From Frigoribacterium endophyticum (GTDB lineage Bacteria; Actinomycetota; Actinomycetes; Actinomycetales; Microbacteriaceae), in the NCBI RefSeq assembly GCF_011759585.1, contig NZ_JAAOYV010000003.1, forward strand, positions 1-64,000: a DNA stretch of 64,000 nucleotides, written 5' to 3'. Within the stretch, counting starts at the first letter, position 1; the number at the start of each line of letters is the position of its first letter. Positions 1 through 64,000 of the stretch are shown here, in pieces. Position numbers and translations under genes: made by a program. The notes beneath the pieces are model-generated. The model was given only the letters and a program-made list of their open reading frames with translations. It was not told the origin of the DNA and made no database searches.

Positions 1-133
1 ACGACGAGCTCGACGAGCCGGCGTCGGACGAGGTGTCGTCCATCGAGCAGGCGGCGAGCGAGAAGACGAGTGCGCCGGAGGCGACGAGGCCGAGGCCGAC
101 CTTGGTGATGCGCTTGCGGGTGAAGGCGTTCAT
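1..133 (-). CDS. Putative lipoprotein, N-terminal part only
   Basis: The first ~44 codons of a gene that runs off the left edge. The protein begins MNAFTRKRITK, then has a hydrophobic core and the lipobox LAAC (Cys about residue 29), then a Ser/Asp/Gly-rich linker. This is the usual N-terminus of a diacylglyceryl-anchored exported protein. The ATG at 133 has an AGGA ribosome site seven bases upstream. Too little is present to name a family; a solute-binding protein is one possibility. Confidence 0.7.
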   Translation of the reverse strand, partial: MNAFTRKRITKVGLGLVASGALVFSLAACSMDDTSSDAGSSSSS

Positions 134-182
134 GATCAGGTCCTTTTCTGTGATTCCCGGTGGGGTGCAAGGGATTCGCCAC

Positions 183-248
183 CGGGACCGACACGGATTG
201 GTCCCGCTCGTCGCTCTCAGGAGACGCTCAGGTGCGGCAGTCCGCACC
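183..248 (-). terminator. Two hairpins downstream of the lipid kinase gene
   Basis: GGTGCGG/CCGCACC (231-248, loop of 4) and CGGGACC/GGTCCCG (183-206, loop of 10) follow the lipid kinase stop codon by about 16 and 58 nt. There is no T-tract, which is common for actinobacterial terminators. The rest of the gap to 133 holds only the lipoprotein leader. Confidence 0.5.
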
Positions 249-263
249 GCACCCGGCACCGCC

Positions 264-1184
264 TCAGAGGCCGGGCCCGCCGTAGACCCGGAGCGCCCCG
301 GGCGCGACCTCGACCGTGACGGGCAGCGCGCCGATCCGCTCGCCGTCGGCGTAGGCGACGACGTCGTCCGACTCGATCACCACCCGTCGGGCCCGGTGGA
401 CGTGCACCCGCGGGTCGTCGAGGTGCGTCCCGGCGGCGACCCGCGCGAACAGCCGCACGAACTGAAGCCGGGTGAGCCGCTCGACGACGAGCACGTCGAG
501 CAGCCCGTCGTCGAGCCGCGCGTGCGGCAGCACCCGCACGCCGCCGCCGAACGACTGGCCGTTGCCGACGCTGACCAGGGTGCCCCGCACCTCCGACGCG
601 ACGCCGTCGATCTCCAGCCGGTACGAGAGGTGGCGAAGCGCGAGCAGCTCGAGCGCGAGCGCCAGGTCGTAGCGTCGACGGCCCCTCGGCCAGCGCAGGC
701 GGTTCGCCCGCTCGTTGACGACGGCGTCGAAGCCGGCCGAGAGCATGCAGCCGAACCAGGTCGACTCGTCGCCGCAGGTCACCCGGCCGGCGTCGATCAC
801 GGTCGCGGGCTGCTCGAGGCGGTGGACGAGGAGGCGCGTGGCGGCCGCCACGTCGTCGTGGGGCAGCCCGAGGGCCCGGGCCATGTCGTTGCCGGTGCCG
901 GTGGGCACGACCCCCAGCCCGACCGGCGTCCCGGCCACGAGGTCGACGCCGAGGGCGACCATGCCGTCCCCGCCGACGACGACCAGGGCGTCGGCGCCCC
1001 GGTCGAGCTCTCCACGCACGGCGTCGACGAGGGCCGCGTGCGACTCCTCCTGCAGGGGCGCCACCCTGTGGCCCGCGTCGCGGAGGGCGGCGACGACCCC
1101 GTCGCCGACCCCCCGGCGGCGCCCGGTCGAGGCGGAGGGGTTGACGGCGACCACGAGGCGGAGCGGGGGCATGCCCCTGATCAT
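264..1184 (-). CDS. Diacylglycerol kinase family lipid kinase
   Basis: A 306-residue protein of the DAGK-catalytic family (YegS/DgkB type), expected to phosphorylate a membrane lipid such as diacylglycerol with ATP at the inner face of the membrane. The nucleotide-binding signature is clear: VVVGGDGM at about residue 80, then PTGTGNDMARALG. The C-terminal half carries the usual lipid-binding beta-sandwich with the motif SVGNGQSFGGG. The start at 1184 is preferred because GGAGG lies about 10 nt upstream; an in-frame ATG at 1172 is the alternative. Substrate cannot be read from sequence. It is transcribed away from the next gene. Confidence 0.88.
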   Translation of the reverse strand: MIRGMPPLRLVVAVNPSASTGRRRGVGDGVVAALRDAGHRVAPLQEESHAALVDAVRGELDRGADALVVVGGDGMVALGVDLVAGTPVGLGVVPTGTGNDMARALGLPHDDVAAATRLLVHRLEQPATVIDAGRVTCGDESTWFGCMLSAGFDAVVNERANRLRWPRGRRRYDLALALELLALRHLSYRLEIDGVASEVRGTLVSVGNGQSFGGGVRVLPHARLDDGLLDVLVVERLTRLQFVRLFARVAAGTHLDDPRVHVHRARRVVIESDDVVAYADGERIGALPVTVEVAPGALRVYGGPGL

Positions 1185-1238
1185 GGCACCGCGCCTCCCG
1201 GAGGCCCCCGCGCCGTGCGCGGCCCCCGGCCCACCTGG

Positions 1239-1244
1239 CATGAT
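1239..1244 (+). promoter_or_regulatory. -10 box CATGAT, leaderless start
   Basis: CATGAT lies exactly 6 nt before the ATG at 1251, so transcription probably starts at or next to the start codon. The same spacing recurs at many genes in the window. Confidence 0.45.
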
Positions 1245-1250
1245 CGAGGG

Positions 1251-1685
1251 ATGACGACCACGACGACGCCCGCCGCCTACGAGCCCACGATCCGCGAGTC
1301 GCCGAACCGCGCGCTGGCCCTGACGATCGGCACCGTCGTGCTGCTGCTCGGCGCCGTCGGCTTCTTCGCAGAAGACATGGGCTCGTTCGTCAGCACCGAG
1401 GGCGCGCCCCTCGGGCCGTGGAACGTCAACCCCGCCCTGATCGTCATCTGGGTGCTGACCGGTGCCGCGCTCATCATCGCCGGCGCCTCGGGCCGTGCCG
1501 CCGCCCGCTCGATCAACCTCGCGGTGGGCGCGCTCTTCGTCGTCTTCGGCGTCGCCGGGTTCCTGGTGCGCGACACCGAGGCGAACTACCTCGCGCTCAA
1601 CCTCGGCGACGACATCACGCACCTCGTCGCCGGCGCGTTGCTCGTGCTGACCGCGGTCGGCGCCGAGCGTCGCCGCCGCCGCTGA
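1251..1685 (+). CDS. DUF4383-like small membrane protein
   Basis: A 144-residue protein with four predicted membrane helices (about residues 21-40, 60-82, 88-108 and 118-138). The segment ALNLGDDITHLVAGALLV resembles the conserved Asn/Asp-His-Gly signature of DUF4383 proteins, a family of four-helix actinobacterial membrane proteins of unknown function. It ends in a basic RRRRR tail, placing the C-terminus in the cytoplasm. It is divergent from the lipid kinase and ends 88 nt before the iron box of the heme oxygenase gene. The family match is from memory of the motif, not a search. Confidence 0.7.
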   Translation: MTTTTTPAAYEPTIRESPNRALALTIGTVVLLLGAVGFFAEDMGSFVSTEGAPLGPWNVNPALIVIWVLTGAALIIAGASGRAAARSINLAVGALFVVFGVAGFLVRDTEANYLALNLGDDITHLVAGALLVLTAVGAERRRRR

Positions 1686-1772
1686 GCCGCAGCTCCCGGC
1701 GGGGCCGCCGGTAGGGCGCACGTTCACGGCGGACTCCAGGGCGCGGCCCTGGCCGACCCGCGCCTCCCCGGC

Positions 1773-1793
1773 TATGGTTAGGCTCACCTAACC
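1773..1793 (+). promoter_or_regulatory. DtxR/IdeR-type iron box over a -10 element
   Basis: GGTTAGGCTCACCTAACC (1776-1793) is an inverted repeat with perfect 7-nt arms, matching the TTAGG...CCTAA core of DtxR/IdeR operators. It overlaps the -10 candidate TATGGT (1773-1778), so iron-loaded repressor should block transcription. It lies 42 nt before the heme oxygenase start. DtxR control of hmuO is established in Corynebacterium diphtheriae. Confidence 0.85.
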
Positions 1794-1834
1794 GGCCTCG
1801 TGCCGGGTCGCCGACCGGATCGGAGGTGGGAGCG

Positions 1835-2488
1835 ATGTCCGTCGTCATCCCCTTCTCGCAGGCCCTCCGTGAGCGCACCTCGGCCAGCGCCTCCGGCGTC
1901 GACGCGGGCTGCTCGTTCATGACCGACCTGATGACCGGCCGCGGCACCCGCGACGACTACGTGCAGATGCTCGCGCAGCACCACTTCGTCTACGAGGCGC
2001 TGGAGCGCGTCGCCGAGCGGTGGGCGGGCGACCCCGTGGCCCGGCCGTTCCTGTCGCCGGCGCTGACGCGGCTGCCCGCCATCCGCGCCGACCTCGAGTT
2101 CCTGCTGGGCGAGGGGTGGAGGCGCCGCATCGAGCCCCTGCCCGTGACGGCCCGGTACGTGGCCCGCATCGAGAGCGCCTCCGCGTGGGTGGGCGGGTTC
2201 ATCGCGCACCACTACACGCGCTACCTCGGCGACCTGTCGGGCTGCCAGATCATCCGCACCCTGATGCAGCGCCAGTTCGGCTTCGAGACGAACGGCGTCG
2301 GGTTCTTCCTCTTCGCCGAGATCGCCCGCCCGAAGGAGTTCAAGGGCACCTACCGTCAGCAGCTCGACGCGGTCGACTGGACCGCCGACGAGCGCGAGCG
2401 CGTGATCGACGAGGTCGTGGTCGCCTACCGCTTCAGCACGGAGCTCTTCGTCGAGCTCGCCGCCGCGAAGGCCGCCGCCGCCGCGTAG
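1835..2488 (+). CDS. hmuO: Heme oxygenase, HmuO type
   Basis: A 217-residue heme oxygenase, the usual length for HmuO-like enzymes. It opens heme with O2 and electrons to give biliverdin, CO and Fe(II), releasing iron from imported heme. The segment QMLAQHHFVYEALE carries the candidate proximal heme-ligand histidine, and YLGDLSGCQIIRTLMQR is the distal-helix signature. In most relatives the latter reads GDLSGG; here the second Gly is Cys, which could alter the heme pocket. The start at 1835 has GGAGG 8 nt upstream. The iron box directly in front indicates expression under iron starvation. No heme transporter genes are adjacent. Confidence 0.93.
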   Translation: MSVVIPFSQALRERTSASASGVDAGCSFMTDLMTGRGTRDDYVQMLAQHHFVYEALERVAERWAGDPVARPFLSPALTRLPAIRADLEFLLGEGWRRRIEPLPVTARYVARIESASAWVGGFIAHHYTRYLGDLSGCQIIRTLMQRQFGFETNGVGFFLFAEIARPKEFKGTYRQQLDAVDWTADERERVIDEVVVAYRFSTELFVELAAAKAAAAA

Positions 2489-2511
2489 CGCGCCGGCGCC
2501 CTCTCCTCGCT

Positions 2512-2575
2512 CCCGAACCCCGTTCTCGCACGCGAACCCCGCCGCGGCGGGGTTCCCGTGCGAGAAGAGGGTGTC
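2512..2575. repeat. Dispersed nested palindrome, copy 1 (CCCC subfamily)
   Basis: A long palindrome between the convergent heme oxygenase and helicase genes. The outer arm reads CGAACCCCGTTCTCGCACG and the inner arm CGAACCCCGCC around a central CCGCGG. The right outer arm is degraded past TGCGAGAA. Related copies lie at 6288, 12682, 13446 and 63424. It may also act as a bidirectional terminator here. Confidence 0.85.
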
Positions 2576-2614
2576 TGCGGGAGCGGGGCGCCGCGCGGGA
2601 GCGGGCGCGGCGCG

Positions 2615-3946
2615 CTACGCGGTCGCGGCGTCCTCGGCGGCGCGGATCGCGGGCACGCGCGTCGACTGGCTCATGAAGCGCCGCACGTCGAGGTCGACGA
2701 TGATGTCCGCCGGCCGCAGCGGCCGCGTCAGGTAGAGGCCCTCGAGGGTCGTGATGCGGCTCAGCGCGACGTAGGTCTGCCCCGCGCTGAACACGCGCGA
2801 CCCGAGGTCGACGACCGCGCTGTCGTACGTCTTGCCCTGCGACTTGTGGATCGTCACGGCCCACGCCAGCCGCAGCGGGAACTGCGTGAACTCCGCCACG
2901 ACGTCCTTCTTCAGCTGCTTCGTCGTCGCCGACCACGAGTACGCGAACTTCTCCCACACCGCCGGCTGCACCTCGTGCTCCTCGCCGTCGACCTCGACGA
3001 AGACCGTGTCTCGCACCTTCGTCACCGTGCCGGTCGTGCCGTTCACCCAGCGCTGGTCGGGGTCGTTGCGCAGGAACATCACGCGGGCCCCCGGCTTCAG
3101 CTCGAGCGCGTCGTCGGCGGGGTAGGCCCGGCCGCCGAACTCGCCGCTCACCTCGGCGCGCGCCGTCAGCACGCGCCCGGGCAGCCGCTCGAGCTCGACC
3201 TTGTTGATGCGGGTCACGGTGTCGTTGCGCGTCGCGAGCGTGATCGCCGAGCCGTCGGTCGGAGCGGGCCGCGCCCCGGCCGCGTTCAGCGCCCCGGCGA
3301 TCTCGGCCGTCACGCGCCCGTGCCGCACGGCGTTCAGCATCTCCTTGAAGTCGCCCGCCGTCTGCCGGTGGATGAACGCCAGCTCGTAGATGCGCAGCGA
3401 GGCCTCCTGCCAGACGTGCGCGTCGAAGAACCACATCGACCGGTAGTTGTCGCGGAAGTACGACTTCTCCTCCAGGTCGCCCGGCACCGGGGGCAGCTGG
3501 TACGGGTCGCCGAACAGCACGACCTGCACGCCGCCGAACGGCTCCGAGCGGCGCTGGCGCGCCTGGCGCAGCGAGCGGTCGATCGCGTCCATCAGGTCGG
3601 CGTTGACCATCGAGACCTCGTCGATGACGAGCGTGTCGATCGTGTTGAGCAGCTTGCGCAGCTCGCTCTTCTGCTCGATGTCGTGGTCGGCGATCAGGCC
3701 GATCGAGAGGCGGAAGAGCGAGTGGATCGTCTGCCCGCCGACGTTCAGCGCCGCGACCCCGGTGGGCGCGCAGATGACGATCTGCTTCGAGGTGTTCCAC
3801 GACAGGTGGTTCAGCAGCGTCGACTTGCCGGTGCCCGCGCGGCCCGTCACGAAGACGTTCTCGCGCGAGTTCTCGATCGCGTCGAAGACGGCCTGCTGCT
3901 CGGCGGAGAGGGCGACTGGCACGGGCGGGACGACCTTCCGGGGCAC
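2615..3946 (-). CDS. Pif1-like superfamily 1 DNA helicase
   Basis: A 443-residue ATP-dependent helicase of the Pif1/Dda/RecD2 group. Motifs in order: Q-motif-like LSAEQQAVFDAI, Walker A GRAGTGKS (about residues 34-41), APTGVAAL (Ia), VIDEVSMV (Walker B, II), FGDPYQLPPV (III) and, near the C-terminus, AVTIHKSQGKTYD with YVALSRI (motifs V and VI). Family members unwind DNA 5' to 3' and remove replication barriers. The protein is short, with only the helicase core plus a small insert. The GTG at 3946 is the only start found before the conserved region but has no good ribosome site, so the N-terminus is less certain. Confidence 0.88.
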   Translation of the reverse strand: MPRKVVPPVPVALSAEQQAVFDAIENSRENVFVTGRAGTGKSTLLNHLSWNTSKQIVICAPTGVAALNVGGQTIHSLFRLSIGLIADHDIEQKSELRKLLNTIDTLVIDEVSMVNADLMDAIDRSLRQARQRRSEPFGGVQVVLFGDPYQLPPVPGDLEEKSYFRDNYRSMWFFDAHVWQEASLRIYELAFIHRQTAGDFKEMLNAVRHGRVTAEIAGALNAAGARPAPTDGSAITLATRNDTVTRINKVELERLPGRVLTARAEVSGEFGGRAYPADDALELKPGARVMFLRNDPDQRWVNGTTGTVTKVRDTVFVEVDGEEHEVQPAVWEKFAYSWSATTKQLKKDVVAEFTQFPLRLAWAVTIHKSQGKTYDSAVVDLGSRVFSAGQTYVALSRITTLEGLYLTRPLRPADIIVDLDVRRFMSQSTRVPAIRAAEDAATA

Positions 3947-4072
3947 GAGGCTGATCAGGGGCGAGGGGGAGGCGCGGCGAGGCCGGGGCGACCGGCCCCG
4001 GCGACCGCGGCCGGAGCACCCAATCTACCCGCGACTCCTCTCGGGCACGGCTCGCCGTGACCTGCTCCGACC

Positions 4073-4078
4073 TATGCT
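4073..4078 (+). promoter_or_regulatory. -10 box TATGCT, leaderless start
   Basis: TATGCT ends 6 nt before the ATG at 4085. No clear -35 is seen. A nearby GTG at 4079 would lie upstream of the inferred transcription start. Confidence 0.5.
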
Positions 4079-4084
4079 GTGGAG

Positions 4085-5083
4085 ATGTCTTCTGCTGTGG
4101 GGGAGAGGAGACCCGCCCTGCGCCGGTGGCCGTTCGTCGCGATCTGGGGCGGGGCCGCCCTCCTCGTCGTGATCGGGTTCGTCGTGACCGTGTCGGCGCT
4201 CAACGCGACCCTCTACGGCGCCGCCGGCTTCGCGCGCGGCTACCTCGACGCCGTCGACCGCGGCGACACCTCGAGCGCCCTCACCCTCGCGGGCGTCGAG
4301 CAGACCGACGAGCTCGAGGACTCCCTGCTCGACGTGCCCTCGCTCGGCGGCCTGGACGACGTGCACGAGGTCTCGCAGCTCTCGCTCGGCGACGGCACGC
4401 GCACGGTCACCCTCGGCTACACGCTCGACGGCGTCGAGGGGCAGTCGCAGTTCGTGCTCACCCGGGCGGGCACGCGGTTCGGCGTCTTCCAGGCCTGGCG
4501 CTTCGCGCAGCCGCCGACGGCCATCCTCAGCGTGACGCCCGAGCACGACCCCCGCTTCACGGTCGACGGCCGCGTCGTCACGACCGCCGGCGGCGACGTC
4601 GCGACGCGCTTCACGGTGCTCGCCCCCTCGCGCTTCGAGCTGTCGCACGAGAGCACCTGGCTCGAGGCGCCGACGGTCGAGGCGAGCGTGCTCGGCGTGG
4701 GCTCGACCTCGTCGGCGACCGTGGCGACCGTGGCCCGCGCCTCCTTCGCGGAGGAGCTGCAGGGCCAGCTCGACGACCAGCTCGACGACACCTGCGTCAC
4801 GCAGTCGGTGCTGCTGCCCGCGGGCTGCCCGTTCGGCCGCCAGGTCGACGACCGCGTCACCAGCGACCCCGTCTGGTCGATGGTCGAGCACCCGCAGCTC
4901 GCCGTCGTGCCGTCGGCGACGCCCAGCCAGTGGCTCGTGCAGGAGACCCCCGGCACCGCCCACCTCGTCGTCGAGGCCCAGTCGCTCTTCGACGGCCGCC
5001 GCTACACGATCGACGAGGACGTCCCGTTCACCGTCAGCTACCAGATGACCATCGGCACGGACGACCAGATCACCTTCCAGTAG
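4085..5083 (+). CDS. Membrane-anchored extracytoplasmic hypothetical protein
   Basis: A 332-residue protein with a short basic N-terminus, one membrane helix (about residues 17-37) and a large extracytoplasmic part made of beta-rich, Val/Thr-rich segments. Two cysteines (in DDTC and PAGCPF) lie close together and could form a disulfide. The segment GYLDAVDRGD after the helix resembles the NTF2-like or DUF4878-like lead-in seen in actinobacterial lipoproteins, but no family is recognised. ATG 4085 is chosen from the leaderless -10 spacing. It has its own promoter, and a LacI gene follows on the same strand after 106 nt. Confidence 0.72.
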   Translation: MSSAVGERRPALRRWPFVAIWGGAALLVVIGFVVTVSALNATLYGAAGFARGYLDAVDRGDTSSALTLAGVEQTDELEDSLLDVPSLGGLDDVHEVSQLSLGDGTRTVTLGYTLDGVEGQSQFVLTRAGTRFGVFQAWRFAQPPTAILSVTPEHDPRFTVDGRVVTTAGGDVATRFTVLAPSRFELSHESTWLEAPTVEASVLGVGSTSSATVATVARASFAEELQGQLDDQLDDTCVTQSVLLPAGCPFGRQVDDRVTSDPVWSMVEHPQLAVVPSATPSQWLVQETPGTAHLVVEAQSLFDGRRYTIDEDVPFTVSYQMTIGTDDQITFQ

Positions 5084-5177
5084 CGCTCCGCGGCCGGGGG
5101 GAGTCGCGGGTCGGCCGCCCGGCAGGGCTCCCGCCCCGGTCCCGGCGAACGCCCCGGGTCCGCATCGGCCGCGCTGC

Positions 5178-5183
5178 CATACT
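5178..5183 (+). promoter_or_regulatory. -10 box CATACT, leaderless start
   Basis: CATACT ends 6 nt before the ATG at 5190. Flanking CATCGGC (5162-5168) and GCCGATG (5186-5192) form an inverted repeat around it, a possible autoregulatory operator. Confidence 0.45.
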
Positions 5184-5189
5184 GTGCCG

Positions 5190-6239
5190 ATGATCCCGGG
5201 CGACGAGCAGGCTGGCGCGCTGACGGGGGCCTCCGCGGCCCCCCGAGCAGCCGTGACGCTCGTCGACGTCGCCGCCCGCGCCGGCGTCAGCCTCAAGACC
5301 GCGTCGCGCGCCGTGAACGGCGAGCCGCACGTCGCGGAGGAGACGAGGAGGCGCGTGGTCGAGGCCGCCGACGCCCTCGGCTTCCGCCTGAACAGCATGG
5401 CCAGCATGCTGCGCCGCGGCATCCGCTCCAGCGTGGTCGGCTTCGTCACCGGCGACCTCGCCAACCCGTTCTACGCGGCGATCGCGTCCGGGATCGAGCA
5501 GGAGCTGCGGGGCCACGGCATGCAGCTCGTCGTGGCCAGCACCGACGAGGACCCGGTGCGGGAGCGCGAGCTGGTCGACGAGCTCGTCTCGCGCCAGGTG
5601 CGGGCGCTCGTCGTGGTCTCGACCCGCGCCTCCCACGCGGAGCTCGCCTCGGTGCAGGAGCGCGGCGTCCGCGTCGTGCTCGTCGACCGGCCGCCGGTCG
5701 GGCTCGAGGCCGACACCGTGCTGCTCGACAGCGTCGTCGGAGCCCGCACGGCCGTCGAGCACCTGCTCGCCCACGGGCACCGGCGGATCGGCTTCGTCGG
5801 CGACTTCTCGCGGCTCTCGACGCACCACGAACGCCTCACCGGCTTCGGCGAGGCGATGACCGCGGCGGGCGTCGACGACTGGCGCCGGTGGGTGCGCGAG
5901 GACCGGCACGACGCGGCCTCGGCCCGCTCGGGCGTGAGCGACCTGCTCGCGCTGCCCGAGCCTCCCACCGCCCTCTTCGCGAGCAACAACCGCGTCACGA
6001 CGGGCACGCTCTCGGCGCTGCGCGGCCTCGCGGTGCCGCCGGCGCTCGTCGGCTTCGACGACTTCGACCTCGCCGACGTGCTCGGCGTGACGGTCGTCGC
6101 GCACGACACCGTCGAGATGGGGCGCCAGGCGGCGCGGCTCGCCCTCGCGGCGGGGGAGCCCCCGCGGTGCGTCGTGGTGCCGACCCGGCTCGTGCCGCGC
6201 GGCTCGGGCGAGGTCGCGCCCGGCGTCAGCTGGCGCTGA
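5190..6239 (+). CDS. LacI-family transcriptional regulator (GH92-adjacent)
   Basis: A 349-residue regulator. The helix-turn-helix is at about residues 20-40 (VTLVDVAARAGVSLKTASRAVN), followed by the hinge helix region MASMLRRG and a periplasmic-binding-protein-like effector domain ending with VGFDDFDLADVLGVT. It is convergent with the GH92 gene, whose promoter carries a LacI-type palindrome at 12485, so it is a natural candidate repressor of that enzyme; this is inference from position. ATG 5190 is preferred over GTG 5184 because of the -10 spacing. The effector is unknown. Confidence 0.88.
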   Translation: MIPGDEQAGALTGASAAPRAAVTLVDVAARAGVSLKTASRAVNGEPHVAEETRRRVVEAADALGFRLNSMASMLRRGIRSSVVGFVTGDLANPFYAAIASGIEQELRGHGMQLVVASTDEDPVRERELVDELVSRQVRALVVVSTRASHAELASVQERGVRVVLVDRPPVGLEADTVLLDSVVGARTAVEHLLAHGHRRIGFVGDFSRLSTHHERLTGFGEAMTAAGVDDWRRWVREDRHDAASARSGVSDLLALPEPPTALFASNNRVTTGTLSALRGLAVPPALVGFDDFDLADVLGVTVVAHDTVEMGRQAARLALAAGEPPRCVVVPTRLVPRGSGEVAPGVSWR

Positions 6240-6287
6240 CGCGCCGCCGCTGCCCGCCGCCGCACGCCGCTGCCCTCTGCCGCACTG

Positions 6288-6352
6288 ACGAACCACGTCC
6301 TCGCAGCCGCACCACGCCGCGGCCTGGTTCGGCGGCGAGGACGTGGTTCCTC
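6288..6352. repeat. Dispersed nested palindrome, copy 2 (CCAC subfamily)
   Basis: Between the convergent LacI and GH92 genes. Outer arms ACGAACCACGTCCTCGC and GGCGAGGACGTGGTTC are nearly perfect complements; the inner arms ACCACGCC and GGCCTGGTTC surround CCGCGG with slight decay. Confidence 0.88.
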
Positions 6353-6387
6353 GTCGCGGCCGCGACCGGCGCGGGCCCGGCGGAACG

Positions 6388-6421
6388 GCAGAGACCCCCG
6401 TGCGGGCACGGGGGTCTCTGC
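6388..6421. terminator. Perfect 16-bp hairpin between convergent genes
   Basis: Arms GCAGAGACCCCCGTGC and GCACGGGGGTCTCTGC enclose a GG loop. It lies 46 nt past the GH92 stop and 149 nt past the LacI stop, so it can serve both. There is no T-tract. Confidence 0.8.
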
Positions 6422-6466
6422 GGTCAGGGTGAGCGGGGCGGCGGGACTCGCCCGCCGCCCCGGCCG

Positions 6467-9400
6467 CTAGGCGTCGTCGCCGACGGCCAGCAGGTGGCGG
6501 CGCCGACGTCGCGCCGCCTCGATCGCCAGGGCGAGCGCCCCGGCGGCGAGCAGCACGCCGGCGACGAGCCCGCCGTCGACCGGCGACCCAGGCCGGCCGC
6601 CCGTGTAGGCGAGCGACCCGTCGTACGAGCCAGGACGCAGCGGGGCCACGCCGGTCGCGGACGGTGCCGTGTCGACCACCGAGAAGGCGACGCGGACGGC
6701 TGCCTGCGACGTGCCTCCCAGGGCCTCGACCTCGTGGGCGCCGGTCGCCGCGCCGGCCGGCACGGTGAACGAGCCGGTGACGAGGCCGTCGGCGCCCGCG
6801 GTGAGGGTGCCGAGCGCGATCGGGTCGCTGAACAGCGTCAGCGAGACGGTCTCGCCGGGCGCGAAGCCCGCGCCCTCGACCGGCACCACCGTGCCGCGGG
6901 TGGCGGAGTCGGCGAGCACCCGCAGCGAGGGCGTCCAGGCGCCGGGGCCGCCGGGGTTGCCGGGGTCGCCCGGGTTGCCCGGGTTGCCGGGGTTCCCGGG
7001 GTCGCCGGGGTTGCCGGGGTTCCCGGGGTTGCCGGGGTCGCCCGGGTTGCCGGGGTTACCCGGGTCGCCCGGCTCCTCCGGCTCGACCGGCGCCGCCGCG
7101 ACCGTGACGGTGGTCGTCGCCGAGGCGCTCGACCGCCCGTCGTCGACCGTGACCGTCACCGTGTACGTGCCCGGCAGCGCGTAGGTGTGCGCTCCCGAGA
7201 CGACCCCGCCCGCGACCGTGCCCGCGGTGACGGCCGTGCCGTCGCCCCAGTTCACGGTCGCCGTCACGGCGCCGTCGGCCGCGTCGCCGACGCCGCCCGT
7301 CACCGTCGCGAGCTCGCCCGCGACCTCGACGCCCGCCGTGCCCGTGAGGCCCGCGGCCGTCCCGGTCACCACGAGGTCGGCCGGGGGCGCGAGGCGCGTG
7401 CCGTCGGTCGCCAGCGCGAACACGTGGATCCGCCCGGCGGCCCGCGGGTCGCCCGTCTGCACCGGCAGGGTCAGCGAGACCGCCGTCTTGCCGGTCGGCA
7501 GCGTGACCGGGGCCGTGGCGTAGACGCCCGCCACCGCTCCGTCCGAGCCGTTCGCCCCGTTCGTGCGGCCGTCCGAGGTCGCGACGACGACGTTGCCGAA
7601 CGCCGGGGCGGTGACCCCGGCCGTCCAGTCGCCGAACTCGATCGGGAACGGCTGCGTCGAGCCGTCGTCGAAGGTCAGCGTGCCGACCGTCTGCTGGGCA
7701 CGCTCGTTCGCCGTGCCGATCACCGACAGCTGGGTGACGTCGTCGCCGAGCTCGAGCGGCAGCACCTGGCCGGCGCCGGTCGCGTTGTCGGGCTCGCCCG
7801 CCGGGATCGCCGGCAGGTCGAACGTCAGCGCGGTGCCGGGCACGGCCACGGTCGTGCCCTGCACGAAGCCCTTCTCCGCGAGCGACTGCCGCTTCAGCCC
7901 GTTCTGCAGGTAGTCGCAGTTCGCGGCCTGGCCCGGCTCGCCGAGGCAGACGCTGTCGAAGGCGCCGACCAGCGAGGGGGCGGTGCGGGTCACCACGACG
8001 TCGGCCGTGGTCGACGCCGACTCGGTGCCGTCGGTCGCCGTGACGATCGCCGTGTAGGTGCCCGGCGCGTCGAACACGTGCGCCGGGGCCGTGACGTCCC
8101 AGCCGCCGAGGGCGGTGGGCGTGAGGGCCGCGCCCTGCGGGCCCTCGCCGTCGAGCCAGTCGACCGTCGCGGTGAGGCCCTCGGGGGCGTCACCGCCGCC
8201 TCCTGCCCCGCCGGAGGCGCGGGTCACGGTCGCGACGGAGCCCGAGAACTCGGCCCCCGCCTCGCTCGTCAGGCCCGGCTTGCCGGTCAGCGTGAACTCC
8301 CCGGCGGGTGCCGTGGTGTCGGCCATCAGCTCGAGCTCGGAGAGCGTCATCGCGCGCCCGTCGGTCGTGCCGGTGGCCGTGAGGCGGTACCAGGTGAACG
8401 GCCGCGGGTCGGTGACCGTGAACGGCCTGGTCTGCAGCGCGGACGGGAACGTCTGCGCGGTGCGCTCGTCGAGCGGCAGCCAGGTGGTGCCGTCGGTCGA
8501 GCCCTCGAGGGCCCAGCCGGTCGGCGCCGCCGAGCCGTCGGGGCCGTTCGTCAGCGTGTAGCGCGAGACCGTGACCGGCCCCGACGCCGAGCGCCAGGTG
8601 ACCGCCGCGTCGGGCGCGTCGAAGGCGACCGCGGTGCGGGCCGAGTCGTCGGCGAGGCGGTCGACGACCGTCCCGTCGCTCGAGCTCAGCACGCCCTGGC
8701 CGGCCGTCGTCGCGTCGACGAGGGGCACCGGCACCTCGACGGGCTCGGGGGCGTGCGCCGCCCACGTGCTCGGCCGGGTGCCCATCGTCAGGTCGAGCAC
8801 GCCGCCGGCCGCGACGTCGTCCTGGCTGAGCGAGACGGTGTCGATCGCCGCGCCGTTCAGCCGGGCCGACTGCACGTACACGGCCTCGTTCGAGTTGCCC
8901 TCGGCGCGCACCGTGAACTCGTGGCCCGACCCGAGGTGGATGGTCGCCTCGTCGAACAGCGGCGAGCCGATCGTGTACGAGTCGGTGCCCATGGCGAGCG
9001 GGTAGAAGCCGAGCGCCGAGAACAGGTACCACGACGACATCTCGCCGTTGTCCTCGTCGCCGGGGTAGCCCTGGCCGATGTCGCTGCCGACGAAGAGCCG
9101 CTGCGTGATCTCGCGGACGACGCGCTGCGTGGTCGCGGGGTCACCGTTCGCCGCCGAGACGTAGGGGATGTGGTGCGAGACCTGGTTGCTCATGCCGAGC
9201 TGCCCGATCCGGACGTCGCGCGCCTCCAGCATCTCGTGGATGACGCCGCCGTACCCGCCGGGCTTGTCGGCGTCCTCCGGCGTGGAGTAGAACTCGGCCA
9301 GCTTGGCGTCGAGCCCGTCCGAGCCGCCGTAGAGCGCGGCCAGGCCGGCCACGTCGAACGGGGCGTGGAAGGCGAAGTTCCAGCCGTTCGTCTCGGTGTA

Positions 9401-12382
9401 CGCGCCTCCCCACGACTCGGGGTCGAAGGTGTCGGGCGACTCGGCGAAGGTGCCGTCGGCGTTCCGGGCCTGGAAGAAGCCGACCGCGGGGTCGAACAGG
9501 TCCACGTAGTCGCGCGACCGGTCGAGCAGCCAGGCCGACTCCTCCCTCAGCTGCGCACGCCGCGCCTCCGGGGTGGCCGGGTCGTCGGCGAGCGCCGCCG
9601 CCATCCGGCCGAGCCCGAAGTCGTTGATGTTGCCCTCGAGGCCCCACGAGACGCTCTCGCCGGTGCTCGCCGGCGTGTAGCCGAGGAAGAGCGACTGGTC
9701 GAGGCCCTTCCGGCCGACGCCGCTCTCGGTGGGCTGCACCGACGCGTTCTTGAGCGCGGCGTCGTAGGCCTCGAGCGCGAGGTCGCCGCTGACGGCGCCC
9801 TTCAGGTAGGAGTCGGCGAACGCGACGTCCGAGCTGGTGCCGGTCATGAGGTCGGCGTAGCCGGGGCTCGACCAGCGCGCGATCCAGCCGGAGTCGCGGT
9901 ACTGCTGCACGAAGCCGTCCATGAGCTCGCTCGCGACCTCCGGGTAGAGCATCGAGTAGGCGGGCCAGACGGTGCGGTAGGTGTCCCAGAAGCCGTTGTT
10001 GACGTAGATCTTGCCGGCCTTCACCTGCGCGTTCGTCGTCGTGTCGGTCGCCGCGCCCTCCTTCGGGGCGACGGGGCTGGCGTAGCGGTAGTCGGGCGCC
10101 GAGGCCGTGCCGGTGTTCTCGAACTGCGAGTTCGGGTACATGTTGAGGCGGTAGAGGCTGCCGTAGAGGGTGGCCAGCTGGTCGTCGCGGGCCCCCTCGA
10201 CGGTGATGACGCCGAGGCGGTCGTTCCAGAGCTGCTCGGCGGCGCCGCGCACCTCGTCGAAGCTGCGGCCGGTCACCTCGAGGTCGAGGTTGCGCGTCGC
10301 CTGCGCGGCCGAGATGAACGACGTCGCGAGGCGCAGCTCGACGACGCCGGCGGGGCTGTCGCCGCTCGGCGCCGTGGCGTCGAAGGAGGCGTAGCGGGCG
10401 CCGTCGCGGTCGCCCGCCGCGGTGCCGACCGAGGTGGGCGTGCGGTCGAACGTGCCGGAGACGAACATGCGGCTGGCGCCGGTCGAGAGGCCGGAGCCGT
10501 TCTCGACCCAGCCGCTGACGCGGCCGTCGGCCGAGACCGTGAGGCCCGAGCTGCCGGCGACGCGGTCGACGATGACGCTGCCGGCCCGGGTGGTGCTGCC
10601 GGGGTCGGTGCCCGCGGTCTCGGGGAAGGCGAAGCGCAGCACGGCGCCGTGGTCGGTCGGCGTGACGGCGGCCTCGAGGCCGCTCGTGGTGGCGACGCTG
10701 TAGAGGTCCGGTCGCGCGACCTCGGCCCCGTGGTCGAACTGGAGGGCCCGGGTGGCGAGCGAGGCGTCGGGCGCCCCCGCGCCTCCCGCACCCGCGACGG
10801 TGGTCGAGGGGAGGATCGCGAGCTGGTTCCGGTCGCCCATCCACGGGCTCGGCTCGTGCGAGACGCCGAGGCCCTGCAGGCGGGGGAGGTTCTGCGCGTC
10901 GTTGCCGCGGGCGTAGTCGTACAGCCACGACTGGCTCGACGCGTTCGTCATCGGGGTCCAGAAGTTGAAGCCGTTCGGCACGGTGGCCGCCGGGACGTTG
11001 TTGCCCCGCGAGAAGCCGCCGGTCGCGTTGGTGCCGCGACGCGTGTCGACGTGCGCGACGAGGCTGCTGCCGTCGACGCGGGCGGGCGCCGGGTCGAGGT
11101 CGAGGTCGTCGACCCAGCCCTGGAAGCGCGTGTCGGCCGTGCCGCCGTCGTTGTCGTAGGTGAACAGCACGCGCTCGACGGTCTGGCCGGCCAGGTCGCC
11201 CAGGGGCACCTGCACCGAGTTCCACTGGTCGGCGTAGAGGATCTTCGCGGCGCCCTGGTCGGCGGCGGAGGTGCCGCCGCCCTGGCCGTCGACGACGCCG
11301 TCGGCCGCGCTGACGAGCGAGCCGTCGCTGAGCTGCAGGTCGACGGCGGCGTAGGTGGCCGGGTACTGCAGGTCGCCGCCGAGCTCGGGGAAGACCTTGT
11401 ACGAGAAGACGGTGTCGTCGCCGATGAGCAGGTCGAGGTCGTCGTAGAGCACGTTCGTGGCACGGGCGGGGCCGTCGGTCGCGTGCTCGCCGGCGTATCG
11501 CAGCGAGCGGGTGCCGCTGAAGCCGGCGCCCGGCTTCATGTTCGGGCCGCTGACCGGGCCGGTGCCGACGACGGTCACCATCGGGCCGGCCGGAGGCGCG
11601 GTGTCGGTCCCGTCGCCCAGGCTCCAGTCCGCGAGCTGGGTCAGCCCCGCGCCGGCGTTGGCCGTGATGTCGAGGCGGTACGCGTCGTACGCCCCGGGCG
11701 TGGTGACGGCGTACTCGTTCGTGGCGCCGCGGCTCGCGAAGGTGATGCCGCTGAGGGTCGTGATCGGCGTCCAGGTGGCTCCGCCGTCGGCCGAGCCCTG
11801 GAGGGTCACGTCGCGGGGGTCGCGGGTGGGGGCGTCGCCGCCGCTGGTGAGCGAGAACTCGGCCGCGGTCTGCGGCGAGTCGAGCAGGTAGGTGATCGAG
11901 GCGGTGCGCTCGAAGGCGAGCCACTTGCTCGCCGCGTTGCCGTCGGTGAGGTTGATCGCGACCTCGCCGGGGGCGTTCTCGGCGGTGGCGGTGACCTCGG
12001 TCACGTGGCCGAGCAGGCTGCCGGCGGGCAGGCCGGTCGAGCCGGAGACGTTCTCGCTCGGGGCGACCGCGGCCGACCCGGGGTCGACGTCGGTGAGGGG
12101 CGTGCTGGCGAGCGGCTGCGCGTCGGCGGCCTCGAAGCTCGTCCGCCAGTCGCTGCCCGCGACCGCGGCGGCGCGGGCGTCTCCGCCGCGGGCGTCACCG
12201 GAGCTGCCGGAGCCGCCCGGTGCGGCGGCCGCGGGCCCGGCGCCGGTGAGGGCGCCCGTGACGGCCAGGGCGATCGCGGTGGTGATCACCCCCGCCCGTC
12301 GTGCCTGCTGCTTCGCGGAACTCCGTCTCCAGCTCGCGCCCCTGCGCTGCTGCTCGTCCGTGCGGACACGACCTGACGCCAT
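6467..12382 (-). CDS. Cell-wall-anchored GH92 alpha-mannosidase, multidomain
   Basis: A 1971-residue exported enzyme. Order: long basic signal peptide (cleavage after AAAA, about residue 55), discoidin/F5-8-type beta-sandwich (about 105-260), GH92 domain (about 450-1200) with the signature [21 protein letters not shown] near residue 1110, a second F5/8-like module (about 1220-1350), Ig/PKD-like modules including [11 protein letters not shown], a collagen-like Gly-X-Y linker (about 1770-1813), another beta module, then LAYTG near residue 1925, a membrane helix and an RRRRR tail. GH92 enzymes are Ca2+-dependent inverting exo-alpha-mannosidases. LAXTG is the signal used by class E sortases, so it should be covalently attached to the wall. 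ATG 12382 has AGGAG 7 nt upstream. LacI-type palindromes lie about 93-116 nt upstream of the start. Confidence 0.93.
6944..7072 (-). repeat. Tandem repeat encoding a collagen-like linker
   Basis: A degenerate 9-nt tandem repeat inside the GH92 gene encodes about 14 Gly-X-Pro triplets of the types GDP, GNP and GGP. Such linkers space a catalytic head from the wall anchor. Repeat number may vary between strains. Confidence 0.9.
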
Positions 12383-12474
12383 CGTCACTCTCCTGCTGTC
12401 GACCCGTGATCGGGGGTGCGGCGGCCCGGGGGCCTGCCGCCGGCCGCTGGTACGGCCGAGCACGACGACGACGC

Positions 12475-12498
12475 CTGTCATCGATGACAGCGTTGTCA
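12475..12498. promoter_or_regulatory. Overlapping palindromic operators upstream of GH92
   Basis: CTGTCATCGATGACAG (12475-12490) is a perfect palindrome. It overlaps TGACAGCGTTGTCA (12485-12498), one mismatch from the classic LacI-family operator TGACAACGTTGTCA. Both lie upstream of the GH92 start at 12382. A LacI-family repressor, perhaps the one at 5190, is the likely ligand. Confidence 0.75.
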
Positions 12499-12681
12499 TG
12501 CACGTGTTCTTTCTACCCCCGCCCGGGGGTGGTGGTCAAGGTCGGCGGCGCGTGCCGCGGCCCGGCGGCGGCCACCTGCCTCACCGAGGTGCCGCGTTCT
12601 GGGCCCACGCCACCGCCGAGGCCCCAGATCGCGTCGTCCCGCCGCGGCAGCGGGCTCGCGCGGCCCGCGTCGCCCCGCGAG

Positions 12682-12743
12682 GCACCACGTCCTCGCACCG
12701 GAACCACGCCGCGGCGTGGTTCGCAGGCGAGTACGTGGTTCGT
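12682..12743. repeat. Dispersed nested palindrome, copy 3 (CCAC subfamily)
   Basis: In the divergent GH92/YdeI gap. Outer arms ACCACGTCCTCGC and GCGAGTACGTGGT; inner arms GAACCACGCC and GGCGTGGTTC around CCGCGG. Its right end lies 17 nt before the -10 box of the next gene. The rest of this 389-nt gap (12383-12771) holds the operators above and nothing else recognised. Confidence 0.88.
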
Positions 12744-12759
12744 CCCGCGCCGCACCCGC

Positions 12760-12765
12760 TACCGT
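12760..12765 (+). promoter_or_regulatory. -10 box TACCGT, leaderless start
   Basis: TACCGT ends 6 nt before the ATG at 12772. Confidence 0.4.
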
Positions 12766-12771
12766 CGCCCC

Positions 12772-13344
12772 ATGGTCAGCGTCGCCGACAAGCCCGCCCT
12801 GCACCTCACCGAGCCGCAGTGGGTGCACTACCTCGAGACGGTCGCCCACCCCGACGGCGTCCGGCTCCTGCTGCGCAAGAAGTCGTCCGCCCGGGTCGGC
12901 ATGACCTGGTCGGAGGCCCTCGACGTCGCGCTCTGCCACGGCTGGATCGACGGCCAGTCGCAGCGCGTCGACGACGACTTCCTGCTGACGGCCTTCCAGC
13001 CGCGGCGCCGTGCGAGCCCGTGGTCGCAGGTCAACCGCGACCACGTCGCGCGCCTCGTCGCGGAGGGCCGGATGCTCCCCGCGGGCCAGGCCGAGGTCGA
13101 CCGCGCGGTGGCCGACGGCCGGTGGGAGGCGGCCTACCGTCAGAAGGACGCGGTCGCCCCGCCCGACCTCCAGGCCGCCCTCGACGCCGACCCCGCGGCC
13201 GCCGCGCACTGGGCGACGCTCACGAAGACCGTGCGGTTCCGCACGTACTTCCGCCTCGCGGCCCTCAAGCGCCCCGAGACCCGTGCCGCGCGCGTCGCCG
13301 ACGTGGTCGCCGCCGCCGCCCGCGGCGAGCAGCACTACCGCTGA
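12772..13344 (+). CDS. YdeI/OmdA-like protein
   Basis: A 190-residue protein of the YdeI/OmpD-associated group (also called bacteriocin-protection YdeI/OmpD-like). Recognisable parts are the central LCHGWIDGQSQRVDDDFLLTAFQPRRRASPWSQ, which matches the family's WIDG...PR+..S.WS core, and a C-terminal helical region with RTYFRLAALKRPETRAARV. The molecular role of the family is unclear; members are linked to stress and peptide resistance. ATG 12772 follows from the -10 spacing and matches the family N-terminus. The gene is bracketed by two copies of the dispersed palindrome (12682 and 13446). Confidence 0.82.
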   Translation: MVSVADKPALHLTEPQWVHYLETVAHPDGVRLLLRKKSSARVGMTWSEALDVALCHGWIDGQSQRVDDDFLLTAFQPRRRASPWSQVNRDHVARLVAEGRMLPAGQAEVDRAVADGRWEAAYRQKDAVAPPDLQAALDADPAAAAHWATLTKTVRFRTYFRLAALKRPETRAARVADVVAAAARGEQHYR

Positions 13345-13346
13345 CG

Positions 13347-13440
13347 CGGGCGCCCGGCGCCCCGCCGCGCACCCGGCGCCCCACGCCCGGCGCCCGGCGC
13401 CCCGCGCCCCGCGCCCCGCGCCCCCGCGCCCGCCCCGCAC
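13347..13440 (+). repeat. Low-complexity G/C-only tract
   Basis: About 94 nt after the YdeI-like stop made almost only of G and C. Its right half (from about 13398) is a tandem array of the heptamer GCGCCCC and relatives. No gene is seen; slippage or strong secondary structure is likely. Confidence 0.8.
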
Positions 13441-13445
13441 CGACG

Positions 13446-13510
13446 ACGAACCCCGTCCTCGCACCGGAACCCCGCCGCGGCGGGGTTCGAGTGCGAGAAC
13501 GGGGTTCGGG
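13446..13510. repeat. Dispersed nested palindrome, copy 4 (CCCC subfamily)
   Basis: Between the convergent YdeI-like and mmsB genes. Outer arms CGAACCCCGTCCTCGCAC and GTGCGAGAACGGGGTTCG; inner arms GAACCCCGCC and GGCGGGGTTC around CCGCGG. It is the best preserved member of its subfamily. Confidence 0.9.
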
Positions 13511-13559
13511 AGCTCGACGCAGGCGGCCGGGCCGGCCCCGGGGGGCCGACCCGCGCCTC

Positions 13560-14768
13560 CTACCGGCGGCGCCGCTTGCTGTACACGTCGAACGCGACGG
13601 CCAGCAGCAGCACGAGCCCCTTGATGACCTGCTGCCAGGCGGCGTCGACCGAGAGGATCGACAGCCCCTGGTTCAGCACACCCATCACGAGCCCGCCGAT
13701 GACGGCCCCGACGACGGTGCCGATGCCGCCCTGCACGGCCGCGCCGCCGATGAACACCGCGGCGATCGCGTCGAGCTCGAAGCTCTGGCCGGCCGACGCG
13801 ACGGCGCTGCCGGCGCGGGCGGTGCTGACGACGCCGGCGAGGCCGGCGAGCAGGCCCATGTTGACGAAGATGCCGAAGGTGACCCACTTCGTCTTGACGC
13901 CCGACATCATCGCGGCGAACAGGTTGCCGCCCATGGCGTAGACGTGACGACCGAACACGGTCCGCGTCAGCAGGAACGAGTACAGCAGCACCAGCGTCGC
14001 CAGGATGATGAGGATGATCGGCGTCCCGCGGTTGTACGCCAGCAGGTAGCAGAGGTACATGATCGCGGCGACGGCGATGGCGATCTTCAGCACGAACGAC
14101 ACGGCGCGCTCGCGGGGCAGCTCGAGGCGGCGGAGGTTCGCGCGGGCCCGCAGCTGCTGGGCGATCAGGCCCGCCGAGGCGAGCAGCCCGATGCCGAGCG
14201 TGAACAGGTCGGGCTGGCCCGTGGTCGGCAGGGTGCCCGAGCCGATCGAGTTGAAGGCGCGGGGCAGGCCGCTGATCGTGCCGCCGGTGAGCAGCACGAG
14301 GGCGACGCCGCGGAAGACGAGCATGCCGGCGAGCGTGACGATGAACGCCGGGATCCCGACGAACGCGACCCAGAAGCCCTGCCACGCGCCGATCAGCGCG
14401 CCGACGAGCAGCGAGAGCGCGACGGCGGCGCCCCAGGGCAGGCCCCAGTCGTTCATGGCGAGCGCGGCGACGGCGCCGACGGTCGCGACGACCGAGCCGA
14501 CCGAGAGGTCGATGTGCCCGGCGATGATGACGATCACCATGCCGATCGCGAGGATCAGCACGTAGGCGTTCTGCTGGATGAGGTTGCTGACGTTGCCCGG
14601 GTAGAGCAGCCGGCCCTCGGTCAGCACCTGGAAGAGCAGCACGATCACCAGCAGCGCGGCGAGGATGCCGTACTGGCGCATGTCGATCCGGAGGCGGCGC
14701 TTGGCGCCCGGCACCGGCGCGGGTGCCGGCGGCGGAGCGGAGGGGCGAGGAGGTGCGGTGGTGGTCAC
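13560..14768 (-). CDS. mmsB: Multiple-monosaccharide ABC transporter permease
   Basis: A 402-residue polytopic membrane permease of the ribose/xylose (BPD_transp_2, RbsC/XylH) type, with about ten hydrophobic segments. The cytoplasmic-loop region [13 protein letters not shown] and the later [21 protein letters not shown] are family signatures. It should form the membrane channel with MmsA and receive sugar from the ChvE-type binding protein. The GTG start at 14768 overlaps the mmsA stop (GTGA), so translation is coupled. Its TAG stop is directly followed by the GGAGGCGCGGGTC motif (minus strand), with the last G of TAG shared. Confidence 0.88.
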
Positions 14769-16312
14769 GAGGCTTCTGCTCCTAGGGTCCTGGTCGCGGT
14801 CATGTGGCGCATCAGCTCTTCCTGGCTGGCGTCGGCGCGCGAGAGCTCGGCCGTGAGGCGGCCCTCGGCGATGGTGTAGATCCGGTCGGAGAGGCCGATC
14901 AGCTCGGGCAGCTCGCTCGAGATGACGATGACGGCCTTCCCCTGGGCCGCCATCTCGGCGATGATCCCGTAGATCTCGTACTTCGCCCCGACGTCGATGC
15001 CCCGGGTGGGCTCGTCGAGGATGAGCACGTCGGGGCCCGAGTAGATCCACTTGCTCAGGACGACCTTCTGCTGGTTGCCGCCCGACAGGTTGCCGACGAT
15101 CGCCGAGACCGTGGGGGTCTTGATGTTCATCTGCTTCCGGTAGTCGTCGGCCACGGCGTACTCGCGGTTGCGGTCGATGACGCCGAGCTTCGCGAGCTTG
15201 CCGAGGGCGGCGGCCGAGACGTTCACCGTGATGCTGCCGATGAGGTTCAGGCCGTAGCGCTTGCGGTCCTCCGTGACGTAGGCGATGCCGTTCTTGATCG
15301 CCTCGCCGACGGTGCGGGTCTGGATCTCCTTGCCGTCCTTGTAGACGCGGCCCGAGATGTCGGCGCCGTACGAGCGGCCGAAGAGGCTCATCGCCAGCTC
15401 GGTGCGCCCGGCGCCCATCAGGCCGGCGAAGCCGACGACCTCGCCCGCCCGCACGTGGAACGACGCGTGGTCGACGACGAGCCGCTCGGAGTCGACCGGG
15501 TGGTGCACGGTCCAGTCCTCGACGCGCAGCTTCTCGGCGCCGATGTCGGGCACCCGCGGCGGGAACTGGCTGTCGAGCGGGCGCCCGACCATCGCGCGGA
15601 TGATGCGGGTCTCGATCTCGGGGGTGTCGGCGACGGGGAACGACTCGATCGTCTTGCCGTCGCGGATGACCGTGACCGTGTCGGCGATCGCCCGGATCTC
15701 GCCGAGCTTGTGGCTGATGATGATCGACGTGATGCCCTGCTCGCGCAGCTGGTCGATCAGGCCGAGCAGGTGGGCCGAGTCGTCGTCGTTGAGGGCCGCG
15801 GTCGGTTCGTCGAGGATGAGGAGCGTGACCTCCTTCGAGAGCGCCTTCGCGATCTCGACGAGCTGCTGCTTGCCGACGCCGAGCTCGAGCACCTTGGTGA
15901 CCGGGCTCTCGGCGAGGCCGACCCGGGCGAGCAGCTTCGAGGCCTCGAGGTTGGTGCGGTTCCAGTCGATGACGCCGGCGCGCTGCACCTCGTTGCCGAG
16001 GAAGATGTTCTCGGCGATGGAGAGGAACGGGCTGAGCGCGAGCTCCTGGTGGATGATCACCACGCCGTCGCGCTCGGAGTCGTTGATGGACGAGTAGCGG
16101 ACGGGGCTGCCGTCGATCTCGATCGTGCCGTCGAAGCTGCCGTGCGGGTAGACGCCCGAGAGCACCTTCATCAGGGTCGACTTGCCGGCCCCGTTCTCGC
16201 CGCAGATCGCGTGCACCTCGCCGCGCTGCACGCTCACCGAGACGCCGTCGAGGGCGCGGACGGCGCCGAACTCCTTGACGATGTCGGTCATCTGCAGGAT
16301 GACGTCGTTCAT
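14765..16312 (-). CDS. mmsA: Multiple-monosaccharide ABC transporter ATPase
   Basis: A 515-residue protein with two ABC domains, as in RbsA/XylG/MmsA. N-domain: Walker [10 protein letters not shown] (about 38-46), signature [15 protein letters not shown] and Walker [13 protein letters not shown]-domain: a degenerate Walker A (GLMGAGRTE), then [14 protein letters not shown] and [14 protein letters not shown]. The N-domain wording ([21 protein letters not shown] and the GVGKQQ variant) is that of the MmsA subgroup. It drives monosaccharide import by ATP hydrolysis at the inner membrane face. The ATG at 16312 has GAGAAG nearby. Second gene of chvE-mmsA-mmsB. Confidence 0.93.
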
Positions 16313-16335
16313 GTCTTCTCGCTTCGGGTCGAGGG

Positions 16336-16369
16336 AGCCGGCGGCGGCCCCGAGGGGCCGCCGCCGGCT
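16336..16369 (-). terminator. Perfect 16-bp hairpin between chvE and mmsA
   Basis: Arms AGCCGGCGGCGGCCCC and GGGGCCGCCGCCGGCT with a GA loop sit 14 nt downstream of chvE. Stem-loops here usually cap or attenuate the transcript so that the binding protein is made in excess over the membrane parts. Confidence 0.8.
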
Positions 16370-16382
16370 GCCGGGGGTGGGG

Positions 16383-17513
16383 TCAGAGACCGACGTCGGA
16401 GGCGTCGACGAAGCCCGAGTCGACGAGCGTGCCCTGCACGTCGTCCTTGGTGACGACCACCGGGTCGAGCAGGTACGCCGGGACGACCTTCTCGCCGTTG
16501 TCGTACGTGTCGGTGTCGTTCGTCTCGACCTCGTCGCCCGCGACGATGGCCGCCACCATCGCCTGCACCTGGGTGCCGAGCTCGCGGGTGTCCTTCCAGA
16601 CCGTCATCGACTGCTGGTCGGCGAGGATCGCCTTCACGTTCGCGACGTCGGCGTCCTGGCCGGTGATGATCGGCCAGTCCGAGCCCGGCTGGTAGCCGGC
16701 GGCGTCGAGGGAGGCCTCGATGCCGAGCGCGAGGCTGTCGTTCGGCGACAGGACCACGTCGACCTTCTCGCCGCCCGTGTAGAACGACTGCAGCCGGTTG
16801 TCCATCTCGGCCTGGGCGTCGTCCGAGCCCCAGCCGAGGATGCCGATGGCCTTCCAGCCGTCGTCGTCGGCGGGCGCCTTGCCGCTCGGCACGACGAGCA
16901 CGCCGCTCTCGACGTAGGGCTGCAGGACGTCCCACGCGCCGGCGAAGAAGAAGCCGGCGTTGTTGTCGTCGGGGCTGCCGGCGAACGGCTCCATCGTGAA
17001 GGGGCCCTTCTCGCCGTCGGCGAGGCCGAGCTGCTCCTCGATGTACTGGCCCTGCAGCTGGCCGACCTTGTAGTTGTCGAAGGTGGCGTAGTAGTCGACG
17101 GCCTCGGTGCCGTTGATCAGGCGGTCGTAGGCGATGACGGTGGCGTCCTGCGACTTCGCGTCCTCGAGCGCCGGGCCGAGGGTCTGCCCGTCGATGGCGG
17201 CGACGACGAGGATCTTCGCGCCCCCGGCGACCTGGTTCTGGATCTGGCTGATCTGCTGGTCGGTCTTGTTGTCGGCGTACTGCAGGTCGACGGTGCAGCC
17301 GTCGCCCTCGAGCTTCTCCTTGAGGCCCTCGCCGTCGTTGATCCAGCGCTCGAGGCTGCGGGTGGGCATGCTGATGCCGACGTTGCACTCGGTGCCGGAG
17401 GCGTCGTCGCCCCCGCCGCCGCCGCCGGAGGAGCCGGCGGGTGCGCAGGCCGCGAGGCCGGCCACGAGGCCGACCGTGAGGGCCGCGACGGAGAGCTTCC
17501 TTGCTGTGGTCAT
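16383..17513 (-). CDS. chvE: Multiple-monosaccharide ABC transporter binding lipoprotein
   Basis: A 376-residue sugar-binding lipoprotein. The lipobox LAAC puts the lipidated Cys at residue 23, followed by a Gly/Ser linker and a type I periplasmic-binding fold beginning [17 protein letters not shown]. The segments [22 protein letters not shown] and [16 protein letters not shown] are hallmarks of the ChvE/XylF group, which bind aldopyranoses such as xylose, glucose, galactose and arabinose. The specific sugar cannot be read. ATG 17513 has an AAAGGA site upstream. First gene of the operon, with a palindromic operator about 150 nt upstream. Confidence 0.92.
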
Positions 17514-17662
17514 GGTGCGGATCCTTTCGGTGGGATCTGCCCGGGCGACGCCGCTCCGGTCGCCTCGTCGAGGGCGTGCCGGGCGGTGGTTCGTCGTCGA
17601 ACCGGACCAGATCGAGCGGGTACTTCGCTGTAGTGCTCGAACCGACGTGGGTGGCGTCGGGG

Positions 17663-17687
17663 TATTTGTTGGCTCTCGGAACATATA
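17663..17687. promoter_or_regulatory. AT-rich palindrome in chvE / GH43 divergent region
   Basis: TATTTGTT, nine bases, then AACATATA form an inverted repeat (7 of 8 positions) that stands out in G/C-rich DNA. Its form TTTGTT-N-AACA is typical of ROK- or GntR-type sugar operators. It overlaps a possible minus-strand -10 region (TATATG) for chvE. A second palindrome, GGTTCGTCGTCGAACC, lies at 17588-17603. Confidence 0.6.
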
Positions 17688-17771
17688 CGCGCCCTGATCG
17701 TCGGCGCAAGGGCCTCGGAGACCGTTACCGGATCGAGATGAGCCGGGCTCACCGCGGCTATGCTCGCCGTC

Positions 17772-19391
17772 GTGCCCGCCGACGTGCCCCTCGCTGCCGA
17801 CCCGACCACCGCCTCCGCCCGGCCCCGCGCGACGCCCGTGCTGCCGGGCTTCCACCCCGACCCGAGCGTCTGTCGGGCGCCCGGCGACGACGTGGTCTGG
17901 CTCGCGACGTCGACCTTCGAGTACTGGCCCTCCGTCGCGCTCTCCTCCTCGACCGACCTGCTGACCTGGGAGGCGCGGGGCTCGGTCGTCACCCGGCCCG
18001 GCGCCCTGGACCTGGCCGGCGTGCCCGACAGCGGCGGGGCCTACGCGCCCACGCTGCGGCACGGCCTCGGGCGCTGGTGGCTCGTCAGCACGGTGGTCGG
18101 CGGCGACCGGCCGGGGTCGTTCGCCTGCACCGCCGACGACCCGGCCGGCCCGTGGTCCGACCCGGTCGTCGTCGAGGGCGCGGAGGGCATCGACCCGGCG
18201 CTGTTCTTCGAGGCGCGGCCGGGCGGCCGGCGCGACCGCGTCTGGTGGCTCGGCACGCGCCTCCGCGACCCCGGCTCGTACGAGGGCGAGACCGAGATCT
18301 GGCTGCGCGAGCTCGACCCCGACACGCTGCGGCTGACGGGACCCGAGCACGTCGTCTGGACGGCCGCGCAGCGCGGCGCCGTCTGGAGCGAGGGGCCGCA
18401 CCTGGTCGAGCGCGACGGCTGGTTCCACCTCGTCACCGCCGAGGGCGGCACCGAGCGGGCGCACGCCGTCGTCGCCGCCCGCTCGCGCGCCGTCACCGGG
18501 CCGTACGAGGTCGACCCGCGCGGCCCGCTGCTCACGCACCGGCACCTCGGGCAGGGGCACCCGGTCGTCGCCGTCGGCCACGCCGACCTCGTCGAGCTGC
18601 CCGACGGCGAGTGGCGCGCCACCGTGCTCGGCATGCGCCCGGTCGGCGGCCACACGGTGCTCGGCCGGGAGACCTTCCTCGCCCGGGTCACGTGGGAGGA
18701 CGACCGCCCCGTCGTCAACGCCGGCGTCGGCCAGCTCGACGACGCGGTCGTCGGGCACGGGCCCCGCGTGCCGGAGGCGCGGGTCGACGACCTGAGGGGC
18801 TCCCGGCCCCTCGACGCGGCGTGGCTCTCGGTGCGCGGGGCGCCCTCCTTCGCGGTGCCGGGCTCCGACGGCCTGGCGCTCGACGGCGCCGGCGCCGCCC
18901 GCCTGCACGACCCGACCGGCGTGCCCGCGTTCGTCGGGGCGCGGCAGCGCGACCACCACGAGACGCTCGAGCTGGCCGTCACGGCGAAGCCGGGGGCGGG
19001 CGGAGCGGCGGGCCTCGTCGTGCGGCAGTCCGGCGCGGCCGACCTCCGCGTCGAGGTCGTGCGCGGGCTCGACGGCGACGGCCTCCGCGTGCGGATCGTG
19101 GCGCGCGAGGCCGGCGTCGACCGCGAGATCGCCGGTGCCACGGTGGAGGAGACCGGCTCGGGTGGTGTCGAGATGCTGCTCCGCGCCTCCTGCCGGGGCG
19201 ACGCCTACGACCTCGTCGCGCTCGTCGTCGACCCCGAGGGCGGGCCGCCGGCCGAGCTGCTGCGGGCCCGGGCGGAGGCGCGGGTCGTCAGCACCGAGAC
19301 GGCCGGCGGGTTCGTCGGCGTGGTCTGGGGCGCCGCGGTCGACGGGCGCGGTCAGCTCGTGCTGCACCGCGCCTCCCGCGCCGTCCGCTGA
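17772..19391 (+). CDS. Glycoside hydrolase family 43 enzyme
   Basis: A 539-residue GH43 enzyme with a five-bladed propeller and a C-terminal beta-sandwich (about residues 340-539, GH43_C2-like). The three catalytic acids are visible: base Asp in PGFHPDPSV (about 31), pKa-modulating Asp in EGIDPALFF (about 143) and acid Glu in WSEGPHLV (about 209). Typical activity is exo-beta-xylosidase or alpha-L-arabinofuranosidase. No signal peptide is seen, so it is intracellular and acts on imported oligosaccharides. GTG 17772 is chosen because the ATG at 17760 sits inside the -10 box TATGCT (17759-17764). Divergent from the chvE operon; a LacI gene follows. Confidence 0.9.
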   Translation: MPADVPLAADPTTASARPRATPVLPGFHPDPSVCRAPGDDVVWLATSTFEYWPSVALSSSTDLLTWEARGSVVTRPGALDLAGVPDSGGAYAPTLRHGLGRWWLVSTVVGGDRPGSFACTADDPAGPWSDPVVVEGAEGIDPALFFEARPGGRRDRVWWLGTRLRDPGSYEGETEIWLRELDPDTLRLTGPEHVVWTAAQRGAVWSEGPHLVERDGWFHLVTAEGGTERAHAVVAARSRAVTGPYEVDPRGPLLTHRHLGQGHPVVAVGHADLVELPDGEWRATVLGMRPVGGHTVLGRETFLARVTWEDDRPVVNAGVGQLDDAVVGHGPRVPEARVDDLRGSRPLDAAWLSVRGAPSFAVPGSDGLALDGAGAARLHDPTGVPAFVGARQRDHHETLELAVTAKPGAGGAAGLVVRQSGAADLRVEVVRGLDGDGLRVRIVAREAGVDREIAGATVEETGSGGVEMLLRASCRGDAYDLVALVVDPEGGPPAELLRARAEARVVSTETAGGFVGVVWGAAVDGRGQLVLHRASRAVR

Positions 19392-19443
19392 CCTGGCCGT
19401 CCACTCCGGGCGCTCGCGGCCGCGGAAGTGGGCAGACCTCAGG

Positions 19444-19473
19444 TTGGACAAATCGTCAGCCGTTGCGCATGAT
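19444..19473 (+). promoter_or_regulatory. Promoter TTGGAC-18-CATGAT for LacI gene
   Basis: TTGGAC (19444-19449) and CATGAT (19468-19473) are spaced by 18 nt and give a leader of roughly 85 nt to the ATG at 19565. Confidence 0.45.
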
Positions 19474-19564
19474 GACCTCGCCGCCGATCGCACAGTCGTG
19501 CACCGGGGGAGCGCCTGCGTCGCCGCTCCTGTCCTGCGACGCACGACCGATCGAGGTGGATGCC

Positions 19565-20587
19565 ATGGGTGCGACCCGTGACGACGTGGCGCGCCTCGCC
19601 GGCGTGTCGTCGAGCACCGTCTCGTACGCGATCAGCGGTCGGCGCACCATCTCGGAGGCGACCCGGCAGCGCGTCGAGCGCGCGATGGCCGAGCTCGACT
19701 ACACCCCGAACGCCTTCGCCCGCGGCCTCGCCGGCTCGCGCGGCGGGATCCTCGCCCTGCACTACCCGTCCAGCCCCCGCGGCGTGACGTCGTCCGAGTT
19801 CGAGTACGTCGCCGCCGCCACCGAGCGCGCCCGGTCGTGCGGCTACCACCTGCTGCTCTGGTCGAACCCGATCGGCGACGTCGAGGGGCTCGGCAGCCTC
19901 GTCAGCGAGCGGCTCGTCGACGGCGTGATCCTCATGGAGCTGACCTCGACCGACGCCCGCGTCGAGGTGCTCGAGCGTGCCGGGGTGCCCTTCACCAACA
20001 TCGGTCGGCCCGACGACGCGGGCCGCCTCTGGTTCGTCGACGCCGACTACGAGGCGATGGGCCGGCTCGCCGTCGACCACGTGGCCGACCTCGGGCACGA
20101 GCACCTGTTCTTCCTCAGCCAGGGCCTCGGCGCGCTCGAGCGGGGCTCGGGCCCGCTGACGCGGACGACGCGGGCGCTCGCGGGGCCGGTCCGCGACCGA
20201 GGCCTGCGGGTCGAGGTGGTCCACGCCGACACCTCCGTGCGCGGCGGGCGGGAGGCGTTCGCCGCGTTCGCCGCGCTGGTGCCGCGCCCGACGGCCGTGC
20301 TCGCCTTCAACGAGATGGCGCTCGCCGGCTTCGTCCAGGCCGCCGCGCTCGCCGGCTGTCGCGTGCCCGACGACGTCACCGTCGTCGCGCTGAGCATCGG
20401 CGACCTGGCCGCCGACATGACCTCCCCGCCCCTGACCACGGTGTCGCCGCCGGGCGACGAGATCGCCGCCGCGGCCGTCGACGACCTCGTCGCCGCCATC
20501 GAGGACCGCCGCGGCGAGGCGCCGCACCTGCTCGTCGCGCCGCGGCTCACGGTGCGCGGCAGCTCCGCTCCGCCGACGCGCTCCTAG
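19565..20587 (+). CDS. LacI-family regulator of the adjacent sugar importer
   Basis: A 340-residue LacI-type repressor. It begins directly with the DNA-binding domain (TRDDVARLAGVSSSTVSYAISG, residues 4-25) and the hinge FARGLAGSR, then the effector domain. The fold's usual GYDD motif near the C-terminus is replaced by ALSIGDLAADMTSPPLTTV. ATG 19565 has GAGG eight bases upstream. It lies between the GH43 gene and a three-gene ABC importer on the same strand, and a perfect palindrome sits just past its stop at 20628, so it probably represses the importer. Ligand unknown. Confidence 0.9.
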   Translation: MGATRDDVARLAGVSSSTVSYAISGRRTISEATRQRVERAMAELDYTPNAFARGLAGSRGGILALHYPSSPRGVTSSEFEYVAAATERARSCGYHLLLWSNPIGDVEGLGSLVSERLVDGVILMELTSTDARVEVLERAGVPFTNIGRPDDAGRLWFVDADYEAMGRLAVDHVADLGHEHLFFLSQGLGALERGSGPLTRTTRALAGPVRDRGLRVEVVHADTSVRGGREAFAAFAALVPRPTAVLAFNEMALAGFVQAAALAGCRVPDDVTVVALSIGDLAADMTSPPLTTVSPPGDEIAAAAVDDLVAAIEDRRGEAPHLLVAPRLTVRGSSAPPTRS

Positions 20588-20627
20588 GCGCGGTTGCGCG
20601 CCTCCGCACGGTGTGTGACACTCATCG

Positions 20628-20641
20628 TCGACGCGCGTCGA
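20628..20641. promoter_or_regulatory. Perfect palindrome TCGACGCGCGTCGA, LacI-type operator
   Basis: A 14-bp perfect palindrome with a central CG pair, 72 nt before the importer's first start codon. Central-CG palindromes are typical LacI-family operators. The rest of the gap to 20712 holds the GAGGAG ribosome site and no gene. Confidence 0.55.
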
Positions 20642-20712
20642 TGACGACACGTCGACGGTCCGCTCGACAGCACGAGCGATCGCCCGCCGCACCACTCAAT
20701 GAGGAGAACCCC

Positions 20713-22071
20713 ATGCGAGCACCCCTGAACCGCCGCGTCACCGGCGGGATGGCCTTCCTGGCCGCCACGAGCCTCCTGTTGGTCGGCTGCTCCGGCAGCT
20801 CCGACCCCAACGACCCCAACGCCGGCGGCGGAGCCGGCGGGTCGGTCGGCACCGCCGACGGCGTCGTGAACGTCTACGGCACGATCAACGGCGACGAAGC
20901 GACCCTCCTCGAGCAGTCCTGGGCGGACTGGGAGAAGGAGAACGACATCGAGATCAAGTACACGGGCGACAAGGAGTTCGAGAAGCAGATCGGCATCAAG
21001 GTCCAGGGCGGCGACACCCCCGACCTCGCGATCTTCCCGCAGCCCGGCCTGCTGGCCGACACGGTCAAGTCCGGCAAGGTGCAGGAGCTCCCCGCCGACG
21101 CCCTCGCCAACGTCAAGGAGGGCTGGTCGGAGGACTGGCAGAAGTACGGCCAGGTCGACGGCACCCAGTACGGCGCGCCCCTCATGGCCAGCGTCAAGGG
21201 CTACGTCTGGTACTCGCCGGCGAAGTTCGCCGAGTGGGGCGTCGAGGTCCCGAAGACGTACGACGACCTCGTCGCGCTGTCGAAGACCATCCAGGAGAAG
21301 ACCGGCGGCCCGTCGTGGTGCGCCGGCTTCAACTCGGGCGAGGCCTCGGGCTGGCCCGGCACCGACTGGGTCGAGGACCTCGTGCTGCGCGAGGCCGGCC
21401 CTGACGCCTACGACTCGTGGGTCGCCGGCGACACGAAGTTCACCGACCCCGAGATCAAGTCGGCCTTCGACGCGGTCGGCGAGATCCTCCTCGACCCGAC
21501 GCTCGTCAACGCCGGCTACGGCGACGTGAAGTCGATCAACTCGACCGCGTTCGGCGACGTCGCGACCAACGTCGCGAACGGCAGCTGCGCCCTGACCCAC
21601 CAGGCCTCGTTCTTCGAGGGCTTCCTGACCGCGGCGAACAACGCCGAGGGCCAGCCCGCCACCGTCGCCGAGGACGGCGACGTCTGGGCCTTCCTCACCC
21701 CGCCGATGGAGGAGGGCGACCCCGCCGCCGTCACCGGTGGCGGCGAGTTCGTCGCCGCGTTCTCGAACGACGACGACACCGCGAAGGTGCAGGCGTACCT
21801 CGCCAGCGCCGACTGGGCCAACAGCCGCGTCTCGCTCGGCGGCGTCATCTCCGCCAACCAGGGCCTCGACCCGGAGAACGCCGGCAGCGACCTGCTGAAG
21901 AGCGCCGTGGAGATCCTCCAGGGCACCGACACCACCTTCCGCTTCGACGGCTCCGACCTGATGCCCAAGTCGGTCGGCTCCGACAGCTTCTGGAAGGGCA
22001 TGGTCGACTGGATCGACGGCAACGACACCGACTCGGTCCTCGAGGAGATCCAGGCCGGCTACACCTCCTAG
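20713..22071 (+). CDS. ABC transporter substrate-binding lipoprotein (AglE-like)
   Basis: A 452-residue family 1 extracellular solute-binding protein. The signal peptide ends in a lipobox (LLVGC, Cys about residue 26), then a Gly/Asn/Pro linker and the binding fold starting VVNVYGTINGDEATLLEQ. The segments TPDLAIFPQPGLLADTV and MASVKGYVWYSPAKFAEWG are close to AglE/ThuE-like alpha-glucoside binding proteins. ATG 20713 has a strong GAGGAG site. First gene of an importer operon with two permeases; no ATPase is encoded, so a shared MsiK-type ATPase elsewhere is expected. Codon use is strongly biased, suggesting high expression. Confidence 0.92.
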   Translation: MRAPLNRRVTGGMAFLAATSLLLVGCSGSSDPNDPNAGGGAGGSVGTADGVVNVYGTINGDEATLLEQSWADWEKENDIEIKYTGDKEFEKQIGIKVQGGDTPDLAIFPQPGLLADTVKSGKVQELPADALANVKEGWSEDWQKYGQVDGTQYGAPLMASVKGYVWYSPAKFAEWGVEVPKTYDDLVALSKTIQEKTGGPSWCAGFNSGEASGWPGTDWVEDLVLREAGPDAYDSWVAGDTKFTDPEIKSAFDAVGEILLDPTLVNAGYGDVKSINSTAFGDVATNVANGSCALTHQASFFEGFLTAANNAEGQPATVAEDGDVWAFLTPPMEEGDPAAVTGGGEFVAAFSNDDDTAKVQAYLASADWANSRVSLGGVISANQGLDPENAGSDLLKSAVEILQGTDTTFRFDGSDLMPKSVGSDSFWKGMVDWIDGNDTDSVLEEIQAGYTS

Positions 22072-22081
22072 TCGTCCTTCC

Positions 22082-22114
22082 GTCAGGGGCCGTCGTACGT
22101 CGGCGGCCCCTGAC
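22082..22114 (+). terminator. Hairpin between binding protein and permease genes
   Basis: Arms GTCAGGGGCCG and CGGCCCCTGAC with an 11-nt loop follow the binding-protein stop by 10 nt. It probably attenuates read-through so that the binding protein exceeds the permeases, as at 16336. Confidence 0.75.
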
Positions 22115-22134
22115 CCGTCCCCGAAAGGACAGCG

Positions 22135-23274
22135 ATGTCCAGCTTCTTCCAGTGGTTGGCGGGTGTCCCGCCCCTGGCGCAGATCCCCCTGATCCTGCTC
22201 GCCTTCACCGCGCTCGTCGGCATCGTGCTCGTCTTCGTCGAGTTCGCCCCGCGTCGCGGCCTCCAGTACACGATCCTCCGGCTCGCCGTCTGCGTGCTCG
22301 TCCCGGTCGTGGTGCTCCTCGCGTTCGGCCTCTACAACTCGGTCATGTGGGTCGCGGTCGTCGCGGCCGTGCTCGGCGGCGGGCTGTTCCTGCTCGACTA
22401 CCGCTCGAAGCGCGGCTCCGGCTACTCGCTCCAGCTGATCGCCTTCATGGCCCCCGCGGTCTTCTTCCTCATCATCGGCCTGATCTACCCGACGATCACC
22501 ACGGCCGGCCAGGCCTTCATGAAGAACGACGGCTCCGGCTTCGCCGGCATCGACAACTTCATCTGGGTCTTCACGAGCCCCGACGGCCTCACCGCCTTCG
22601 GCAACACGCTGATCTGGGTGCTGCTCGCCCCGATCACGGCGACGGCCATCGGCCTCGCCTACGCCGTGTTCATCGACAAGAGCCGCGGCGAGAAGGTCCT
22701 CAAGCTGCTGGTCTTCATGCCGATGGCGATCTCGTTCGTCGGTGCGTCGATCATCTTCAAGTTCTTCTACGACATCCGTCAGGGCGAGCAGATCGGCCTC
22801 CTGAACGGCGTCCTGGTCGCGTTCGGCGGCCAGCCCGTCGACTGGCTGGGGCTCGAGCCCTGGAACACCCTGCTGCTCGTGATCGTGCTGATCTGGACCC
22901 AGGCCGGCTTCGCGATGACGGTGCTCTCCGCCGCCATCAAGGGCGTCCCCGCCGAGCAGCTCGAGGCGGCGTCGCTCGACGGCACCAACGGCTTCCAGGC
23001 CTTCCGCCACATCACCGTGCCGGGCATCCGCACGACGATCATCGTCGTGCTCACGACGATCTCGATCGCCTCGCTCAAGGTCTACGACATCGTCTCGGCG
23101 ATGACCGGCGGCCGCAACGACACGACCATCCTCGCGTTCGAGATGGTGCGCCAGTTCCAGCTCGGCAGCCGCACCGGCTACAGCTCGGCGCTGGCCGTCA
23201 TCCTGTTCGTCCTGGTGCTGCCGATCGTGATCTACAACGCCCGCCAGATCCAGAAGCAGAGGGAGATCCGATGA
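22135..23274 (+). CDS. ABC transporter permease (AglF/MalF type)
   Basis: A 379-residue membrane protein of the MalF-like permease family. Two or three extra N-terminal helices (about residues 15-95) precede the conserved six-helix core starting LIAFMAPAVFFLIIGLIYP. The cytoplasmic coupling loop EAASLDGTNGFQAFRHITVPGI (about residues 282-303) is the EAA motif that contacts the ATPase. ATG 22135 has an AAAGGA site. Its stop overlaps the next start (ATGA). Confidence 0.92.
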   Translation: MSSFFQWLAGVPPLAQIPLILLAFTALVGIVLVFVEFAPRRGLQYTILRLAVCVLVPVVVLLAFGLYNSVMWVAVVAAVLGGGLFLLDYRSKRGSGYSLQLIAFMAPAVFFLIIGLIYPTITTAGQAFMKNDGSGFAGIDNFIWVFTSPDGLTAFGNTLIWVLLAPITATAIGLAYAVFIDKSRGEKVLKLLVFMPMAISFVGASIIFKFFYDIRQGEQIGLLNGVLVAFGGQPVDWLGLEPWNTLLLVIVLIWTQAGFAMTVLSAAIKGVPAEQLEAASLDGTNGFQAFRHITVPGIRTTIIVVLTTISIASLKVYDIVSAMTGGRNDTTILAFEMVRQFQLGSRTGYSSALAVILFVLVLPIVIYNARQIQKQREIR

Positions 23275-24254
23275 CCGCCACGCCCACCCCGGTCGGGGTC
23301 GCCGTCCCCCCTCGCACCGAGAGCCAGCTGAAGCGCGGCGTCGCGAAGATCGAGAACTCCAGCGGCAAGCTGAAGAAGGGCACGACGAGCCGCGGGGCGA
23401 CCATCGCCGCGCTGATCATCGCCGTGATCTGGACCCTGCCCACCGCCGGCCTCTTCATCTCGTCGTTCCGCCCCGCGACCGACATCAAGACGACGGGCTG
23501 GTGGACGGTCTTCGCCAACCCCGGCTTCACGCTCGACAACTACGTCAACGCGCTGAACTCGGGCGACAGCCTGACCCTCGGCAAGGCCTTCCTCAACTCG
23601 CTCGTCATCACGCTGCCCGCGGCGCTGATCCCGATCACGATCGCGAGCCTCGCGGCCTACGCGTTCGCCTGGATCGACTTCAAGGGCCGCAACACGATGT
23701 TCGTGCTGGTGTTCGCCCTGCAGATCGTGCCGATCCAGATGGCCCTCGTGCCGCTGCTGCGCCTGTTCTCGGACGGGCTCGTCATCGGCGGGCTGTACAT
23801 CCTCCCCGGCCTCGGGGTGAACGGGCTCGACGGCTCGTTCGCCAAGGTGTGGATCGCGCACACGATCTTCGCCCTGCCACTGGCCATCTTCATGCTGCAC
23901 AACTTCATCAGCGAGATCCCGGCCGAGGTCATCGAGGCCGCGCGCATGGACGGCGCGGGGCACGGACAGGTCTTCTTCCGGATCGTGCTGCCGCTGTCGA
24001 TGCCGGCCATCGCCTCCTTCGGCATCTTCCAGTTCTTGTGGGTCTGGAACGACCTGCTCGTCGCGACGGTGTTCACGTCGGGCGAGGGGCTGCCGATCAC
24101 GAAGGCCCTGCAAGACCTGTCGGGCTCGTACGGCCAGTCGTGGGAGCTGCTCACGGCGGGCGCGTTCATCTCGATCATCGTGCCGCTGATCGTGTTCTTC
24201 GCCCTGCAGCGCTTCTTCGTGCGCGGCCTGCTGGCCGGCGCGACGAAGGGCTGA
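23271..24254 (+). CDS. ABC transporter permease (AglG/MalG type)
   Basis: A 327-residue MalG-like permease with a long cytoplasmic N-terminus (about 45 residues) and six membrane helices. The EAA loop EAARMDGAGHGQVFFRIVLPLSMPA (about residues 222-246) is intact and carries the ATPase-docking Gly. It pairs with the preceding permease. The stop codon is followed by the 13-mer GGAGTCGCGGGTC at 24261. Confidence 0.92.
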   Translation: MTATPTPVGVAVPPRTESQLKRGVAKIENSSGKLKKGTTSRGATIAALIIAVIWTLPTAGLFISSFRPATDIKTTGWWTVFANPGFTLDNYVNALNSGDSLTLGKAFLNSLVITLPAALIPITIASLAAYAFAWIDFKGRNTMFVLVFALQIVPIQMALVPLLRLFSDGLVIGGLYILPGLGVNGLDGSFAKVWIAHTIFALPLAIFMLHNFISEIPAEVIEAARMDGAGHGQVFFRIVLPLSMPAIASFGIFQFLWVWNDLLVATVFTSGEGLPITKALQDLSGSYGQSWELLTAGAFISIIVPLIVFFALQRFFVRGLLAGATKG

Positions 24255-24295
24255 CCCCGAGGAGTCGCGGGTCGGCCCCCGCAGGCTGCCTCACC

Positions 24296-24337
24296 ACGGA
24301 CGCCGGTCCGGTGCACCCGCACCGGGCCGGCGTCCGT
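24296..24337 (+). terminator. Strong hairpin after the importer operon
   Basis: Arms ACGGACGCCGG-T-CCGGTGC and GCACCGG-G-CCGGCGTCCGT pair over about 19 positions with one central T/G pair and a small loop. Likely operon terminator. Confidence 0.8.
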
Positions 24338-24394
24338 CGTCCGCCCGGGGCACGCGAGCGACGCCGAGGCGACGCGATCTGATGACGGCGAGAC

Positions 24395-24439
24395 GACTCG
24401 ACCTGGGCCCTCGACGGTGCCGTGGGCCCAGTTCGAGTC
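24395..24439. repeat. Inverted repeat in the convergent gap
   Basis: GACTCGACCTGGGCCC and GGGCCCAGTTCGAGTC pair at 15 of 16 positions around 13 bases. It lies between the importer terminator and a tandem array. Role unclear; a second terminator is possible. The whole gap 24255-24624 contains no gene, only these hairpins and repeats. Confidence 0.7.
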
Positions 24440-24450
24440 ACCTCGTCCCG

Positions 24451-24523
24451 GCGAGGGCGCGAGGGCGCGAGGCGCCCGAGGTGCCCGAGGTGCCCGAGGC
24501 GCGGGAGTCGCGGGAGTCGCGGG
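24451..24523 (+). repeat. Degenerate 9-bp tandem array
   Basis: About eight 9-nt units: GCGCGAGGC, GCCCGAGGT (twice), GCCCGAGGC, GCGGGAGTC (twice) and relatives. The last units merge into the recurrent 13-mer GGAGTCGCGGGTC (24513-24525). Non-coding. Confidence 0.8.
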
Positions 24524-24549
24524 TCACCTCGCGCGGGCCCGCGCACGCC

Positions 24550-24584
24550 GGAGGGGGCGGCGCCTCCACAGCACCGCCCCCTCC
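24550..24584 (-). terminator. Hairpin downstream of the GH3 gene
   Basis: GGAGGGGGCGG and CCGCCCCCTCC pair around 13 bases, 40 nt past the GH3 stop codon. Likely terminator of the bxl-like operon. Confidence 0.65.
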
Positions 24585-24624
24585 GTCCCCTCGCCCCCGC
24601 GCACCACGGCGGGGGCCCGGTGCC

Positions 24625-27138
24625 TCAGCGCACCGTCACCACCGAGGTCAGACGGCGGGTGTGGTCGACGACCCGCGCCTCCCCGGTCACCTCGACGTCG
24701 ACCGCGGCGACGACGTCGCTGCTCGAGCGGGCGACCCGCAGCTGCAGGGCCCCCGTCTCGATGCGCCGCAGGCCGTCGCGACCGGTCGCCGAGGCGAGGT
24801 CGACCGGCACCACGATCTCGAGCACGGCCTGCTCGCCGGGCGCGAGCTGCGGGGTGCGCCCGTAGGCGACCAGCCGCTGCCCCGGCCGGACCGTCTCGGC
24901 CACCGGGTCGTGCAGGTAGACCTGCACGACATCGGCCCCGATCCGGTCGCCGGTGTTGTGCACGGTCACGTCGAGCGCGACCTCGCCGACGGTCGGCACG
25001 CGCAGCGGCCCGTCGTCGCCGCCGGGAACGACGACGTCCCAGTCGAAGGTCGTGTACGACAGCCCGTGCCCGAAGCCGAAGGCCGGCGTCGGGTCGACGT
25101 CCGACACGGCCGACCGCGCGGCGAGCGGGCTCTGCAGGTAGGTCGACGGCTGGGCTCCCGGGTGGGCCGGCACGCTCACGGGCAGCCGGCCCGAGGGCGT
25201 GACCGCGCCGGTGAGCACGTCGACGACGGCCGCCGCGCCCTCCTCGCCGGGGAAGAACGCCTGCACGACCGCGGCCGCCTCCGTGGCGGCGCGGCCGAGG
25301 GCGTAGGGGCGCCCGGTGAACAGCACGACGACCGTCGGCGTGCCGGTGTCGAGCACGGCGTCGAGCAGGTGCTGCTGCACGCCGGGCAGCGCGAGGTCGA
25401 CGGCGTCGCAGCCCTCGCCGCTCGTGCCGCGGCCGAAGAGGCCGGCGCGGTCGCCGAGCACGACCAGCGCGACGTCGGCGTCGCGGGCGGCGTCGACGGC
25501 GGCGGGGATGCCGGAGGCGTCCGTCCCGTCCACGTCGCAGCCCGCGACGACCGCGCCCAGGCCGGGCGCCGCCTCCCGCAGGCGCTCCGCGAAGGTGGGC
25601 AGCTCGATGCCGACCGCGACGTCGGGGTGCTGCGACCCCACGTGCGCCGGGAACGAGTAGCAGCCGAGCAGCGCCGCGGAGGTGTCGGCGTTCGGGCCGA
25701 CCACGGCGAGGCGCGGGGCGGTGCCCCGGTCGGCGCCGGTGCCCTGGTCGGCGCCGGAGGCCGAGCCGACCCCGGTCAGCGGGAGCGCCCCGGTGAGCGG
25801 CAGCACCCCGTCGTTGCGCAGCAGCACGACGGCCTCGTCGGCGAGCCGCCGGGCGAGGGCGCGGTTGCCGGCCGTGTCGAGGTCGATGTCGTCGGCGCGG
25901 GCGAGGGGCGCCTCCGGGTCCCACCCGGGGTCGAGCAGCCCGAGCTCGGCCTTCTGGGTCAGCACGCGGAGCGCGGCCCGGTCGATCAGGGCCTCGTCGA
26001 CCTCGCCGGCGCGCACGGCGGCGACGAGGGCCGGCCCGAACGCGTCGACCGTGGGCAGCTCGACGTCGACGCCGGCGGCGAGGGCCAGCCCCGCCGCCTC
26101 GGCCCGCGAGCCCGCGACGCCGTGCAGCGTCTCGAGGAAGGCGACGCCGAAGTAGTCGGCGACGACGGTGCCGTCGAAGCCCCAGGTGTCGCGCAGCAGC
26201 CCGGTCAGCAGCGACTCGTCGGCGGCCGAGGGCACCCCGTCGATGTCGGTGTAGGCGTGCATGACGCTCCGCACGCCGCCGAGGGCCACGGCCATCTCGA
26301 ACGGCGGCAGCACGACGTCGGCGAGCTCGCGCCGCCCCATCGAGACGGGGGCGAGGTTGCGGCCCGCGCGCGACGCCGAGTAGCCGGCGAAGTGCTTGAG
26401 CGTCGCGACGACGCCGGCGCTCTCGAGCCCCTGTACATAGGCGGTGGCGACGGTGCCCACGAGGTGCGGGTCTTCTCCGATGGTCTCCTCGACGCGGCCC
26501 CAGCGGGCGTCGCGGACGACGTCGAGCACGGGGGCGAGCCCCTGGTGCACGCCGACCGAGCGCACGTCGTCGCCGATGCGCGAGGCCATCTCGCGGACGA
26601 GCTCCGGGTCGAAGGAGGCGCCCCACGAGAGCGGCACCGGGTACGCGGTGGCGCCCCAGGCCGCGAAGCCCGCGAGGCACTCCTCGTGCGCGAGGGCCGG
26701 CACGCCGAAGCGGCCGCTCTCGACGATGGTGCGCTGGGTGCGGGCCAGCGAACGGGCGCCGGCCACGGCCTCGACCGGGGCCGTGCCGAACGGGCGCGTC
26801 AGCTGCCCGAGGCCCGTCGGCAGCAGCTCGTCGAGCGAGACGGGCTCGGCCATGTCGTGCTGGTGGGGCGCGACCTCGGCGCCGTCGGCTGAGGCGCCGA
26901 CCCAGATGCCGAACAGCTGGGCGGTCTTCTCCTCGAGGGTCATCGCCGCGACGAGGGCCGCGGCGCGCTCCGCGGCAGGCAGGGCCGGGTCGCGCCAGGG
27001 GCCGTCGAGGGGGGCCGACGAGGAGGCGCGGGCCGGCTCCGCCGCCGCCCCTCCCGCCGCCGGGGCGCCGGCGCCGATGCCGGCGCTCGTGCTGGTGCTG
27101 GTGCTGGTGCCGGTGCTGGTGCTGGTGCTGCTGGTCAT
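24625..27138 (-). CDS. GH3 beta-glycosidase, BxlA-like
   Basis: An 837-residue GH3 enzyme with no signal peptide, so cytoplasmic. After a Ser/Thr- and Ala-rich N-terminal tail of about 45 residues come the (beta/alpha)8 domain with LKHFAGYSASRAGRNLAPV, the nucleophile Asp in GTVVADYFGV (about residue 327), the alpha/beta sandwich domain, and a C-terminal fibronectin-III-like domain (ADVVQVYLHDP). As last gene of a binding protein-permease-permease-GH3 operon facing a LacI gene, it matches Streptomyces bxlEFGA, where BxlA is a beta-xylosidase cleaving imported xylobiose; beta-glucosidase is the alternative. ATG 27138 lies one base after the permease stop. Confidence 0.9.
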   Translation of the reverse strand: MTSSTSTSTGTSTSTSTSAGIGAGAPAAGGAAAEPARASSSAPLDGPWRDPALPAAERAAALVAAMTLEEKTAQLFGIWVGASADGAEVAPHQHDMAEPVSLDELLPTGLGQLTRPFGTAPVEAVAGARSLARTQRTIVESGRFGVPALAHEECLAGFAAWGATAYPVPLSWGASFDPELVREMASRIGDDVRSVGVHQGLAPVLDVVRDARWGRVEETIGEDPHLVGTVATAYVQGLESAGVVATLKHFAGYSASRAGRNLAPVSMGRRELADVVLPPFEMAVALGGVRSVMHAYTDIDGVPSAADESLLTGLLRDTWGFDGTVVADYFGVAFLETLHGVAGSRAEAAGLALAAGVDVELPTVDAFGPALVAAVRAGEVDEALIDRAALRVLTQKAELGLLDPGWDPEAPLARADDIDLDTAGNRALARRLADEAVVLLRNDGVLPLTGALPLTGVGSASGADQGTGADRGTAPRLAVVGPNADTSAALLGCYSFPAHVGSQHPDVAVGIELPTFAERLREAAPGLGAVVAGCDVDGTDASGIPAAVDAARDADVALVVLGDRAGLFGRGTSGEGCDAVDLALPGVQQHLLDAVLDTGTPTVVVLFTGRPYALGRAATEAAAVVQAFFPGEEGAAAVVDVLTGAVTPSGRLPVSVPAHPGAQPSTYLQSPLAARSAVSDVDPTPAFGFGHGLSYTTFDWDVVVPGGDDGPLRVPTVGEVALDVTVHNTGDRIGADVVQVYLHDPVAETVRPGQRLVAYGRTPQLAPGEQAVLEIVVPVDLASATGRDGLRRIETGALQLRVARSSSDVVAAVDVEVTGEARVVDHTRRLTSVVTVR
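27089..27130 (-). repeat. Hexanucleotide repeat in the GH3 N-terminus
   Basis: About seven near-identical copies of a hexamer (CAGCAC on the coding strand) encode the Ser-Thr-rich tail at residues 3-18. Changes in copy number would stay in frame. Confidence 0.8.
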
Positions 27139-27139
27139 G

Positions 27140-27961
27140 TCACTTGCCGCCTACTCCGATGAGGCCCTGCACCAGCGCGCGACGCGCGAAGAGGTAGAGC
27201 ACGAGGATCGGGATCATCGAGAGCACCACCGCGGCCAGGAGGCCGGGGATGTTCACGCCGTACTGGGTCTGGAAGTTGAAGAGTCCGAGGGTGACGACCC
27301 GGGTGTCGTCGGACTGCGTGAGGATCAGGGGGAAGAGGAAGCCGTTCCACGCCTGGAGCGCCGAGAAGACGACGATCGTCGCGAGGCCGCCCTTCGAGAG
27401 CGGCAGCACGAGCCGGAAGAACGCGCGGAACGGCGTCGCGCCGTCCATCGACATCGCCTCGTAGAGCTCGGGCGAGATGTCGCGCATGACGCCCGACAGG
27501 ATGAGCGTGCAGACCGGCAGCGCGAACGCCGCGGTCGGCAGGATGACCCCGAGGAGGTTGTCGTACAGCCCGGCGACCGAGATCAGGTAGAAGATCGGCA
27601 CGATCACGGCCTGCGCCGGCACCGCGAGCCCGAGCAGGAAGACGCGGAACACGCCCCGCACGAGCGGCGAGGTGCTGCGCACGATCGCGTAGGCGAGCGG
27701 CGGCACGAGCAGCAGCACGACGAGCACCACGGCGACCGTGACGAACAGCGTGTTGAGGAAGTACTGGGCGAAGCCGGTGTCGAAGGCGTCGACGTAGTTC
27801 GAGAGCGTGAAGTCGCCGAACGGCAGCGAGAGCGGGCCGTTCGCGGCGTAGCCGGTGCGGGTCTGCAGGGTGGCCGTGACCATCGCGTAGAGCGGCAGGG
27901 CCACGACGGCGAGCCAGATCGCGGCGAGGGTGCCGGCGATCCAGTTGGGTCGGGTGGTCAT
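27140..27961 (-). CDS. ABC transporter permease (MalG type, BxlG-like)
   Basis: A 273-residue permease with six predicted helices and the EAA loop YEAMSMDGATPFRAFFRLVLPLSKGG (about residues 186-211). It is the second membrane subunit of the third importer. Its start overlaps the upstream permease stop by one base (TGATG), and the GH3 gene follows after a single base. No ATPase gene is present in the operon. Confidence 0.9.
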   Translation of the reverse strand: MTTRPNWIAGTLAAIWLAVVALPLYAMVTATLQTRTGYAANGPLSLPFGDFTLSNYVDAFDTGFAQYFLNTLFVTVAVVLVVLLLVPPLAYAIVRSTSPLVRGVFRVFLLGLAVPAQAVIVPIFYLISVAGLYDNLLGVILPTAAFALPVCTLILSGVMRDISPELYEAMSMDGATPFRAFFRLVLPLSKGGLATIVVFSALQAWNGFLFPLILTQSDDTRVVTLGLFNFQTQYGVNIPGLLAAVVLSMIPILVLYLFARRALVQGLIGVGGK

Positions 27962-28914
27962 CAGACTCCTTCTGCCTGGGAGCGCATCTCGCCGTAGCCC
28001 GAGAACTTGACGACGATCAGCGAGATCGCCGTCGCGACGACCACGAGCGCGACCGCGATGACGCTGGCGCCGCCGAAGTCGAACGACGAGAAGGCCTTCT
28101 GGTACATGTACAGCGGCGAGACGAGCGTGTCGGTGCCGGGGCCGCCGTTGGTGAGGATCAGCACGGTCTCGAAGGTGGTGAGGCCGCCGACGAGCATGAG
28201 GATCAGCGACGTGACCACGGTGTTCTTGAGCTGCGGCAGCGTGATGCTGAAGAACTGGCGCACCGTGCCGGCGCCGTCGAGCGAGGCCGCCTGGTAGAGC
28301 ACGGCGGGGATGCCGCGGGCGCCGCCCTGGTAGATCAGCGTGTGGAACGGCGTGTACTGCCAGGTGCTGACGAACACGAGCACCGCGATCGCCGTGCCCT
28401 GGTGGCCGAACAGGTTGCCGTCGCCGAAGAGCCAGGGCGCGCTGCCGGGGATGCCGAAGTTGGGGTCGAGCAGCGCTCGCCAGAGCACCGAGATGGCGGC
28501 CGACGAGAGCAGCAGGGGGATGAACCAGATCGCGACGACGGCGGCGCGGGCGCGCTGCTGGCCGGCGGCCCAGACCCCGAGGAGGAGCGAGACCGGGGTC
28601 TGGACCGCGATCGAGAGCAGCACGAGCACGACGGTCAGCCCGATGCTCTTCAGCAGCAGGGAGTCCTGGCCGATGCGGGTCCAGTTGTCGAGGCCGACGA
28701 ACCGGGGGTCGCCGATGCCGCCCCAGGTGACGAACGACATCCAGACCGTGGCGACGAGCGGCACGAGGGCGAAGAGCCCGAAGAAGACGGTGGCGGGCAG
28801 CGCCCAGACGGAGCCGGGCCGGCCGACGGCGGCCTGCCCCGTCCGGGGCCGACCGGCACGGCGAACCGTGCCGGTCGACCCGAGCGCCCCGCGACGAGCG
28901 GTGGCGGACGACAT
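27961..28914 (-). CDS. ABC transporter permease (MalF type, BxlF-like)
   Basis: A 317-residue permease with a 35-residue basic cytoplasmic N-terminus, six helices and the coupling loop YQAASLDGAGTVRQFFSITLPQLKN. It pairs with the 27140 permease. The ATG at 28914 overlaps the binding-protein stop (TGATG); a GTG three bases upstream is also possible. Confidence 0.9.
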   Translation of the reverse strand: MSSATARRGALGSTGTVRRAGRPRTGQAAVGRPGSVWALPATVFFGLFALVPLVATVWMSFVTWGGIGDPRFVGLDNWTRIGQDSLLLKSIGLTVVLVLLSIAVQTPVSLLLGVWAAGQQRARAAVVAIWFIPLLLSSAAISVLWRALLDPNFGIPGSAPWLFGDGNLFGHQGTAIAVLVFVSTWQYTPFHTLIYQGGARGIPAVLYQAASLDGAGTVRQFFSITLPQLKNTVVTSLILMLVGGLTTFETVLILTNGGPGTDTLVSPLYMYQKAFSSFDFGGASVIAVALVVVATAISLIVVKFSGYGEMRSQAEGV

Positions 28915-30230
28915 CACGGAGCCTGCAGCGCCTGCATGGCGGCGATGAAGCCGTCCTCGTCGAGGGTGCCGCTGAAGTACTGCGCGACGGCGGTGTGGAT
29001 CGGCGTCATCGCGGCGGGCGGGTAGGCCTGGTCCCACGAGAGCTGGAACGACGGGGCGTCGGCCACGAGGTCGAACTGGTACTGCGAGTAGGCCGGGTCG
29101 GCCGCCGTCGACAGGAAGTCGGGCGTGTTCGTCGTGGTCGGCAGGTTGCCGATCGCGAGCTGCTGCTGCACGAACTCGTCGCTGTACATGATCTTCAGGA
29201 AGTCCTCGACGGCGTCGGGGTACCGCGTGCCCTTGATGACCGAGTAGAAGTTGTTCGTGTTGCCCGCGAGGTTGGCCGGGTCGCCCTTGCCGCCCTCGAC
29301 GGTCGGGAAGGTCGTGTAGCCGAGGTCGGTCGCGGCGAACTCCGGGTCCTCGTTCTGCTGCGTCGAGTACTCCCACGAGCCCATCAGCTCGAACGCGGCC
29401 TTGCCGGTGCGGAGCAGGGCGGGCGAGCCGCCGTCGGTGAACTTGACCGAGTCGAAGTTCGTGCCGAAGCCGCCGGCGTCGACGAGGTCGCGCAGCATGC
29501 CGAGCGCCTCCCTGCTGTCGTCGCTGGCCCAGGCGTCGGCGTCGCCGTCGAGGGCCGACTGGAACAGCTCGGGCCCGGCGACGCGGTCGTACGCGTACTG
29601 GAACCACATCTGGGTCGGCCACTGGTCGCCGCCGCCGAGCGCGATCGGGGTGACCCCGGCGCCCTTCAGCGTCTCGACGGCCGCCATCAGGTCGTCCCAG
29701 GTCTCGGGAACGGCGATGCCGGCGTCGGCGAGGACCTTCTTGTTGTAGAAGAGCATCACGGGCTGCGTGCCGCGCATCGGCACCCCGTAGGCCTTCTCGT
29801 CGAAGCGGGCCGTGTCGAAGACCGAGGGCAGGAAGGCCTCCTCCAGCTGCGGGTCGTCGGCGATCATGTCGTCGAGCGGCAGCAGCAGGTCGGCGTCGAC
29901 GAACGGCTTGATGCTGCCGCCGCCCCAGTTGAAGAAGACGTCGGGCGCGCTGTCCGTGTCGATGATCGTCTGCAGCTTCTGCTGGTAGTTCGCGCCGGGG
30001 ATGACGTCCAGGACGGCCTTGACGTCGCTGGTCTCGTTGAACTTCGCGACCACCGCCTCCTCGACCTTGTTGGTGGCGTCGCCGTACACGGCGACGTGGA
30101 TCTCGTTCTCGGGGCGGCTCTCGGCGCCGGAGCCGCCGGAGCAGCCGGCGAGGAGCGCGCCGGTGGCGAGCGTCGCGACGACCGCGAGCGACCGCCGCAG
30201 TCGCCGGGAGCGGGGGGATGAACTGTTCAT
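28914..30230 (-). CDS. ABC transporter sugar-binding lipoprotein (BxlE-like)
   Basis: A 438-residue family 1 extracellular solute-binding lipoprotein. Signal peptide with lipobox LLAGC, then the linker SGGSGAES and the fold beginning IHVAVYGDATNKVEEAVVAKFNE. DVFFNWGGGSIKPFVDADLLLPLDD and the YPDAVEDFLKIMYSDEF segment match BxlE/XynF-like xylo-oligosaccharide binders. The ATG at 30230 is chosen because the preceding residues are not signal-like and AAGG lies upstream. First gene of the operon, controlled by the operator at 30244. Confidence 0.92.
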   Translation of the reverse strand: MNSSSPRSRRLRRSLAVVATLATGALLAGCSGGSGAESRPENEIHVAVYGDATNKVEEAVVAKFNETSDVKAVLDVIPGANYQQKLQTIIDTDSAPDVFFNWGGGSIKPFVDADLLLPLDDMIADDPQLEEAFLPSVFDTARFDEKAYGVPMRGTQPVMLFYNKKVLADAGIAVPETWDDLMAAVETLKGAGVTPIALGGGDQWPTQMWFQYAYDRVAGPELFQSALDGDADAWASDDSREALGMLRDLVDAGGFGTNFDSVKFTDGGSPALLRTGKAAFELMGSWEYSTQQNEDPEFAATDLGYTTFPTVEGGKGDPANLAGNTNNFYSVIKGTRYPDAVEDFLKIMYSDEFVQQQLAIGNLPTTTNTPDFLSTAADPAYSQYQFDLVADAPSFQLSWDQAYPPAAMTPIHTAVAQYFSGTLDEDGFIAAMQALQAP

Positions 30231-30243
30231 CGTTGAACACCTT

Positions 30244-30256
30244 CCGAAAGTTTCGG
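30244..30256. promoter_or_regulatory. Palindrome CCGAAAGTTTCGG, LacI/BxlR-type operator
   Basis: A perfect 13-nt odd palindrome 14 nt upstream of the binding-protein start, in the 145-nt gap shared with the divergent LacI gene. It contains CGAA...TTCG half-sites like those reported for the Streptomyces xylobiose repressor BxlR. The rest of the gap holds no gene. Confidence 0.72.
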
Positions 30257-30363
30257 TGATTCGCCCGAAATGAGTGCCGGACGGTCGAAGCATAGGCAGG
30301 AGGCGCCCCCGAGGTCAATAGGTTGTCGCAGACCACAAATGGCGGGCGTCGTCGACCGCCAGC

Positions 30364-30369
30364 TACGAT
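30364..30369 (+). promoter_or_regulatory. -10 box TACGAT, leaderless start
   Basis: TACGAT ends 6 nt before the ATG at 30376. Confidence 0.5.
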
Positions 30370-30375
30370 CACCGG

Positions 30376-31398
30376 ATGGACGAGCTCGACGCCGCACCCC
30401 GGACGACGCTGGCCGAGGTGGCCGACGAGGCCGGGGTCTCGCTGTCGACGATCTCGAAAGTGTTGAACGCGCGGGCGGATGTATCGGCGAGCACCCGCGC
30501 CCGCGTCGAGGCCCTGCTCGAGGACCGCGGCTACCGCCGCCGGCCCTCGCCCTCCCGGTCGTCCACCCTCGTCGAGCTGGTCTTCCACGAGCTCGACTCG
30601 GCCTGGGCGCTCGAGATCATCCGCGGCGTGGAGGACGTCGCCCGCGCTCGCGGGCTCAGCGTCGTGCTCACCCAGAGCGGCGACCGGCACTCGCCCGACG
30701 CGGGCTGGGTCGACGGGGTGCTGCGCCGTCGACCGGCCGGCGTGGTGCTGGTCTTCTCCGACCTGGGGGAGTCGCAGACCGCCCAGCTGCGCTCGCGCGA
30801 CATCCCCTTCGTGATCGTCGACCCCGCCGGCGACCCCGCGCCCGACGTGCCCTCGGTGGGCTCGGCCAACTGGTCGGGCGGCATGGCCGCCACCCGGCAC
30901 CTGCTCGAGCTCGGCCACCGGCGGATCGCCGCGATCACCGGCCCCGACGACATGATGTGCTCGCTCGCCCGGCTCGACGGCTACCGCTCGGCGATGGGCG
31001 CCGCGGGCGTCGCCGTCGACGAGCGGCACGTCGCGTTCGGCGACTTCCAGGTCGGCGGCGGCCGCGAGGCGGCGATGCGGATGCTCCGGCTGCCCGAGCC
31101 CCCCACCGCGATCTTCGCGGGCAGCGACCTCCAGGCGCTGGGCGTCTTCGACGCGGCCCGCTCGCTCGGCCTCGCCGTGCCCGACGACCTCTCCGTCGTC
31201 GGCTACGACGACCTGCCGCTCGCCGAGTGGACGAGTCCCCGCCTCACCACCGTGCACCAGCCGCTGCGCGAGATGGCGCAGGAGGCGACGCGGCTCGTGC
31301 TCGGCGGCACCGCGGGGCGGCCGACCCGGCTCGACCTCGCGACGTACCTGGTGCGGCGCGAGAGCACGGCGGCGCCGGCGCCCGCCGCAGCCGCCTAG
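30376..31398 (+). CDS. LacI-family repressor, BxlR-like
   Basis: A 340-residue repressor. The helix-turn-helix [27 protein letters not shown] starts at residue 11. The effector domain begins [31 protein letters not shown] and contains [20 protein letters not shown], wording characteristic of actinobacterial xylan/xylobiose regulators. The motif [23 protein letters not shown] is the usual LacI C-terminal signature. It is divergent from the bxl-like operon with the palindrome at 30244 between them, so it most likely represses that operon until a xylo-oligosaccharide binds. Its stop overlaps that of the next, convergent gene by 3 bases. Confidence 0.92.
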
Positions 31399-32369
31399 CC
31401 GGCCTGCCGCAGCGGCGCGCGCCCGGCGAACGTCGCCCGGTACGCCCGCGGCGTCGTGCCCAGCACGCGCCCGAAGTGGTGCCGCAGTACGGCCGACGAC
31501 CCGAAGCCGACGCTCGCCGCGATCGCGTCGAGCCCGAGCGACGTCGTCTCGAGCAGCTGCTGGGCCCGCAGGAGGCGCTGCCTCGTCACCCAGGCCGCCG
31601 GCGTCGTGCCCCGCTCGGCCCGGAAGCGCCGGGCGAACGTCCGCGGCGACATGTGCACCCGCGCGGCCAGCGACTCCACCGGGAGCTCCTCGTCGAGGTG
31701 CTCGAGCACCCACGCCGTGAGGGGAGCGAGCGAGGTGTCGGGCTCGGCCGGCAGCGGGGACTCGATGAACTGGCTCTGGCCGCCGTCGCGGTGCGGGGGC
31801 ACCACCATGCGCCGGGCGACGACGTTCGCGGCGGCGGCGCCGGCCACCCGGCGGACGAAGTGCAGGCAGGCGTCGATGCCGGCCGCGGTGCCGGCCCCGG
31901 TGATGACGCGGCGGTCCTCGACGAAGAGCACGTCGGGGTCGACCGTGACGGCGGGGTGCTCGGCGGCGAGGCGGTCGGCGTACATCCAGTGCGTGGTGGC
32001 GCGGCGGCCGTCGAGCACGCCCGCCGCCGCGAGCACGAAGGCGCCGCTGCAGACGCTGATCAGCCACGCGCCGCGGGCCTCGGCGCGGCGGATCAGGTCG
32101 AGGGCCGCGGGGGAGAGTGCGTCGGGGCCGGTGCCGAGGGCGGGCACGCAGATGACGTCGGCGCCCTCGGCGGCGTCGAGCCCCAGCTCGACCGTGATCG
32201 AGAAGCCCTGGTTCGTGCGCACGAGGCCGGGGCGCTCGGTGACGACCCGGTGCTCGAAGGCGGGGCCGCCGGCGGCGCGGCGGTCGAGGCCGAAGACCTC
32301 GCAGAGCACCCCGAACTCGAAGGGGGCGACGCCGTCGGCGACGAGGGTGGCGACGGTCAGGGGCTCCAC
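31395..32369 (-). CDS. GlxA-type AraC-family regulator
   Basis: A 324-residue regulator with an N-terminal DJ-1/PfpI-like domain (about 1-175; nucleophile-elbow-like SVCSGAFVLAAAG) and a C-terminal AraC DNA-binding domain (about 215-315; ESLAARVHMSPRTFARRF and the second helix-turn-helix LDAIAASVGFGSSAVLRHHFGRVLGTTP). Such proteins sense small metabolites and often control amine or amino-acid catabolism; the target is unknown. GTG 32369 is chosen because GAGGAG lies a few bases upstream. It is divergent from the HD-domain gene, sharing a 95-nt promoter gap. Confidence 0.88.
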   Translation of the reverse strand: MEPLTVATLVADGVAPFEFGVLCEVFGLDRRAAGGPAFEHRVVTERPGLVRTNQGFSITVELGLDAAEGADVICVPALGTGPDALSPAALDLIRRAEARGAWLISVCSGAFVLAAAGVLDGRRATTHWMYADRLAAEHPAVTVDPDVLFVEDRRVITGAGTAAGIDACLHFVRRVAGAAAANVVARRMVVPPHRDGGQSQFIESPLPAEPDTSLAPLTAWVLEHLDEELPVESLAARVHMSPRTFARRFRAERGTTPAAWVTRQRLLRAQQLLETTSLGLDAIAASVGFGSSAVLRHHFGRVLGTTPRAYRATFAGRAPLRQAG

Positions 32370-32452
32370 GGGTCTCCTCGAGGTGGTCGTGCTTGGCAGG
32401 AACGGTGCGTCTCGTGGCGATGCTGCCACTCGTCGGCGCCCGTGTCCACTCG

Positions 32453-32458
32453 TAGGGT
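32453..32458 (+). promoter_or_regulatory. -10 box TAGGGT, leaderless start
   Basis: TAGGGT ends 6 nt before the ATG at 32465, in the gap shared with the divergent AraC-type gene. Confidence 0.45.
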
Positions 32459-32464
32459 CGCTGC

Positions 32465-33133
32465 ATGACCTCCGCCCCCGCCCCCGCCCCCGCCGACGCC
32501 GCCGCCCGCGTCGAGCAGCTGCTCGCGCCTCCCACCGTCGTGGCCGCGCGCTCGCGCGCCGTGGCGGCCGCCCACGCCTCCGCCGCCCTGGTCGGCCACA
32601 GCGAGCGGTCGTGGGTGCTCGCGGCCGAGCTCGGGCGCCGCGAGGGGGTGGCCTTCGACGCGGAGCTGCTCTACGCCGCGTCGCTGCTGCACGACCTCGG
32701 CCTCGTCGCGTCGTTCGACAGCCACGAGGTCGCCTTCGAGCGGGCGGGCGGCGACGTGGCGCGCGTCTTCGCCGCGGGCGCGGGCTGGGACGACGACCGC
32801 CAGCGGCGCCTCGGCGAGGTCGTCGTGCGCCACATGTGGCCGGCGGTGCCGGCCGAGCTCGACGCCGAGGGGCACCTGCTCGAGCGGGCCACGAGCCTCG
32901 ACGTCAGCGGGGTGGGCGGCGACGACTGGGAGCCCGCGTTCGTCGCGGCCCTCGTCGAGCGGGTGCCGCGCACGGGCTTCGCGGCGGAGTTCGGCGTCGC
33001 GATCGCCGCCCAGGCGCACCGCAAGCCGGCGACCGAGGCGGGCCGCGCCGTCCGCTCGGGCATCACCCGCCGGCTCGCGGAGAACCCGCTCGACCGCCTC
33101 GGCGGGGTCCCGCTCGACCGCCTCGGCGGCTGA
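32465..33133 (+). CDS. HD-domain hydrolase, cyanamide-hydratase-like
   Basis: A 222-residue HD-domain protein. The metal-binding residues are visible as HSERSW (about residue 46) and LLHDLGLV (about 77), followed by conserved VRHMWP. The arrangement is that of the cyanamide hydratase/HDIG group rather than (p)ppGpp enzymes. The substrate is unknown. The C-terminus ends in a short duplicated segment, PLDRLGG twice. Divergent transcription with the GlxA-type regulator suggests it is the regulated target. Confidence 0.82.
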   Translation: MTSAPAPAPADAAARVEQLLAPPTVVAARSRAVAAAHASAALVGHSERSWVLAAELGRREGVAFDAELLYAASLLHDLGLVASFDSHEVAFERAGGDVARVFAAGAGWDDDRQRRLGEVVVRHMWPAVPAELDAEGHLLERATSLDVSGVGGDDWEPAFVAALVERVPRTGFAAEFGVAIAAQAHRKPATEAGRAVRSGITRRLAENPLDRLGGVPLDRLGG

Positions 33134-33215
33134 GTGCGATCCGTCGGAATGGGGAGGCGCCTCCCCGGGTTGCCCCGCTAGCATGATGCAAACGCATGGA
33201 AATGGAGCGCACCCC

Positions 33216-34265
33216 ATGGCACACCCCCTCGAGTTCGGACTCGACACCTTCGGCGACGTCACCGAGCGCCCGGCCGGGGCCGCCGACGCCGGCCAGCTCG
33301 TCTCGCACGCGCAGTCGATCCGCGACCTGGTCGACCAGGCCGTGCTCGCCGACCAGGTCGGCCTCGACTTCATCGGCGTCGGCGAGCACCACCGCGTCGA
33401 CTTCGCCGTCAGCGCCCCCGAGGTCGTGCTCGCGGCCATCGCGGCGCGCACCGAGACGATCCGCATGGGCTCGGCCGTGACCGTGCTCAGCAGCGACGAC
33501 CCCGTCCGGGTCTACGAGCGCTTCGCCACCGTCGACGCCCTGTCGAACGGGCGGGCCGAGGTCATCCTCGGGCGCGGCTCGTTCACCGAGTCGTTCCCGC
33601 TCTTCGGCCTCGACCTGCAGGACTACGAGGTGCTCTTCGAGGAGAAGATCCAGCTCTTCGCCGAGCTGCTGAAGGACGAGCCCGTCACCTGGACGGGCAC
33701 GAAGCGCGGCGCCCTCAGCGAGCAGTGGGTCTACCCGCGCCCCGAGAGCGGCACCCTGAAGACCTGGGTCGGCGTCGGCGGGTCGCCGCAGTCGGTGATC
33801 CGCGCCGCGCACTACGGCCTGCCGCTCTTCCTCGCCATCATCGGCGGCCAGCCCGCCCAGTTCGCGCCCTACGCCGACCTCTACCGTCGGGCCCTGACCG
33901 AGTTCGGCAAGGAGCCGCAGCCCATCGCGATGCACTCGCCCGGCTTCGTGCTCGAGACCGACGACGAGGCGAAGGAGCTGCTGTACCCGTACCAGGAGGC
34001 GCAGACGAACCAGCTCGGTCGCGAGCGCGGCTGGCCCCCCTACTCGCGCGCGCAGTACGAGCAGAGCGCCGGCCCCGACGGCGCCCTCTACGTCGGCTCG
34101 CCCGAGACGGTCGCGGCGAAGATCGCGGGGAACATGGCGCTGCTCGGCGCGACGCGCTTCGACATGCGCTACAGCATGGGGCGCCTGCCGCACGAGGCGA
34201 TGATGCGCAGCATCGAGCTGTACGGCACGAAGGTGGTTCCCCTGGTGCGCGAGATGCTCGCCTAG
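33216..34265 (+). CDS. LLM-class flavin-dependent oxidoreductase
   Basis: A 349-residue protein of the luciferase-like monooxygenase superfamily ((beta/alpha)8 fold, FMN or F420). Characteristic segments are LADQVGLDFIGVGEHHRVDF (about 52-71), RMGSAVTVLSSDDPVRVYERFATVDALSNGR and VGGSPQSVIRAAHYGLPLFLAIIGG. Substrate unknown. The ATG at 33216 has GGAG 7-8 nt upstream; an earlier ATG at 33183 would add 11 unconserved residues. The gene is alone between the HD gene and the convergent ctaG. Confidence 0.9.
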   Translation: MAHPLEFGLDTFGDVTERPAGAADAGQLVSHAQSIRDLVDQAVLADQVGLDFIGVGEHHRVDFAVSAPEVVLAAIAARTETIRMGSAVTVLSSDDPVRVYERFATVDALSNGRAEVILGRGSFTESFPLFGLDLQDYEVLFEEKIQLFAELLKDEPVTWTGTKRGALSEQWVYPRPESGTLKTWVGVGGSPQSVIRAAHYGLPLFLAIIGGQPAQFAPYADLYRRALTEFGKEPQPIAMHSPGFVLETDDEAKELLYPYQEAQTNQLGRERGWPPYSRAQYEQSAGPDGALYVGSPETVAAKIAGNMALLGATRFDMRYSMGRLPHEAMMRSIELYGTKVVPLVREMLA

Positions 34266-34271
34266 CGAACG

Positions 34272-34328
34272 CCGCGCCTCCGGCGTGCCCCACTGCCGCG
34301 CCGGCGAGAGGGTTGGCGGGAGGCGCGG
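34272..34328. terminator. Inverted repeat between convergent LLM and ctaG genes
   Basis: CCGCGCCTCC (34272-34281) and GGAGGCGCGG (34319-34328) are perfect complements around 37 bases. Each arm also equals most of the recurrent GGAGGCGCGGGTC motif. Confidence 0.5.
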
Positions 34329-34348
34329 TGTCGGCCGTCGGGGAGCGC

Positions 34349-36331
34349 TCAGCCCCGGCGGTCGCTCCGCGCCAGCGCCCCGAGCTGCTCGTTGTACGCG
34401 TCGAGCTCGGCGTCGCCGTCGCGCTCGGCCTGGCGGTCCTTGCGCTTGGCCTCGCGGCTGTCGCTGCGGCTCCACATGATCGCGACGGCGATCGCCAGCG
34501 AGACGGTGGGGATCTCGCCGACGCTCCAGGCGATGCCGCCCGCCGCGTACTGGTCGGCCACCGGCGTCGCGCCCCAGGTGCGGCCCATGGCGCCGTACCA
34601 GTCGGCGAGGAAGAGCGACGTGCTCGTCATGATGCTCAAGCCGAAGAAGGCGTGGAACGCCATCGTCGCGAGCAGCACCAGCAGCCGCATCGGGTAGGGC
34701 AGGCGGCCCTTGACCGGGTCGATGCCGATCATCGACTGCACGAAGAGGTACCCGACGATCAGGAAGTGCACGATCATCCAGTAGTGCCCGAGGTGGGTCG
34801 TCGTGGCCCAGCTGAACAGCGACGTGTAGTAGAAGACGAAGAGCGAGCCGGCGAAGAGCACCGCCGAGACGATCGGGTTGCTGATGACGTGGGCGTACGT
34901 CGAGTGCACCAGGACCATGATCCACTCGCGGGGGCCCCGCGTGCCGTCCTGTCGCTTGCGGATCGCGCGCAGCGCCAGCGTGACGGGCGCTCCCGGCACG
35001 AGCAGCACCGGCACGACCATGCCGAGCGCCATGTGCGCCAGCATGTGCATGCTGAAGAGGTACTCCTCGTAGACGTTCGGGGCGCCGCAGGTGATGTAGA
35101 AGAGCACGACGAGGCCGGTGATCCACGACACGGTGCGGCCGAGCGACCACTGGTCGCCGCGGCGCCGCAGCCGGACGACGCCGGCCACGTAGAAGAAGAT
35201 GCCGAAGGCGCAGAGCAGGGCCCAGAGCAGGTCCGGGTTCCACTCCGTGAGGTACCGCAGCGGGGTCAGCTCACGCGGCAGCACCTCCTCGGTGAGGATC
35301 TCGGCGGGCGTCGGGTCGGCGAGGTCGGTCGCGACGACCTGCTCGACCGGCGTGGCCGTGCGGCCGAGGGCCGCGGCCACGCCCGAGGCGAGGCCCATGA
35401 AGGCGAGCTCGGCCGAGACGAACCACCAGAAGAAGCGGTTGGTCGCCGCGGGGTGCGTCGACATGCGCGCGACGAGCCAGCGGCGCTGGACGACGCCGAA
35501 GAGGCCCAGGGCCACGAGGGCGAGGGTCTTGACGAGCACCAGCACGCCGTAGCCGGTGGTGAGGGCGGCCCAGTCGCCCAGGCGGAGGGCTGCGCTGCCG
35601 ACGCCGGAGACCGCGACGACGACGAAGCAGATGATCGCGACGGTCGAGTAGCGGGCGAGGACGACGCCGATGCGGCCCTTCTCGAGCGTGGGGCGCAGCA
35701 GCACCAGGGCGACGAGCCCGCCGAGCCAGACCGAGGCGCCCTCGAGGTGGAGGGCGAGGTCGGTCACGGCGGCGTCGTGCCCGCTCGCGCCGGCGGCGTG
35801 GCCCTGCTGGGCGATGGGGATGAGCCCGCCCATGGCCAGCAGCGTCAGGGCGACGAGCGACCAGATGTTCCGCAGCGCGAAGGCGAGCACCGTGACGCCG
35901 GCGGCGATGAGGGTCGTGGTCAGCCAGGCGACGCCGAGCTCGGTGTTCGTGAGGAAGAAGGCGAGCGTGCGGCCGAACTGGTCGTCGAAGGTGACCGGCA
36001 CGTTGGCGACGCTGAGGAAGGTGAAGAAGGCGGTGGCGGCGGAGGCGACGGTCCAGGCCCCGGCGGCGCCCGCGGCGATGTCCATGGCCCGTTCGAACTC
36101 GGCCTCCTTCCGCGACAGCGCGAAGCAGGTGAGGAAGAGCGTGCCGATGGTGACCGCGGCGGTGACGTTGTTCAGCATCTTCGCGATGGGCAGCCCCCAC
36201 CGGACGGCCTCGCCGGGGTCGACGACGAGCGGCGCGTCTGCCGCGCCGCCGAACTGCAGGGCCGCCAGCAGCGAGAGGAACGCCACCAGCACGAGCAGTG
36301 CGGGACCGGAGGCGCGGGTGATCCTGGTCAT
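34349..36331 (-). CDS. CopD-CtaG fusion, copper and oxidase-assembly protein
   Basis: A 660-residue polytopic membrane protein with about fourteen hydrophobic segments. The N-terminal half (to about residue 310) is CopD-like, with LALHLEGASVWLGGLVAL; the C-terminal half is CtaG-like (caa3_CtaG), with NVYEEYLFSMHMLAHMALGMVVP and TTHLGHYWMIVHFLIVGYLFV. The conserved His and Met residues suit copper handling. CtaG proteins are needed for assembly of cytochrome c oxidase. The ATG at 36331 follows a TAAGCT -10 candidate (36340-36345) by 8 nt. The C-terminus is a charged cytoplasmic tail. Confidence 0.9.
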   Translation of the reverse strand: MTRITRASGPALLVLVAFLSLLAALQFGGAADAPLVVDPGEAVRWGLPIAKMLNNVTAAVTIGTLFLTCFALSRKEAEFERAMDIAAGAAGAWTVASAATAFFTFLSVANVPVTFDDQFGRTLAFFLTNTELGVAWLTTTLIAAGVTVLAFALRNIWSLVALTLLAMGGLIPIAQQGHAAGASGHDAAVTDLALHLEGASVWLGGLVALVLLRPTLEKGRIGVVLARYSTVAIICFVVVAVSGVGSAALRLGDWAALTTGYGVLVLVKTLALVALGLFGVVQRRWLVARMSTHPAATNRFFWWFVSAELAFMGLASGVAAALGRTATPVEQVVATDLADPTPAEILTEEVLPRELTPLRYLTEWNPDLLWALLCAFGIFFYVAGVVRLRRRGDQWSLGRTVSWITGLVVLFYITCGAPNVYEEYLFSMHMLAHMALGMVVPVLLVPGAPVTLALRAIRKRQDGTRGPREWIMVLVHSTYAHVISNPIVSAVLFAGSLFVFYYTSLFSWATTTHLGHYWMIVHFLIVGYLFVQSMIGIDPVKGRLPYPMRLLVLLATMAFHAFFGLSIMTSTSLFLADWYGAMGRTWGATPVADQYAAGGIAWSVGEIPTVSLAIAVAIMWSRSDSREAKRKDRQAERDGDAELDAYNEQLGALARSDRRG

Positions 36332-36409
36332 CGAGGCCTAGCTTAGGTCGGGTCGACTGGGAGTCGGCGGCCGATCGCTCGGCGACGAGCGACCCGCCGC
36401 CGGACGCAC

Positions 36410-36443
36410 GGAAGGGGCGGCGACCGAGGTCGCCGCCCCTTCC
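36410..36443 (-). terminator. Perfect 15-bp hairpin downstream of HU gene
   Basis: GGAAGGGGCGGCGAC and GTCGCCGCCCCTTCC enclose a CGAG loop 25 nt past the HU stop codon. Confidence 0.85.
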
Positions 36444-36468
36444 GGGGTGCTCCGTGAGGAGCGGAGGA

Positions 36469-36756
36469 CTACTTGACCGCAGCCTTGAGCTTGCTGCCGG
36501 CGCTGACCTTGACCGAGTCGCTCGCGGCGATCTCGAGGGCCTCGCCCGTCTGCGGGTTGCGGCCCGTGCGGGCGGCGCGGTGGGTCTTCTCGAAGGCGAT
36601 CCAGCCGGGGATGGTCACCTTGGTGCCGTCGGCGACCGACTTCGAGACGACGGAGAAGAACGCGTCGACGACGCCGCTGACGGCGGCCTGGCTCTGGCCG
36701 GACTCGGAAGCGACAGCTGCGACGAGCTCGGTGCGGTTCAGTGACTTGTCAGCCAT
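36469..36756 (-). CDS. hup: HU-family nucleoid protein
   Basis: A 95-residue HU/IHF-type histone-like protein. It starts MADKSLNRTELVAAVA and has the DNA-arm region IPGWIAFEKTHRAARTGRNPQTGEAL; the usual family motif is GFGxF, here GWIAF. It bends and compacts DNA as a dimer. It lacks the long Lys/Ala tail of mycobacterial HupB, so this is the short form. ATG 36756 has an AGGAGG site. Its 5' leader carries a hairpin GGCACGGT/ACCGTGCC at 36792-36811. Confidence 0.95.
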   Translation of the reverse strand: MADKSLNRTELVAAVASESGQSQAAVSGVVDAFFSVVSKSVADGTKVTIPGWIAFEKTHRAARTGRNPQTGEALEIAASDSVKVSAGSKLKAAVK

Positions 36757-36826
36757 GTGGTGTCCTCCTCGGACTTCGTTCGGTGAGACGAGGCACGGTG
36801 TCCACCGTGCCCGTGGAGTTCGGGCC

Positions 36827-36848
36827 CCCCGGGGCCGAGGCCCCGGGG
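36827..36848 (-). terminator. Hairpin downstream of rpsN
   Basis: CCCCGGGGCC and GGCCCCGGGG with a GA loop, 14 nt past the rpsN stop. Likely end of the rpmB-rpmG-rpsN transcript. Confidence 0.7.
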
Positions 36849-36861
36849 AAACGGCTCGAAC

Positions 36862-37167
36862 CTACCAGGAAGACTTCGTGATGCCCGGAAGCTCGCCTCG
36901 GTGTGCCATGTCGCGGAAGCGGACACGGCTGATGCCGTACTCCTTGAGGTGGCCACGGGGGCGACCGTCGATCGCGTCGCGGTTGCGGAGGCGGACCGGC
37001 GACGCGTCGCGGGGCAGCTTCTGCAGGCCGAGACGAGCGGCCTCGCGGCTCTCGTCGGTGCCGGCGGGGTCGACGAGGGCCTTCTTCAGCTCGAGACGCT
37101 TCTCGGCGTAGCGAGCGACGATGACGGCGCGCTGGTCGTTCTTGGCGATCTTGCTCTTCTTGGCCAT
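36862..37167 (-). CDS. rpsN: 30S ribosomal protein S14, zinc-independent form
   Basis: The 101-residue long form of S14, from [11 protein letters not shown] to the conserved C-terminus [19 protein letters not shown]. It has no cysteine, so it lacks the CxxC...CxxC zinc site of the short 61-residue form. Such C-minus paralogues commonly replace zinc-binding copies when zinc is scarce. It is the third gene of rpmB-rpmG-rpsN, starting two bases after the rpmG stop, and lies beside zur and znuABC. Confidence 0.97.
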
Positions 37168-37169
37168 GG

Positions 37170-37337
37170 TTAGCGCTCCTCGCGGAATTCGACGTGCTTG
37201 CGGATCACGGGGTCGTACTTCTTCAGCACGAGGCGATCGGGGTTGTTGCGACGGTTCTTCTTGGTCACGTACGTGAAGCCGGTGCCCGCCGTCGAGCGGA
37301 GCTTGATGATGGGACGAACGTCCTGCTGACGTGCCAT
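37170..37337 (-). CDS. rpmG: 50S ribosomal protein L33, zinc-independent form
   Basis: A 55-residue L33. The core [27 protein letters not shown] is intact, but the four zinc-ligand cysteines of C-plus L33 are absent. Its ATG overlaps the rpmB stop (TGATG), so the two are translationally coupled. Confidence 0.97.
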
Positions 37338-37573
37338 CAGATCTTCTCCCCACGCGCGAGGAGGTCCTTGACGACCTTCTCGATGCCACGAGCGTCGATC
37401 ACCTTGATGCCCTTGGCGCTGAGCTGCAGGGTGACGTTGCGACGAAGCGACGGCACGTAGTACGTCTTCTTCTGGATGTTGGGGTCGAAACGACGCTTGG
37501 TGCGTCGGTGCGAGTGCGAGATGTTGTGGCCGAAACCGGGGATGGCTCCGGTCACCTGGCAGGTTGCTGCCAT
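37337..37573 (-). CDS. rpmB: 50S ribosomal protein L28
   Basis: A 78-residue L28 starting [21 protein letters not shown] with the conserved [14 protein letters not shown]. Only one cysteine is present, so no zinc ribbon can form. First gene of the trio; GGAGGAAACC forms a strong ribosome site before the ATG at 37573. Confidence 0.97.
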
Positions 37574-37650
37574 GGTTTCCTCCGTAGGTACCGTAGGAGC
37601 CGGAGCCCCTACCCAAGGTCACTTGTCGGCGCGCCGGTCCCCCTGCCCGA

Positions 37651-37689
37651 TCGTGAGACCGGGCGGTGCTCGGTCGTGAGACCGGGCGG
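37651..37689. repeat. Perfect 16-bp direct repeat upstream of rpmB
   Basis: TCGTGAGACCGGGCGG occurs at 37651-37666 and again at 37674-37689, a 23-nt period (about two helical turns). It lies 78-116 nt upstream of rpmB and could be a tandem protein-binding site. Confidence 0.8.
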
Positions 37690-37713
37690 ATGGTGCTGGG
37701 GGGCGGTGCACAT

Positions 37714-37730
37714 GGGCGCAGATAGCGCCC
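37714..37730 (-). terminator. Hairpin GGGCGC/GCGCCC downstream of zur
   Basis: Six-bp arms around AGATA, 38 nt past the zur stop and 141 nt before rpmB. A weak terminator or an operator. The gap 37574-37768 holds no gene. Confidence 0.4.
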
Positions 37731-37768
37731 AACCAAAGGGAGAGCCTACGCGACACGCCCGGCCGGGG

Positions 37769-38206
37769 TCAACTGCGGAGACCGCCCCGCGTCACGACGG
37801 GGTCGCGCCCGGCGGCCTTCTCGGCCGAGCAGGCCGCGCACAGGCCGAAGACGTCGACGATGTGCTGCGCCTCGGTGAAGCCGTGCTGCGCGGCGACCTG
37901 ACGGGCCCAGGTCTCGACCGCGTCGGCCTCGATCTCGACCGTGGTGCCACAGACGCGACAGATGAGGTGGTGGTGGTGCGTGCCCGGCGTGCAGGCGCGG
38001 TAGAGGCTCTCGCCCTCCTGCTGCAGCGAGTCGGCCGAGCCGTCGGCGGCCAGGTCGGAGAGCGCTCGGTAGACGGTCGCCAGCCCGATCGGGGAGCCGG
38101 AGTCGCGGAGCTGGGTGTGCAGGGACTGCGCGCTGACGAAGCCCTCGCTGCTGCCGAGCGCCTCGCGCACGGCCTCCCGCTGCCAGGTGTTGCGCTTCAC
38201 GACCAC
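37769..38206 (-). CDS. zur: Fur-family regulator, probable Zur
   Basis: A 145-residue Fur-family protein. The N-terminal winged helix contains PIGLATVYRALSDLAADG; the metal-binding half contains GTHHHHLICRVCGTTVEIE and VFGLCAACSAE, two CxxC pairs that bind a structural zinc, plus the His-rich sensing site. It is the fourth gene of znuA-znuC-znuB-zur, beginning one base after the znuB stop with AGGAGG upstream of the GTG. Gene context makes it the zinc uptake repressor, acting at the site near 41025. Confidence 0.92.
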   Translation of the reverse strand: MVVKRNTWQREAVREALGSSEGFVSAQSLHTQLRDSGSPIGLATVYRALSDLAADGSADSLQQEGESLYRACTPGTHHHHLICRVCGTTVEIEADAVETWARQVAAQHGFTEAQHIVDVFGLCAACSAEKAAGRDPVVTRGGLRS

Positions 38207-38207
38207 G

Positions 38208-39119
38208 TCAGGCCTCCTTCGTCGGTGTCGAGGGTACCGGCGTGCCTCGGCGTCGGCTGGGCGTCGCCCCGCCGCGCGACCCCGCGCGCTCCCGGCCCCG
38301 GCCGACGACGCGGCAGACGAGCCAGATGGCGAACGAGATCGTCGTCACGTAGGGGCTGATCGGCAGCCCGCCGCCGAGGGCGAGCAGGATCCCGCCGACG
38401 ACCGAGGTCACGGCGAAGGCCACGCTGAGCAGCGGCACGAGCCGAGGGTTCACGGTCACGCGCAGGGCGGCCGCGGCCGGGGTGACGAGCAGCGACAGCA
38501 CGAGCAGCGCCCCGATCACCTGCACCGACACGGCGACGGCGAGCCCGAGCACGAGCATGAACAGCAGCCCGAGCGCGCGCACCGGCACGCCGGCGGCGGC
38601 GGCGACGTCGGGGTCGACGCTCGCGAAGGTCAGGGGCCGCCAGATGACGAGCAGCACGACGATCACCACGGCCGAGATGCCGACGAGCCAGCCGAGCTGA
38701 GGATTGTCGACCGACACGATCTGCCCGGTGAGCAGGCCGAACTTGTTGGCCGAGCGGCCCTTGTAGAGCGCGAGGAAGAGGATGCCGAGGCCCAGCCCGA
38801 ACGGCATCAGCACCGCGATGATCGAGTTCCGCTCCCGGGCGCGGGCACCGAGCAGCCCGATCAGCATCGCCGCGACGACGCTGCCGACGAGGGAGCCCCC
38901 GACGACGTTCGCGCCGAGCAGGAGCGCCGCGGAGGCGCCGGCGAACGACAGCTCGCTGATGCCGTGCACCGCGAAGGGCAGGTTGCGCGTCACGACGAAC
39001 GGGCCGATGAGCCCTCCGACGAGGCCGAGCACGGCCCCGGCGATGATCGAGTTGCGCACCAGCACGACGAGCTCGCCGAAGTCCTGGAACGAGAACAATT
39101 GCGACCAGAGGTCGGTCAT
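38208..39119 (-). CDS. znuB: Zinc/manganese ABC transporter permease
   Basis: A 303-residue ABC-3 family permease with about eight to nine helices. Signatures include FVVTRNLPFAVHGISELSFAGASAALLLG (about 42-70) and the coupling region DPDVAAAAGVPVRALGLLFM. It imports zinc (manganese less likely) together with ZnuA and ZnuC. Its ATG at 39119 overlaps the znuC stop (ATGA). The C-terminal tail is basic and unconserved. Confidence 0.93.
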   Translation of the reverse strand: MTDLWSQLFSFQDFGELVVLVRNSIIAGAVLGLVGGLIGPFVVTRNLPFAVHGISELSFAGASAALLLGANVVGGSLVGSVVAAMLIGLLGARARERNSIIAVLMPFGLGLGILFLALYKGRSANKFGLLTGQIVSVDNPQLGWLVGISAVVIVVLLVIWRPLTFASVDPDVAAAAGVPVRALGLLFMLVLGLAVAVSVQVIGALLVLSLLVTPAAAALRVTVNPRLVPLLSVAFAVTSVVGGILLALGGGLPISPYVTTISFAIWLVCRVVGRGRERAGSRGGATPSRRRGTPVPSTPTKEA

Positions 39120-39994
39120 CGATCTCCTCCCTCGTCGTCGGCGGGCTCGTCGACGTGGTGGTCGTCGTGGCCGTGGCCGCCGACGATCACGATGCGGCCC
39201 ATGGTGCGGATCACGTCGACCGGGGTGCCGTACAGCTCCGACAGCACGTCGGCGCGCAGCACCTCGTCGGGCGTGCCGACGCGGAACGAGCCGCCGGCGA
39301 GGTAGAGCACCCGGTCGACCACGTCGAGGATGGGGTTGACGTCGTGCGTGACGAACACGACCGCGGCGTCGCGGGCCCGGCGCTGGCGGTCGATGAGCTC
39401 GGTGACGCCGCGCTGGTGGCGCAGGTCGAGCGAGATCAGCGGCTCGTCGCAGAGCAGCAGGGCGGGGTCGGCGGCGAGTGCCTGCCCGACGCGGGCGCGC
39501 TGCTGCTCGCCGCCCGACAGGGTCGCGACCGGCGCGGAGGCGAAGGAGGCGGCGCCCACCTCCTCGACGAGGCGGTCGACGGCAGCGCGTTCGGCCGCCG
39601 ACTCCCGGCGGAGCCCCCAGCGGTGGCCCGTGACGCCGAGCGCGATCATGTCGCGGGTGCGGAGCGGCGTGCCCGACTCCATCAGGCGCTGCTGCGGCAC
39701 GTAGCCGATGCGGCGGTGGCCGCGGCCGACGGCCTGGCCGAGGAACTCGATGCTGCCGCTGGTGAGCTGCTGCTGGCCGAGGATCGTCCGGAGCATGGTG
39801 GTCTTGCCCGCGCCGTTCGGCCCCAGCACGGCGACGAACTCGCCCGGCGCGACGTCGAGGTCGAGCCCCTGCCACAGCACGCGGTCGCCGAACCGCACGC
39901 CCGCGTCGCGGAGGCGCAGCACGGCGTCGCCGCCGCCCGTGCCCGAGGGGGCGGGGGCGGCGGCGACGGGGGAGTCGGTGGGGCCGGGTGTCAC
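39116..39994 (-). CDS. znuC: Zinc ABC transporter ATPase
   Basis: A 292-residue ATPase. Walker A GPNGAGKT (about 57-64), Q-loop VPQQRLMES, signature LSGGEQQRARVGQAL, Walker B LLLCDEPLISLDL and switch His in VTHDVNP are all intact. The C-terminus VGGHGHDDHHVDE is His/Asp-rich and may bind zinc. The GTG at 39994 overlaps the znuA stop (GTGA); this start is preferred to upstream ones because of that coupling. Confidence 0.93.
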   Translation of the reverse strand: MTPGPTDSPVAAAPAPSGTGGGDAVLRLRDAGVRFGDRVLWQGLDLDVAPGEFVAVLGPNGAGKTTMLRTILGQQQLTSGSIEFLGQAVGRGHRRIGYVPQQRLMESGTPLRTRDMIALGVTGHRWGLRRESAAERAAVDRLVEEVGAASFASAPVATLSGGEQQRARVGQALAADPALLLCDEPLISLDLRHQRGVTELIDRQRRARDAAVVFVTHDVNPILDVVDRVLYLAGGSFRVGTPDEVLRADVLSELYGTPVDVIRTMGRIVIVGGHGHDDHHVDEPADDEGGDR

Positions 39995-41004
39995 TGGTCG
40001 AGTGCCGCCTTGATCGCGTCGATGTTGCTCTGCTGCCACGAGACGTAATCATCCCCCGACGGGAGCAGCTCCGTGACCGGCACGATCGCGACGCCGGCGT
40101 CGGTGGCCGCCGTCTCGACCTGCTCGGTCTCGGGGCTCGAGGTCTGCTCGTTGTAGGCGAGGAGGTCGACGCTGCCGCCCGAGAAGAGCTGGAGGGTCTC
40201 GTTGAGGACGGCGGGGGAGACGTCGGTGCCCTCCTCGATCGCCTCGGAGAAGGCGTCCGGGGTCACGTTCTCGAGCCCCATGGCGTCGAAGAGGTAGCCG
40301 GGCACGGGCTCGGTGTAGGCGACCGACTCGCCACCGTGGGCGGTCTCGACCTCCGCCGCCTGCGCCTCCAGGTCGGCGATCTGCTCGCCGAACGACTCGG
40401 CGTTCGCGGTGTAGGCGTCGGCGTTCGAGGGGTCGAGGCTGCCCAGCTCGTCGGCGATCGCCGTCGCGAGCGCGGCCATGCTCGGCAGGCTGTAGAAGAC
40501 GTGCTCGTTGAACTCGCCGTGGTCGTGACCGTGGTCGTCGCCCCCGGCGGTGGCCTCGTCGCTCGCCTCGTCGCCGTGCTCGTCACCGGCGTGCTCGTCG
40601 TCGGAGTGGCCGGCCGCGTCGTCGGGGTCGAGCCCGGAGATCTCGACCGCGTTCAGCACGGTCGCGCTCGTGCCGCTGGCGTCGACGAGCGTGTCGACGA
40701 AGTCGTCGTAGCCGCCGCCGTTCTCGATGACGACGTCGGCCTTCGAGACGGCGAGCTGCGTGCGGGCGTCGGCCTCGAACGAGTGCGGGTCCTGCGAGGC
40801 GTCGCTGATCACGCTGGTGACGTCGACATCATCGCCGCCCACGGTCTTGGCGATGTCGCCGTAGACGTTCGTCGAGGCGACGATCGAGATGCCGTCGTCG
40901 GCGGTCGGCGCGCCCGCGCCCTGGTCGCCGCCCGAGCAGCCGGCGAGCACGAGGGCCGCGGCGGCGGGCAGGGCGAGGAGGGGCAGGGCGCGTCGCGAGG
41001 TCAT
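39991..41004 (-). CDS. znuA: Zinc-binding lipoprotein of ABC transporter
   Basis: A 337-residue ZnuA-type (cluster A-I) binding protein. Lipobox VLAGC (Cys about residue 23), then VASTNVYGDIAKTVGG and the metal ligand region SDASQDPHSFEA. A long His/Asp/Glu-rich loop (HSDDEHAGDEHGDE and GDDHGHDHGEFNEH, about 140-175) is the mark of zinc-specific members. The ATG at 41004 lies 7 nt after a TAGCGT -10 box, so the transcript is probably leaderless. First gene of the znu-zur operon. Confidence 0.94.
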   Translation of the reverse strand: MTSRRALPLLALPAAAALVLAGCSGGDQGAGAPTADDGISIVASTNVYGDIAKTVGGDDVDVTSVISDASQDPHSFEADARTQLAVSKADVVIENGGGYDDFVDTLVDASGTSATVLNAVEISGLDPDDAAGHSDDEHAGDEHGDEASDEATAGGDDHGHDHGEFNEHVFYSLPSMAALATAIADELGSLDPSNADAYTANAESFGEQIADLEAQAAEVETAHGGESVAYTEPVPGYLFDAMGLENVTPDAFSEAIEEGTDVSPAVLNETLQLFSGGSVDLLAYNEQTSSPETEQVETAATDAGVAIVPVTELLPSGDDYVSWQQSNIDAIKAALDQ

Positions 41005-41011
41005 GACGGCC

Positions 41012-41040
41012 ACGCTATTGCTACTGATAATGATTGTCAA
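41012..41040 (-). promoter_or_regulatory. znuA promoter with Zur box in the spacer
   Basis: On the minus strand: -35 TTGACA (41040-41035), 17 nt, -10 TAGCGT (41017-41012). On the plus strand TGATAATGATTGTCA (41025-41039), a near-perfect palindrome of the actinobacterial Zur-box type, fills the spacer and overlaps the -35. This is the strongest promoter match in the window and explains zinc repression of the whole operon. Confidence 0.88.
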
Positions 41041-41076
41041 AACGAGGAGGCGCGGGTCGCCTCCCCGGGCCCGCGC

Positions 41077-42603
41077 TCAGTCGAGCAGCAGCGCCGGCTC
41101 CTCGAGCACGCTCGCGACGTCGGCCACGAAGCGGCTGGCGACGTCGCCGTCGACCACGCGGTGGTCGAAGCTCGCGCCGATCGTCGTGACCATGCGCGAG
41201 CGCACCTCGCCGTCGACGACCCAGGCCTTGGGCTTGATCGTGCCGAGCGCGACGATGGCCACCTCGCCGGGGTTGAGGATGGGCGTGCCGGTGTCCATGC
41301 CGAAGACGCCGATGTTCGTGATGGTGATCGTGCCGTCGCGCATGTCAGCCGGGGTCGTCTTGCCGTCGCGGGCCGTCAGGGTCAGCTGCTCGAGGGCCTG
41401 GGCCAGCTCGAGCAGGCTCATCGACTGGGCCTCCTTGACGTTCGGCACGATCAGCCCGCGCGGCGTGGCCGCAGCGATGCCGAGGTTGACGAAGTGCCGC
41501 ACGAGGATCTCGCGGTCGGTCCAGGCCGAGTTGACCATCGGGTTGCGGCGCACGGCCCAGATGATCGCCTTCGCCATGATCAGCAGCGGCGAGACCTTGA
41601 CGCCGGCGAACTGCGGCGACGCCTTGAGGCGCTTGACGAACTCCATCGTGCGGGTGGCGTCGACGTCGACGAACAGGCTGACGTGCGGGGCCGTGTAGGC
41701 CGACGACGTCATCGCGGCGGCGATCGCCTTCCGGACGCCCTTGACCGGGATCCGCTCGACGCGCTCCTCGCCCCACTCGGGCGTCTCGATGTTGCGGAAG
41801 ACGCTCGCCTGCTTGGCGTGGCGGATGACGTCGTCGCGGGTCACCTCGCCGGCGAGGCCGGTGGGCTGGACGAGCGTGAGGTCGACCTCGAGATCCTTCG
41901 CGAGCTTGCGGATCGGCGGCTTGGCGATGATCGGCAGCGCCTGCGCGGCGGGCACCGAGGTCGCGGGGCGGCGACGGCCCTGCTCGGCGATGCGCAGCTG
42001 GCGCGCGTCGACCTGCCCCTTGCTGGGCTGGCGACGACGCGTCTGGCCGTGGCCGCCGGCGGCGCCGTAGCCCACGAGCACGGCGCCGGAGCCGCTGTCG
42101 TCGGCCACGGGGGCGGAGGCGGCGGGGGCCGCCGGGGCGGCGACCGCGGCCGGGGCCTGCACCGCGACTCCTGCAGGCGCGGCGGGAGCGGGAGCGGCCG
42201 GAGGCGCGCTGACGGCGACCGGGTCGACCGCGTTCTCGAGGTGGCGGGCCCGCTGCTCGGAGAGGGCCTCCTCCTCCTGCGCGATGATCTGCGCGGTGCG
42301 GGCCATGCCGCCCGACTCGAGCGACTCGGCCTGGGCGGCGCGGTCGCCGGGGGTGGTCGGTGCGGTGCCGTCGCCGATGGTGATGATCGGGGTGCCGACG
42401 TCGACGGTGTCGCCCGAGCTGACGAGGATGCTCTCGACCACGCCGGCGAACGGCGAGGGCAGCTCGACGAGCGACTTGGCGGTCTCGATCTCGACGAGCA
42501 CCTGGTTGATCGCCACGGTGTCGCCCGCGGCGACCTTCCACTCGACGATCTCAGCCTCGGTGAGGCCCTCGCCGACGTCGGGGAGGGCGAACTCTGAACT
42601 CAT
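41077..42603 (-). CDS. 2-oxoacid dehydrogenase E2, dihydrolipoyl acyltransferase
   Basis: A 508-residue E2. One lipoyl domain (residues 1-76; lipoyl Lys in [11 protein letters not shown]), an Ala/Pro-rich linker, the E3/E1-binding domain (about 220-255; [17 protein letters not shown]) and the catalytic domain (about 285-508) with the active-site motif [10 protein letters not shown] near the end. It transfers acyl groups to CoA in the cytoplasm. With the E1 genes upstream it forms a pyruvate or branched-chain 2-oxoacid dehydrogenase; sequence alone does not separate these, though branched-chain (Bkd-like) complexes share this single-lipoyl layout. No E3 gene is present. Confidence 0.92.
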
Positions 42604-42685
42604 GCGGGGTGACTCCTCGTGACGCGGTGGGGCGGGGGCCCGGGGTGCGGAGCGGCGCGCGGCGGGCGCGCCGGGGGGCGGACGC

Positions 42686-43729
42686 TCAGTACGCGAGCGC
42701 CCGGTCGACGGCCTCGAGGACCCGGTCGGCGTCGGGCAGGTACAGGGTCTCGAGCTTGGCGGGCGGGAAGGGCGTGTCGAAGCCGCTGACGCGCAGCACC
42801 GGCGCCTCGAGCGAGTAGAACGCCTTCTCGGCGACGGTCGCGGCGATCTCGGAGCCGACGCTGACGAACCCGGGGGCCTCCTGCGCGACGACGAGGCGGC
42901 CGGTCTTGCGCACCGACTCGAGGATCGGGCCGTAGTCGACGGGCGACAGCGAGCGCAGGTCGACGACCTCGACCGAGATGCCCTCGGCGGCGGCGATCTC
43001 GGCGGCCTGCAGCAGCACGCTCACCATGGCGCCGTGGCCCAGCAGTGTCACCTCGGTGCCGGTCCGCACGACGCGGCTGGCGTGCAGCGGCGCCTGCGGG
43101 TCGCTGAGGTCGACCTCGCCCTTGGGCCAGTAGCGGCTCTTCGGCTCGAAGAACATCACCGGGTCGTTCGAGGCGACGGCCTCCTGGATCATCCAGTAGG
43201 CGTCGTGCGGCGTGCTCGGGCTGACGACCCGGAGGCCCGCGGTGTGCGCGAAGTACGCCTCGGGGCTCTCCTGGTGGTGCTCGACCGCGCCGATGTGCCC
43301 GCCGTAGGGCACGCGGATGACGACGGGCATCTGCAGGTCGCCCTCGTGCCGGTTGGTCATCTTGGCGAGCTGCGAGGTGATCTGGTCGAAGCCCGGGTAG
43401 ATGAAGCCGTCGAACTGGATCTCGCAGACGGGTCGGAATCCGCCCATGGCGAGGCCGATCGCGGTGCCGACGATGCCCGACTCGGCGAGCGGGGTGTCGA
43501 TAACCCGGCTCGCCCCGAACTCGGCCTGCAGGCCCTCGGTGACACGGAAGACGCCGCCGAGCGTGCCGATGTCCTCGCCCATGAGCAGCACGCGCGGGTC
43601 GTCGGCCATGGCCTTGCGGAGGCCGGCGGTGATCGCCTTGCCGAGCGGCATGGACACTCGGGAGTCGCGGGTCGGGTCGTCGACGCCGGCCGCGGTCGCG
43701 GTCTCGGTGCGGTCAGCGGTGTCGGTCAT
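42686..43729 (-). CDS. 2-oxoacid dehydrogenase E1 beta subunit
   Basis: A 347-residue transketolase-like beta subunit. Conserved parts are [44 protein letters not shown], the Phe/Gln-rich [12 protein letters not shown] and the C-terminal domain with [13 protein letters not shown]. It forms the E1 heterotetramer with the alpha subunit. The ATG at 43729 overlaps the alpha stop (ATGA). The first 25 residues are unconserved. An 82-nt gap separates it from the E2 gene, with no gene in it. Confidence 0.92.
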
Positions 43730-44883
43730 GAACGTGCTCCGTCGGTGGGTGCGTCGGCGGCCGGGCCGAACGACTGCTCGTAGCGGGCCAGCCACTCCTT
43801 CTGCTCGGCCATCAGCGGGTGCGGCTCGCTGTAGACGTGGTCGAACATGAGGCCGATCTCGGGCTTCGGCAGCGTGGTGGTGCGGCGGCGGATGTCGGCA
43901 CCGAGGTCGTCGCACTCCACGGCGAGCTCGGCGAGGAAGGCGTCGGTCTCGCCGAGGCCCTTCAGGTAGGTCTCGAAGCGGGCGATCGGGTCTCGGGCGA
44001 TCCAGCCCTGCAGCTCGTCGTCGGTGCGGTACTTCGTGGGGTCGTCGGAGGAGGTGTGCGCGCCGACGCGGTAGGTCATCGCCTCGATGAAGCGGGGGCC
44101 GCCGCCAGTGCGAGCGGCGTCGAGGTCGCGGCGGCTGACGGCGTACGAGGCGAGCACGTCGTTGCCGTCGATCTGGGTGCCGGGGATGCCGAAGCCGCCC
44201 GCGCGGTGGACGAGCGGCGTGCGGGACTGCCGCGAGACCGGCACGCTGATCGCCCACTGGTTGTTCTGCAGGAAGAACAGCTCGGGCGTCTGGAAGCTCG
44301 CGGCGAAGACCAGCGCCTCGCTGACGTCGCCCTGGCTGGTCGCGCCGTCGCCGAAGAACGTGACGACGGCCTGGTCGGTCTCGACGTCTCCGGTGCCGGC
44401 CTTGCCGTCGAGCGTGAGGCCCATCGCGTAGCCCGTGGCGTGCAGGGTCTGCGAGCCGATCACGAGCGTGTACACGTGGAAGTTGTGGTGCTCGGCCGGG
44501 TTCCAGCCGCCGTGCGTGTGGCCGCGCAGCAGGCGCAGGATGTCGACGGGGTCGACGCCGCGGCTGAGCGCGACGGCGTGCTCGCGGTACGACGGGAAGA
44601 GGTGGTCCTGCGGGCGGGTCGCGTGCGCGAGACCGATCTGGGCGCCTTCCTGGCCGTGGCTCGGCACCCAGAGGGCGAGCTGGCCCTGGCGGGCGAGGGC
44701 GGCGGCCTCGACGTCGAAGCGCCGGGTCAGCACCATGTCGCGGTGGAACGCGCGCAGCTGGTCGTCGGTGAGCGCGTCGACGTAGGGCTGGAACTCGGCC
44801 GAGGCGTCGGAGTCGACCCGCTCGCCCGTGGGGCTCAGCAGCTGGATCGTCGTCACGTCGCGGCCCGCTTCGGTGGAGGACAT
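43726..44883 (-). CDS. 2-oxoacid dehydrogenase E1 alpha subunit
   Basis: A 385-residue thiamine-diphosphate-dependent subunit. The ThDP motif runs from FFGDGATSQGDVSEAL to FFLQNNQWAISVP (about residues 173-205), and the phosphorylation-loop-like region is YRVGAHTSSDDPTKYR. It decarboxylates the 2-oxoacid and passes the acyl group to the E2 lipoyl arm. The ATG at 44883 lies 7 nt after a TAGATT -10 box, suggesting a leaderless transcript starting the alpha-beta-E2 operon. Confidence 0.92.
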   Translation of the reverse strand: MSSTEAGRDVTTIQLLSPTGERVDSDASAEFQPYVDALTDDQLRAFHRDMVLTRRFDVEAAALARQGQLALWVPSHGQEGAQIGLAHATRPQDHLFPSYREHAVALSRGVDPVDILRLLRGHTHGGWNPAEHHNFHVYTLVIGSQTLHATGYAMGLTLDGKAGTGDVETDQAVVTFFGDGATSQGDVSEALVFAASFQTPELFFLQNNQWAISVPVSRQSRTPLVHRAGGFGIPGTQIDGNDVLASYAVSRRDLDAARTGGGPRFIEAMTYRVGAHTSSDDPTKYRTDDELQGWIARDPIARFETYLKGLGETDAFLAELAVECDDLGADIRRRTTTLPKPEIGLMFDHVYSEPHPLMAEQKEWLARYEQSFGPAADAPTDGARS

Positions 44884-44890
44884 GGGGTCC

Positions 44891-44896
44891 AATCTA
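44891..44896 (-). promoter_or_regulatory. -10 box TAGATT, leaderless start
   Basis: On the minus strand TAGATT ends 7 nt before the ATG at 44883, inside the 30-nt gap after the aminotransferase gene, so the complex has its own promoter. Confidence 0.5.
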
Positions 44897-44913
44897 CTCA
44901 GGCCCACATGCCG

Positions 44914-45984
44914 TCAGGAGGATGTGTCGCCGCGCAGCTCGCGCGCCGCGCGCAGCAGCCCGTCGACCGACGCGGGCTCGCCGATCGTGATGCGGAGGCC
45001 CTCCGGGGCGAAGGCGCGCACGACGATGCCGTGCCGGTCGAACACCTCGGCCGCGCGGGCGGTGTCGTCGCCGGTGGCGAGCCAGACGAAGTTGCCCTGG
45101 GCGTCGGGCACCGACCAGCCCTGGTCGAGCAGGGCCTGGCGCACCTGGTCGCGCAGGGTCGCGAGGCGGGCGACCCGCTCGAGCAGCTCGCCCTCGAGCT
45201 CGAGCGAGGCGAGCGCGGCGGCCTGGCCCTGCTCGGTGACCGAGAGGGGGATGGCGGTCGCGCGGGCGGCGTCGAGCACCGAGGAGGCGCCGATCGCGTA
45301 CCCGACGCGGAGGGCCGCCAGCCCGTACGCCTTCGAGAAGGTGCGCAGCACGACGAGGTTGGGGTGGCGCTCGGTGAGCGACCCGCCGCGGACGGCGTCG
45401 TCGGCCGTCACGAACTCGGCGTAGGCCTCGTCGAGCACGACGAGGAGGTCGCTCGGCACCGCGGCCATGAACGTCTCGAAGTCGTGGGTGCTCACGGTCG
45501 TGCCGGTCGGGTTGTTGGGCGAGCAGACGATGACGAGGCGGGTGCGGTCGGTGACGGCGGCGGCCATGGCGTCGAGGTCGTGGCTGCCGTCGGCCCGCAG
45601 CGGCACCGGCACGCTCGTCGCGCCCGAGACGGTGACGATGCCCGGGTAGGCCTCGAACGAGCGCCAGGCGTAGACGACCTCGTCGCCGGGGGCGGCGGCG
45701 GCGAGCACGAACTGGTTGAGCAGCGACACCGAGCCGGCGCCGACGTGCACCTCGTCGGTGGTGACGCCCCACTTGTCGGCCAGGGCTGCGCGGAGGGCGG
45801 AGGCGCTGGCGTCGGGGTACCGGTTGACGGCGACCGCGCCGCGCAGGGCCTCGACGACGCCGGGCAGCGGCTCGAAGGGGTTCTCGTTCGACGACAGCTT
45901 GAACGCGTCGGCGGCGGCCTGCTTCCCCTGGCGGTAGGGCGGCAGCGCCGCGATCTCGGGGCGGAGGCGCACGGGACTGGTCAC
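44914..45984 (-). CDS. HisC-family PLP aminotransferase
   Basis: A 356-residue class I/II aminotransferase. Visible are [25 protein letters not shown] (about 160), the Asp-Tyr pair LDEAYAEF (about 188), and the PLP lysine in [19 protein letters not shown] (about 221). The PATRIC-style label would be histidinol-phosphate or aromatic (Pat) aminotransferase; its stand-alone position outside a his operon favours the Pat/HisC2 type acting on aromatic or branched 2-oxoacids. GTG 45984 lies 6 nt after a TAAGGT -10 candidate (45991-45996). Confidence 0.9.
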
Positions 45985-46043
45985 CCGGCCACCTTAGGGC
46001 GGGCGGAGGCGGTCGGCGACTACCGCGCGCGGGGCGGGGTCGG

Positions 46044-46049
46044 CATGAT
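46044..46049 (+). promoter_or_regulatory. -10 box CATGAT, leaderless start
   Basis: CATGAT ends 6 nt before the ATG at 46056, the same arrangement as at 1239. Confidence 0.45.
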
Positions 46050-46055
46050 GGGGCC

Positions 46056-46463
46056 ATGACCCGATTCGTCGTGCGGCTGCTGATCAACGCCCTCGCCCTC
46101 TGGGCGACCACGTCACTGGTCTCGGGGGTGAGCGTCGACGCGTACGGGTCGGAGGGCACGACCGAGACGGTGCTCACCTACCTCCTCGTCGCCCTGATCT
46201 TCGGCGTCGTCAACGGCGTCGTCGGCACCGTCATCCGCGTGGTCGCCTTCCCCCTCTACGTGCTCACGCTCGGCCTGCTCTCGCTGATCGTCAACGGGCT
46301 CCTGCTGGTGATCGTCGCCGCGGTCTCCGACGTCATCGGGTTCGGCCTGCAGGTCGACGGCTTCTGGTGGGGCGTGCTCGGGGCCCTCGTGCTCGCGATC
46401 GTCGCCTGGCTGATCGGCATCGTCGTGCGGCCCGTCGTCGAGCCGCGCGACCGTCGGCGGTGA
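46056..46463 (+). CDS. Small membrane protein, phage-holin-4_2 family
   Basis: A 135-residue protein with four membrane helices (about 5-20, 36-58, 66-88, 98-122). The segment ALIFGVVNGVVGTVIRVVAFPLYVLTLGLLSLIVNGLLL is the conserved core of the Phage_holin_4_2 family (PF04020 type), which despite the name is mostly chromosomal and of unknown function. It is the first gene of an operon with a tyrosine phosphatase and purB; its stop overlaps the next start (GTGA). Confidence 0.88.
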   Translation: MTRFVVRLLINALALWATTSLVSGVSVDAYGSEGTTETVLTYLLVALIFGVVNGVVGTVIRVVAFPLYVLTLGLLSLIVNGLLLVIVAAVSDVIGFGLQVDGFWWGVLGALVLAIVAWLIGIVVRPVVEPRDRRR

Positions 46464-46966
46464 ACCGCTTCCGCGTCTGCTTCGTCTGCACCGGCAACAT
46501 CTGCCGGTCGCCCATGGCGGAGATCGTGCTGCGCGAGGTCGCGCGCCGCGCCGGGCTGGGCGACGCCCTCGAGGTGACCTCGGCCGGCACGGGCGACTGG
46601 CACGTCGGCGAGGGGGCCGACCCGCGCACCGTCAGTGCCCTCGCGGCCCGCGGCTACGATGGTCAGCGGCACCGGGCGAGGCAGTTCGAGACCGCCGACT
46701 TCGCGCGCTACGACCTCGTGGTCGCGTTGGACAGGGGTCACGAGCGGGTGCTGCGGTCGTGGGCGACGAACGAGGCCGACCGGTCGAAGGTGCAGCTGCT
46801 GCTGTCGTTCGACCGGGCGAGCGGAGGCGAGCCCGTCGGCACCGACGTGCCCGACCCCTACTACTCCGACCCCGCGATGTTCGACAGCGTGCTCGCGATG
46901 GTCGAGCGTGCCTGCACCGCCCTCTTCCGCCAGATCGAACCCGCACTCCGCAAGGGACCCTCATGA
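46460..46966 (+). CDS. Low-molecular-weight protein-tyrosine phosphatase
   Basis: A 168-residue phosphatase. The catalytic P-loop CTGNICRSPM is at about residues 10-19 (CX5R), and the general-acid Asp is in VPDPYYSD (about 132). It removes phosphate from tyrosines of proteins, often those controlling polysaccharide export; the target here is unknown. GTG 46460 overlaps the upstream stop, and its own stop overlaps the purB start (ATGA). Confidence 0.93.
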   Translation: MNRFRVCFVCTGNICRSPMAEIVLREVARRAGLGDALEVTSAGTGDWHVGEGADPRTVSALAARGYDGQRHRARQFETADFARYDLVVALDRGHERVLRSWATNEADRSKVQLLLSFDRASGGEPVGTDVPDPYYSDPAMFDSVLAMVERACTALFRQIEPALRKGPS

Positions 46967-48345
46967 CGTTGCCCCCTCAGCCCCTCAGCCCCCTCGACGG
47001 CCGGTACCGCGCCTCCGTCGGCCTGCTCGGCGACCACCTCAGCGAGGCCGGCCTCAACCGGGCGCGGGTGCACGTCGAGGTCGAGTGGCTGATCGCCCAG
47101 ACCGACCGCCGCGCCTTCGGCTCGTCTCCGCTCGACGAGGGGCAGAAGACCGCGCTGCGCGCCGTCGTCACCGACTTCGGGCAGGAGGCCATCGACGAGC
47201 TCGCCGGCCTCGAGGCCACCACCCGCCACGACGTCAAGGCCGTCGAGTACTACGTGCGCGCCCGTCTCGCCGACCTCGGCCTCGACGGCATCGCCGAGCT
47301 GACGCACTTCGCGTGCACCAGCGAGGACATCAACAACCTCTCGTACGCCCTCACCGTGAAGCAGGCCGTGACCGAGGTCTGGCTGCCCGCGTTCGACGCC
47401 GTGCAGGAGGCGCTCGCCGGCTGGGCGACGGAGGCCCGCGACGTGCCCATGCTGGCCCACACCCACGGCCAGCCCGCGACCCCGACGACCGTCGGCAAGG
47501 AGTTCGCGGTCTTCGTGCACCGCCTCCGGCGCCTCCGCGCGCAGATCGAGGGCACCGAGTACCTCGGCAAGTTCAGCGGCGCCACCGGCACCTTCTCTGC
47601 CCACGTCGTCGCCGACCCCTCGGCCGACTGGCCCGAGGTCTCGCGCGAGTTCGTCGAGGAGCGCCTCGGCCTCACCTGGAACCCGCTGACCACCCAGATC
47701 GAGTCGCACGACTGGCAGGCCGAGCTCTACTCGCGGGTGGCTCACGTCAACCGGGTGCTGCACAACCTCGCGACCGACATCTGGACCTACATCTCGATGG
47801 GGTACTTCACCCAGATCCCGATCGCGGGCTCGACCGGCTCGTCGACGATGCCGCACAAGATCAACCCGATCCGGTTCGAGAACGCCGAGGCCAACCTCGA
47901 GCTCTCGTGCGCCCTGCTCGACTCGCTCGCCGCGACGCTCGTCACCTCGCGCCAGCAGCGCGACCTCACCGACTCGTCGACGCAGCGCAACATCGGAGTC
48001 GCCTTCGGCCACTCGATGCTGGCCCTCGACAACCTGCGCCGCGGGCTCGGCGAGATCGCCGTCGGCACCGCCGCGCTCGAGGCCGACCTCGAGGGCAACT
48101 GGGAGGTGCTCGGCGAGGCGATCCAGACGGTCGTCCGCGCCGAGGTCGTCGCCGGTCGCTCGTCGATCGCCGACCCGTACGCGATGCTCAAGGAGCTCAC
48201 CCGAGGCCGCCGGGTCGGCCAGGCCGAGCTCGTGGCCTTCGTCGAGGGGCTCGACATCGGCACCGAGGCGAAGGCGCGCCTCGTGGCGCTCACCCCCGCC
48301 GGCTACACCGGCATCGCGTCGCAGCTCGTCGACCGCCTGGCGTAG
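46963..48345 (+). CDS. purB: Adenylosuccinate lyase
   Basis: A 460-residue fumarase/aspartase-superfamily enzyme of purine synthesis. It cleaves SAICAR to AICAR and adenylosuccinate to AMP, releasing fumarate. Signatures are HFACTSEDINNLSYAL (about 106-121), AHTHGQPATPTTVGKE with the catalytic His (about 167), and the mobile loop GSTGSSTMPHKINPIRFENAE (about 290-310). Length is normal. ATG 46963 is coupled to the phosphatase gene. Confidence 0.97.
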   Translation: MTLPPQPLSPLDGRYRASVGLLGDHLSEAGLNRARVHVEVEWLIAQTDRRAFGSSPLDEGQKTALRAVVTDFGQEAIDELAGLEATTRHDVKAVEYYVRARLADLGLDGIAELTHFACTSEDINNLSYALTVKQAVTEVWLPAFDAVQEALAGWATEARDVPMLAHTHGQPATPTTVGKEFAVFVHRLRRLRAQIEGTEYLGKFSGATGTFSAHVVADPSADWPEVSREFVEERLGLTWNPLTTQIESHDWQAELYSRVAHVNRVLHNLATDIWTYISMGYFTQIPIAGSTGSSTMPHKINPIRFENAEANLELSCALLDSLAATLVTSRQQRDLTDSSTQRNIGVAFGHSMLALDNLRRGLGEIAVGTAALEADLEGNWEVLGEAIQTVVRAEVVAGRSSIADPYAMLKELTRGRRVGQAELVAFVEGLDIGTEAKARLVALTPAGYTGIASQLVDRLA

Positions 48346-48402
48346 CCCGCAGCCCGCCCGCGAGGGCGGCGACCCGCCCACTCCCTCGAGCTCTGGGGGT
48401 GC

Positions 48403-48465
48403 GGCGGGTTCCTGTCCTCCTGGGCGGGTCCGCGAGGGCCCGCCGGTGAGGACGGCGACCCGCCG
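48403..48465. repeat. Nested palindrome after purB, divergent relative
   Basis: Outer arms GGCGGGTTCCTGTCCTC and GAGGACGGCGACCCGCC with inner arms GGCGGGTCC and GGGCCCGCC around GCGA. A further partial arm GGCGACCCGCC lies at 48368. The layout, in which inner and outer arms share one sequence, mirrors the five-copy family but the sequence differs. It may terminate purB. The gap 48346-48525 holds no gene. Confidence 0.65.
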
Positions 48466-48502
48466 ACTTCGGCTCAGGTCAGGGGAAGAGCTGGGCGCGT
48501 AC

Positions 48503-48536
48503 GGGGGCTCAGTGGCCGCGGGGGCTCAGTGGCCGC
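48503..48536. repeat. Perfect 17-bp tandem duplication across a stop codon
   Basis: GGGGGCTCAGTGGCCGC is repeated back-to-back (48503-48519 and 48520-48536). The second copy carries the last codons and TGA of the 48526 gene. This looks like a recent slippage event. Confidence 0.85.
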
Positions 48537-48771
48537 GGGGCTTGTCGCTCTCGTCGATCTCGTGCTGCTCGTCGTCGTTCGGCTTGGCCGCGAGGGCGAG
48601 CATCGCGATGACGACGAGCGCGACGATGAAGCCGATGCAGAGGAAGATCAGCGCGAGGTCGAGCTCGCGGGTCGTCATGAGCACGACGACCCCGACGAAC
48701 ACCGCGAAGACGGCGCTGAGGCCGAGGAACTCGGCGGGGCGGACGCGGTCGCGCCAGCTGGGCTGTGTCAT
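48526..48771 (-). CDS. Small two-helix membrane protein
   Basis: An 81-residue protein: a basic N-terminus, two membrane helices (about 16-33 and 39-62) and a charged C-terminus ending DESDKPRGH. No family recognised. Its ATG overlaps the stop of the upstream gene (ATGA), so they form an operon. Confidence 0.72.
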   Translation of the reverse strand: MTQPSWRDRVRPAEFLGLSAVFAVFVGVVVLMTTRELDLALIFLCIGFIVALVVIAMLALAAKPNDDEQHEIDESDKPRGH

Positions 48772-49526
48772 GGGTGCTGTACTCCGTCTGCACTGGTCTG
48801 GGGGGCGGCGTCGGTCGCCGCGTCGGCGCCCGTCTGCCACTTGAGCGAGAGGCCGGCGATGACGAGGTAGACCCCGACCACCGCTCCCCACGCGCCGAGC
48901 AGGCCCACGAGCACGGTCGACGACGTGAGCACGCCGTCGATCTGCTCCACGCCGCCGAGCTGCTCGGCGTAGTCGGGCGGGACGACGAGGAAGGCGAGGG
49001 CCAGCAGGAGCGTCATCGCGCCGACGGTGGTCCAGTCGCGGGCCAAGGGGGTGCGTCGACGGCGACGCAGCCCGGTGACGAGCTCGAGAGCGCCCGTGAC
49101 GAGCGCGAAGGTGGTGACGAGGGCGACGAGCACCGGCAGGCCGCCGCCCGAGAACGCGAGGGCCAGGGCGCCCACGACGAGGCCGACGAGGCCCTGCACG
49201 AGGCCGAGGGTGCGGCTCGACGGGTCATCGAGCCGTCGGAGCGACCCGACGGCGAGCACGAGGCCGCCGACGACGCCCGCGACGCCGAGGGCGAGCAGGC
49301 CAACGCGCGGCGAGTGGTCGGGCGAGAACGTGATGGCGACGCCGAGGGCGATCGCCGGGACGGCCCGGAGGATCGGCACGGGCCAGTAGCGCGGCGCCGA
49401 GGCGGCGAGGTCGACGCGGCCGACGGGCCGGTCACGGCCGCGCGCACCGGCCTCGTGGACGGTGGTAGCGGGGTCGCTCGGCCGGGGCTCGGTCGGCCCG
49501 GGGGAGGGCGCGGCAGCAGCAGGCAC
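48768..49526 (-). CDS. HdeD/DUF308-like membrane protein
   Basis: A 252-residue protein with six or seven helices and several Gly/Ala/Leu-rich repeats, such as LGLVQGLVGLVVGALALAFSGGGLPVLVALV, typical of HdeD-like (DUF308) membrane proteins, which are linked to acid stress in enterobacteria. The match is by hydrophobic pattern only. GTG 49526 has an AAGG site. It is co-transcribed with the 81-residue gene. Confidence 0.68.
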   Translation of the reverse strand: MPAAAAPSPGPTEPRPSDPATTVHEAGARGRDRPVGRVDLAASAPRYWPVPILRAVPAIALGVAITFSPDHSPRVGLLALGVAGVVGGLVLAVGSLRRLDDPSSRTLGLVQGLVGLVVGALALAFSGGGLPVLVALVTTFALVTGALELVTGLRRRRRTPLARDWTTVGAMTLLLALAFLVVPPDYAEQLGGVEQIDGVLTSSTVLVGLLGAWGAVVGVYLVIAGLSLKWQTGADAATDAAPQTSADGVQHP

Positions 49527-49581
49527 GGGAGACCTTCTTCGACGGGGGCGGGCCCGGCGACGCCGAGCAGACGGCCCGAGT

Positions 49582-50310
49582 TTACCGCCCCTCGCTGACA
49601 GCCCACCTCCGGGCGGCGCCCACGGCCGGAGCCGGGGCGGAGCCGACGCGGCCCGCGGGGTGCCCGGCCGCGCCCCCGACCCGGCCGGGCCGCCGCACCT
49701 GGAGCATCCCGGTCGAGACGAGGCTGAGCGAGACGAGCCGCCCGGCGAGCAGGCGCAGGCAGTCGTCGGCGCCGTCCGGCCCCGGTTCGTCGATCGCGAC
49801 GCCCTGCGGCAGGGCGCTGAGGCGCACGGCGGCGACGGAGGCGGCCCGCCAGCCCCGGGACGGGTCGCGGCGCAGGTCGCTGAGGAGCTCCAGCACGAGG
49901 GGCACGTCGGAGCGCCCGCGGACGAGGAGGCGGTGGTGGAGCTGGGGGGACCCCGCGCCTCCCGCAGTCCCCCGCCGGGCGTCGACGAGGGCGACGAGAC
50001 CGTGCCGCACCGGCCCGTCGTGCTCGGCGGAGAGCCCGTCGACGCGGACGCCGGGCGGGACGGCCACGGGGCGCGTGCCGGGGAGGCCGGGCGCCCACCC
50101 GTCGAGGCCCCAGCCGCCGAGCCCCCGCACCTCGAGCGTCGTGGCCCCGTCGCACGGCCCGCCGCACGGCGCCGCGACGAGCTCGCGGATGCCCGCCCCG
50201 ACCCCCGCCGCGCCCGCCTCGTCGAGCCTGGGCAGGGCCAGCGGCGCTGGCGGGCAGCCGTGCACGAGGCCGACGAGCGGGGCGGGGGAGTCGAGGTGCG
50301 AGGCCGTCAT
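49582..50310 (-). CDS. Hypothetical protein
   Basis: A 242-residue reading frame with acceptable third-position G/C bias and no rival on the other strand. It contains a CGGPCDGATTLEVRG segment with two close cysteines, no membrane helix and an Arg/Gly/Ala-rich tail. I do not recognise a family. The region between the HdeD-like gene and the desaturase would otherwise be an unusually long gap, which favours it being real, but the protein could be a chance frame. Nothing further is seen in 50311-50526. Confidence 0.5.
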   Translation of the reverse strand: MTASHLDSPAPLVGLVHGCPPAPLALPRLDEAGAAGVGAGIRELVAAPCGGPCDGATTLEVRGLGGWGLDGWAPGLPGTRPVAVPPGVRVDGLSAEHDGPVRHGLVALVDARRGTAGGAGSPQLHHRLLVRGRSDVPLVLELLSDLRRDPSRGWRAASVAAVRLSALPQGVAIDEPGPDGADDCLRLLAGRLVSLSLVSTGMLQVRRPGRVGGAAGHPAGRVGSAPAPAVGAARRWAVSEGR

Positions 50311-50526
50311 CCGTCCATGGTGACATGCCGGATGTCAGTATCACCAGGGGCCCGCGCCCCGGGAGGCGAGGATCACCTGGGCGGTCGAGGCCAGGACCAC
50401 CCGGAGGGGACAGGGGGACACGCGGCGATCTCCCTACCGATGCCCAGCCCCGGCCCCTACGGTCGTCACATCCGAGGGCGCACGCTCACCACCACTGGCT
50501 GGGAAGTCCACCATCGCGGGAGCTGC

Positions 50527-51621
50527 ATGACCTCCATCGCCCCCTCGGCTCCGGCCGGGTTCCGTCCGACCGTGCCCGGATCGGCCAGCAAACCGACCAG
50601 CACCTACTCGACGCTCCTGGCGTCTGTGCGCGAAGCAGGGCTGCTCCGCCGTCGGACCGGGTTCTACGTCACCGTCTTCGTCGTGCTCGTCGTCTGCCTG
50701 CTCGGCGCGGCCACCGGCTTCGTCCTGCTCGGCTCGAGCTGGTTCCAGCTGCTCATCGCGGCCGCGCTCGGCGTCATCCTCACCCAGTTCGCCTTCCTCA
50801 CCCACGAGGCCGCGCACCGCCAGGTGTTCGACTCGGGAACGCGCAACGACAAGGTGGGCCGCGTGCTCGCCGCCGGCGTCGTCGGCATGAGCTACGCGTG
50901 GTGGATGTCGAAGCACACGCGCCACCACGCCAACCCGAACACCAAGGGCAAGGACCCGGACATCGCGTTCGACACGGTCTCCTTCCTCGAGGAGGACGCG
51001 GCGAAGCAGACCGGCCTGATGCGCCAGCTGACGCGTCGCCAGGGCTGGTTCTTCTTCCCCCTGCTGCTCGGCGAGGGCGTCAACCTCCACGTGCACTCGA
51101 TCAAGGTGCTCCTCACGAAGGAGAAGGTCGAGGGCCGCGCCCTCGAGGTGTCGCTGATCGCCGGGCGCATGATCGCCTACTTCGCCGTCGTCTTCGCGTT
51201 CCTGCCCGTCGGCATGGCGTTCGCCTTCATCGGCGTGCAGATGGCCGTCTTCGGCCTCTACATGGGCTCGTCGTTCGCCCCGAACCACAAGGGCATGCCG
51301 ATCATCCCCGAGGGCGCGAAGGTCGACTTCCTCAGCAAGCAGGTGCTCACCTCGCGCAACATCACCGGTCGCTTCTCGACCGCGTTCATGGGCGGCCTGA
51401 ACTTCCAGATCGAGCACCACCTCTTCCCGAGCATGGCCAGGCCGCACCTGCGCGCCGCGAGCCTGCTCGTCAAGGAGCACTGCGCGAAGCACGACATCCC
51501 CTACGCCGAGACCACCGCGATCAAGTCGTACGGGATCGTCATCCGCTACCTCAACCGCGTCGGCCTCGCGGCCCGCGACCCCTTCGACTGCCCCGCCGCG
51601 GCGACGCTCCGCCCCCGCTGA
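50527..51621 (+). CDS. Membrane fatty-acid desaturase
   Basis: A 364-residue acyl-lipid or acyl-CoA desaturase. Four membrane helices in two pairs, and three His boxes that bind the di-iron centre: HEAAHRQ (about 97), HTRHHANPN (about 136) and QIEHHLFP (about 295). The QxxHH third box occurs in front-end and related bacterial desaturases. It introduces a cis double bond and would adjust membrane fluidity, for example in cold. ATG 50527 has GGGAG upstream. Convergent with idi. Confidence 0.92.
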   Translation: MTSIAPSAPAGFRPTVPGSASKPTSTYSTLLASVREAGLLRRRTGFYVTVFVVLVVCLLGAATGFVLLGSSWFQLLIAAALGVILTQFAFLTHEAAHRQVFDSGTRNDKVGRVLAAGVVGMSYAWWMSKHTRHHANPNTKGKDPDIAFDTVSFLEEDAAKQTGLMRQLTRRQGWFFFPLLLGEGVNLHVHSIKVLLTKEKVEGRALEVSLIAGRMIAYFAVVFAFLPVGMAFAFIGVQMAVFGLYMGSSFAPNHKGMPIIPEGAKVDFLSKQVLTSRNITGRFSTAFMGGLNFQIEHHLFPSMARPHLRAASLLVKEHCAKHDIPYAETTAIKSYGIVIRYLNRVGLAARDPFDCPAAATLRPR

Positions 51622-51632
51622 GCCCGCCCGCA

Positions 51633-51682
51633 CACGACGACGGCGCCGTCACCTCGGAGGAGGTGGCGGCGCCGTCGTCGTG
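51633..51682. terminator. Very strong bidirectional hairpin
   Basis: CACGACGACGGCGCCG and CGGCGCCGTCGTCGTG pair perfectly, and CACCT/AGGTG extends the stem after one mismatch. It lies between the convergent desaturase and idi genes. Confidence 0.9.
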
Positions 51683-51729
51683 CTGCCCGGGGCAGGCCCC
51701 GACAGGGCAGGAGGCGCGGGTCGGCCCGG

Positions 51730-52308
51730 TCAGGCCGCCGTCGCCGGCCAGGCGGCCAGCTGCCACCCCAGCCACGGGCTGAAGGCGAAGGGCGCCGCCT
51801 CGACGGCCCCGCGGAGCGCCTCGGGCTCGAGCCAGGCCCACTCGGCGACCTCGTCGGGCGAGGGGTCGGGCACGCCGACCGCGCGGGCGGTGAACACCGG
51901 GCAGATCTCGTTCTCGACGATGCCGGAGGCGTCGGTCGCGACGTACCGGAACTCCGGCAGGATCACGCTGACGTCGGCCACCTCGATGCCGAGCTCCTGC
52001 GACGCACGGCGGTAGACGGCCTCCTCCGGGGTCTCGCCCGGCGCGGGGTGGCCGCAGAACGAGTTGGTCCAGACGCCGGGCCAGGTCTTCTTCGACAGGG
52101 CCCGGCGGGTGACGAGCACGCGGCCCCGCTCGTCGACGACGTGGCAGCTGAAGGCGAGGTGCAGCGGCGTCGCCGTCGTGTGCACGGTGGCCTTCGGCGT
52201 GCTGCCGACGGGCTCGCCGGCCTCGTCGAGGAGGACCACCATCTCCTGATCAGACCCTGCAGGAGGGCTGTCGAGAGGCTGAGCATGAGCGCGTTCGCCG
52301 AGTTCCAT
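51730..52308 (-). CDS. idi: Isopentenyl-diphosphate delta-isomerase, type I
   Basis: A 192-residue Nudix-fold isomerase interconverting IPP and DMAPP, the priming step for carotenoid chains. The catalytic Cys is in TNSFCGHPAPGE (about 86), the Glu in ENEICPV (about 133), and metal-binding His residues lie in VHTTATPLHLAF. It faces crtE across a 19-nt gap, so the two promoters overlap. An in-frame ATG at 52242 (MVVLLDEAG) is an alternative start closer to the family N-terminus. Confidence 0.95.
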   Translation of the reverse strand: MELGERAHAQPLDSPPAGSDQEMVVLLDEAGEPVGSTPKATVHTTATPLHLAFSCHVVDERGRVLVTRRALSKKTWPGVWTNSFCGHPAPGETPEEAVYRRASQELGIEVADVSVILPEFRYVATDASGIVENEICPVFTARAVGVPDPSPDEVAEWAWLEPEALRGAVEAAPFAFSPWLGWQLAAWPATAA

Positions 52309-52314
52309 GGGAGG

Positions 52315-52320
52315 TAGTCT
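52315..52320 (+). promoter_or_regulatory. -10 box TAGTCT of the crt operon
   Basis: TAGTCT ends 7 nt before the GTG at 52328, within the 19-nt gap to the divergent idi gene, so the crt transcript is probably leaderless and its upstream promoter region lies inside idi. Confidence 0.5.
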
Positions 52321-52327
52321 GCCCTCT

Positions 52328-53398
52328 GTGGACGCTCAACAGCTGCGCGGCGGCGCGCGCGCCCGACACGAGCGTGTCGAGGTCGTCCTCGACGACTTCT
52401 TCCGGCTGGCCGAGCGCCGGGCCGCGCTCGTGGGCCGTCGCTACGTCGAGCTCTGGTCGGTGCTCGAGCGCAACACGGTCGGCGGCAAGCGCTTCCGGCC
52501 CCGCATGGTCTTCACCGCCTACGACGCCCTCGGCGGCACCGACGACGAGGCCGTCGCCGGCGTCGCGGCCTCGTTCGAGCTGCTGCACACGGCCCTGATC
52601 GTCCACGACGACGTCATCGACCGCGACTTCTCGCGCCGCGGCATCCCCAACGTCTCCGGCAGCTACCGCGACACGGCCACGACGGCGGGCATCCCGACCC
52701 CCGCCGCCGAGCACCGGGGCATGTCGGCCGCCGTCATCGCGGGCGACCTCGCGCTCGCCGGGGCCAGCCGGCTGCTGCTCGACGTCCGGTGCGAGGGCGG
52801 CGTCCGGGCGCGCCTCCTCGACATCCTCGACGAGGCGATCTTCGTCAGCGCGGGCGGTGAGATGGTCGACGTCGAGCTGTCGCTCTCGCCCGAGGTGCCG
52901 ACGGTCGCCGAGATCCTCGACATGGAGCGCGCCAAGACCGCCGTCTACTCCTTCGAGGCCCCGCTGCAGGCCGGCGCTGTGCTCGCCGGCGCCCCCGACG
53001 CCGTCGTCGACGCGGTCGGCGAGTTCGGCCGCGAGGTCGGCGTCGCCTACCAGGTGGTCGACGACCTGCTCGGCGTCTTCGGCCTCGAGGCCGACACCGG
53101 CAAGACGACCCTCGGCGACCTCCGCGAGGGCAAGCGCACCGTCATCGTCGCCCACGCGGCCACGACCGACGAGTGGTTCGCGATCCGCCCGTTCATCGGC
53201 AAGGCCGACCTCACCGAGGCCGAGGCGGAGCACGTGCGCTCCCGGCTCGAGGCGTGCGGCGCCCGCGCGTTCGCCGAGTCCCTCGTCGAGCAGCACGCCC
53301 GCCGCGCGCTCGCCGTGCTCGACGGCCCTGCCGTGGGCGACGCGCTCCGCGAGGCCCTGACCCCCGTCGTCGCCACCGTCCTGGAGCGCGTGCGGTGA
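52328..53398 (+). CDS. crtE: Polyprenyl diphosphate synthase (GGPP synthase)
   Basis: A 356-residue trans-prenyltransferase. The first Asp-rich motif is VHDDVIDRD (about 94-102) and the second is [10 protein letters not shown] (about 244-253), where the last Asp is replaced as in other actinobacterial CrtE. It extends IPP/DMAPP to geranylgeranyl diphosphate. GTG 52328 is chosen from the -10 spacing; the ATG at 52307 would lie inside the idi start. First gene of the six-gene carotenoid operon. Confidence 0.93.
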
Positions 53399-54309
53399 CC
53401 GGCCTCTCGCTCTACGACGCGGTCGCCGACCAGACCGCGGCCGGCGTGATCCGCCGGTACTCGACCTCCTTCGGGCTGGCCTCGCGCCTCCTCGGGGCCG
53501 ACGTGCGGCAGCACGTCGAGAACGTCTACGCGCTGGTGCGCGTCGCCGACGAGATCGTCGACGGCCCCGCCGCCGAGGCCGGGCTCGACGTCGCGGCCGC
53601 CGGCCGGTGCCTCGACGACTACGAGGCCACGACCGAGCGGGCGCTCGCGGAGGGCTTCAGCTCCGACCTCGTCGTGCACGCCTTCGCGCGCACCGCCCGG
53701 GCCACGGGCTTCGGCACCGAGCTCACGCGGCCCTTCTTCGCCTCGATGCGGGCCGACCTCAGCGCCCGCGAGCACGACGACGAGTCGTTCCGTCGGTACG
53801 TCTACGGCTCGGCCGAGGTCGTCGGCCTGATGTGCCTCCGCGCCTTCCTCGTCGGGCACGGCTACCCCGCCAGCACGCGGGCCGCCCTCGACGAGGGCGC
53901 CTGCCGCCTCGGTGCCGCCTTCCAGAAGGTCAACTTCCTCCGCGACCTCGCGGCGGACTTCGAGCACCTGGGCCGCAGCTACTTCCCCGGCGTCGACGTC
54001 GACACCTTCGACGAGGCGACCAAGCGGCGGCTCGTCGACGACATCGACGACGACCTGCGGGTCGCCGGCGAGATCATCCCCGTGCTGCCCGCGTCGTCGC
54101 GGCGCGCGGTGGCGCTGGCCCACGGCCTGTTCGCCGAGCTGAACCGACGGCTCGAGGCGACCCCCGCCTCCTCGCTGATCCGGGCGCGCGTCCGCGTGCC
54201 GAACCCGGTGAAGCTGCGCATCGCGGCCGGCGCCGCGGTCGGCCGCGTCGTGGCCGTGCCGCCCGCCCGCACCCCGAGCACCACCCCGACCGACGGAGCC
54301 CCTTCGTGA
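53395..54309 (+). CDS. crtB: Phytoene synthase
   Basis: A 304-residue squalene/phytoene synthase. Both signatures are present: [13 protein letters not shown] (about 43-55) with the first Asp motif, and [26 protein letters not shown] (about 174-199) with the second. It condenses two GGPP to phytoene. The GTG start overlaps the crtE stop (GTGA). The C-terminal 30 residues are Pro/Thr-rich and unconserved. Confidence 0.95.
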
Positions 54310-56018
54310 GCACACCCTGGCTGAAGTCCACCACCGGCGCGACGACGGTCGAGCGGCACGGCCGCCGGGTGGTCGTGATCGGCGGCGGCATCAGCGGCCT
54401 CGCCTCGGCGGCGCTGCTCGCCCGCGAGGGCCACGACGTCACGGTGCTCGAGAAGAACGACGCCGTCGGCGGCCGCGCGGGCAGCTGGGCGAGCGACGGC
54501 TTCCGCTTCGACCTCGGCCCGAGCTGGTACCTCATGCCCGAGGTCTTCGACCACTTCTTCAAGCTGATGGGCACGAGCGCCGACGAGCAGCTCGACCTCG
54601 TGGCGCTCGACCCCGGCTACCGCGTGTTCTTCGAGCCGGGCGCCGAGCCCGGCGACGACGACCCCGCCCCGATCGACGTGCCGCTCGGCCTCGAGCGCAA
54701 CGTCGCCCTGTTCGAGAGCGTCGAGCCCGGCAGCGGCGAGCGGATGCGACGCTACCTCCGCTCGGCCCGCGACACGTACGAGATGGCGAAGCAGCGGTTC
54801 CTCTACACGAGCTTCGAGAGCGTGTCGCCGCTGCTCCGCGGCGACGTCGTCGTGCGGCTGCCCAAGCTCGCCCGGCTCCTCCTGCAAGACCTGGACACCT
54901 TCGCGTCGAAGACGGTCAGCGAGCCGCGCCTCAAGCAGATCCTGGACTACCCCGCGGTCTTCCTCGGCTCGTCGCCGTTCCGCACGCCGAGCATGTACCA
55001 CCTGATGAGCACCCTCGACCTCGACGACGGGGTGCTGTACCCGCAGGGCGGGCTGACGACGGTCATCGAGCGCATCGCCGCGGTCGCCCGCGACGCCGGG
55101 GTCACGATCGTCACCGGCGCCTCGGTCACGCGCATCACGACGGCCGTCGAGGCCGACGCTGCGCCCCGACGGGGTCGCCCACGGGTATCGACGGCGCGGG
55201 CCACGGGCGTCGAGTACACCGACGCGGGAGGCGCGGAGCACGCCCTCGAGGCCGACACCGTCGTCAGCGCGGCCGACCTGCACCACACCGAGACGCGCCT
55301 CCTGCCCCGCTCGCTGCGCACCTACGACGAGAAGTACTGGCACGGCCGCGACCCCGGCCCGAGCGCCCTGCTCGTCTACCTCGGCGTCGAGGGCGAGCTG
55401 CCCGAGCTCGAGCACCACTCGCTGTTCTTCGCCCGCGACTGGCACGAGAACTTCGAGCGGATCTTCGGCGACGACAAGCGGATCCCCGAGCCGCCGTCGC
55501 TCTACGTCTGCAAGCCGAGCACGATCGACCCGTCGACGGCGCCCGAGGGCCAGACGAACCTCTTCGTGCTCGTGCCGCTGCCCGCCGACCCCGCGCTCGG
55601 CCGCGGCGACGTCGACGGCGACGGCGACCCGATGGTCGAGCGCCTCGCCGACCAGGTGATCGACCAGATCAGCCGCTGGGCGGGCGTGCCCGACCTCGCG
55701 TCGCGCGTCGTGCTGCGGCGCACCCGCGGGCCGCGCGACTTCGTCGACGACGTCAACGCCTGGCAGGGCAGCATGCTCGGCCCGGCGCACACGCTCGACC
55801 AGAGCGCGATGTTCCGCGCCGGCAACACCTCGGAGCACGTGCGCAACCTCTTCTACGTCGGCGGCTCGTCGCGCCCCGGCATCGGCCTGCCGATGTGCCT
55901 GATCAGCGCCGAGGTGCTGCTCAAGAACATGCGCGGCGACACGAGCACCGAGCCGCTGCCCGAGCCCGCCGCCGAGGCCGGGGCCCCCGCCGCGCCGGCC
56001 GCCGCCGGAACGGCCTGA
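54306..56018 (+). CDS. crtI: Phytoene desaturase
   Basis: A 570-residue FAD-dependent desaturase converting phytoene to lycopene. The dinucleotide-binding motif [30 protein letters not shown] starts near residue 22, and the C-terminal signature [25 protein letters not shown] is at about 515-540. Two stretches look extra: an Arg/Ala-rich insert near residue 290 and an Ala/Pro/Glu tail of about 25 residues. Start coupled to crtB (GTGA). Confidence 0.95.
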
Positions 56019-56359
56019 TGGGCGCCGCCTACCTCGTCGCGCTGCTGATCTCGCTGGCCGGCATGGCGGCGCTCGACCGGCGCTTCACGCTGTTCTTCTG
56101 GCGCGACGGCTGGCGTGCGGCGGTGACGCTTCTCGTCGGCGTCGCCTTCTTCCTGGTCTGGGACGTCGTCGGCATCGACCTCGGCATCTTCTTCCGCGGC
56201 GAGACGTCGTTCATGACGGGCGTGCAGCTGGCGCCCGAGCTGCCGCTCGAGGAGGTCTTCTTCCTCGTGCTGCTCTGCTGGCTGACGATGAACCTGCACT
56301 CCGGGGCGCGCCTCGCGCTCGGGGTGCTCGCCGCCCGCCGCGAGGGGGCGCGCGCGTGA
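56018..56359 (+). CDS. crtYe: C50 carotenoid epsilon-cyclase subunit
   Basis: A 113-residue protein with three membrane helices and the motif PELPLEEVFFLVLL, matching the conserved P-x-E-E of heterodimeric lycopene cyclases. It works with CrtYf. The ATG overlaps the crtI stop (TGATG). Confidence 0.9.
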   Translation: MGAAYLVALLISLAGMAALDRRFTLFFWRDGWRAAVTLLVGVAFFLVWDVVGIDLGIFFRGETSFMTGVQLAPELPLEEVFFLVLLCWLTMNLHSGARLALGVLAARREGARA

Positions 56360-56784
56360 CGTACTGGGCGGTGAACGCCGTCTTCCTCGGGCTCGTGGCC
56401 GTGACCGCGGCCGCGGCGCTGCTGCTGCACCGGCTCCGGGCACGGGGGCGCGCCTCCTCGGGGGACCGCGACCGCGCCGAGGTCGTCCGCGCCGCCGGGC
56501 TCACCACCGTCGTGCTGCTCGTGATGACCGCCGTCTTCGACAACGTCATGATCGGCGTCGGCCTGGTCGGCTACGACGAGGCCCGCATCAGCGGCGCGAA
56601 GCTCGGCGTCGCCCCGCTCGAGGACTTCGCCTACTCCGTGGCGGCGCTCGTGCTGCTGCCGAGCGTCTGGACGCTGCTCGGCGGCCGCCGACCGGCCCGC
56701 GAGCCGTCGCTCGAGCGACCGGCCCGACGGGCTGGGCCGGCGCGGCCGGCCCGGCCCGCCGCAGGACCGGAGGAGTCGCGGTGA
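56356..56784 (+). CDS. crtYf: C50 carotenoid epsilon-cyclase subunit
   Basis: A 142-residue partner subunit with three helices and the motif LGVAPLEDFAYSVAALVLLP, the second half of the cyclase active site. Sequence alone does not separate epsilon (YeYf) from gamma (YgYh) ring types. The Arg/Pro-rich tail (about 30 residues) is unconserved. GTG start overlaps the crtYe stop. Confidence 0.9.
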   Translation: MTYWAVNAVFLGLVAVTAAAALLLHRLRARGRASSGDRDRAEVVRAAGLTTVVLLVMTAVFDNVMIGVGLVGYDEARISGAKLGVAPLEDFAYSVAALVLLPSVWTLLGGRRPAREPSLERPARRAGPARPARPAAGPEESR

Positions 56785-57692
56785 TCGCCACCCTGCGCGC
56801 CCTGGCCTGGTCGTCGCGACCCCTCAGCTGGATCAACACCGCGTTCCCGTTCGCGGCCGCCTACCTGCTGAGCGCCGCGAGCGGCAGCACGCCCGACGGC
56901 GGCACGAGCTACGACGTCACCGCGGTGCCGTGGCTCGTCGCGATCGTCGGCACCCTCTACTTCCTCGTGCCGTACAACCTCGCGATGTACGGCATCAACG
57001 ACGTCTTCGACTACGAGAGCGACCTGCGCAACCCCCGCAAGGGCGGCGTCGAGGGGGCGCTGCTCGACCCCAGCATGCACCGGCCCACGCTGGTCGCCGC
57101 GGTCGTCACGAACGTGCCCTTCCTGGTCTTCCTGGTCGCCGTCGGCAGTCCGCTGAGCTGGCTCGTGCTGGCGGTCAGCGTCTTCGCCGTCGTCGCCTAC
57201 TCGGCCCCGCGCCTGCGCTTCAAGGAGCGCCCGGTCGTCGACTCGGTCACCTCGAGCACGCACTTCGTGAGCCCCGCCGTCTACGGCCTCGTGCTCGCCG
57301 GGGCCGACGTCACGCCCGCGCTGTGGGCCCTGCTCGCCGCGTTCTTCCTCTGGGGCACGGCCAGCCACGCCTTCGGGGCCGTGCAGGACGTCATCGCCGA
57401 CCGCGAGGGCGGCATCGCCTCGATCGCGACGGTCTTCGGCGCCCGCACCACGGTGCGGCTCTCGGTCGTCGCGTACCTGCTCGCGGCGCTGCTGATGACC
57501 TTCACCGACACCCCGGGGCCGTTCGCCGCGCTCCTCCCGGTCGCCTACGCGATCAGCTGCGCGCCGTGGTGGAACGTCGCCGACGCCGACGCGGAGGGGG
57601 TCAACCGGGGGTGGAAGCGGTTCCTGACGCTCAACTTCGTGTCGGGGTTCGTGGTGACCATGCTGCTGATCTGGTGGGTCGCGCTCGGCTGA
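56781..57692 (+). CDS. crtEb: Lycopene elongase (UbiA-type prenyltransferase)
   Basis: A 303-residue membrane prenyltransferase with eight or nine helices. The first Asp motif is GINDVFDYESDLRNPRKGG (about 73-91) and the second FGAVQDVIADREGG (about 198-211). It adds C5 units to both ends of lycopene, giving the C50 skeleton. Its GTG start overlaps the crtYf stop, and GGAGTCGCGG before the start acts as ribosome site. The TGA stop overlaps a reversed copy of the recurrent 13-mer. Last gene of the operon. Confidence 0.93.
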   Translation: MIATLRALAWSSRPLSWINTAFPFAAAYLLSAASGSTPDGGTSYDVTAVPWLVAIVGTLYFLVPYNLAMYGINDVFDYESDLRNPRKGGVEGALLDPSMHRPTLVAAVVTNVPFLVFLVAVGSPLSWLVLAVSVFAVVAYSAPRLRFKERPVVDSVTSSTHFVSPAVYGLVLAGADVTPALWALLAAFFLWGTASHAFGAVQDVIADREGGIASIATVFGARTTVRLSVVAYLLAALLMTFTDTPGPFAALLPVAYAISCAPWWNVADADAEGVNRGWKRFLTLNFVSGFVVTMLLIWWVALG

Positions 57693-57835
57693 CCCGCGAC
57701 TCCCGGGGGCTCGGCCGGCCGGCCGCGTCGCCGACCCGCGGGGCCGGGCGGCCGATCGGCGGAGGGCCGCTCCGTCGCGCGGATGAGATCGGCCCGATGT
57801 GGCCCCGAGTTCACCCGGGCGAAAGGTCCTGGCCG

Positions 57836-57841
57836 TATCTT
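57836..57841 (+). promoter_or_regulatory. -10 box TATCTT, leaderless start
   Basis: TATCTT ends 6 nt before the GTG at 57848. The gap 57693-57835 holds no gene or clear hairpin. Confidence 0.45.
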
Positions 57842-57847
57842 CGGCCC

Positions 57848-59263
57848 GTGAGCACGCAGACCTCCCGCACCCCCGAGCGCCCGCGGCCCGCGCGCGCCCT
57901 CCGCGACCTGGCCGGCCGGCTGGCGTCCCGGCGGCGGTGGGTGCGTCAGCACCCGCACGGGCTGTGGTGGACGTTCGCGGCCCTGCACGCCGCGCTCTTC
58001 CTGGCCCTCACGCCCCTCATGCTCTCCGGCGGCGTGAGCGGCGACCTGCCGCTGTACCGCACCTGGGCCACCGACGCCCTCAGCTCGGGGTCGTGGCCGG
58101 TGCTCGACTTCACCTGGGTCTACCCGGCGGGCGCCCTGCTGCCGATCGTGCTGCCGAACGTGCTCGGCGAGTCGATGTACCAGTTCGTCTGGCTGGTGAT
58201 GCTGACGCTGTTGAACGGCGTCTCGCTCTGGGTGCTGACCGACCGGGGCCGCCGCACCGTCGAGACCCCGGCCGCCTGGTGGTGGCTGCTCGTGCTCTTC
58301 CTGCTCAGCCCGGTGGCCTTCCTCCGCCTCGAGGGGTTCAGCGCACCCATGGTGCTCACGGCCCTGGTGCTGCTCGCCCGGCGCCCCCGCGTCGCGGGCC
58401 TGCTGCTCGCCGGCGCCACCTGGATCAAGGTCTGGCCGGCGGCCGTCATCGCGGCGGTCATGGTCGCCTCGCGGCGCCGCTCGACGGTCGTGCGCTCCGC
58501 CCTCCTGGTGACGGCGGGCGTCGCCGCGGCCGTCGCCCTCGGCGGCGGCCTGAGCCGGATCGACACGTTCATCAGCACCCAGTCGAGCCGCGGCCTCCAG
58601 CTCGAGGCGCCGCTCTCGACCCCGTGGGTGTGGATGGCCATGCTTCGCGTGCCGGGGGCGTCGGTCTACCAGAACGTCGCCCTCGCGACCCGGGAGGTCA
58701 TGGGCCCGGGCGACACCTGGGCGATCAACAGCAGCACCGAGCTCATGCTCGGCGTGGTGCTGGCGCTGCTCGCCCTGCTCGCCGTCGCCGCGTTCGGGCT
58801 GCCGGGGGCCCGCCGCTCGACCTCGGGCGACGAGGTCCAGCTCGTGCTGCTCGGCGCCCTGACCCTGACGACGACCTTCGTCGTGTTCAACAAGGTCGGC
58901 TCGCCGCAGTACATGCTCTGGATCGCCCCGGTGGTCGCGGTCGGCCTCGCGCAGCGCCCCGACCTGTTCCGCGTGCCGGCCCGCCTGACCGCGTGGGCGG
59001 CCGGCCTCACGACCCTCGTCTTCCCCGTCATGTACCGCGAGCTGATCGACCTGCAGCCCGCCGCCGTGCTGGCGCTCGCGGCGCGCAACGCCATCGTCGT
59101 CGCGCTGTTCGGCTGGTGCGTCGTCCGGCTGATGGAGGCGGCGCTCGCCGCGGCGGGGCTGCCGGGCTGGACCCTCCGGCGCGCCCTCGGCCTGCTCGCG
59201 CCCGACCGGGGCGTCGCCGCGGGCGTCGCGACCGAGGCCCGGGTGCTCGACCACGAGCGGTAG
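57848..59263 (+). CDS. GT87/DUF2029-like membrane glycosyltransferase
   Basis: A 471-residue polytopic protein with about ten helices. The first periplasmic loop contains GGVSGDLPLYRTWATDALSSG..VLDFTWVYPAGAL, with the acidic residue expected of GT-C enzymes; AGATWIKVWP and NKVGSPQYMLWIAPV match the DUF2029/GT87 polyprenyl-phosphate-mannose transferase group. It would act on the outer membrane face, mannosylating lipids or glycans. It follows the carotenoid operon but has its own promoter; glycosylated C50 carotenoids exist, so a link is possible but unproven. The TAG stop overlaps GGAGTCGCGG. Confidence 0.78.
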   Translation: MSTQTSRTPERPRPARALRDLAGRLASRRRWVRQHPHGLWWTFAALHAALFLALTPLMLSGGVSGDLPLYRTWATDALSSGSWPVLDFTWVYPAGALLPIVLPNVLGESMYQFVWLVMLTLLNGVSLWVLTDRGRRTVETPAAWWWLLVLFLLSPVAFLRLEGFSAPMVLTALVLLARRPRVAGLLLAGATWIKVWPAAVIAAVMVASRRRSTVVRSALLVTAGVAAAVALGGGLSRIDTFISTQSSRGLQLEAPLSTPWVWMAMLRVPGASVYQNVALATREVMGPGDTWAINSSTELMLGVVLALLALLAVAAFGLPGARRSTSGDEVQLVLLGALTLTTTFVVFNKVGSPQYMLWIAPVVAVGLAQRPDLFRVPARLTAWAAGLTTLVFPVMYRELIDLQPAAVLALAARNAIVVALFGWCVVRLMEAALAAAGLPGWTLRRALGLLAPDRGVAAGVATEARVLDHER

Positions 59264-59359
59264 GAGTCGCGGATCTGGTCGGCCCGGGCGTGAACGTGCC
59301 AGCGTGGTCACCAGACATCTCGACACCCGCCGTGAGCGGGTCTGACCCAAGGAGCACTC

Positions 59360-59764
59360 ATGAAGGGCAAGATCCTCTTCGTCGCCGGAGCGGCAGTCGG
59401 CTACGTCCTCGGCGCCCGCGCGGGCCGTGGCGCGTACGTCAAGATCAAGTCGCAGGCCGAGAGCCTGTGGGAGAACCCGAACGTGCAGAAGACCGTCCAG
59501 CAGGCGGAGGGCTTCGTCAAGGAGAACGCCCCCGTGGTCGGCAAGAAGATCCAGGAGGTCGCGGGCGACGCGGCCGCCAAGGCCAAGTCGGTCGCCTCGA
59601 AGTCGGGCGACTCCGACGTCGCGGACAAGGTCGGCGCGCTGGCCGACAAGGCCGAGTCCAAGGCCTCGGACGCTGCCGACGCGGTCAAGGACGCCGGTCG
59701 TGGCGCCAAGGGCAAGGGCGAGCCCGGCTCGGGCCCGCTCCCGGGCGTGAACGCCGGTGAGTGA
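59360..59764 (+). CDS. YtxH-like protein
   Basis: A 134-residue protein: an N-terminal hydrophobic GKILFVAGAAVGYVLGARAGRG typical of YtxH proteins, then a long Ala/Lys/Asp/Val-rich amphipathic helix or coiled-coil stretch. Role unknown, probably envelope stress. Strong AAGGAG site before the ATG. Overlaps the next gene by 8 nt. Confidence 0.85.
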   Translation: MKGKILFVAGAAVGYVLGARAGRGAYVKIKSQAESLWENPNVQKTVQQAEGFVKENAPVVGKKIQEVAGDAAAKAKSVASKSGDSDVADKVGALADKAESKASDAADAVKDAGRGAKGKGEPGSGPLPGVNAGE

Positions 59765-60167
59765 CCTCAAGGCACCTGACCAGAGCACCAAGCGGTCGCT
59801 CGGGTCGCTCCTCGGCAGCCTGCCCGACCTCATCTCGCGGTTGATCCGCGGCGAGATCGCGCTCGCCAAGAAGGAGCTCGCCACCAAGCTCAAGGAGGCC
59901 GGCGTCGGCGCGGGCCTGCTGGTCGGGGCCGCGCTGTTCGGCTTCTTCCTGCTGGCCGTGCTCATCACCGCGGGCGTCCTCGGCCTCGCGACGGTCGTCG
60001 CCCCGTGGCTCGCCGCGCTGATCGTGGCCGGCGTGCTGCTGGTCGTCACGGCCGTCCTCGCGCTGCTCGGCGTCAAGGCGCTGAAGAAGGGCGTGCCGCC
60101 CGTGCCGGAGAAGGCCGTCGAGAACGTCAAGGCGGACGTCGCCGCGCTGAAGGGCATCGGCTCGTGA
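59757..60167 (+). CDS. DUF1469 (Act_PHE-type) membrane protein
   Basis: A 136-residue protein with a conserved amphipathic N-terminal part (LPDLISRLIRGEIALAKKELATKLKEAGVGAG) and two membrane helices (about 55-77 and 83-107). This is the DUF1469/phage-holin-family pattern common in Actinobacteria. Middle gene of a YtxH-DUF1469-DUF3618 set. The GTG at 59757 overlaps the upstream gene. Confidence 0.88.
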   Translation: MSDLKAPDQSTKRSLGSLLGSLPDLISRLIRGEIALAKKELATKLKEAGVGAGLLVGAALFGFFLLAVLITAGVLGLATVVAPWLAALIVAGVLLVVTAVLALLGVKALKKGVPPVPEKAVENVKADVAALKGIGS

Positions 60168-60472
60168 GCCGGGACGACTCCGGCGACCGCCGTGACGGCC
60201 GCGCCGGTGACGGCGACGGTGCGGGCTCCGACGAGTCCGCCCCGAGCATCCCCGAGCTCGAGCTCGACGTGGCGCGCACCCGCGAGGAGTTCGCCCGCAC
60301 CCTCGACGCGATCGAGGACAAGCTGAGCGTGCCGGCGCACGCCCGCCGCCTCCGCGACAGCGTCTCCCGACGCTGGCACGACGACCCGCGGCCCGTGGTG
60401 GCCGCGGGCGTCGCCGGGGTCGTCGGACTCGCCTCGGTCGTGGCCGGCGTCGTGCGGATCGCCCGACGCTAG
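60164..60472 (+). CDS. DUF3618 protein
   Basis: A 102-residue protein with an acidic N-terminus, the DUF3618 signature ELELDVARTREEFARTLDAIEDKLSVP (about 31-57) and a single C-terminal membrane helix. It accompanies DUF1469 proteins in many actinobacteria; function unknown. GTG overlaps the previous stop (GTGA). Confidence 0.88.
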   Translation: MSRDDSGDRRDGRAGDGDGAGSDESAPSIPELELDVARTREEFARTLDAIEDKLSVPAHARRLRDSVSRRWHDDPRPVVAAGVAGVVGLASVVAGVVRIARR

Positions 60473-60480
60473 GGCCCCGG

Positions 60481-60522
60481 GTGCGGGAGTCGCGGCGCTG
60501 ACCGGCGCCGCGACTCCCGCAC
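60481..60522 (+). terminator. Perfect 18-bp hairpin terminator
   Basis: GTGCGGGAGTCGCGGCGC and GCGCCGCGACTCCCGCAC around a 6-nt loop, followed by a pyrimidine-rich CTTCTCTC. The stem contains the GGAGTCGCGG part of the recurrent motif. The remaining gap to 60632 holds no gene. Confidence 0.88.
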
Positions 60523-60632
60523 CTTCTCTCCCTCCCCACCCCACCTCCAGCCCCCCGCCTGACGGCTGCCCCGTCGCGCTGGCGGGCACGCACCCCTCAC
60601 CCAGGGCGTCCCCCAGAACGAAGGACAACACC

Positions 60633-61808
60633 ATGGCGCAGAGCAGCACCGAGCGCGAGCAGCAGGCTCCCGACCCCGACGACGCGCGCAAGCCCGACAG
60701 CCCGAACGACCTTCGCAAGCCCTCGTGGGGCTACGTGCTCAAGAAGACCCTCCGCGAGTTCACCTCCGACCAGTGCACCGACCTGGCGGCGGCCCTGACC
60801 TACTACGCCGTACTGGCCATCTTCCCGGCGCTGCTCGCGATCGTGTCGGTGCTCGGCCTCTTCGGCCAGGCCGAGGCCACGACGAAGACCATGCTCGAGC
60901 TGCTCACCCAGCTCGGCGGCGGCTCGGTCGCCGAGACGCTGCGCGACCCGATCCGCGAGGTGACCATGTCGCCCGCGGCGGGGATCACCTTCGTCGTCGG
61001 CGTCGTCGGCGCCCTGTGGTCGGCCTCCGGCTACGTCGGTGCCTTCGGCCGCGCGATGAACCGGGTCTACGAGATCGACGAGGGCCGCCCGATCTGGAAG
61101 CTGCGCCCGACGAACCTCGCGATCACGGCCTTCACCGTCGTGCTCATCGTCGTCGCCGGCCTCATCCTCGTGCTGAGCGGCGACGTGGCGCAGGCCGTGG
61201 GCGACGTGATCGGCCTCGGCTCGACGGCGGTCTTCGTCTGGGGCATCGTCAAGTGGCCGGTGCTGCTCGTCATCGTCGTGGTGGTCGTCGCGGTGCTCTT
61301 CTACTTCGCGCCCAACGTGAAGCAGCCGAAGTTCCGCTGGATGAGCATGGGCTCGCTGCTCGCCATCCTCATCTGGATGATCGCCAGCGTCGGCTTCGGG
61401 TTCTACGTCAGCAACTTCTCGAACTACAACAAGACGTACGGCTCGCTCGGTGCCGTCATCGTCTTCCTGCTCTGGCTCTGGATCACGAACAACGCCCTGC
61501 TCTTCGGCGCCGAGTTCGACGCCGAGATCGAGCGCGGCCGCGAGCTCCAGGCCGGCATGGAGGCGGAGAAGGACATCCTCCTGCCGCCGCGCGACACGAA
61601 GCAGAGCGACAAGAAGAGGGCCCAGGAGGCGCAGGACGAGCTCGACGGGATGCGCCTGCGGCAGGCCGCGGCCGCGTCCATCGCCGAACAGGAGGCGCGG
61701 GAGCGTCGCGAGGGCCGCGAGCGTCCCGCGGACGACGACCGGCCCGACGCCGACGCCGACGACCTGCCCGACGGCAAGGAGCGCCGCGAGCGGCGCGACC
61801 GGAGCTGA
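60633..61808 (+). CDS. YihY/BrkB-family membrane protein
   Basis: A 391-residue protein of the YihY/virulence factor BrkB family. After a charged N-terminus, the six-helix core has DLAAALTYYAVLAIFPALLAIVS (about 50-72), LWSASGYVGAFGRAMNRVYEI and YGSLGAVIVFLLWLWITNNALLFGAEFDAE (about 268-297). A long charged cytoplasmic tail (about 85 residues) follows. The transported or sensed molecule is unknown. GAAGGA site before the ATG. Confidence 0.92.
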   Translation: MAQSSTEREQQAPDPDDARKPDSPNDLRKPSWGYVLKKTLREFTSDQCTDLAAALTYYAVLAIFPALLAIVSVLGLFGQAEATTKTMLELLTQLGGGSVAETLRDPIREVTMSPAAGITFVVGVVGALWSASGYVGAFGRAMNRVYEIDEGRPIWKLRPTNLAITAFTVVLIVVAGLILVLSGDVAQAVGDVIGLGSTAVFVWGIVKWPVLLVIVVVVVAVLFYFAPNVKQPKFRWMSMGSLLAILIWMIASVGFGFYVSNFSNYNKTYGSLGAVIVFLLWLWITNNALLFGAEFDAEIERGRELQAGMEAEKDILLPPRDTKQSDKKRAQEAQDELDGMRLRQAAAASIAEQEARERREGRERPADDDRPDADADDLPDGKERRERRDRS

Positions 61809-61846
61809 GGCGTCGGGGCCGGCATGGCCGGTGCCCGATCTCTCGT

Positions 61847-61892
61847 GACCGAGGGCCTCTGAGCGACAGTTGTCGTGCAGGGGCCCTCGGTC
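61847..61892 (+). terminator. Hairpin after the YihY gene
   Basis: GACCGAGGGCC and GGCCCTCGGTC pair around an interior that itself contains CGACA/TGTCG. Confidence 0.7.
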
Positions 61893-61960
61893 GTCGTCCG
61901 TCCCGGGCGCCTCCCGGGCGGGTCGACCTAGCATCGACGTGACCTGGACCGACCAGGCCC

Positions 61961-61994
61961 GACCTGACTTGACCTGACTTGACCTGACCTGACC
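61961..61994 (+). repeat. GACCTGACTT tandem repeat
   Basis: Two exact decamers followed by GACCTGACCTGACC, essentially a pentanucleotide array, 21-54 nt before the next start. Possible slippage site in the leader. Confidence 0.8.
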
Positions 61995-62014
61995 GCGTCA
62001 CCCGAGGGGGCACC

Positions 62015-62500
62015 GTGCTCGAGCGCCTGGCCGGCCTGCCGTTCGGCGGGCTCGTGGCGGCGCTGTTCGCGATCGTCGTCTGCCGGGCCCAGGCGACCTA
62101 CTGGTTGGCGCGGGGCGCGCGACGGGGAGCCGCCTCGACGAGGTGGGGCCGCTGGGTCGACGGGCCGGGCGTCGCGCGGGCGTCGCGGGTGCTGGCCCGG
62201 TGGGGGCCTCCCGCGGTCACGCTGAGCTTCCTGACCGTGGGGCTGCAGACCGTGATGAACGCGGCCGCGGGGGCGTCGAGGATGCGGTGGCCCGTGTACC
62301 TCGTCGCGATGCTGCCCGGGTGCGCGGCGTGGGCGCTGATCTACGCCACCGTCGGGTTCGCGGTGCTCTGGGCGGTCGTCGGCTCGGTGGCGGGGTCGCC
62401 GGCCGGTGTGGTCGTGCTGGTGCTGCTCGGGGGCGTGGCAGCGGTCGCGGTCGCGGTCGCGGTGCTCGCGGTGCGACGGCGTCGGGCCCGGGAGGGCTGA
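62015..62500 (+). CDS. DedA-like small membrane protein
   Basis: A 161-residue protein with four hydrophobic segments. WGPPAVTLSFLTVGLQTVMNAAAGASRMRWPVYLVAMLPGCAAWALIYATVG resembles the VTT/DedA core (Phe/Gly/Asn-Ala-Gly-x-x-x-Met), but it is shorter than full DedA. Function unknown. GTG 62015 has a GAGGGGG site. Its last codons and stop lie inside a 46-bp palindrome. Confidence 0.7.
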   Translation: MLERLAGLPFGGLVAALFAIVVCRAQATYWLARGARRGAASTRWGRWVDGPGVARASRVLARWGPPAVTLSFLTVGLQTVMNAAAGASRMRWPVYLVAMLPGCAAWALIYATVGFAVLWAVVGSVAGSPAGVVVLVLLGGVAAVAVAVAVLAVRRRRAREG

Positions 62501-62531
62501 TCCACTCCGGAGTGGATCAGCCCTCCCGGGC
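62486..62531. terminator. Perfect 46-bp palindrome overlapping a stop codon
   Basis: Two 23-nt arms (beginning GCCCGGGAGGGCTGATCC on the left) with no spacer at all; the centre is CCGG. The TGA of the DedA-like gene (62498-62500) is within the left arm, and the right end is 22 nt from the stop of the convergent PEP-mutase-family gene. It probably terminates both. Confidence 0.9.
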
Positions 62532-62552
62532 GTCACCCGGTCTGGGCGCGGC

Positions 62553-63350
62553 TCAGAACGAGAAGCCGAGCTCCGCCGGGTACTCCTCGCGGGCGGTGAG
62601 GCGGGTCGCCGCGTCGCGGAGGTGCGACAGCGTCAGGCCCATCGACATCGGCCCGAAGCTCACGCGCGAGACGCCGAGCTCGGCGAGGCGGGCGAGCGGC
62701 ACCGACGTCGGCCCCGAGATCACGCTGATCTTCCCGTGGATCTCGTCGAGGGCGCGCTTGACGAGGTCTTCCGTGCCGAGGCCGAGCACGAAGGCGCAGT
62801 CGGCCCCCGCGTCGAGGTAGGCGTTGGCGCGGGTGACCGCGTCGTCGAAGCTGTCAGGGTCGCCGGCCAGGGCGTCGACCCGGGCGTTGACGACGATCGG
62901 CACGCCCGCGCGGTCGCCGGCGCGGCGGGCCGCGGCGACCTTCGAGACCTGGGTGTCGATGTCGTAGAGCGGGGCCTTGGCCTGGCCGATGCTGTCTTCC
63001 AGGTTGAGGCCGGCGGCGCCCTCCTCGATGAGGCGGAACACGTTGTCGAAGGTGCCCGAGGCGTCGGTCGCGTAGGCCTTCTCGAAGTCGACCGAGACGG
63101 GCAGGTCGACCGAGCGGACGATGATGCGGGCGGCGGCGAGCATCTCGTCGACGTCGAGCCCCTCGCCGTCCTCGACGCCGTGCGCCTCGGAGATCGAGTG
63201 GGAGGCGGTGGCCAGGGCCTTCACGCCCGGTGCGCCGGCCACGACGCGGGCGGTGATGCTGTCCCAGACGTTCGTGACGATCAGCGGGTCGCCCGGCACG
63301 TGCAGCGAGCGGAGGAGGTCGGCCTTCTCGGCCGTGGTGGAGATGGACAT
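62553..63350 (-). CDS. Isocitrate lyase/PEP mutase superfamily enzyme
   Basis: A 265-residue (beta/alpha)8 enzyme of the PEP mutase/isocitrate lyase superfamily. Diagnostic parts are NVWDSITARVVAGAPGVKALATASHSI (about 28-54), VSVDFEKAYATD (Mg-binding, where DxEtGYG is common), GAAGLNLEDSIGQ (about 115-127) and VNARVDAL. The catalytic Cys of isocitrate lyases is absent, so it is not an isocitrate lyase; 2-methylisocitrate-lyase-like or unknown C-C/C-P activity is possible. ATG 63350 is the conserved start. Confidence 0.88.
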   Translation of the reverse strand: MSISTTAEKADLLRSLHVPGDPLIVTNVWDSITARVVAGAPGVKALATASHSISEAHGVEDGEGLDVDEMLAAARIIVRSVDLPVSVDFEKAYATDASGTFDNVFRLIEEGAAGLNLEDSIGQAKAPLYDIDTQVSKVAAARRAGDRAGVPIVVNARVDALAGDPDSFDDAVTRANAYLDAGADCAFVLGLGTEDLVKRALDEIHGKISVISGPTSVPLARLAELGVSRVSFGPMSMGLTLSHLRDAATRLTAREEYPAELGFSF

Positions 63351-63423
63351 GCCCCCAGCCAAGCAGCCCCGGCTGGGCGGCACCAGCCCCCGGCCGGGCG
63401 GTCTCGCCGCCCGGCCGTGCTCA

Positions 63424-63486
63424 CGAACCACGTCGTCGCAGGCGAACCACGCCGCGGCGTGGTTCGCGTGCGACTTCGTGGTTCGC
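63424..63486. repeat. Dispersed nested palindrome, copy 5 (CCAC subfamily)
   Basis: In the divergent gap before the last gene. Outer arms CGAACCACGTCGTCGCA and TGCGACTTCGTGGTTCG; inner arms GCGAACCACGCC and GGCGTGGTTCGC around CCGCGG. Nothing else is recognised in 63351-63606. Confidence 0.9.
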
Positions 63487-63606
63487 GGCGACGACGGCGC
63501 GGCGACGACGGTCGCGCACGGAGGCGACACCCGTCGTTCACCCGCCCGTCGATCGGCCTCCCTAGGGTCATGGCGCACTGCCAGTCGATCCAGGGGAACT
63601 CCACAG

Positions 63607-64000
63607 ATGCGTCGTCGCCTCGCCACACTGTCCGCCGCCGCCCTCGCCGCGGCCCTCGTCGCCGGGGGCGCGGTGCCGGCCCAGGCCGCGCCTCCCGTCG
63701 GCGACGTGCTCGTCACCGAGATCGCCCCCGACGGCGTCGGGGCCGACGACTTCGAGTACGTCGAGGTCGTCAACACCACCGCGTCCGACGTGGTGCTCGG
63801 CGACGGCGGCGTCTCGCTCGCCTACACGTACGTCGACTCCGACGACCGTGCCCGCGACGTGCCCCTCGTCGCTCCGGCGGGGACGGTGCTGCCCCCCGGC
63901 GTGCCGGTCGTGCTGTGGCTGAGCTACGCCTCGGGCGCCGTCGACAGCACGGCGCGCACCGTCGACGAGTTCCGGGCCGCGTGGGCAGGCACGGGAGGCG
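63607..64000 (+). CDS. Exported lamin-tail-domain protein, N-terminal part
   Basis: The gene runs off the right edge; about 131 codons are visible. A signal peptide (MRRRLATLSAAALAAALVAG..AQA-AP, cleavage near residue 28) is followed by VGDVLVTEIAPDGVGADDFEYVEVVNTTASDVVLGD, the opening of a lamin-tail domain (LTD), found in secreted bacterial nucleases, phosphodiesterases and adhesins. The enzyme part, if any, lies outside. AGGGGA serves as ribosome site. Confidence 0.8.
   Translation, partial: MRRRLATLSAAALAAALVAGGAVPAQAAPPVGDVLVTEIAPDGVGADDFEYVEVVNTTASDVVLGDGGVSLAYTYVDSDDRARDVPLVAPAGTVLPPGVPVVLWLSYASGAVDSTARTVDEFRAAWAGTGG

What the first reader, a model, noticed from the sequence alone, without database searches (positions are those of the whole stretch)
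2512..63486. Five-copy family of nested intergenic palindromes
About 63-bp elements at 2512, 6288, 12682, 13446 and 63424 share one design: an outer arm (CGAACCxCGTCCTCGCA), an inner arm (GAACCxCGCC), a central CCGCGG, then the reverse. Inner and outer arms begin with the same GAACCxCG, so either arm can pair with either partner and the DNA or RNA can form two different folds. I know of no named family with this design. Position is always intergenic, three in convergent and two in divergent gaps, which argues against a pure terminator role. A REP/REPIN-like mobile element or a protein-binding site is plausible.
Basis: partly seen in the sequence, partly recalled or inferred. Interest (0 to 1): 0.85.

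Follow-up and report, generated by a model that had tools for sequence, protein, structure and literature searches.

The report
Repeated intergenic hairpins, probably mobile terminators
The five palindromes belong to a family of about 62-letter hairpins found in every genome searched of one bacterial genus, multiplied separately in each and lying mostly behind genes, where they may act as stop signals for gene reading; they look like a new variant of known small repeats rather than the two-way folding switch first suggested.

Summary
The five palindromes are real; the genome has 43 close copies (46 by model, 57 by a looser frame). All 16 genomes of the genus searched carry the frame GNACCxCG-11-GNACCxCG-6-mirror (705 places, reversed-pattern control 0). 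Of 73 genomes outside it, one has a set (12 places).

Letters between the boxes are genome-specific: 116 of 116 elements from three genomes have their closest relative in the same genome. Y1_Tnp (RAYT family) was found in 0 of 16; no target-site duplications were seen.

Copies favour convergent and co-directional gaps (7 of 116 divergent; but 6 of 36 in a fourth genome). Unrelated hairpins lie in 4 of the 5 other convergent gaps of the window. One orthologous gap has a strong hairpin in 10 of 12 species, with differing letters. Alternative folds are 18-34 kcal/mol weaker, so the two-fold switch is not supported.

Best reading: a REP-like repeat without RAYT whose hairpin works as a U-tract-less, often bidirectional terminator. 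Spread within genomes is well supported; the terminator role is inferred. Against it: stems diverge as fast as flanks between close species, 11 relatives lack such a palindrome in one gap, and some genes carry it in frame.

The parts
2514..2575 (.). family element, x=C type, convergent gap 2489-2614 (heme oxygenase / PIF1-like helicase)
   Evidence: (MFE -46.6, z -7.6); no element in 11 congeners with what looks like the same neighbour
6289..6350 (.). family element, x=A type, convergent gap 6240-6466 (LacI-type regulator / GH92 protein)
   Evidence: (MFE -48.4, z -8.5)
12681..12742 (.). family element, x=A type, divergent gap 12290-12771, 29 bp before the called start of an OmdA-domain gene
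   Evidence: (MFE -39.0, z -5.7)
13447..13508 (.). family element, x=C type, convergent gap 13345-13559; best match to the family model
   Evidence: (MFE -53.8, z -9.0)
63424..63485 (.). family element, x=A type, probably divergent gap (PEP mutase on - / LTD-like frame on +)
   Evidence: (MFE -52.5, z -9.2); start of the + gene uncertain
6385..6424 (.). unrelated hairpin in the same convergent gap as the 6289 element
   Evidence: z -6.8
24288..24345 (.). unrelated long hairpin in convergent gap 24255-24624
   Evidence: z -7.0; not reported
24387..24447 (.). second unrelated hairpin in gap 24255-24624; resembles 12585-12644 in inverted orientation
   Evidence: z -5.6; not reported
48402..48465 (.). 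unrelated hairpin in convergent gap 48346-48525
   Evidence: z -6.8
51629..51686 (.). unrelated long hairpin in convergent gap 51622-51729
   Evidence: z -11.9; not reported
60473..60530 (.). unrelated hairpin just behind a plus-strand gene, co-directional gap 60473-60632
   Evidence: z -7.4
62486..62531 (.). 23-bp perfect inverted repeat at the convergent junction 62501-62552, overlapping the end of the + gene
   Evidence: z -10.6

Best explanation
The elements are copies of a REP-like dispersed repeat without RAYT: one long hairpin of about 62 nt (26 paired positions in the model, in two segments of 17 and 9) on a frame of four GNACCxCG boxes. Shown: copies are dispersed, genome-specific in sequence, mostly behind genes in three of the four genomes examined, and the two arms of a copy match each other better than arms of other copies. 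Inferred: copies spread within a genome by a process that was not identified, and they are kept behind genes because the transcribed hairpin ends or blocks transcription (a U-tract-less terminator or 3'-end barrier that would work from both sides in convergent gaps). New copies would replace or add to older hairpins, so that the position stays while the letters change. I give about 0.9 to a dispersed within-genome family and about 0.55 to the terminator role.
For: 43-57 copies in this genome by three searches; 16 of 16 congeners, 705 places, control 0. Closest relative in the same genome for 116 of 116 elements. Context over three genomes: 46 convergent, 60 co-directional, 7 divergent, 3 undetermined or in-gene; in co-directional gaps 39 of 60 are nearer the upstream stop, medians 98.5 and 198.5 bp. 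Window: 3 of 8 convergent gaps have a family element and 4 of the other 5 an unrelated hairpin (19 of 25 stem positions, arms may overlap gene ends; the seven unrelated gap hairpins fold with z -5.6 to -11.9); none of 8 family-free divergent gaps has one. One orthologous gap: hairpin with z -4.1 or lower in 10 of 12 species, of different sequence, in G012 without box match. Eight elements from two orthologous gaps: 93.8% of cells paired, 21 double-change cells against 8.0 in shuffles, 0 of 500 as high; weaker on two other measures (38 and 23 of 500). Arms of the same copy match better than in any of 1000 within-genome shuffles in all three genomes over 28 positions, though G001 and G002 hold several letter sets, which helps this. 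Classic U-tract terminators are not in excess in the first 20 kb (4 found, 3.0 in shuffles).
Against: Between close species G004 and G005 elements differ at 45 of 2046 sites and flanks at 159 of 6291 (33 ungapped pairs of 40 rows), with 36 single and 1 double stem change. Gap 2489-2614 has no palindrome of this size in 11 congeners (16-20 of 31 positions matched, 25 here). Six or seven copies of this genome are in divergent gaps, and in G005 6 of 36 (7 of 49 divergent gaps hold one). Elements lie in frame in three genes of G000, G004, G005 and G010, and one of 12 in G046 is called in a gene. No U-tract (T fraction 0.16 in the 8 nt behind, 77 elements). Counting only hairpins wholly inside the gap, 2 of 5 family-free convergent window gaps qualify; 5 of 17 hits are inside genes. 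The G-U over A-C excess expected for RNA (105 to 66) comes mainly from G001 (66 to 33); here it is 12 to 15. Within this genome the number of pairs with double changes does not exceed shuffles (9 against 8.9). No expression data.
Confidence: 0.55

Rival explanations
1. Selfish palindromes with no host function: they spread by an unknown route and survive where they do least harm, that is behind genes and in protein linkers.
For: Genome-specific sets (116 of 116), orthologous gap without element in 11 congeners, tandem clusters, in-frame copies in three genes, stems diverge as fast as flanks between G004 and G005.
Against: Hairpins of unrelated sequence occupy equivalent convergent gaps; one gap keeps a hairpin through a change of letters in 10 of 12 species.
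Confidence: 0.3
2. Double-stranded binding site for a dimeric or tetrameric protein that reads the GNACCxCG boxes.
For: The boxes and their 19-nt spacing are what the genus shares; x is the same in all four boxes in 38 of 43 copies here; positions 11 and 12 of the stem often do not pair.
Against: Outer and inner x differ in several species; a hairpin persists without box match in G012; letters between boxes change on both arms, which a box-reading protein would not need.
Confidence: 0.1
3. Non-autonomous MITE of an insertion sequence whose transposase is encoded elsewhere.
For: Palindromic, dispersed, short.
Against: No target-site duplication over offsets -6 to +8 and lengths 2 to 9; no recurring neighbour family among 151 distinct flanking proteins except LacI-type regulators; all 81 half-element matches belong to the 43 elements (checked by hand; one truncated half near contig 2 position 1372870 is below that threshold). 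An unlinked transposase cannot be excluded.
Confidence: 0.12
4. Two-state switch in which inner and outer arms exchange partners.
For: Shared GNACCxCG in both arms; four-way agreement of x in this genome.
Against: Alternative pairings 18-34 kcal/mol weaker; agreement not kept in best hits of G002, G003, G009.
Confidence: 0.03

Closest known systems
REP / REPIN with RAYT (PMC3733652: abstract, section list and 12 passages; PMC3116915: search listing and start of abstract)
   Same: Dispersed extragenic palindromes, species-specific, clusters, mostly between unidirectional and convergent genes; here 23-115 places in 15 of 16 genomes, 6 in one.
   Different: One 62-bp hairpin instead of 20-40 bp units; no GTAG in the consensus; no Y1_Tnp in 16 of 16 genomes.
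CGTC REP superfamily (PMC3733652, passages)
   Same: Palindromic repeats apparently without dedicated transposase; GACG stands at 22 of 86 ends here.
   Different: Published stems are 8-9 bp with 4-5 nt loops and an unpaired tag; the phyla listed there do not include Actinobacteria.
Untagged REP-like repeats, e.g. those cited for M. tuberculosis, Bordetella and Brucella (PMC3733652, Discussion passage; not read further)
   Same: REP-like and without terminal tag; M. tuberculosis is also an actinobacterium.
   Different: Not compared here; sequence and architecture of those families were not seen.
Rickettsia palindromic elements (recalled; named in PMC3733652 passages)
   Same: Palindromic element that can sit in frame inside protein genes (that property recalled).
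   Different: No sequence comparison made; here in-gene copies are the exception.
Hairpin terminators without poly-U, single or clustered (PMC8355165: abstract and section list)
   Same: Hairpins close behind stop codons, often clustered; a section heading says poly A/U trails are not necessary.
   Different: There predicted hairpins in general; here many share one repeated frame.

Membership tests
REPIN/RAYT | cognate RAYT (Y1_Tnp, PF01797) in the genome | tested here: not met
   0 of 16 congeners at E 0.001; control rings in 5 of 14 known genomes
REPIN/RAYT | two short REP units in inverted orientation with GTAG tag | tested here: not met
   8 of 8 folded 62-mers form one nested hairpin; no GTAG in the consensus
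REP-like repeats in the broad sense | dispersed, mostly extragenic, palindromic, multi-copy | tested here: met
CGTC REP | 8-9 bp stem, 4-5 nt loop, unpaired CGTC tag | tested here: not met
   26 model pairs; GACG at 22 of 86 ends only
IS-derived MITE | target-site duplication | tested here: not met
   no offset or length clearly above shuffles
IS-derived MITE | parent IS with matching ends | tested here: inconclusive
   no recurring transposase-like neighbour; no whole-genome IS survey was made
intrinsic terminator | GC-rich hairpin behind a gene | tested here: met
   for most copies
intrinsic terminator | U-tract after the hairpin | tested here: not met
   T fraction 0.16 in 77 co-directional elements; none of the four window elements in the first 20 kb is flagged
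intrinsic terminator | transcription ends there | not testable with these tools
   no RNA data
Rfam family | match at gathering score | tested here: not met
   0 matches in the window

The most novel reading that the evidence does not exclude
Mobile terminators: a self-spreading family of bidirectional, U-tract-less transcription terminators that multiplies in each species of a genus without a RAYT, takes over hairpin sites behind genes, and keeps a fixed box frame while both arms are rewritten together, perhaps by hairpin template switching or conversion between copies.
Probability: 0.3. Interest if true: 0.75.

Novelty: new variant of a known kind. Interest (0 to 1): 0.5.

Why it matters
REP-type repeats are usually explained by RAYT transposases. 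A genus in which each of 16 genomes searched carries such repeats and none shows a Y1_Tnp protein asks how they spread and why they persist. If they are terminators, they show regulatory punctuation spreading as a repeat, and give a tractable set (orthologous gaps with and without copies, near-identical species pairs) for testing whether repeat families are kept for their effect on transcription.

Tried and rejected
Two-fold switch: rejected by fold energies and box divergence. RAYT: not found. Target-site duplication: none. Linked enzyme gene: all-against-all comparison of 151 distinct flanking proteins gave 15 pairs; only LacI-type regulators recur, no transposase-like family. Exact inner core in GTDB genome contigs: 15 stretches, none of which carries the frame around it (15-22 of 31 positions palindromic), so taken as short chance or unrelated palindromes; own and very near genomes may be left out of that collection. 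RNA-strand signal: suggestive only. Insertion boundaries in the close pair G004/G005: in the stretches compared most copies are shared; several differ by partial deletion or flank length, no clean insertion seen. Solved structures: the linker holding the in-gene copy of the ABC protein is longer than in the closest homologue 8wd9_D (about 69 against 36 residues), consistent with an insertion but no proof; for the glycosyltransferase the alignment did not cover the element.

Limits: gene calls come from my own codon-usage script trained on the window, used also on other species. The frame scan has fixed spacing, so copies with indels are missed. Loci outside the window were chosen for elements; G004 and G005 gaps are partly the same. 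Synteny at 2489-2614 was judged by eye. One search uses 116 of the 705 genus places. One search pools two gaps; related sequences can exceed its shuffles without structure. In the table three contig coordinates (138941, 384058, 704200) are wrong by 27 bases because I reversed loci that were already on the plus strand; sequences and gap types are not affected. The half-frame pattern has a high control in some congeners (for example 9 against 12 in G013, 11 against 22 in G008), so I rely on the full frame (control 0 in the genus; 1 in each of two genomes outside it).
Full report
Observation. The inner core is found five times in the window against 0.11 expected. In the whole genome (G000, 3.32 Mb, six contigs, window = contig 3, 1-64000) a half-element pattern matched 81 times with 0 control matches, a scan of fetched stretches gave 43 elements, a covariance model built on 42 of them (one with an indel left out) gave 92 matches at 46 places, and the looser frame gave 57.

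Anatomy. The consensus half is close to S-G-M-A-C-C-x-C-G-T-Y-S-T-C-G-C-A-3-G-A-A-C-C-x-C-G-C-C-G, then its mirror. ACC of the boxes, TCGC and the centre are nearly fixed; positions 11, 12 and 18-20 vary, and pairs 11 and 12 are broken in 12 and 17 of 41 distinct copies. x is A or C and is the same in all four boxes in 38 of 43 copies. The five window copies and three others that I folded form one nested hairpin, -39.0 to -55.7 kcal/mol, z -4.3 to -11.2. Enforced outer-with-inner pairings in the five window copies give -15.8 to -30.2 kcal/mol, 18 to 34 weaker than the normal fold, so the proposed two-state design is not competitive.

Distribution. With the covariance model 14 of 16 genomes of the genus matched at E 0.001, the others at clearly lower scores than the own genome. 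The best hits showed why: the frame of boxes with a 19-nt repeat is kept, but the letters between them differ between species. With the half-frame pattern the 16 genus members have 2 to 52 matches, but the reversed-pattern control is high in some of them; the other 133 genomes of family and order are near control (149 genomes). With the full frame and up to 3 mismatches, 16 of 16 congeners have 6 to 115 places, 705 in all, control 0; of 73 genomes outside the genus six have a match, five of them one place each, and only G046 a set of 12; two of the 73 have one control match. The G046 copies have the same length and 19-nt spacing but altered boxes; of 12, 7 are in convergent, 2 in co-directional and 2 in divergent gaps (near-identical neighbours) and 1 is called in a gene.

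Copying inside genomes. For 50 elements of G000, 46 of G001 and 20 of G002 the most similar other element is in the same genome, 116 of 116; tandem neighbours are included, which helps the result in G001, where arrays of three or four are common, and only three genomes were compared. G000 also has clusters, one of five elements in a single 533-bp convergent gap. The gap 2489-2614 behind a helicase gene present in all 16 genomes has this element in G000 only; 11 congeners with what looks like the same convergent neighbour have no element and no palindrome of this size; four have another neighbour, and two of those (G011, G015) show a different palindrome there. Y1_Tnp was found in none of the 16 genomes, there is no target-site duplication and no recurring transposase-like neighbour. 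How the copies spread stays open.

Position. By my gene calls G000 has 24 convergent, 18 co-directional and 6 divergent elements and 2 undetermined or in-gene; G002 9, 11 and 0; G001 13, 31, 1 and 1 undetermined. G005, from the stretches fetched, has 12, 17, 6 and 1 in-gene. The window's own gaps of 80 bp or more are 7 convergent, 13 co-directional and 9 divergent. So convergent gaps are favoured and divergent ones avoided in three genomes, less clearly in the fourth. This agrees with what was reported for REPs (PMC3733652, abstract).

Other hairpins. A scan for 25-position stems found 17 places in the window at 19 or more matches: the five elements, five inside genes, and seven unrelated hairpins in gaps. 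Six of these seven are in convergent gaps (one of them beside the 6289 element) and one is in a co-directional gap; three shuffles of the window gave one hit in all. They cover four of the five convergent gaps without family element; none of eight family-free divergent gaps has one. All seven fold well, z -5.6 to -11.9; the repeat finder, given six of the gaps involved or near, reported only some of them. Counting only hairpins wholly inside a gap with at least 16 of 20 stem positions, family-free gaps with a hairpin are, in the window, 2 of 5 convergent, 5 of 16 co-directional, 0 of 8 divergent; pooled with fetched loci 25 of 51, 22 of 128 and 6 of 83, against 0.5, 1.1 and 1.3 from base-composition shuffles. 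Apart from the window these loci were picked for elements, and G004 and G005 overlap.

Orthologous gaps. Two were followed. Gap A lies between a LacI-family gene and an operator-like GAAACGTTTC site. The gene behind it was found in 12 of 16 genomes. Ten of these 12 have a hairpin there with z -4.1 or lower; eight match the frame, in three clearly different letter sets; G012 keeps a hairpin of -57.5 kcal/mol without frame match; G001 has a weaker unrelated hairpin (z -1.9); G000 has none (z -1.1). Gap B, behind another gene, has an element in 5 of 16 genomes. Across eight elements of the two gaps 93.8% of cells pair and double-change cells exceed all 500 shuffles, two other measures less strongly. 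This is the strongest evidence that the hairpin is kept while letters change, although new insertion at a favoured site or conversion between copies could give the same picture.

Results that go the other way. In the close pair G004/G005 the elements differ about as much as their flanks (45 of 2046 against 159 of 6291) and nearly all stem changes are single (36 to 1). Some copies are partly deleted in one species (L240:9058). The wobble test for an RNA role is positive overall (105 G-U, 66 A-C, p 0.0035) but carried by G001 (66 to 33); G005 gives 23 to 14, G000 12 to 15, G002 4 to 4. There is no U-tract. Elements occur in frame in three genes: a fused ABC ATPase of G000 between its two ABC domains, another fused ABC ATPase of G004 with two copies between the domains, and a glycosyltransferase-like gene of G004, G005 and G010. 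A strong terminator inside a gene would have to be kept open by translating ribosomes, which is inference.

Judgement. A dispersed, genome-specific repeat family is established by these counts. A terminator or 3'-end barrier role is the best single account of position, of the unrelated hairpins in equivalent gaps and of gap A, but no expression data were available, and a selfish repeat tolerated behind genes explains much of the same. Membership in RAYT-driven REPINs and in the CGTC superfamily was tested and not met, so it is filed as a new variant of REP-like repeats.

Literature. PMC3733652: abstract, section list and 12 passages. PMC8355165: abstract and section list. PMC2267715: three passages. 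PMC3116915 and the other papers listed: search listing and start of abstract only. Eight searches showed no description of this family; most subscription papers are not held. Rickettsia palindromic elements inside genes and template switching at hairpins are recalled.

Noticed in passing
L195:1180-2874 (G000 contig 2, about 201927); L246:926-2941; L250:4523-6097, L271:4538-6088, L070:681-2138: Family elements lie in frame inside protein genes: two fused ABC ATPases (between the ABC domains; two copies in the G004 gene) and a glycosyltransferase-like gene shared by G004, G005 and G010.
   Followed up: partly
window 12585-12644 and 24386-24445: A second repeated sequence with GGGCCCA, 83% complementary between the two places, one in a divergent and one in a convergent gap; the second copy is a hairpin.
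   Followed up: partly
window 6923-7111: Tandem 9-bp repeats in the GH92 gene; the protein has a collagen-repeat match.
   Followed up: no
L201, L207, L208, L211, L213, L215 (G001): Arrays of three or four elements in one gap; G001 has 115 frame places, the most in the genus.
   Followed up: partly
L278-L288 (G046, another genus of the family): Hairpins of the same length and 19-nt spacing with altered boxes, 7 of 12 in convergent gaps.
   Followed up: partly
L240:9058 against L261: A copy whole in G004 is mostly deleted in G005, consistent with palindrome instability.
   Followed up: partly
L153 (G001), gap A: A long-stem hairpin without boxes at the place where most other species have a hairpin.
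   Followed up: no
gap A, e.g. L148, L155: Operator-like palindrome with GAAACGTTTC before the downstream gene, seen in the genomes compared at gap A.
   Followed up: no
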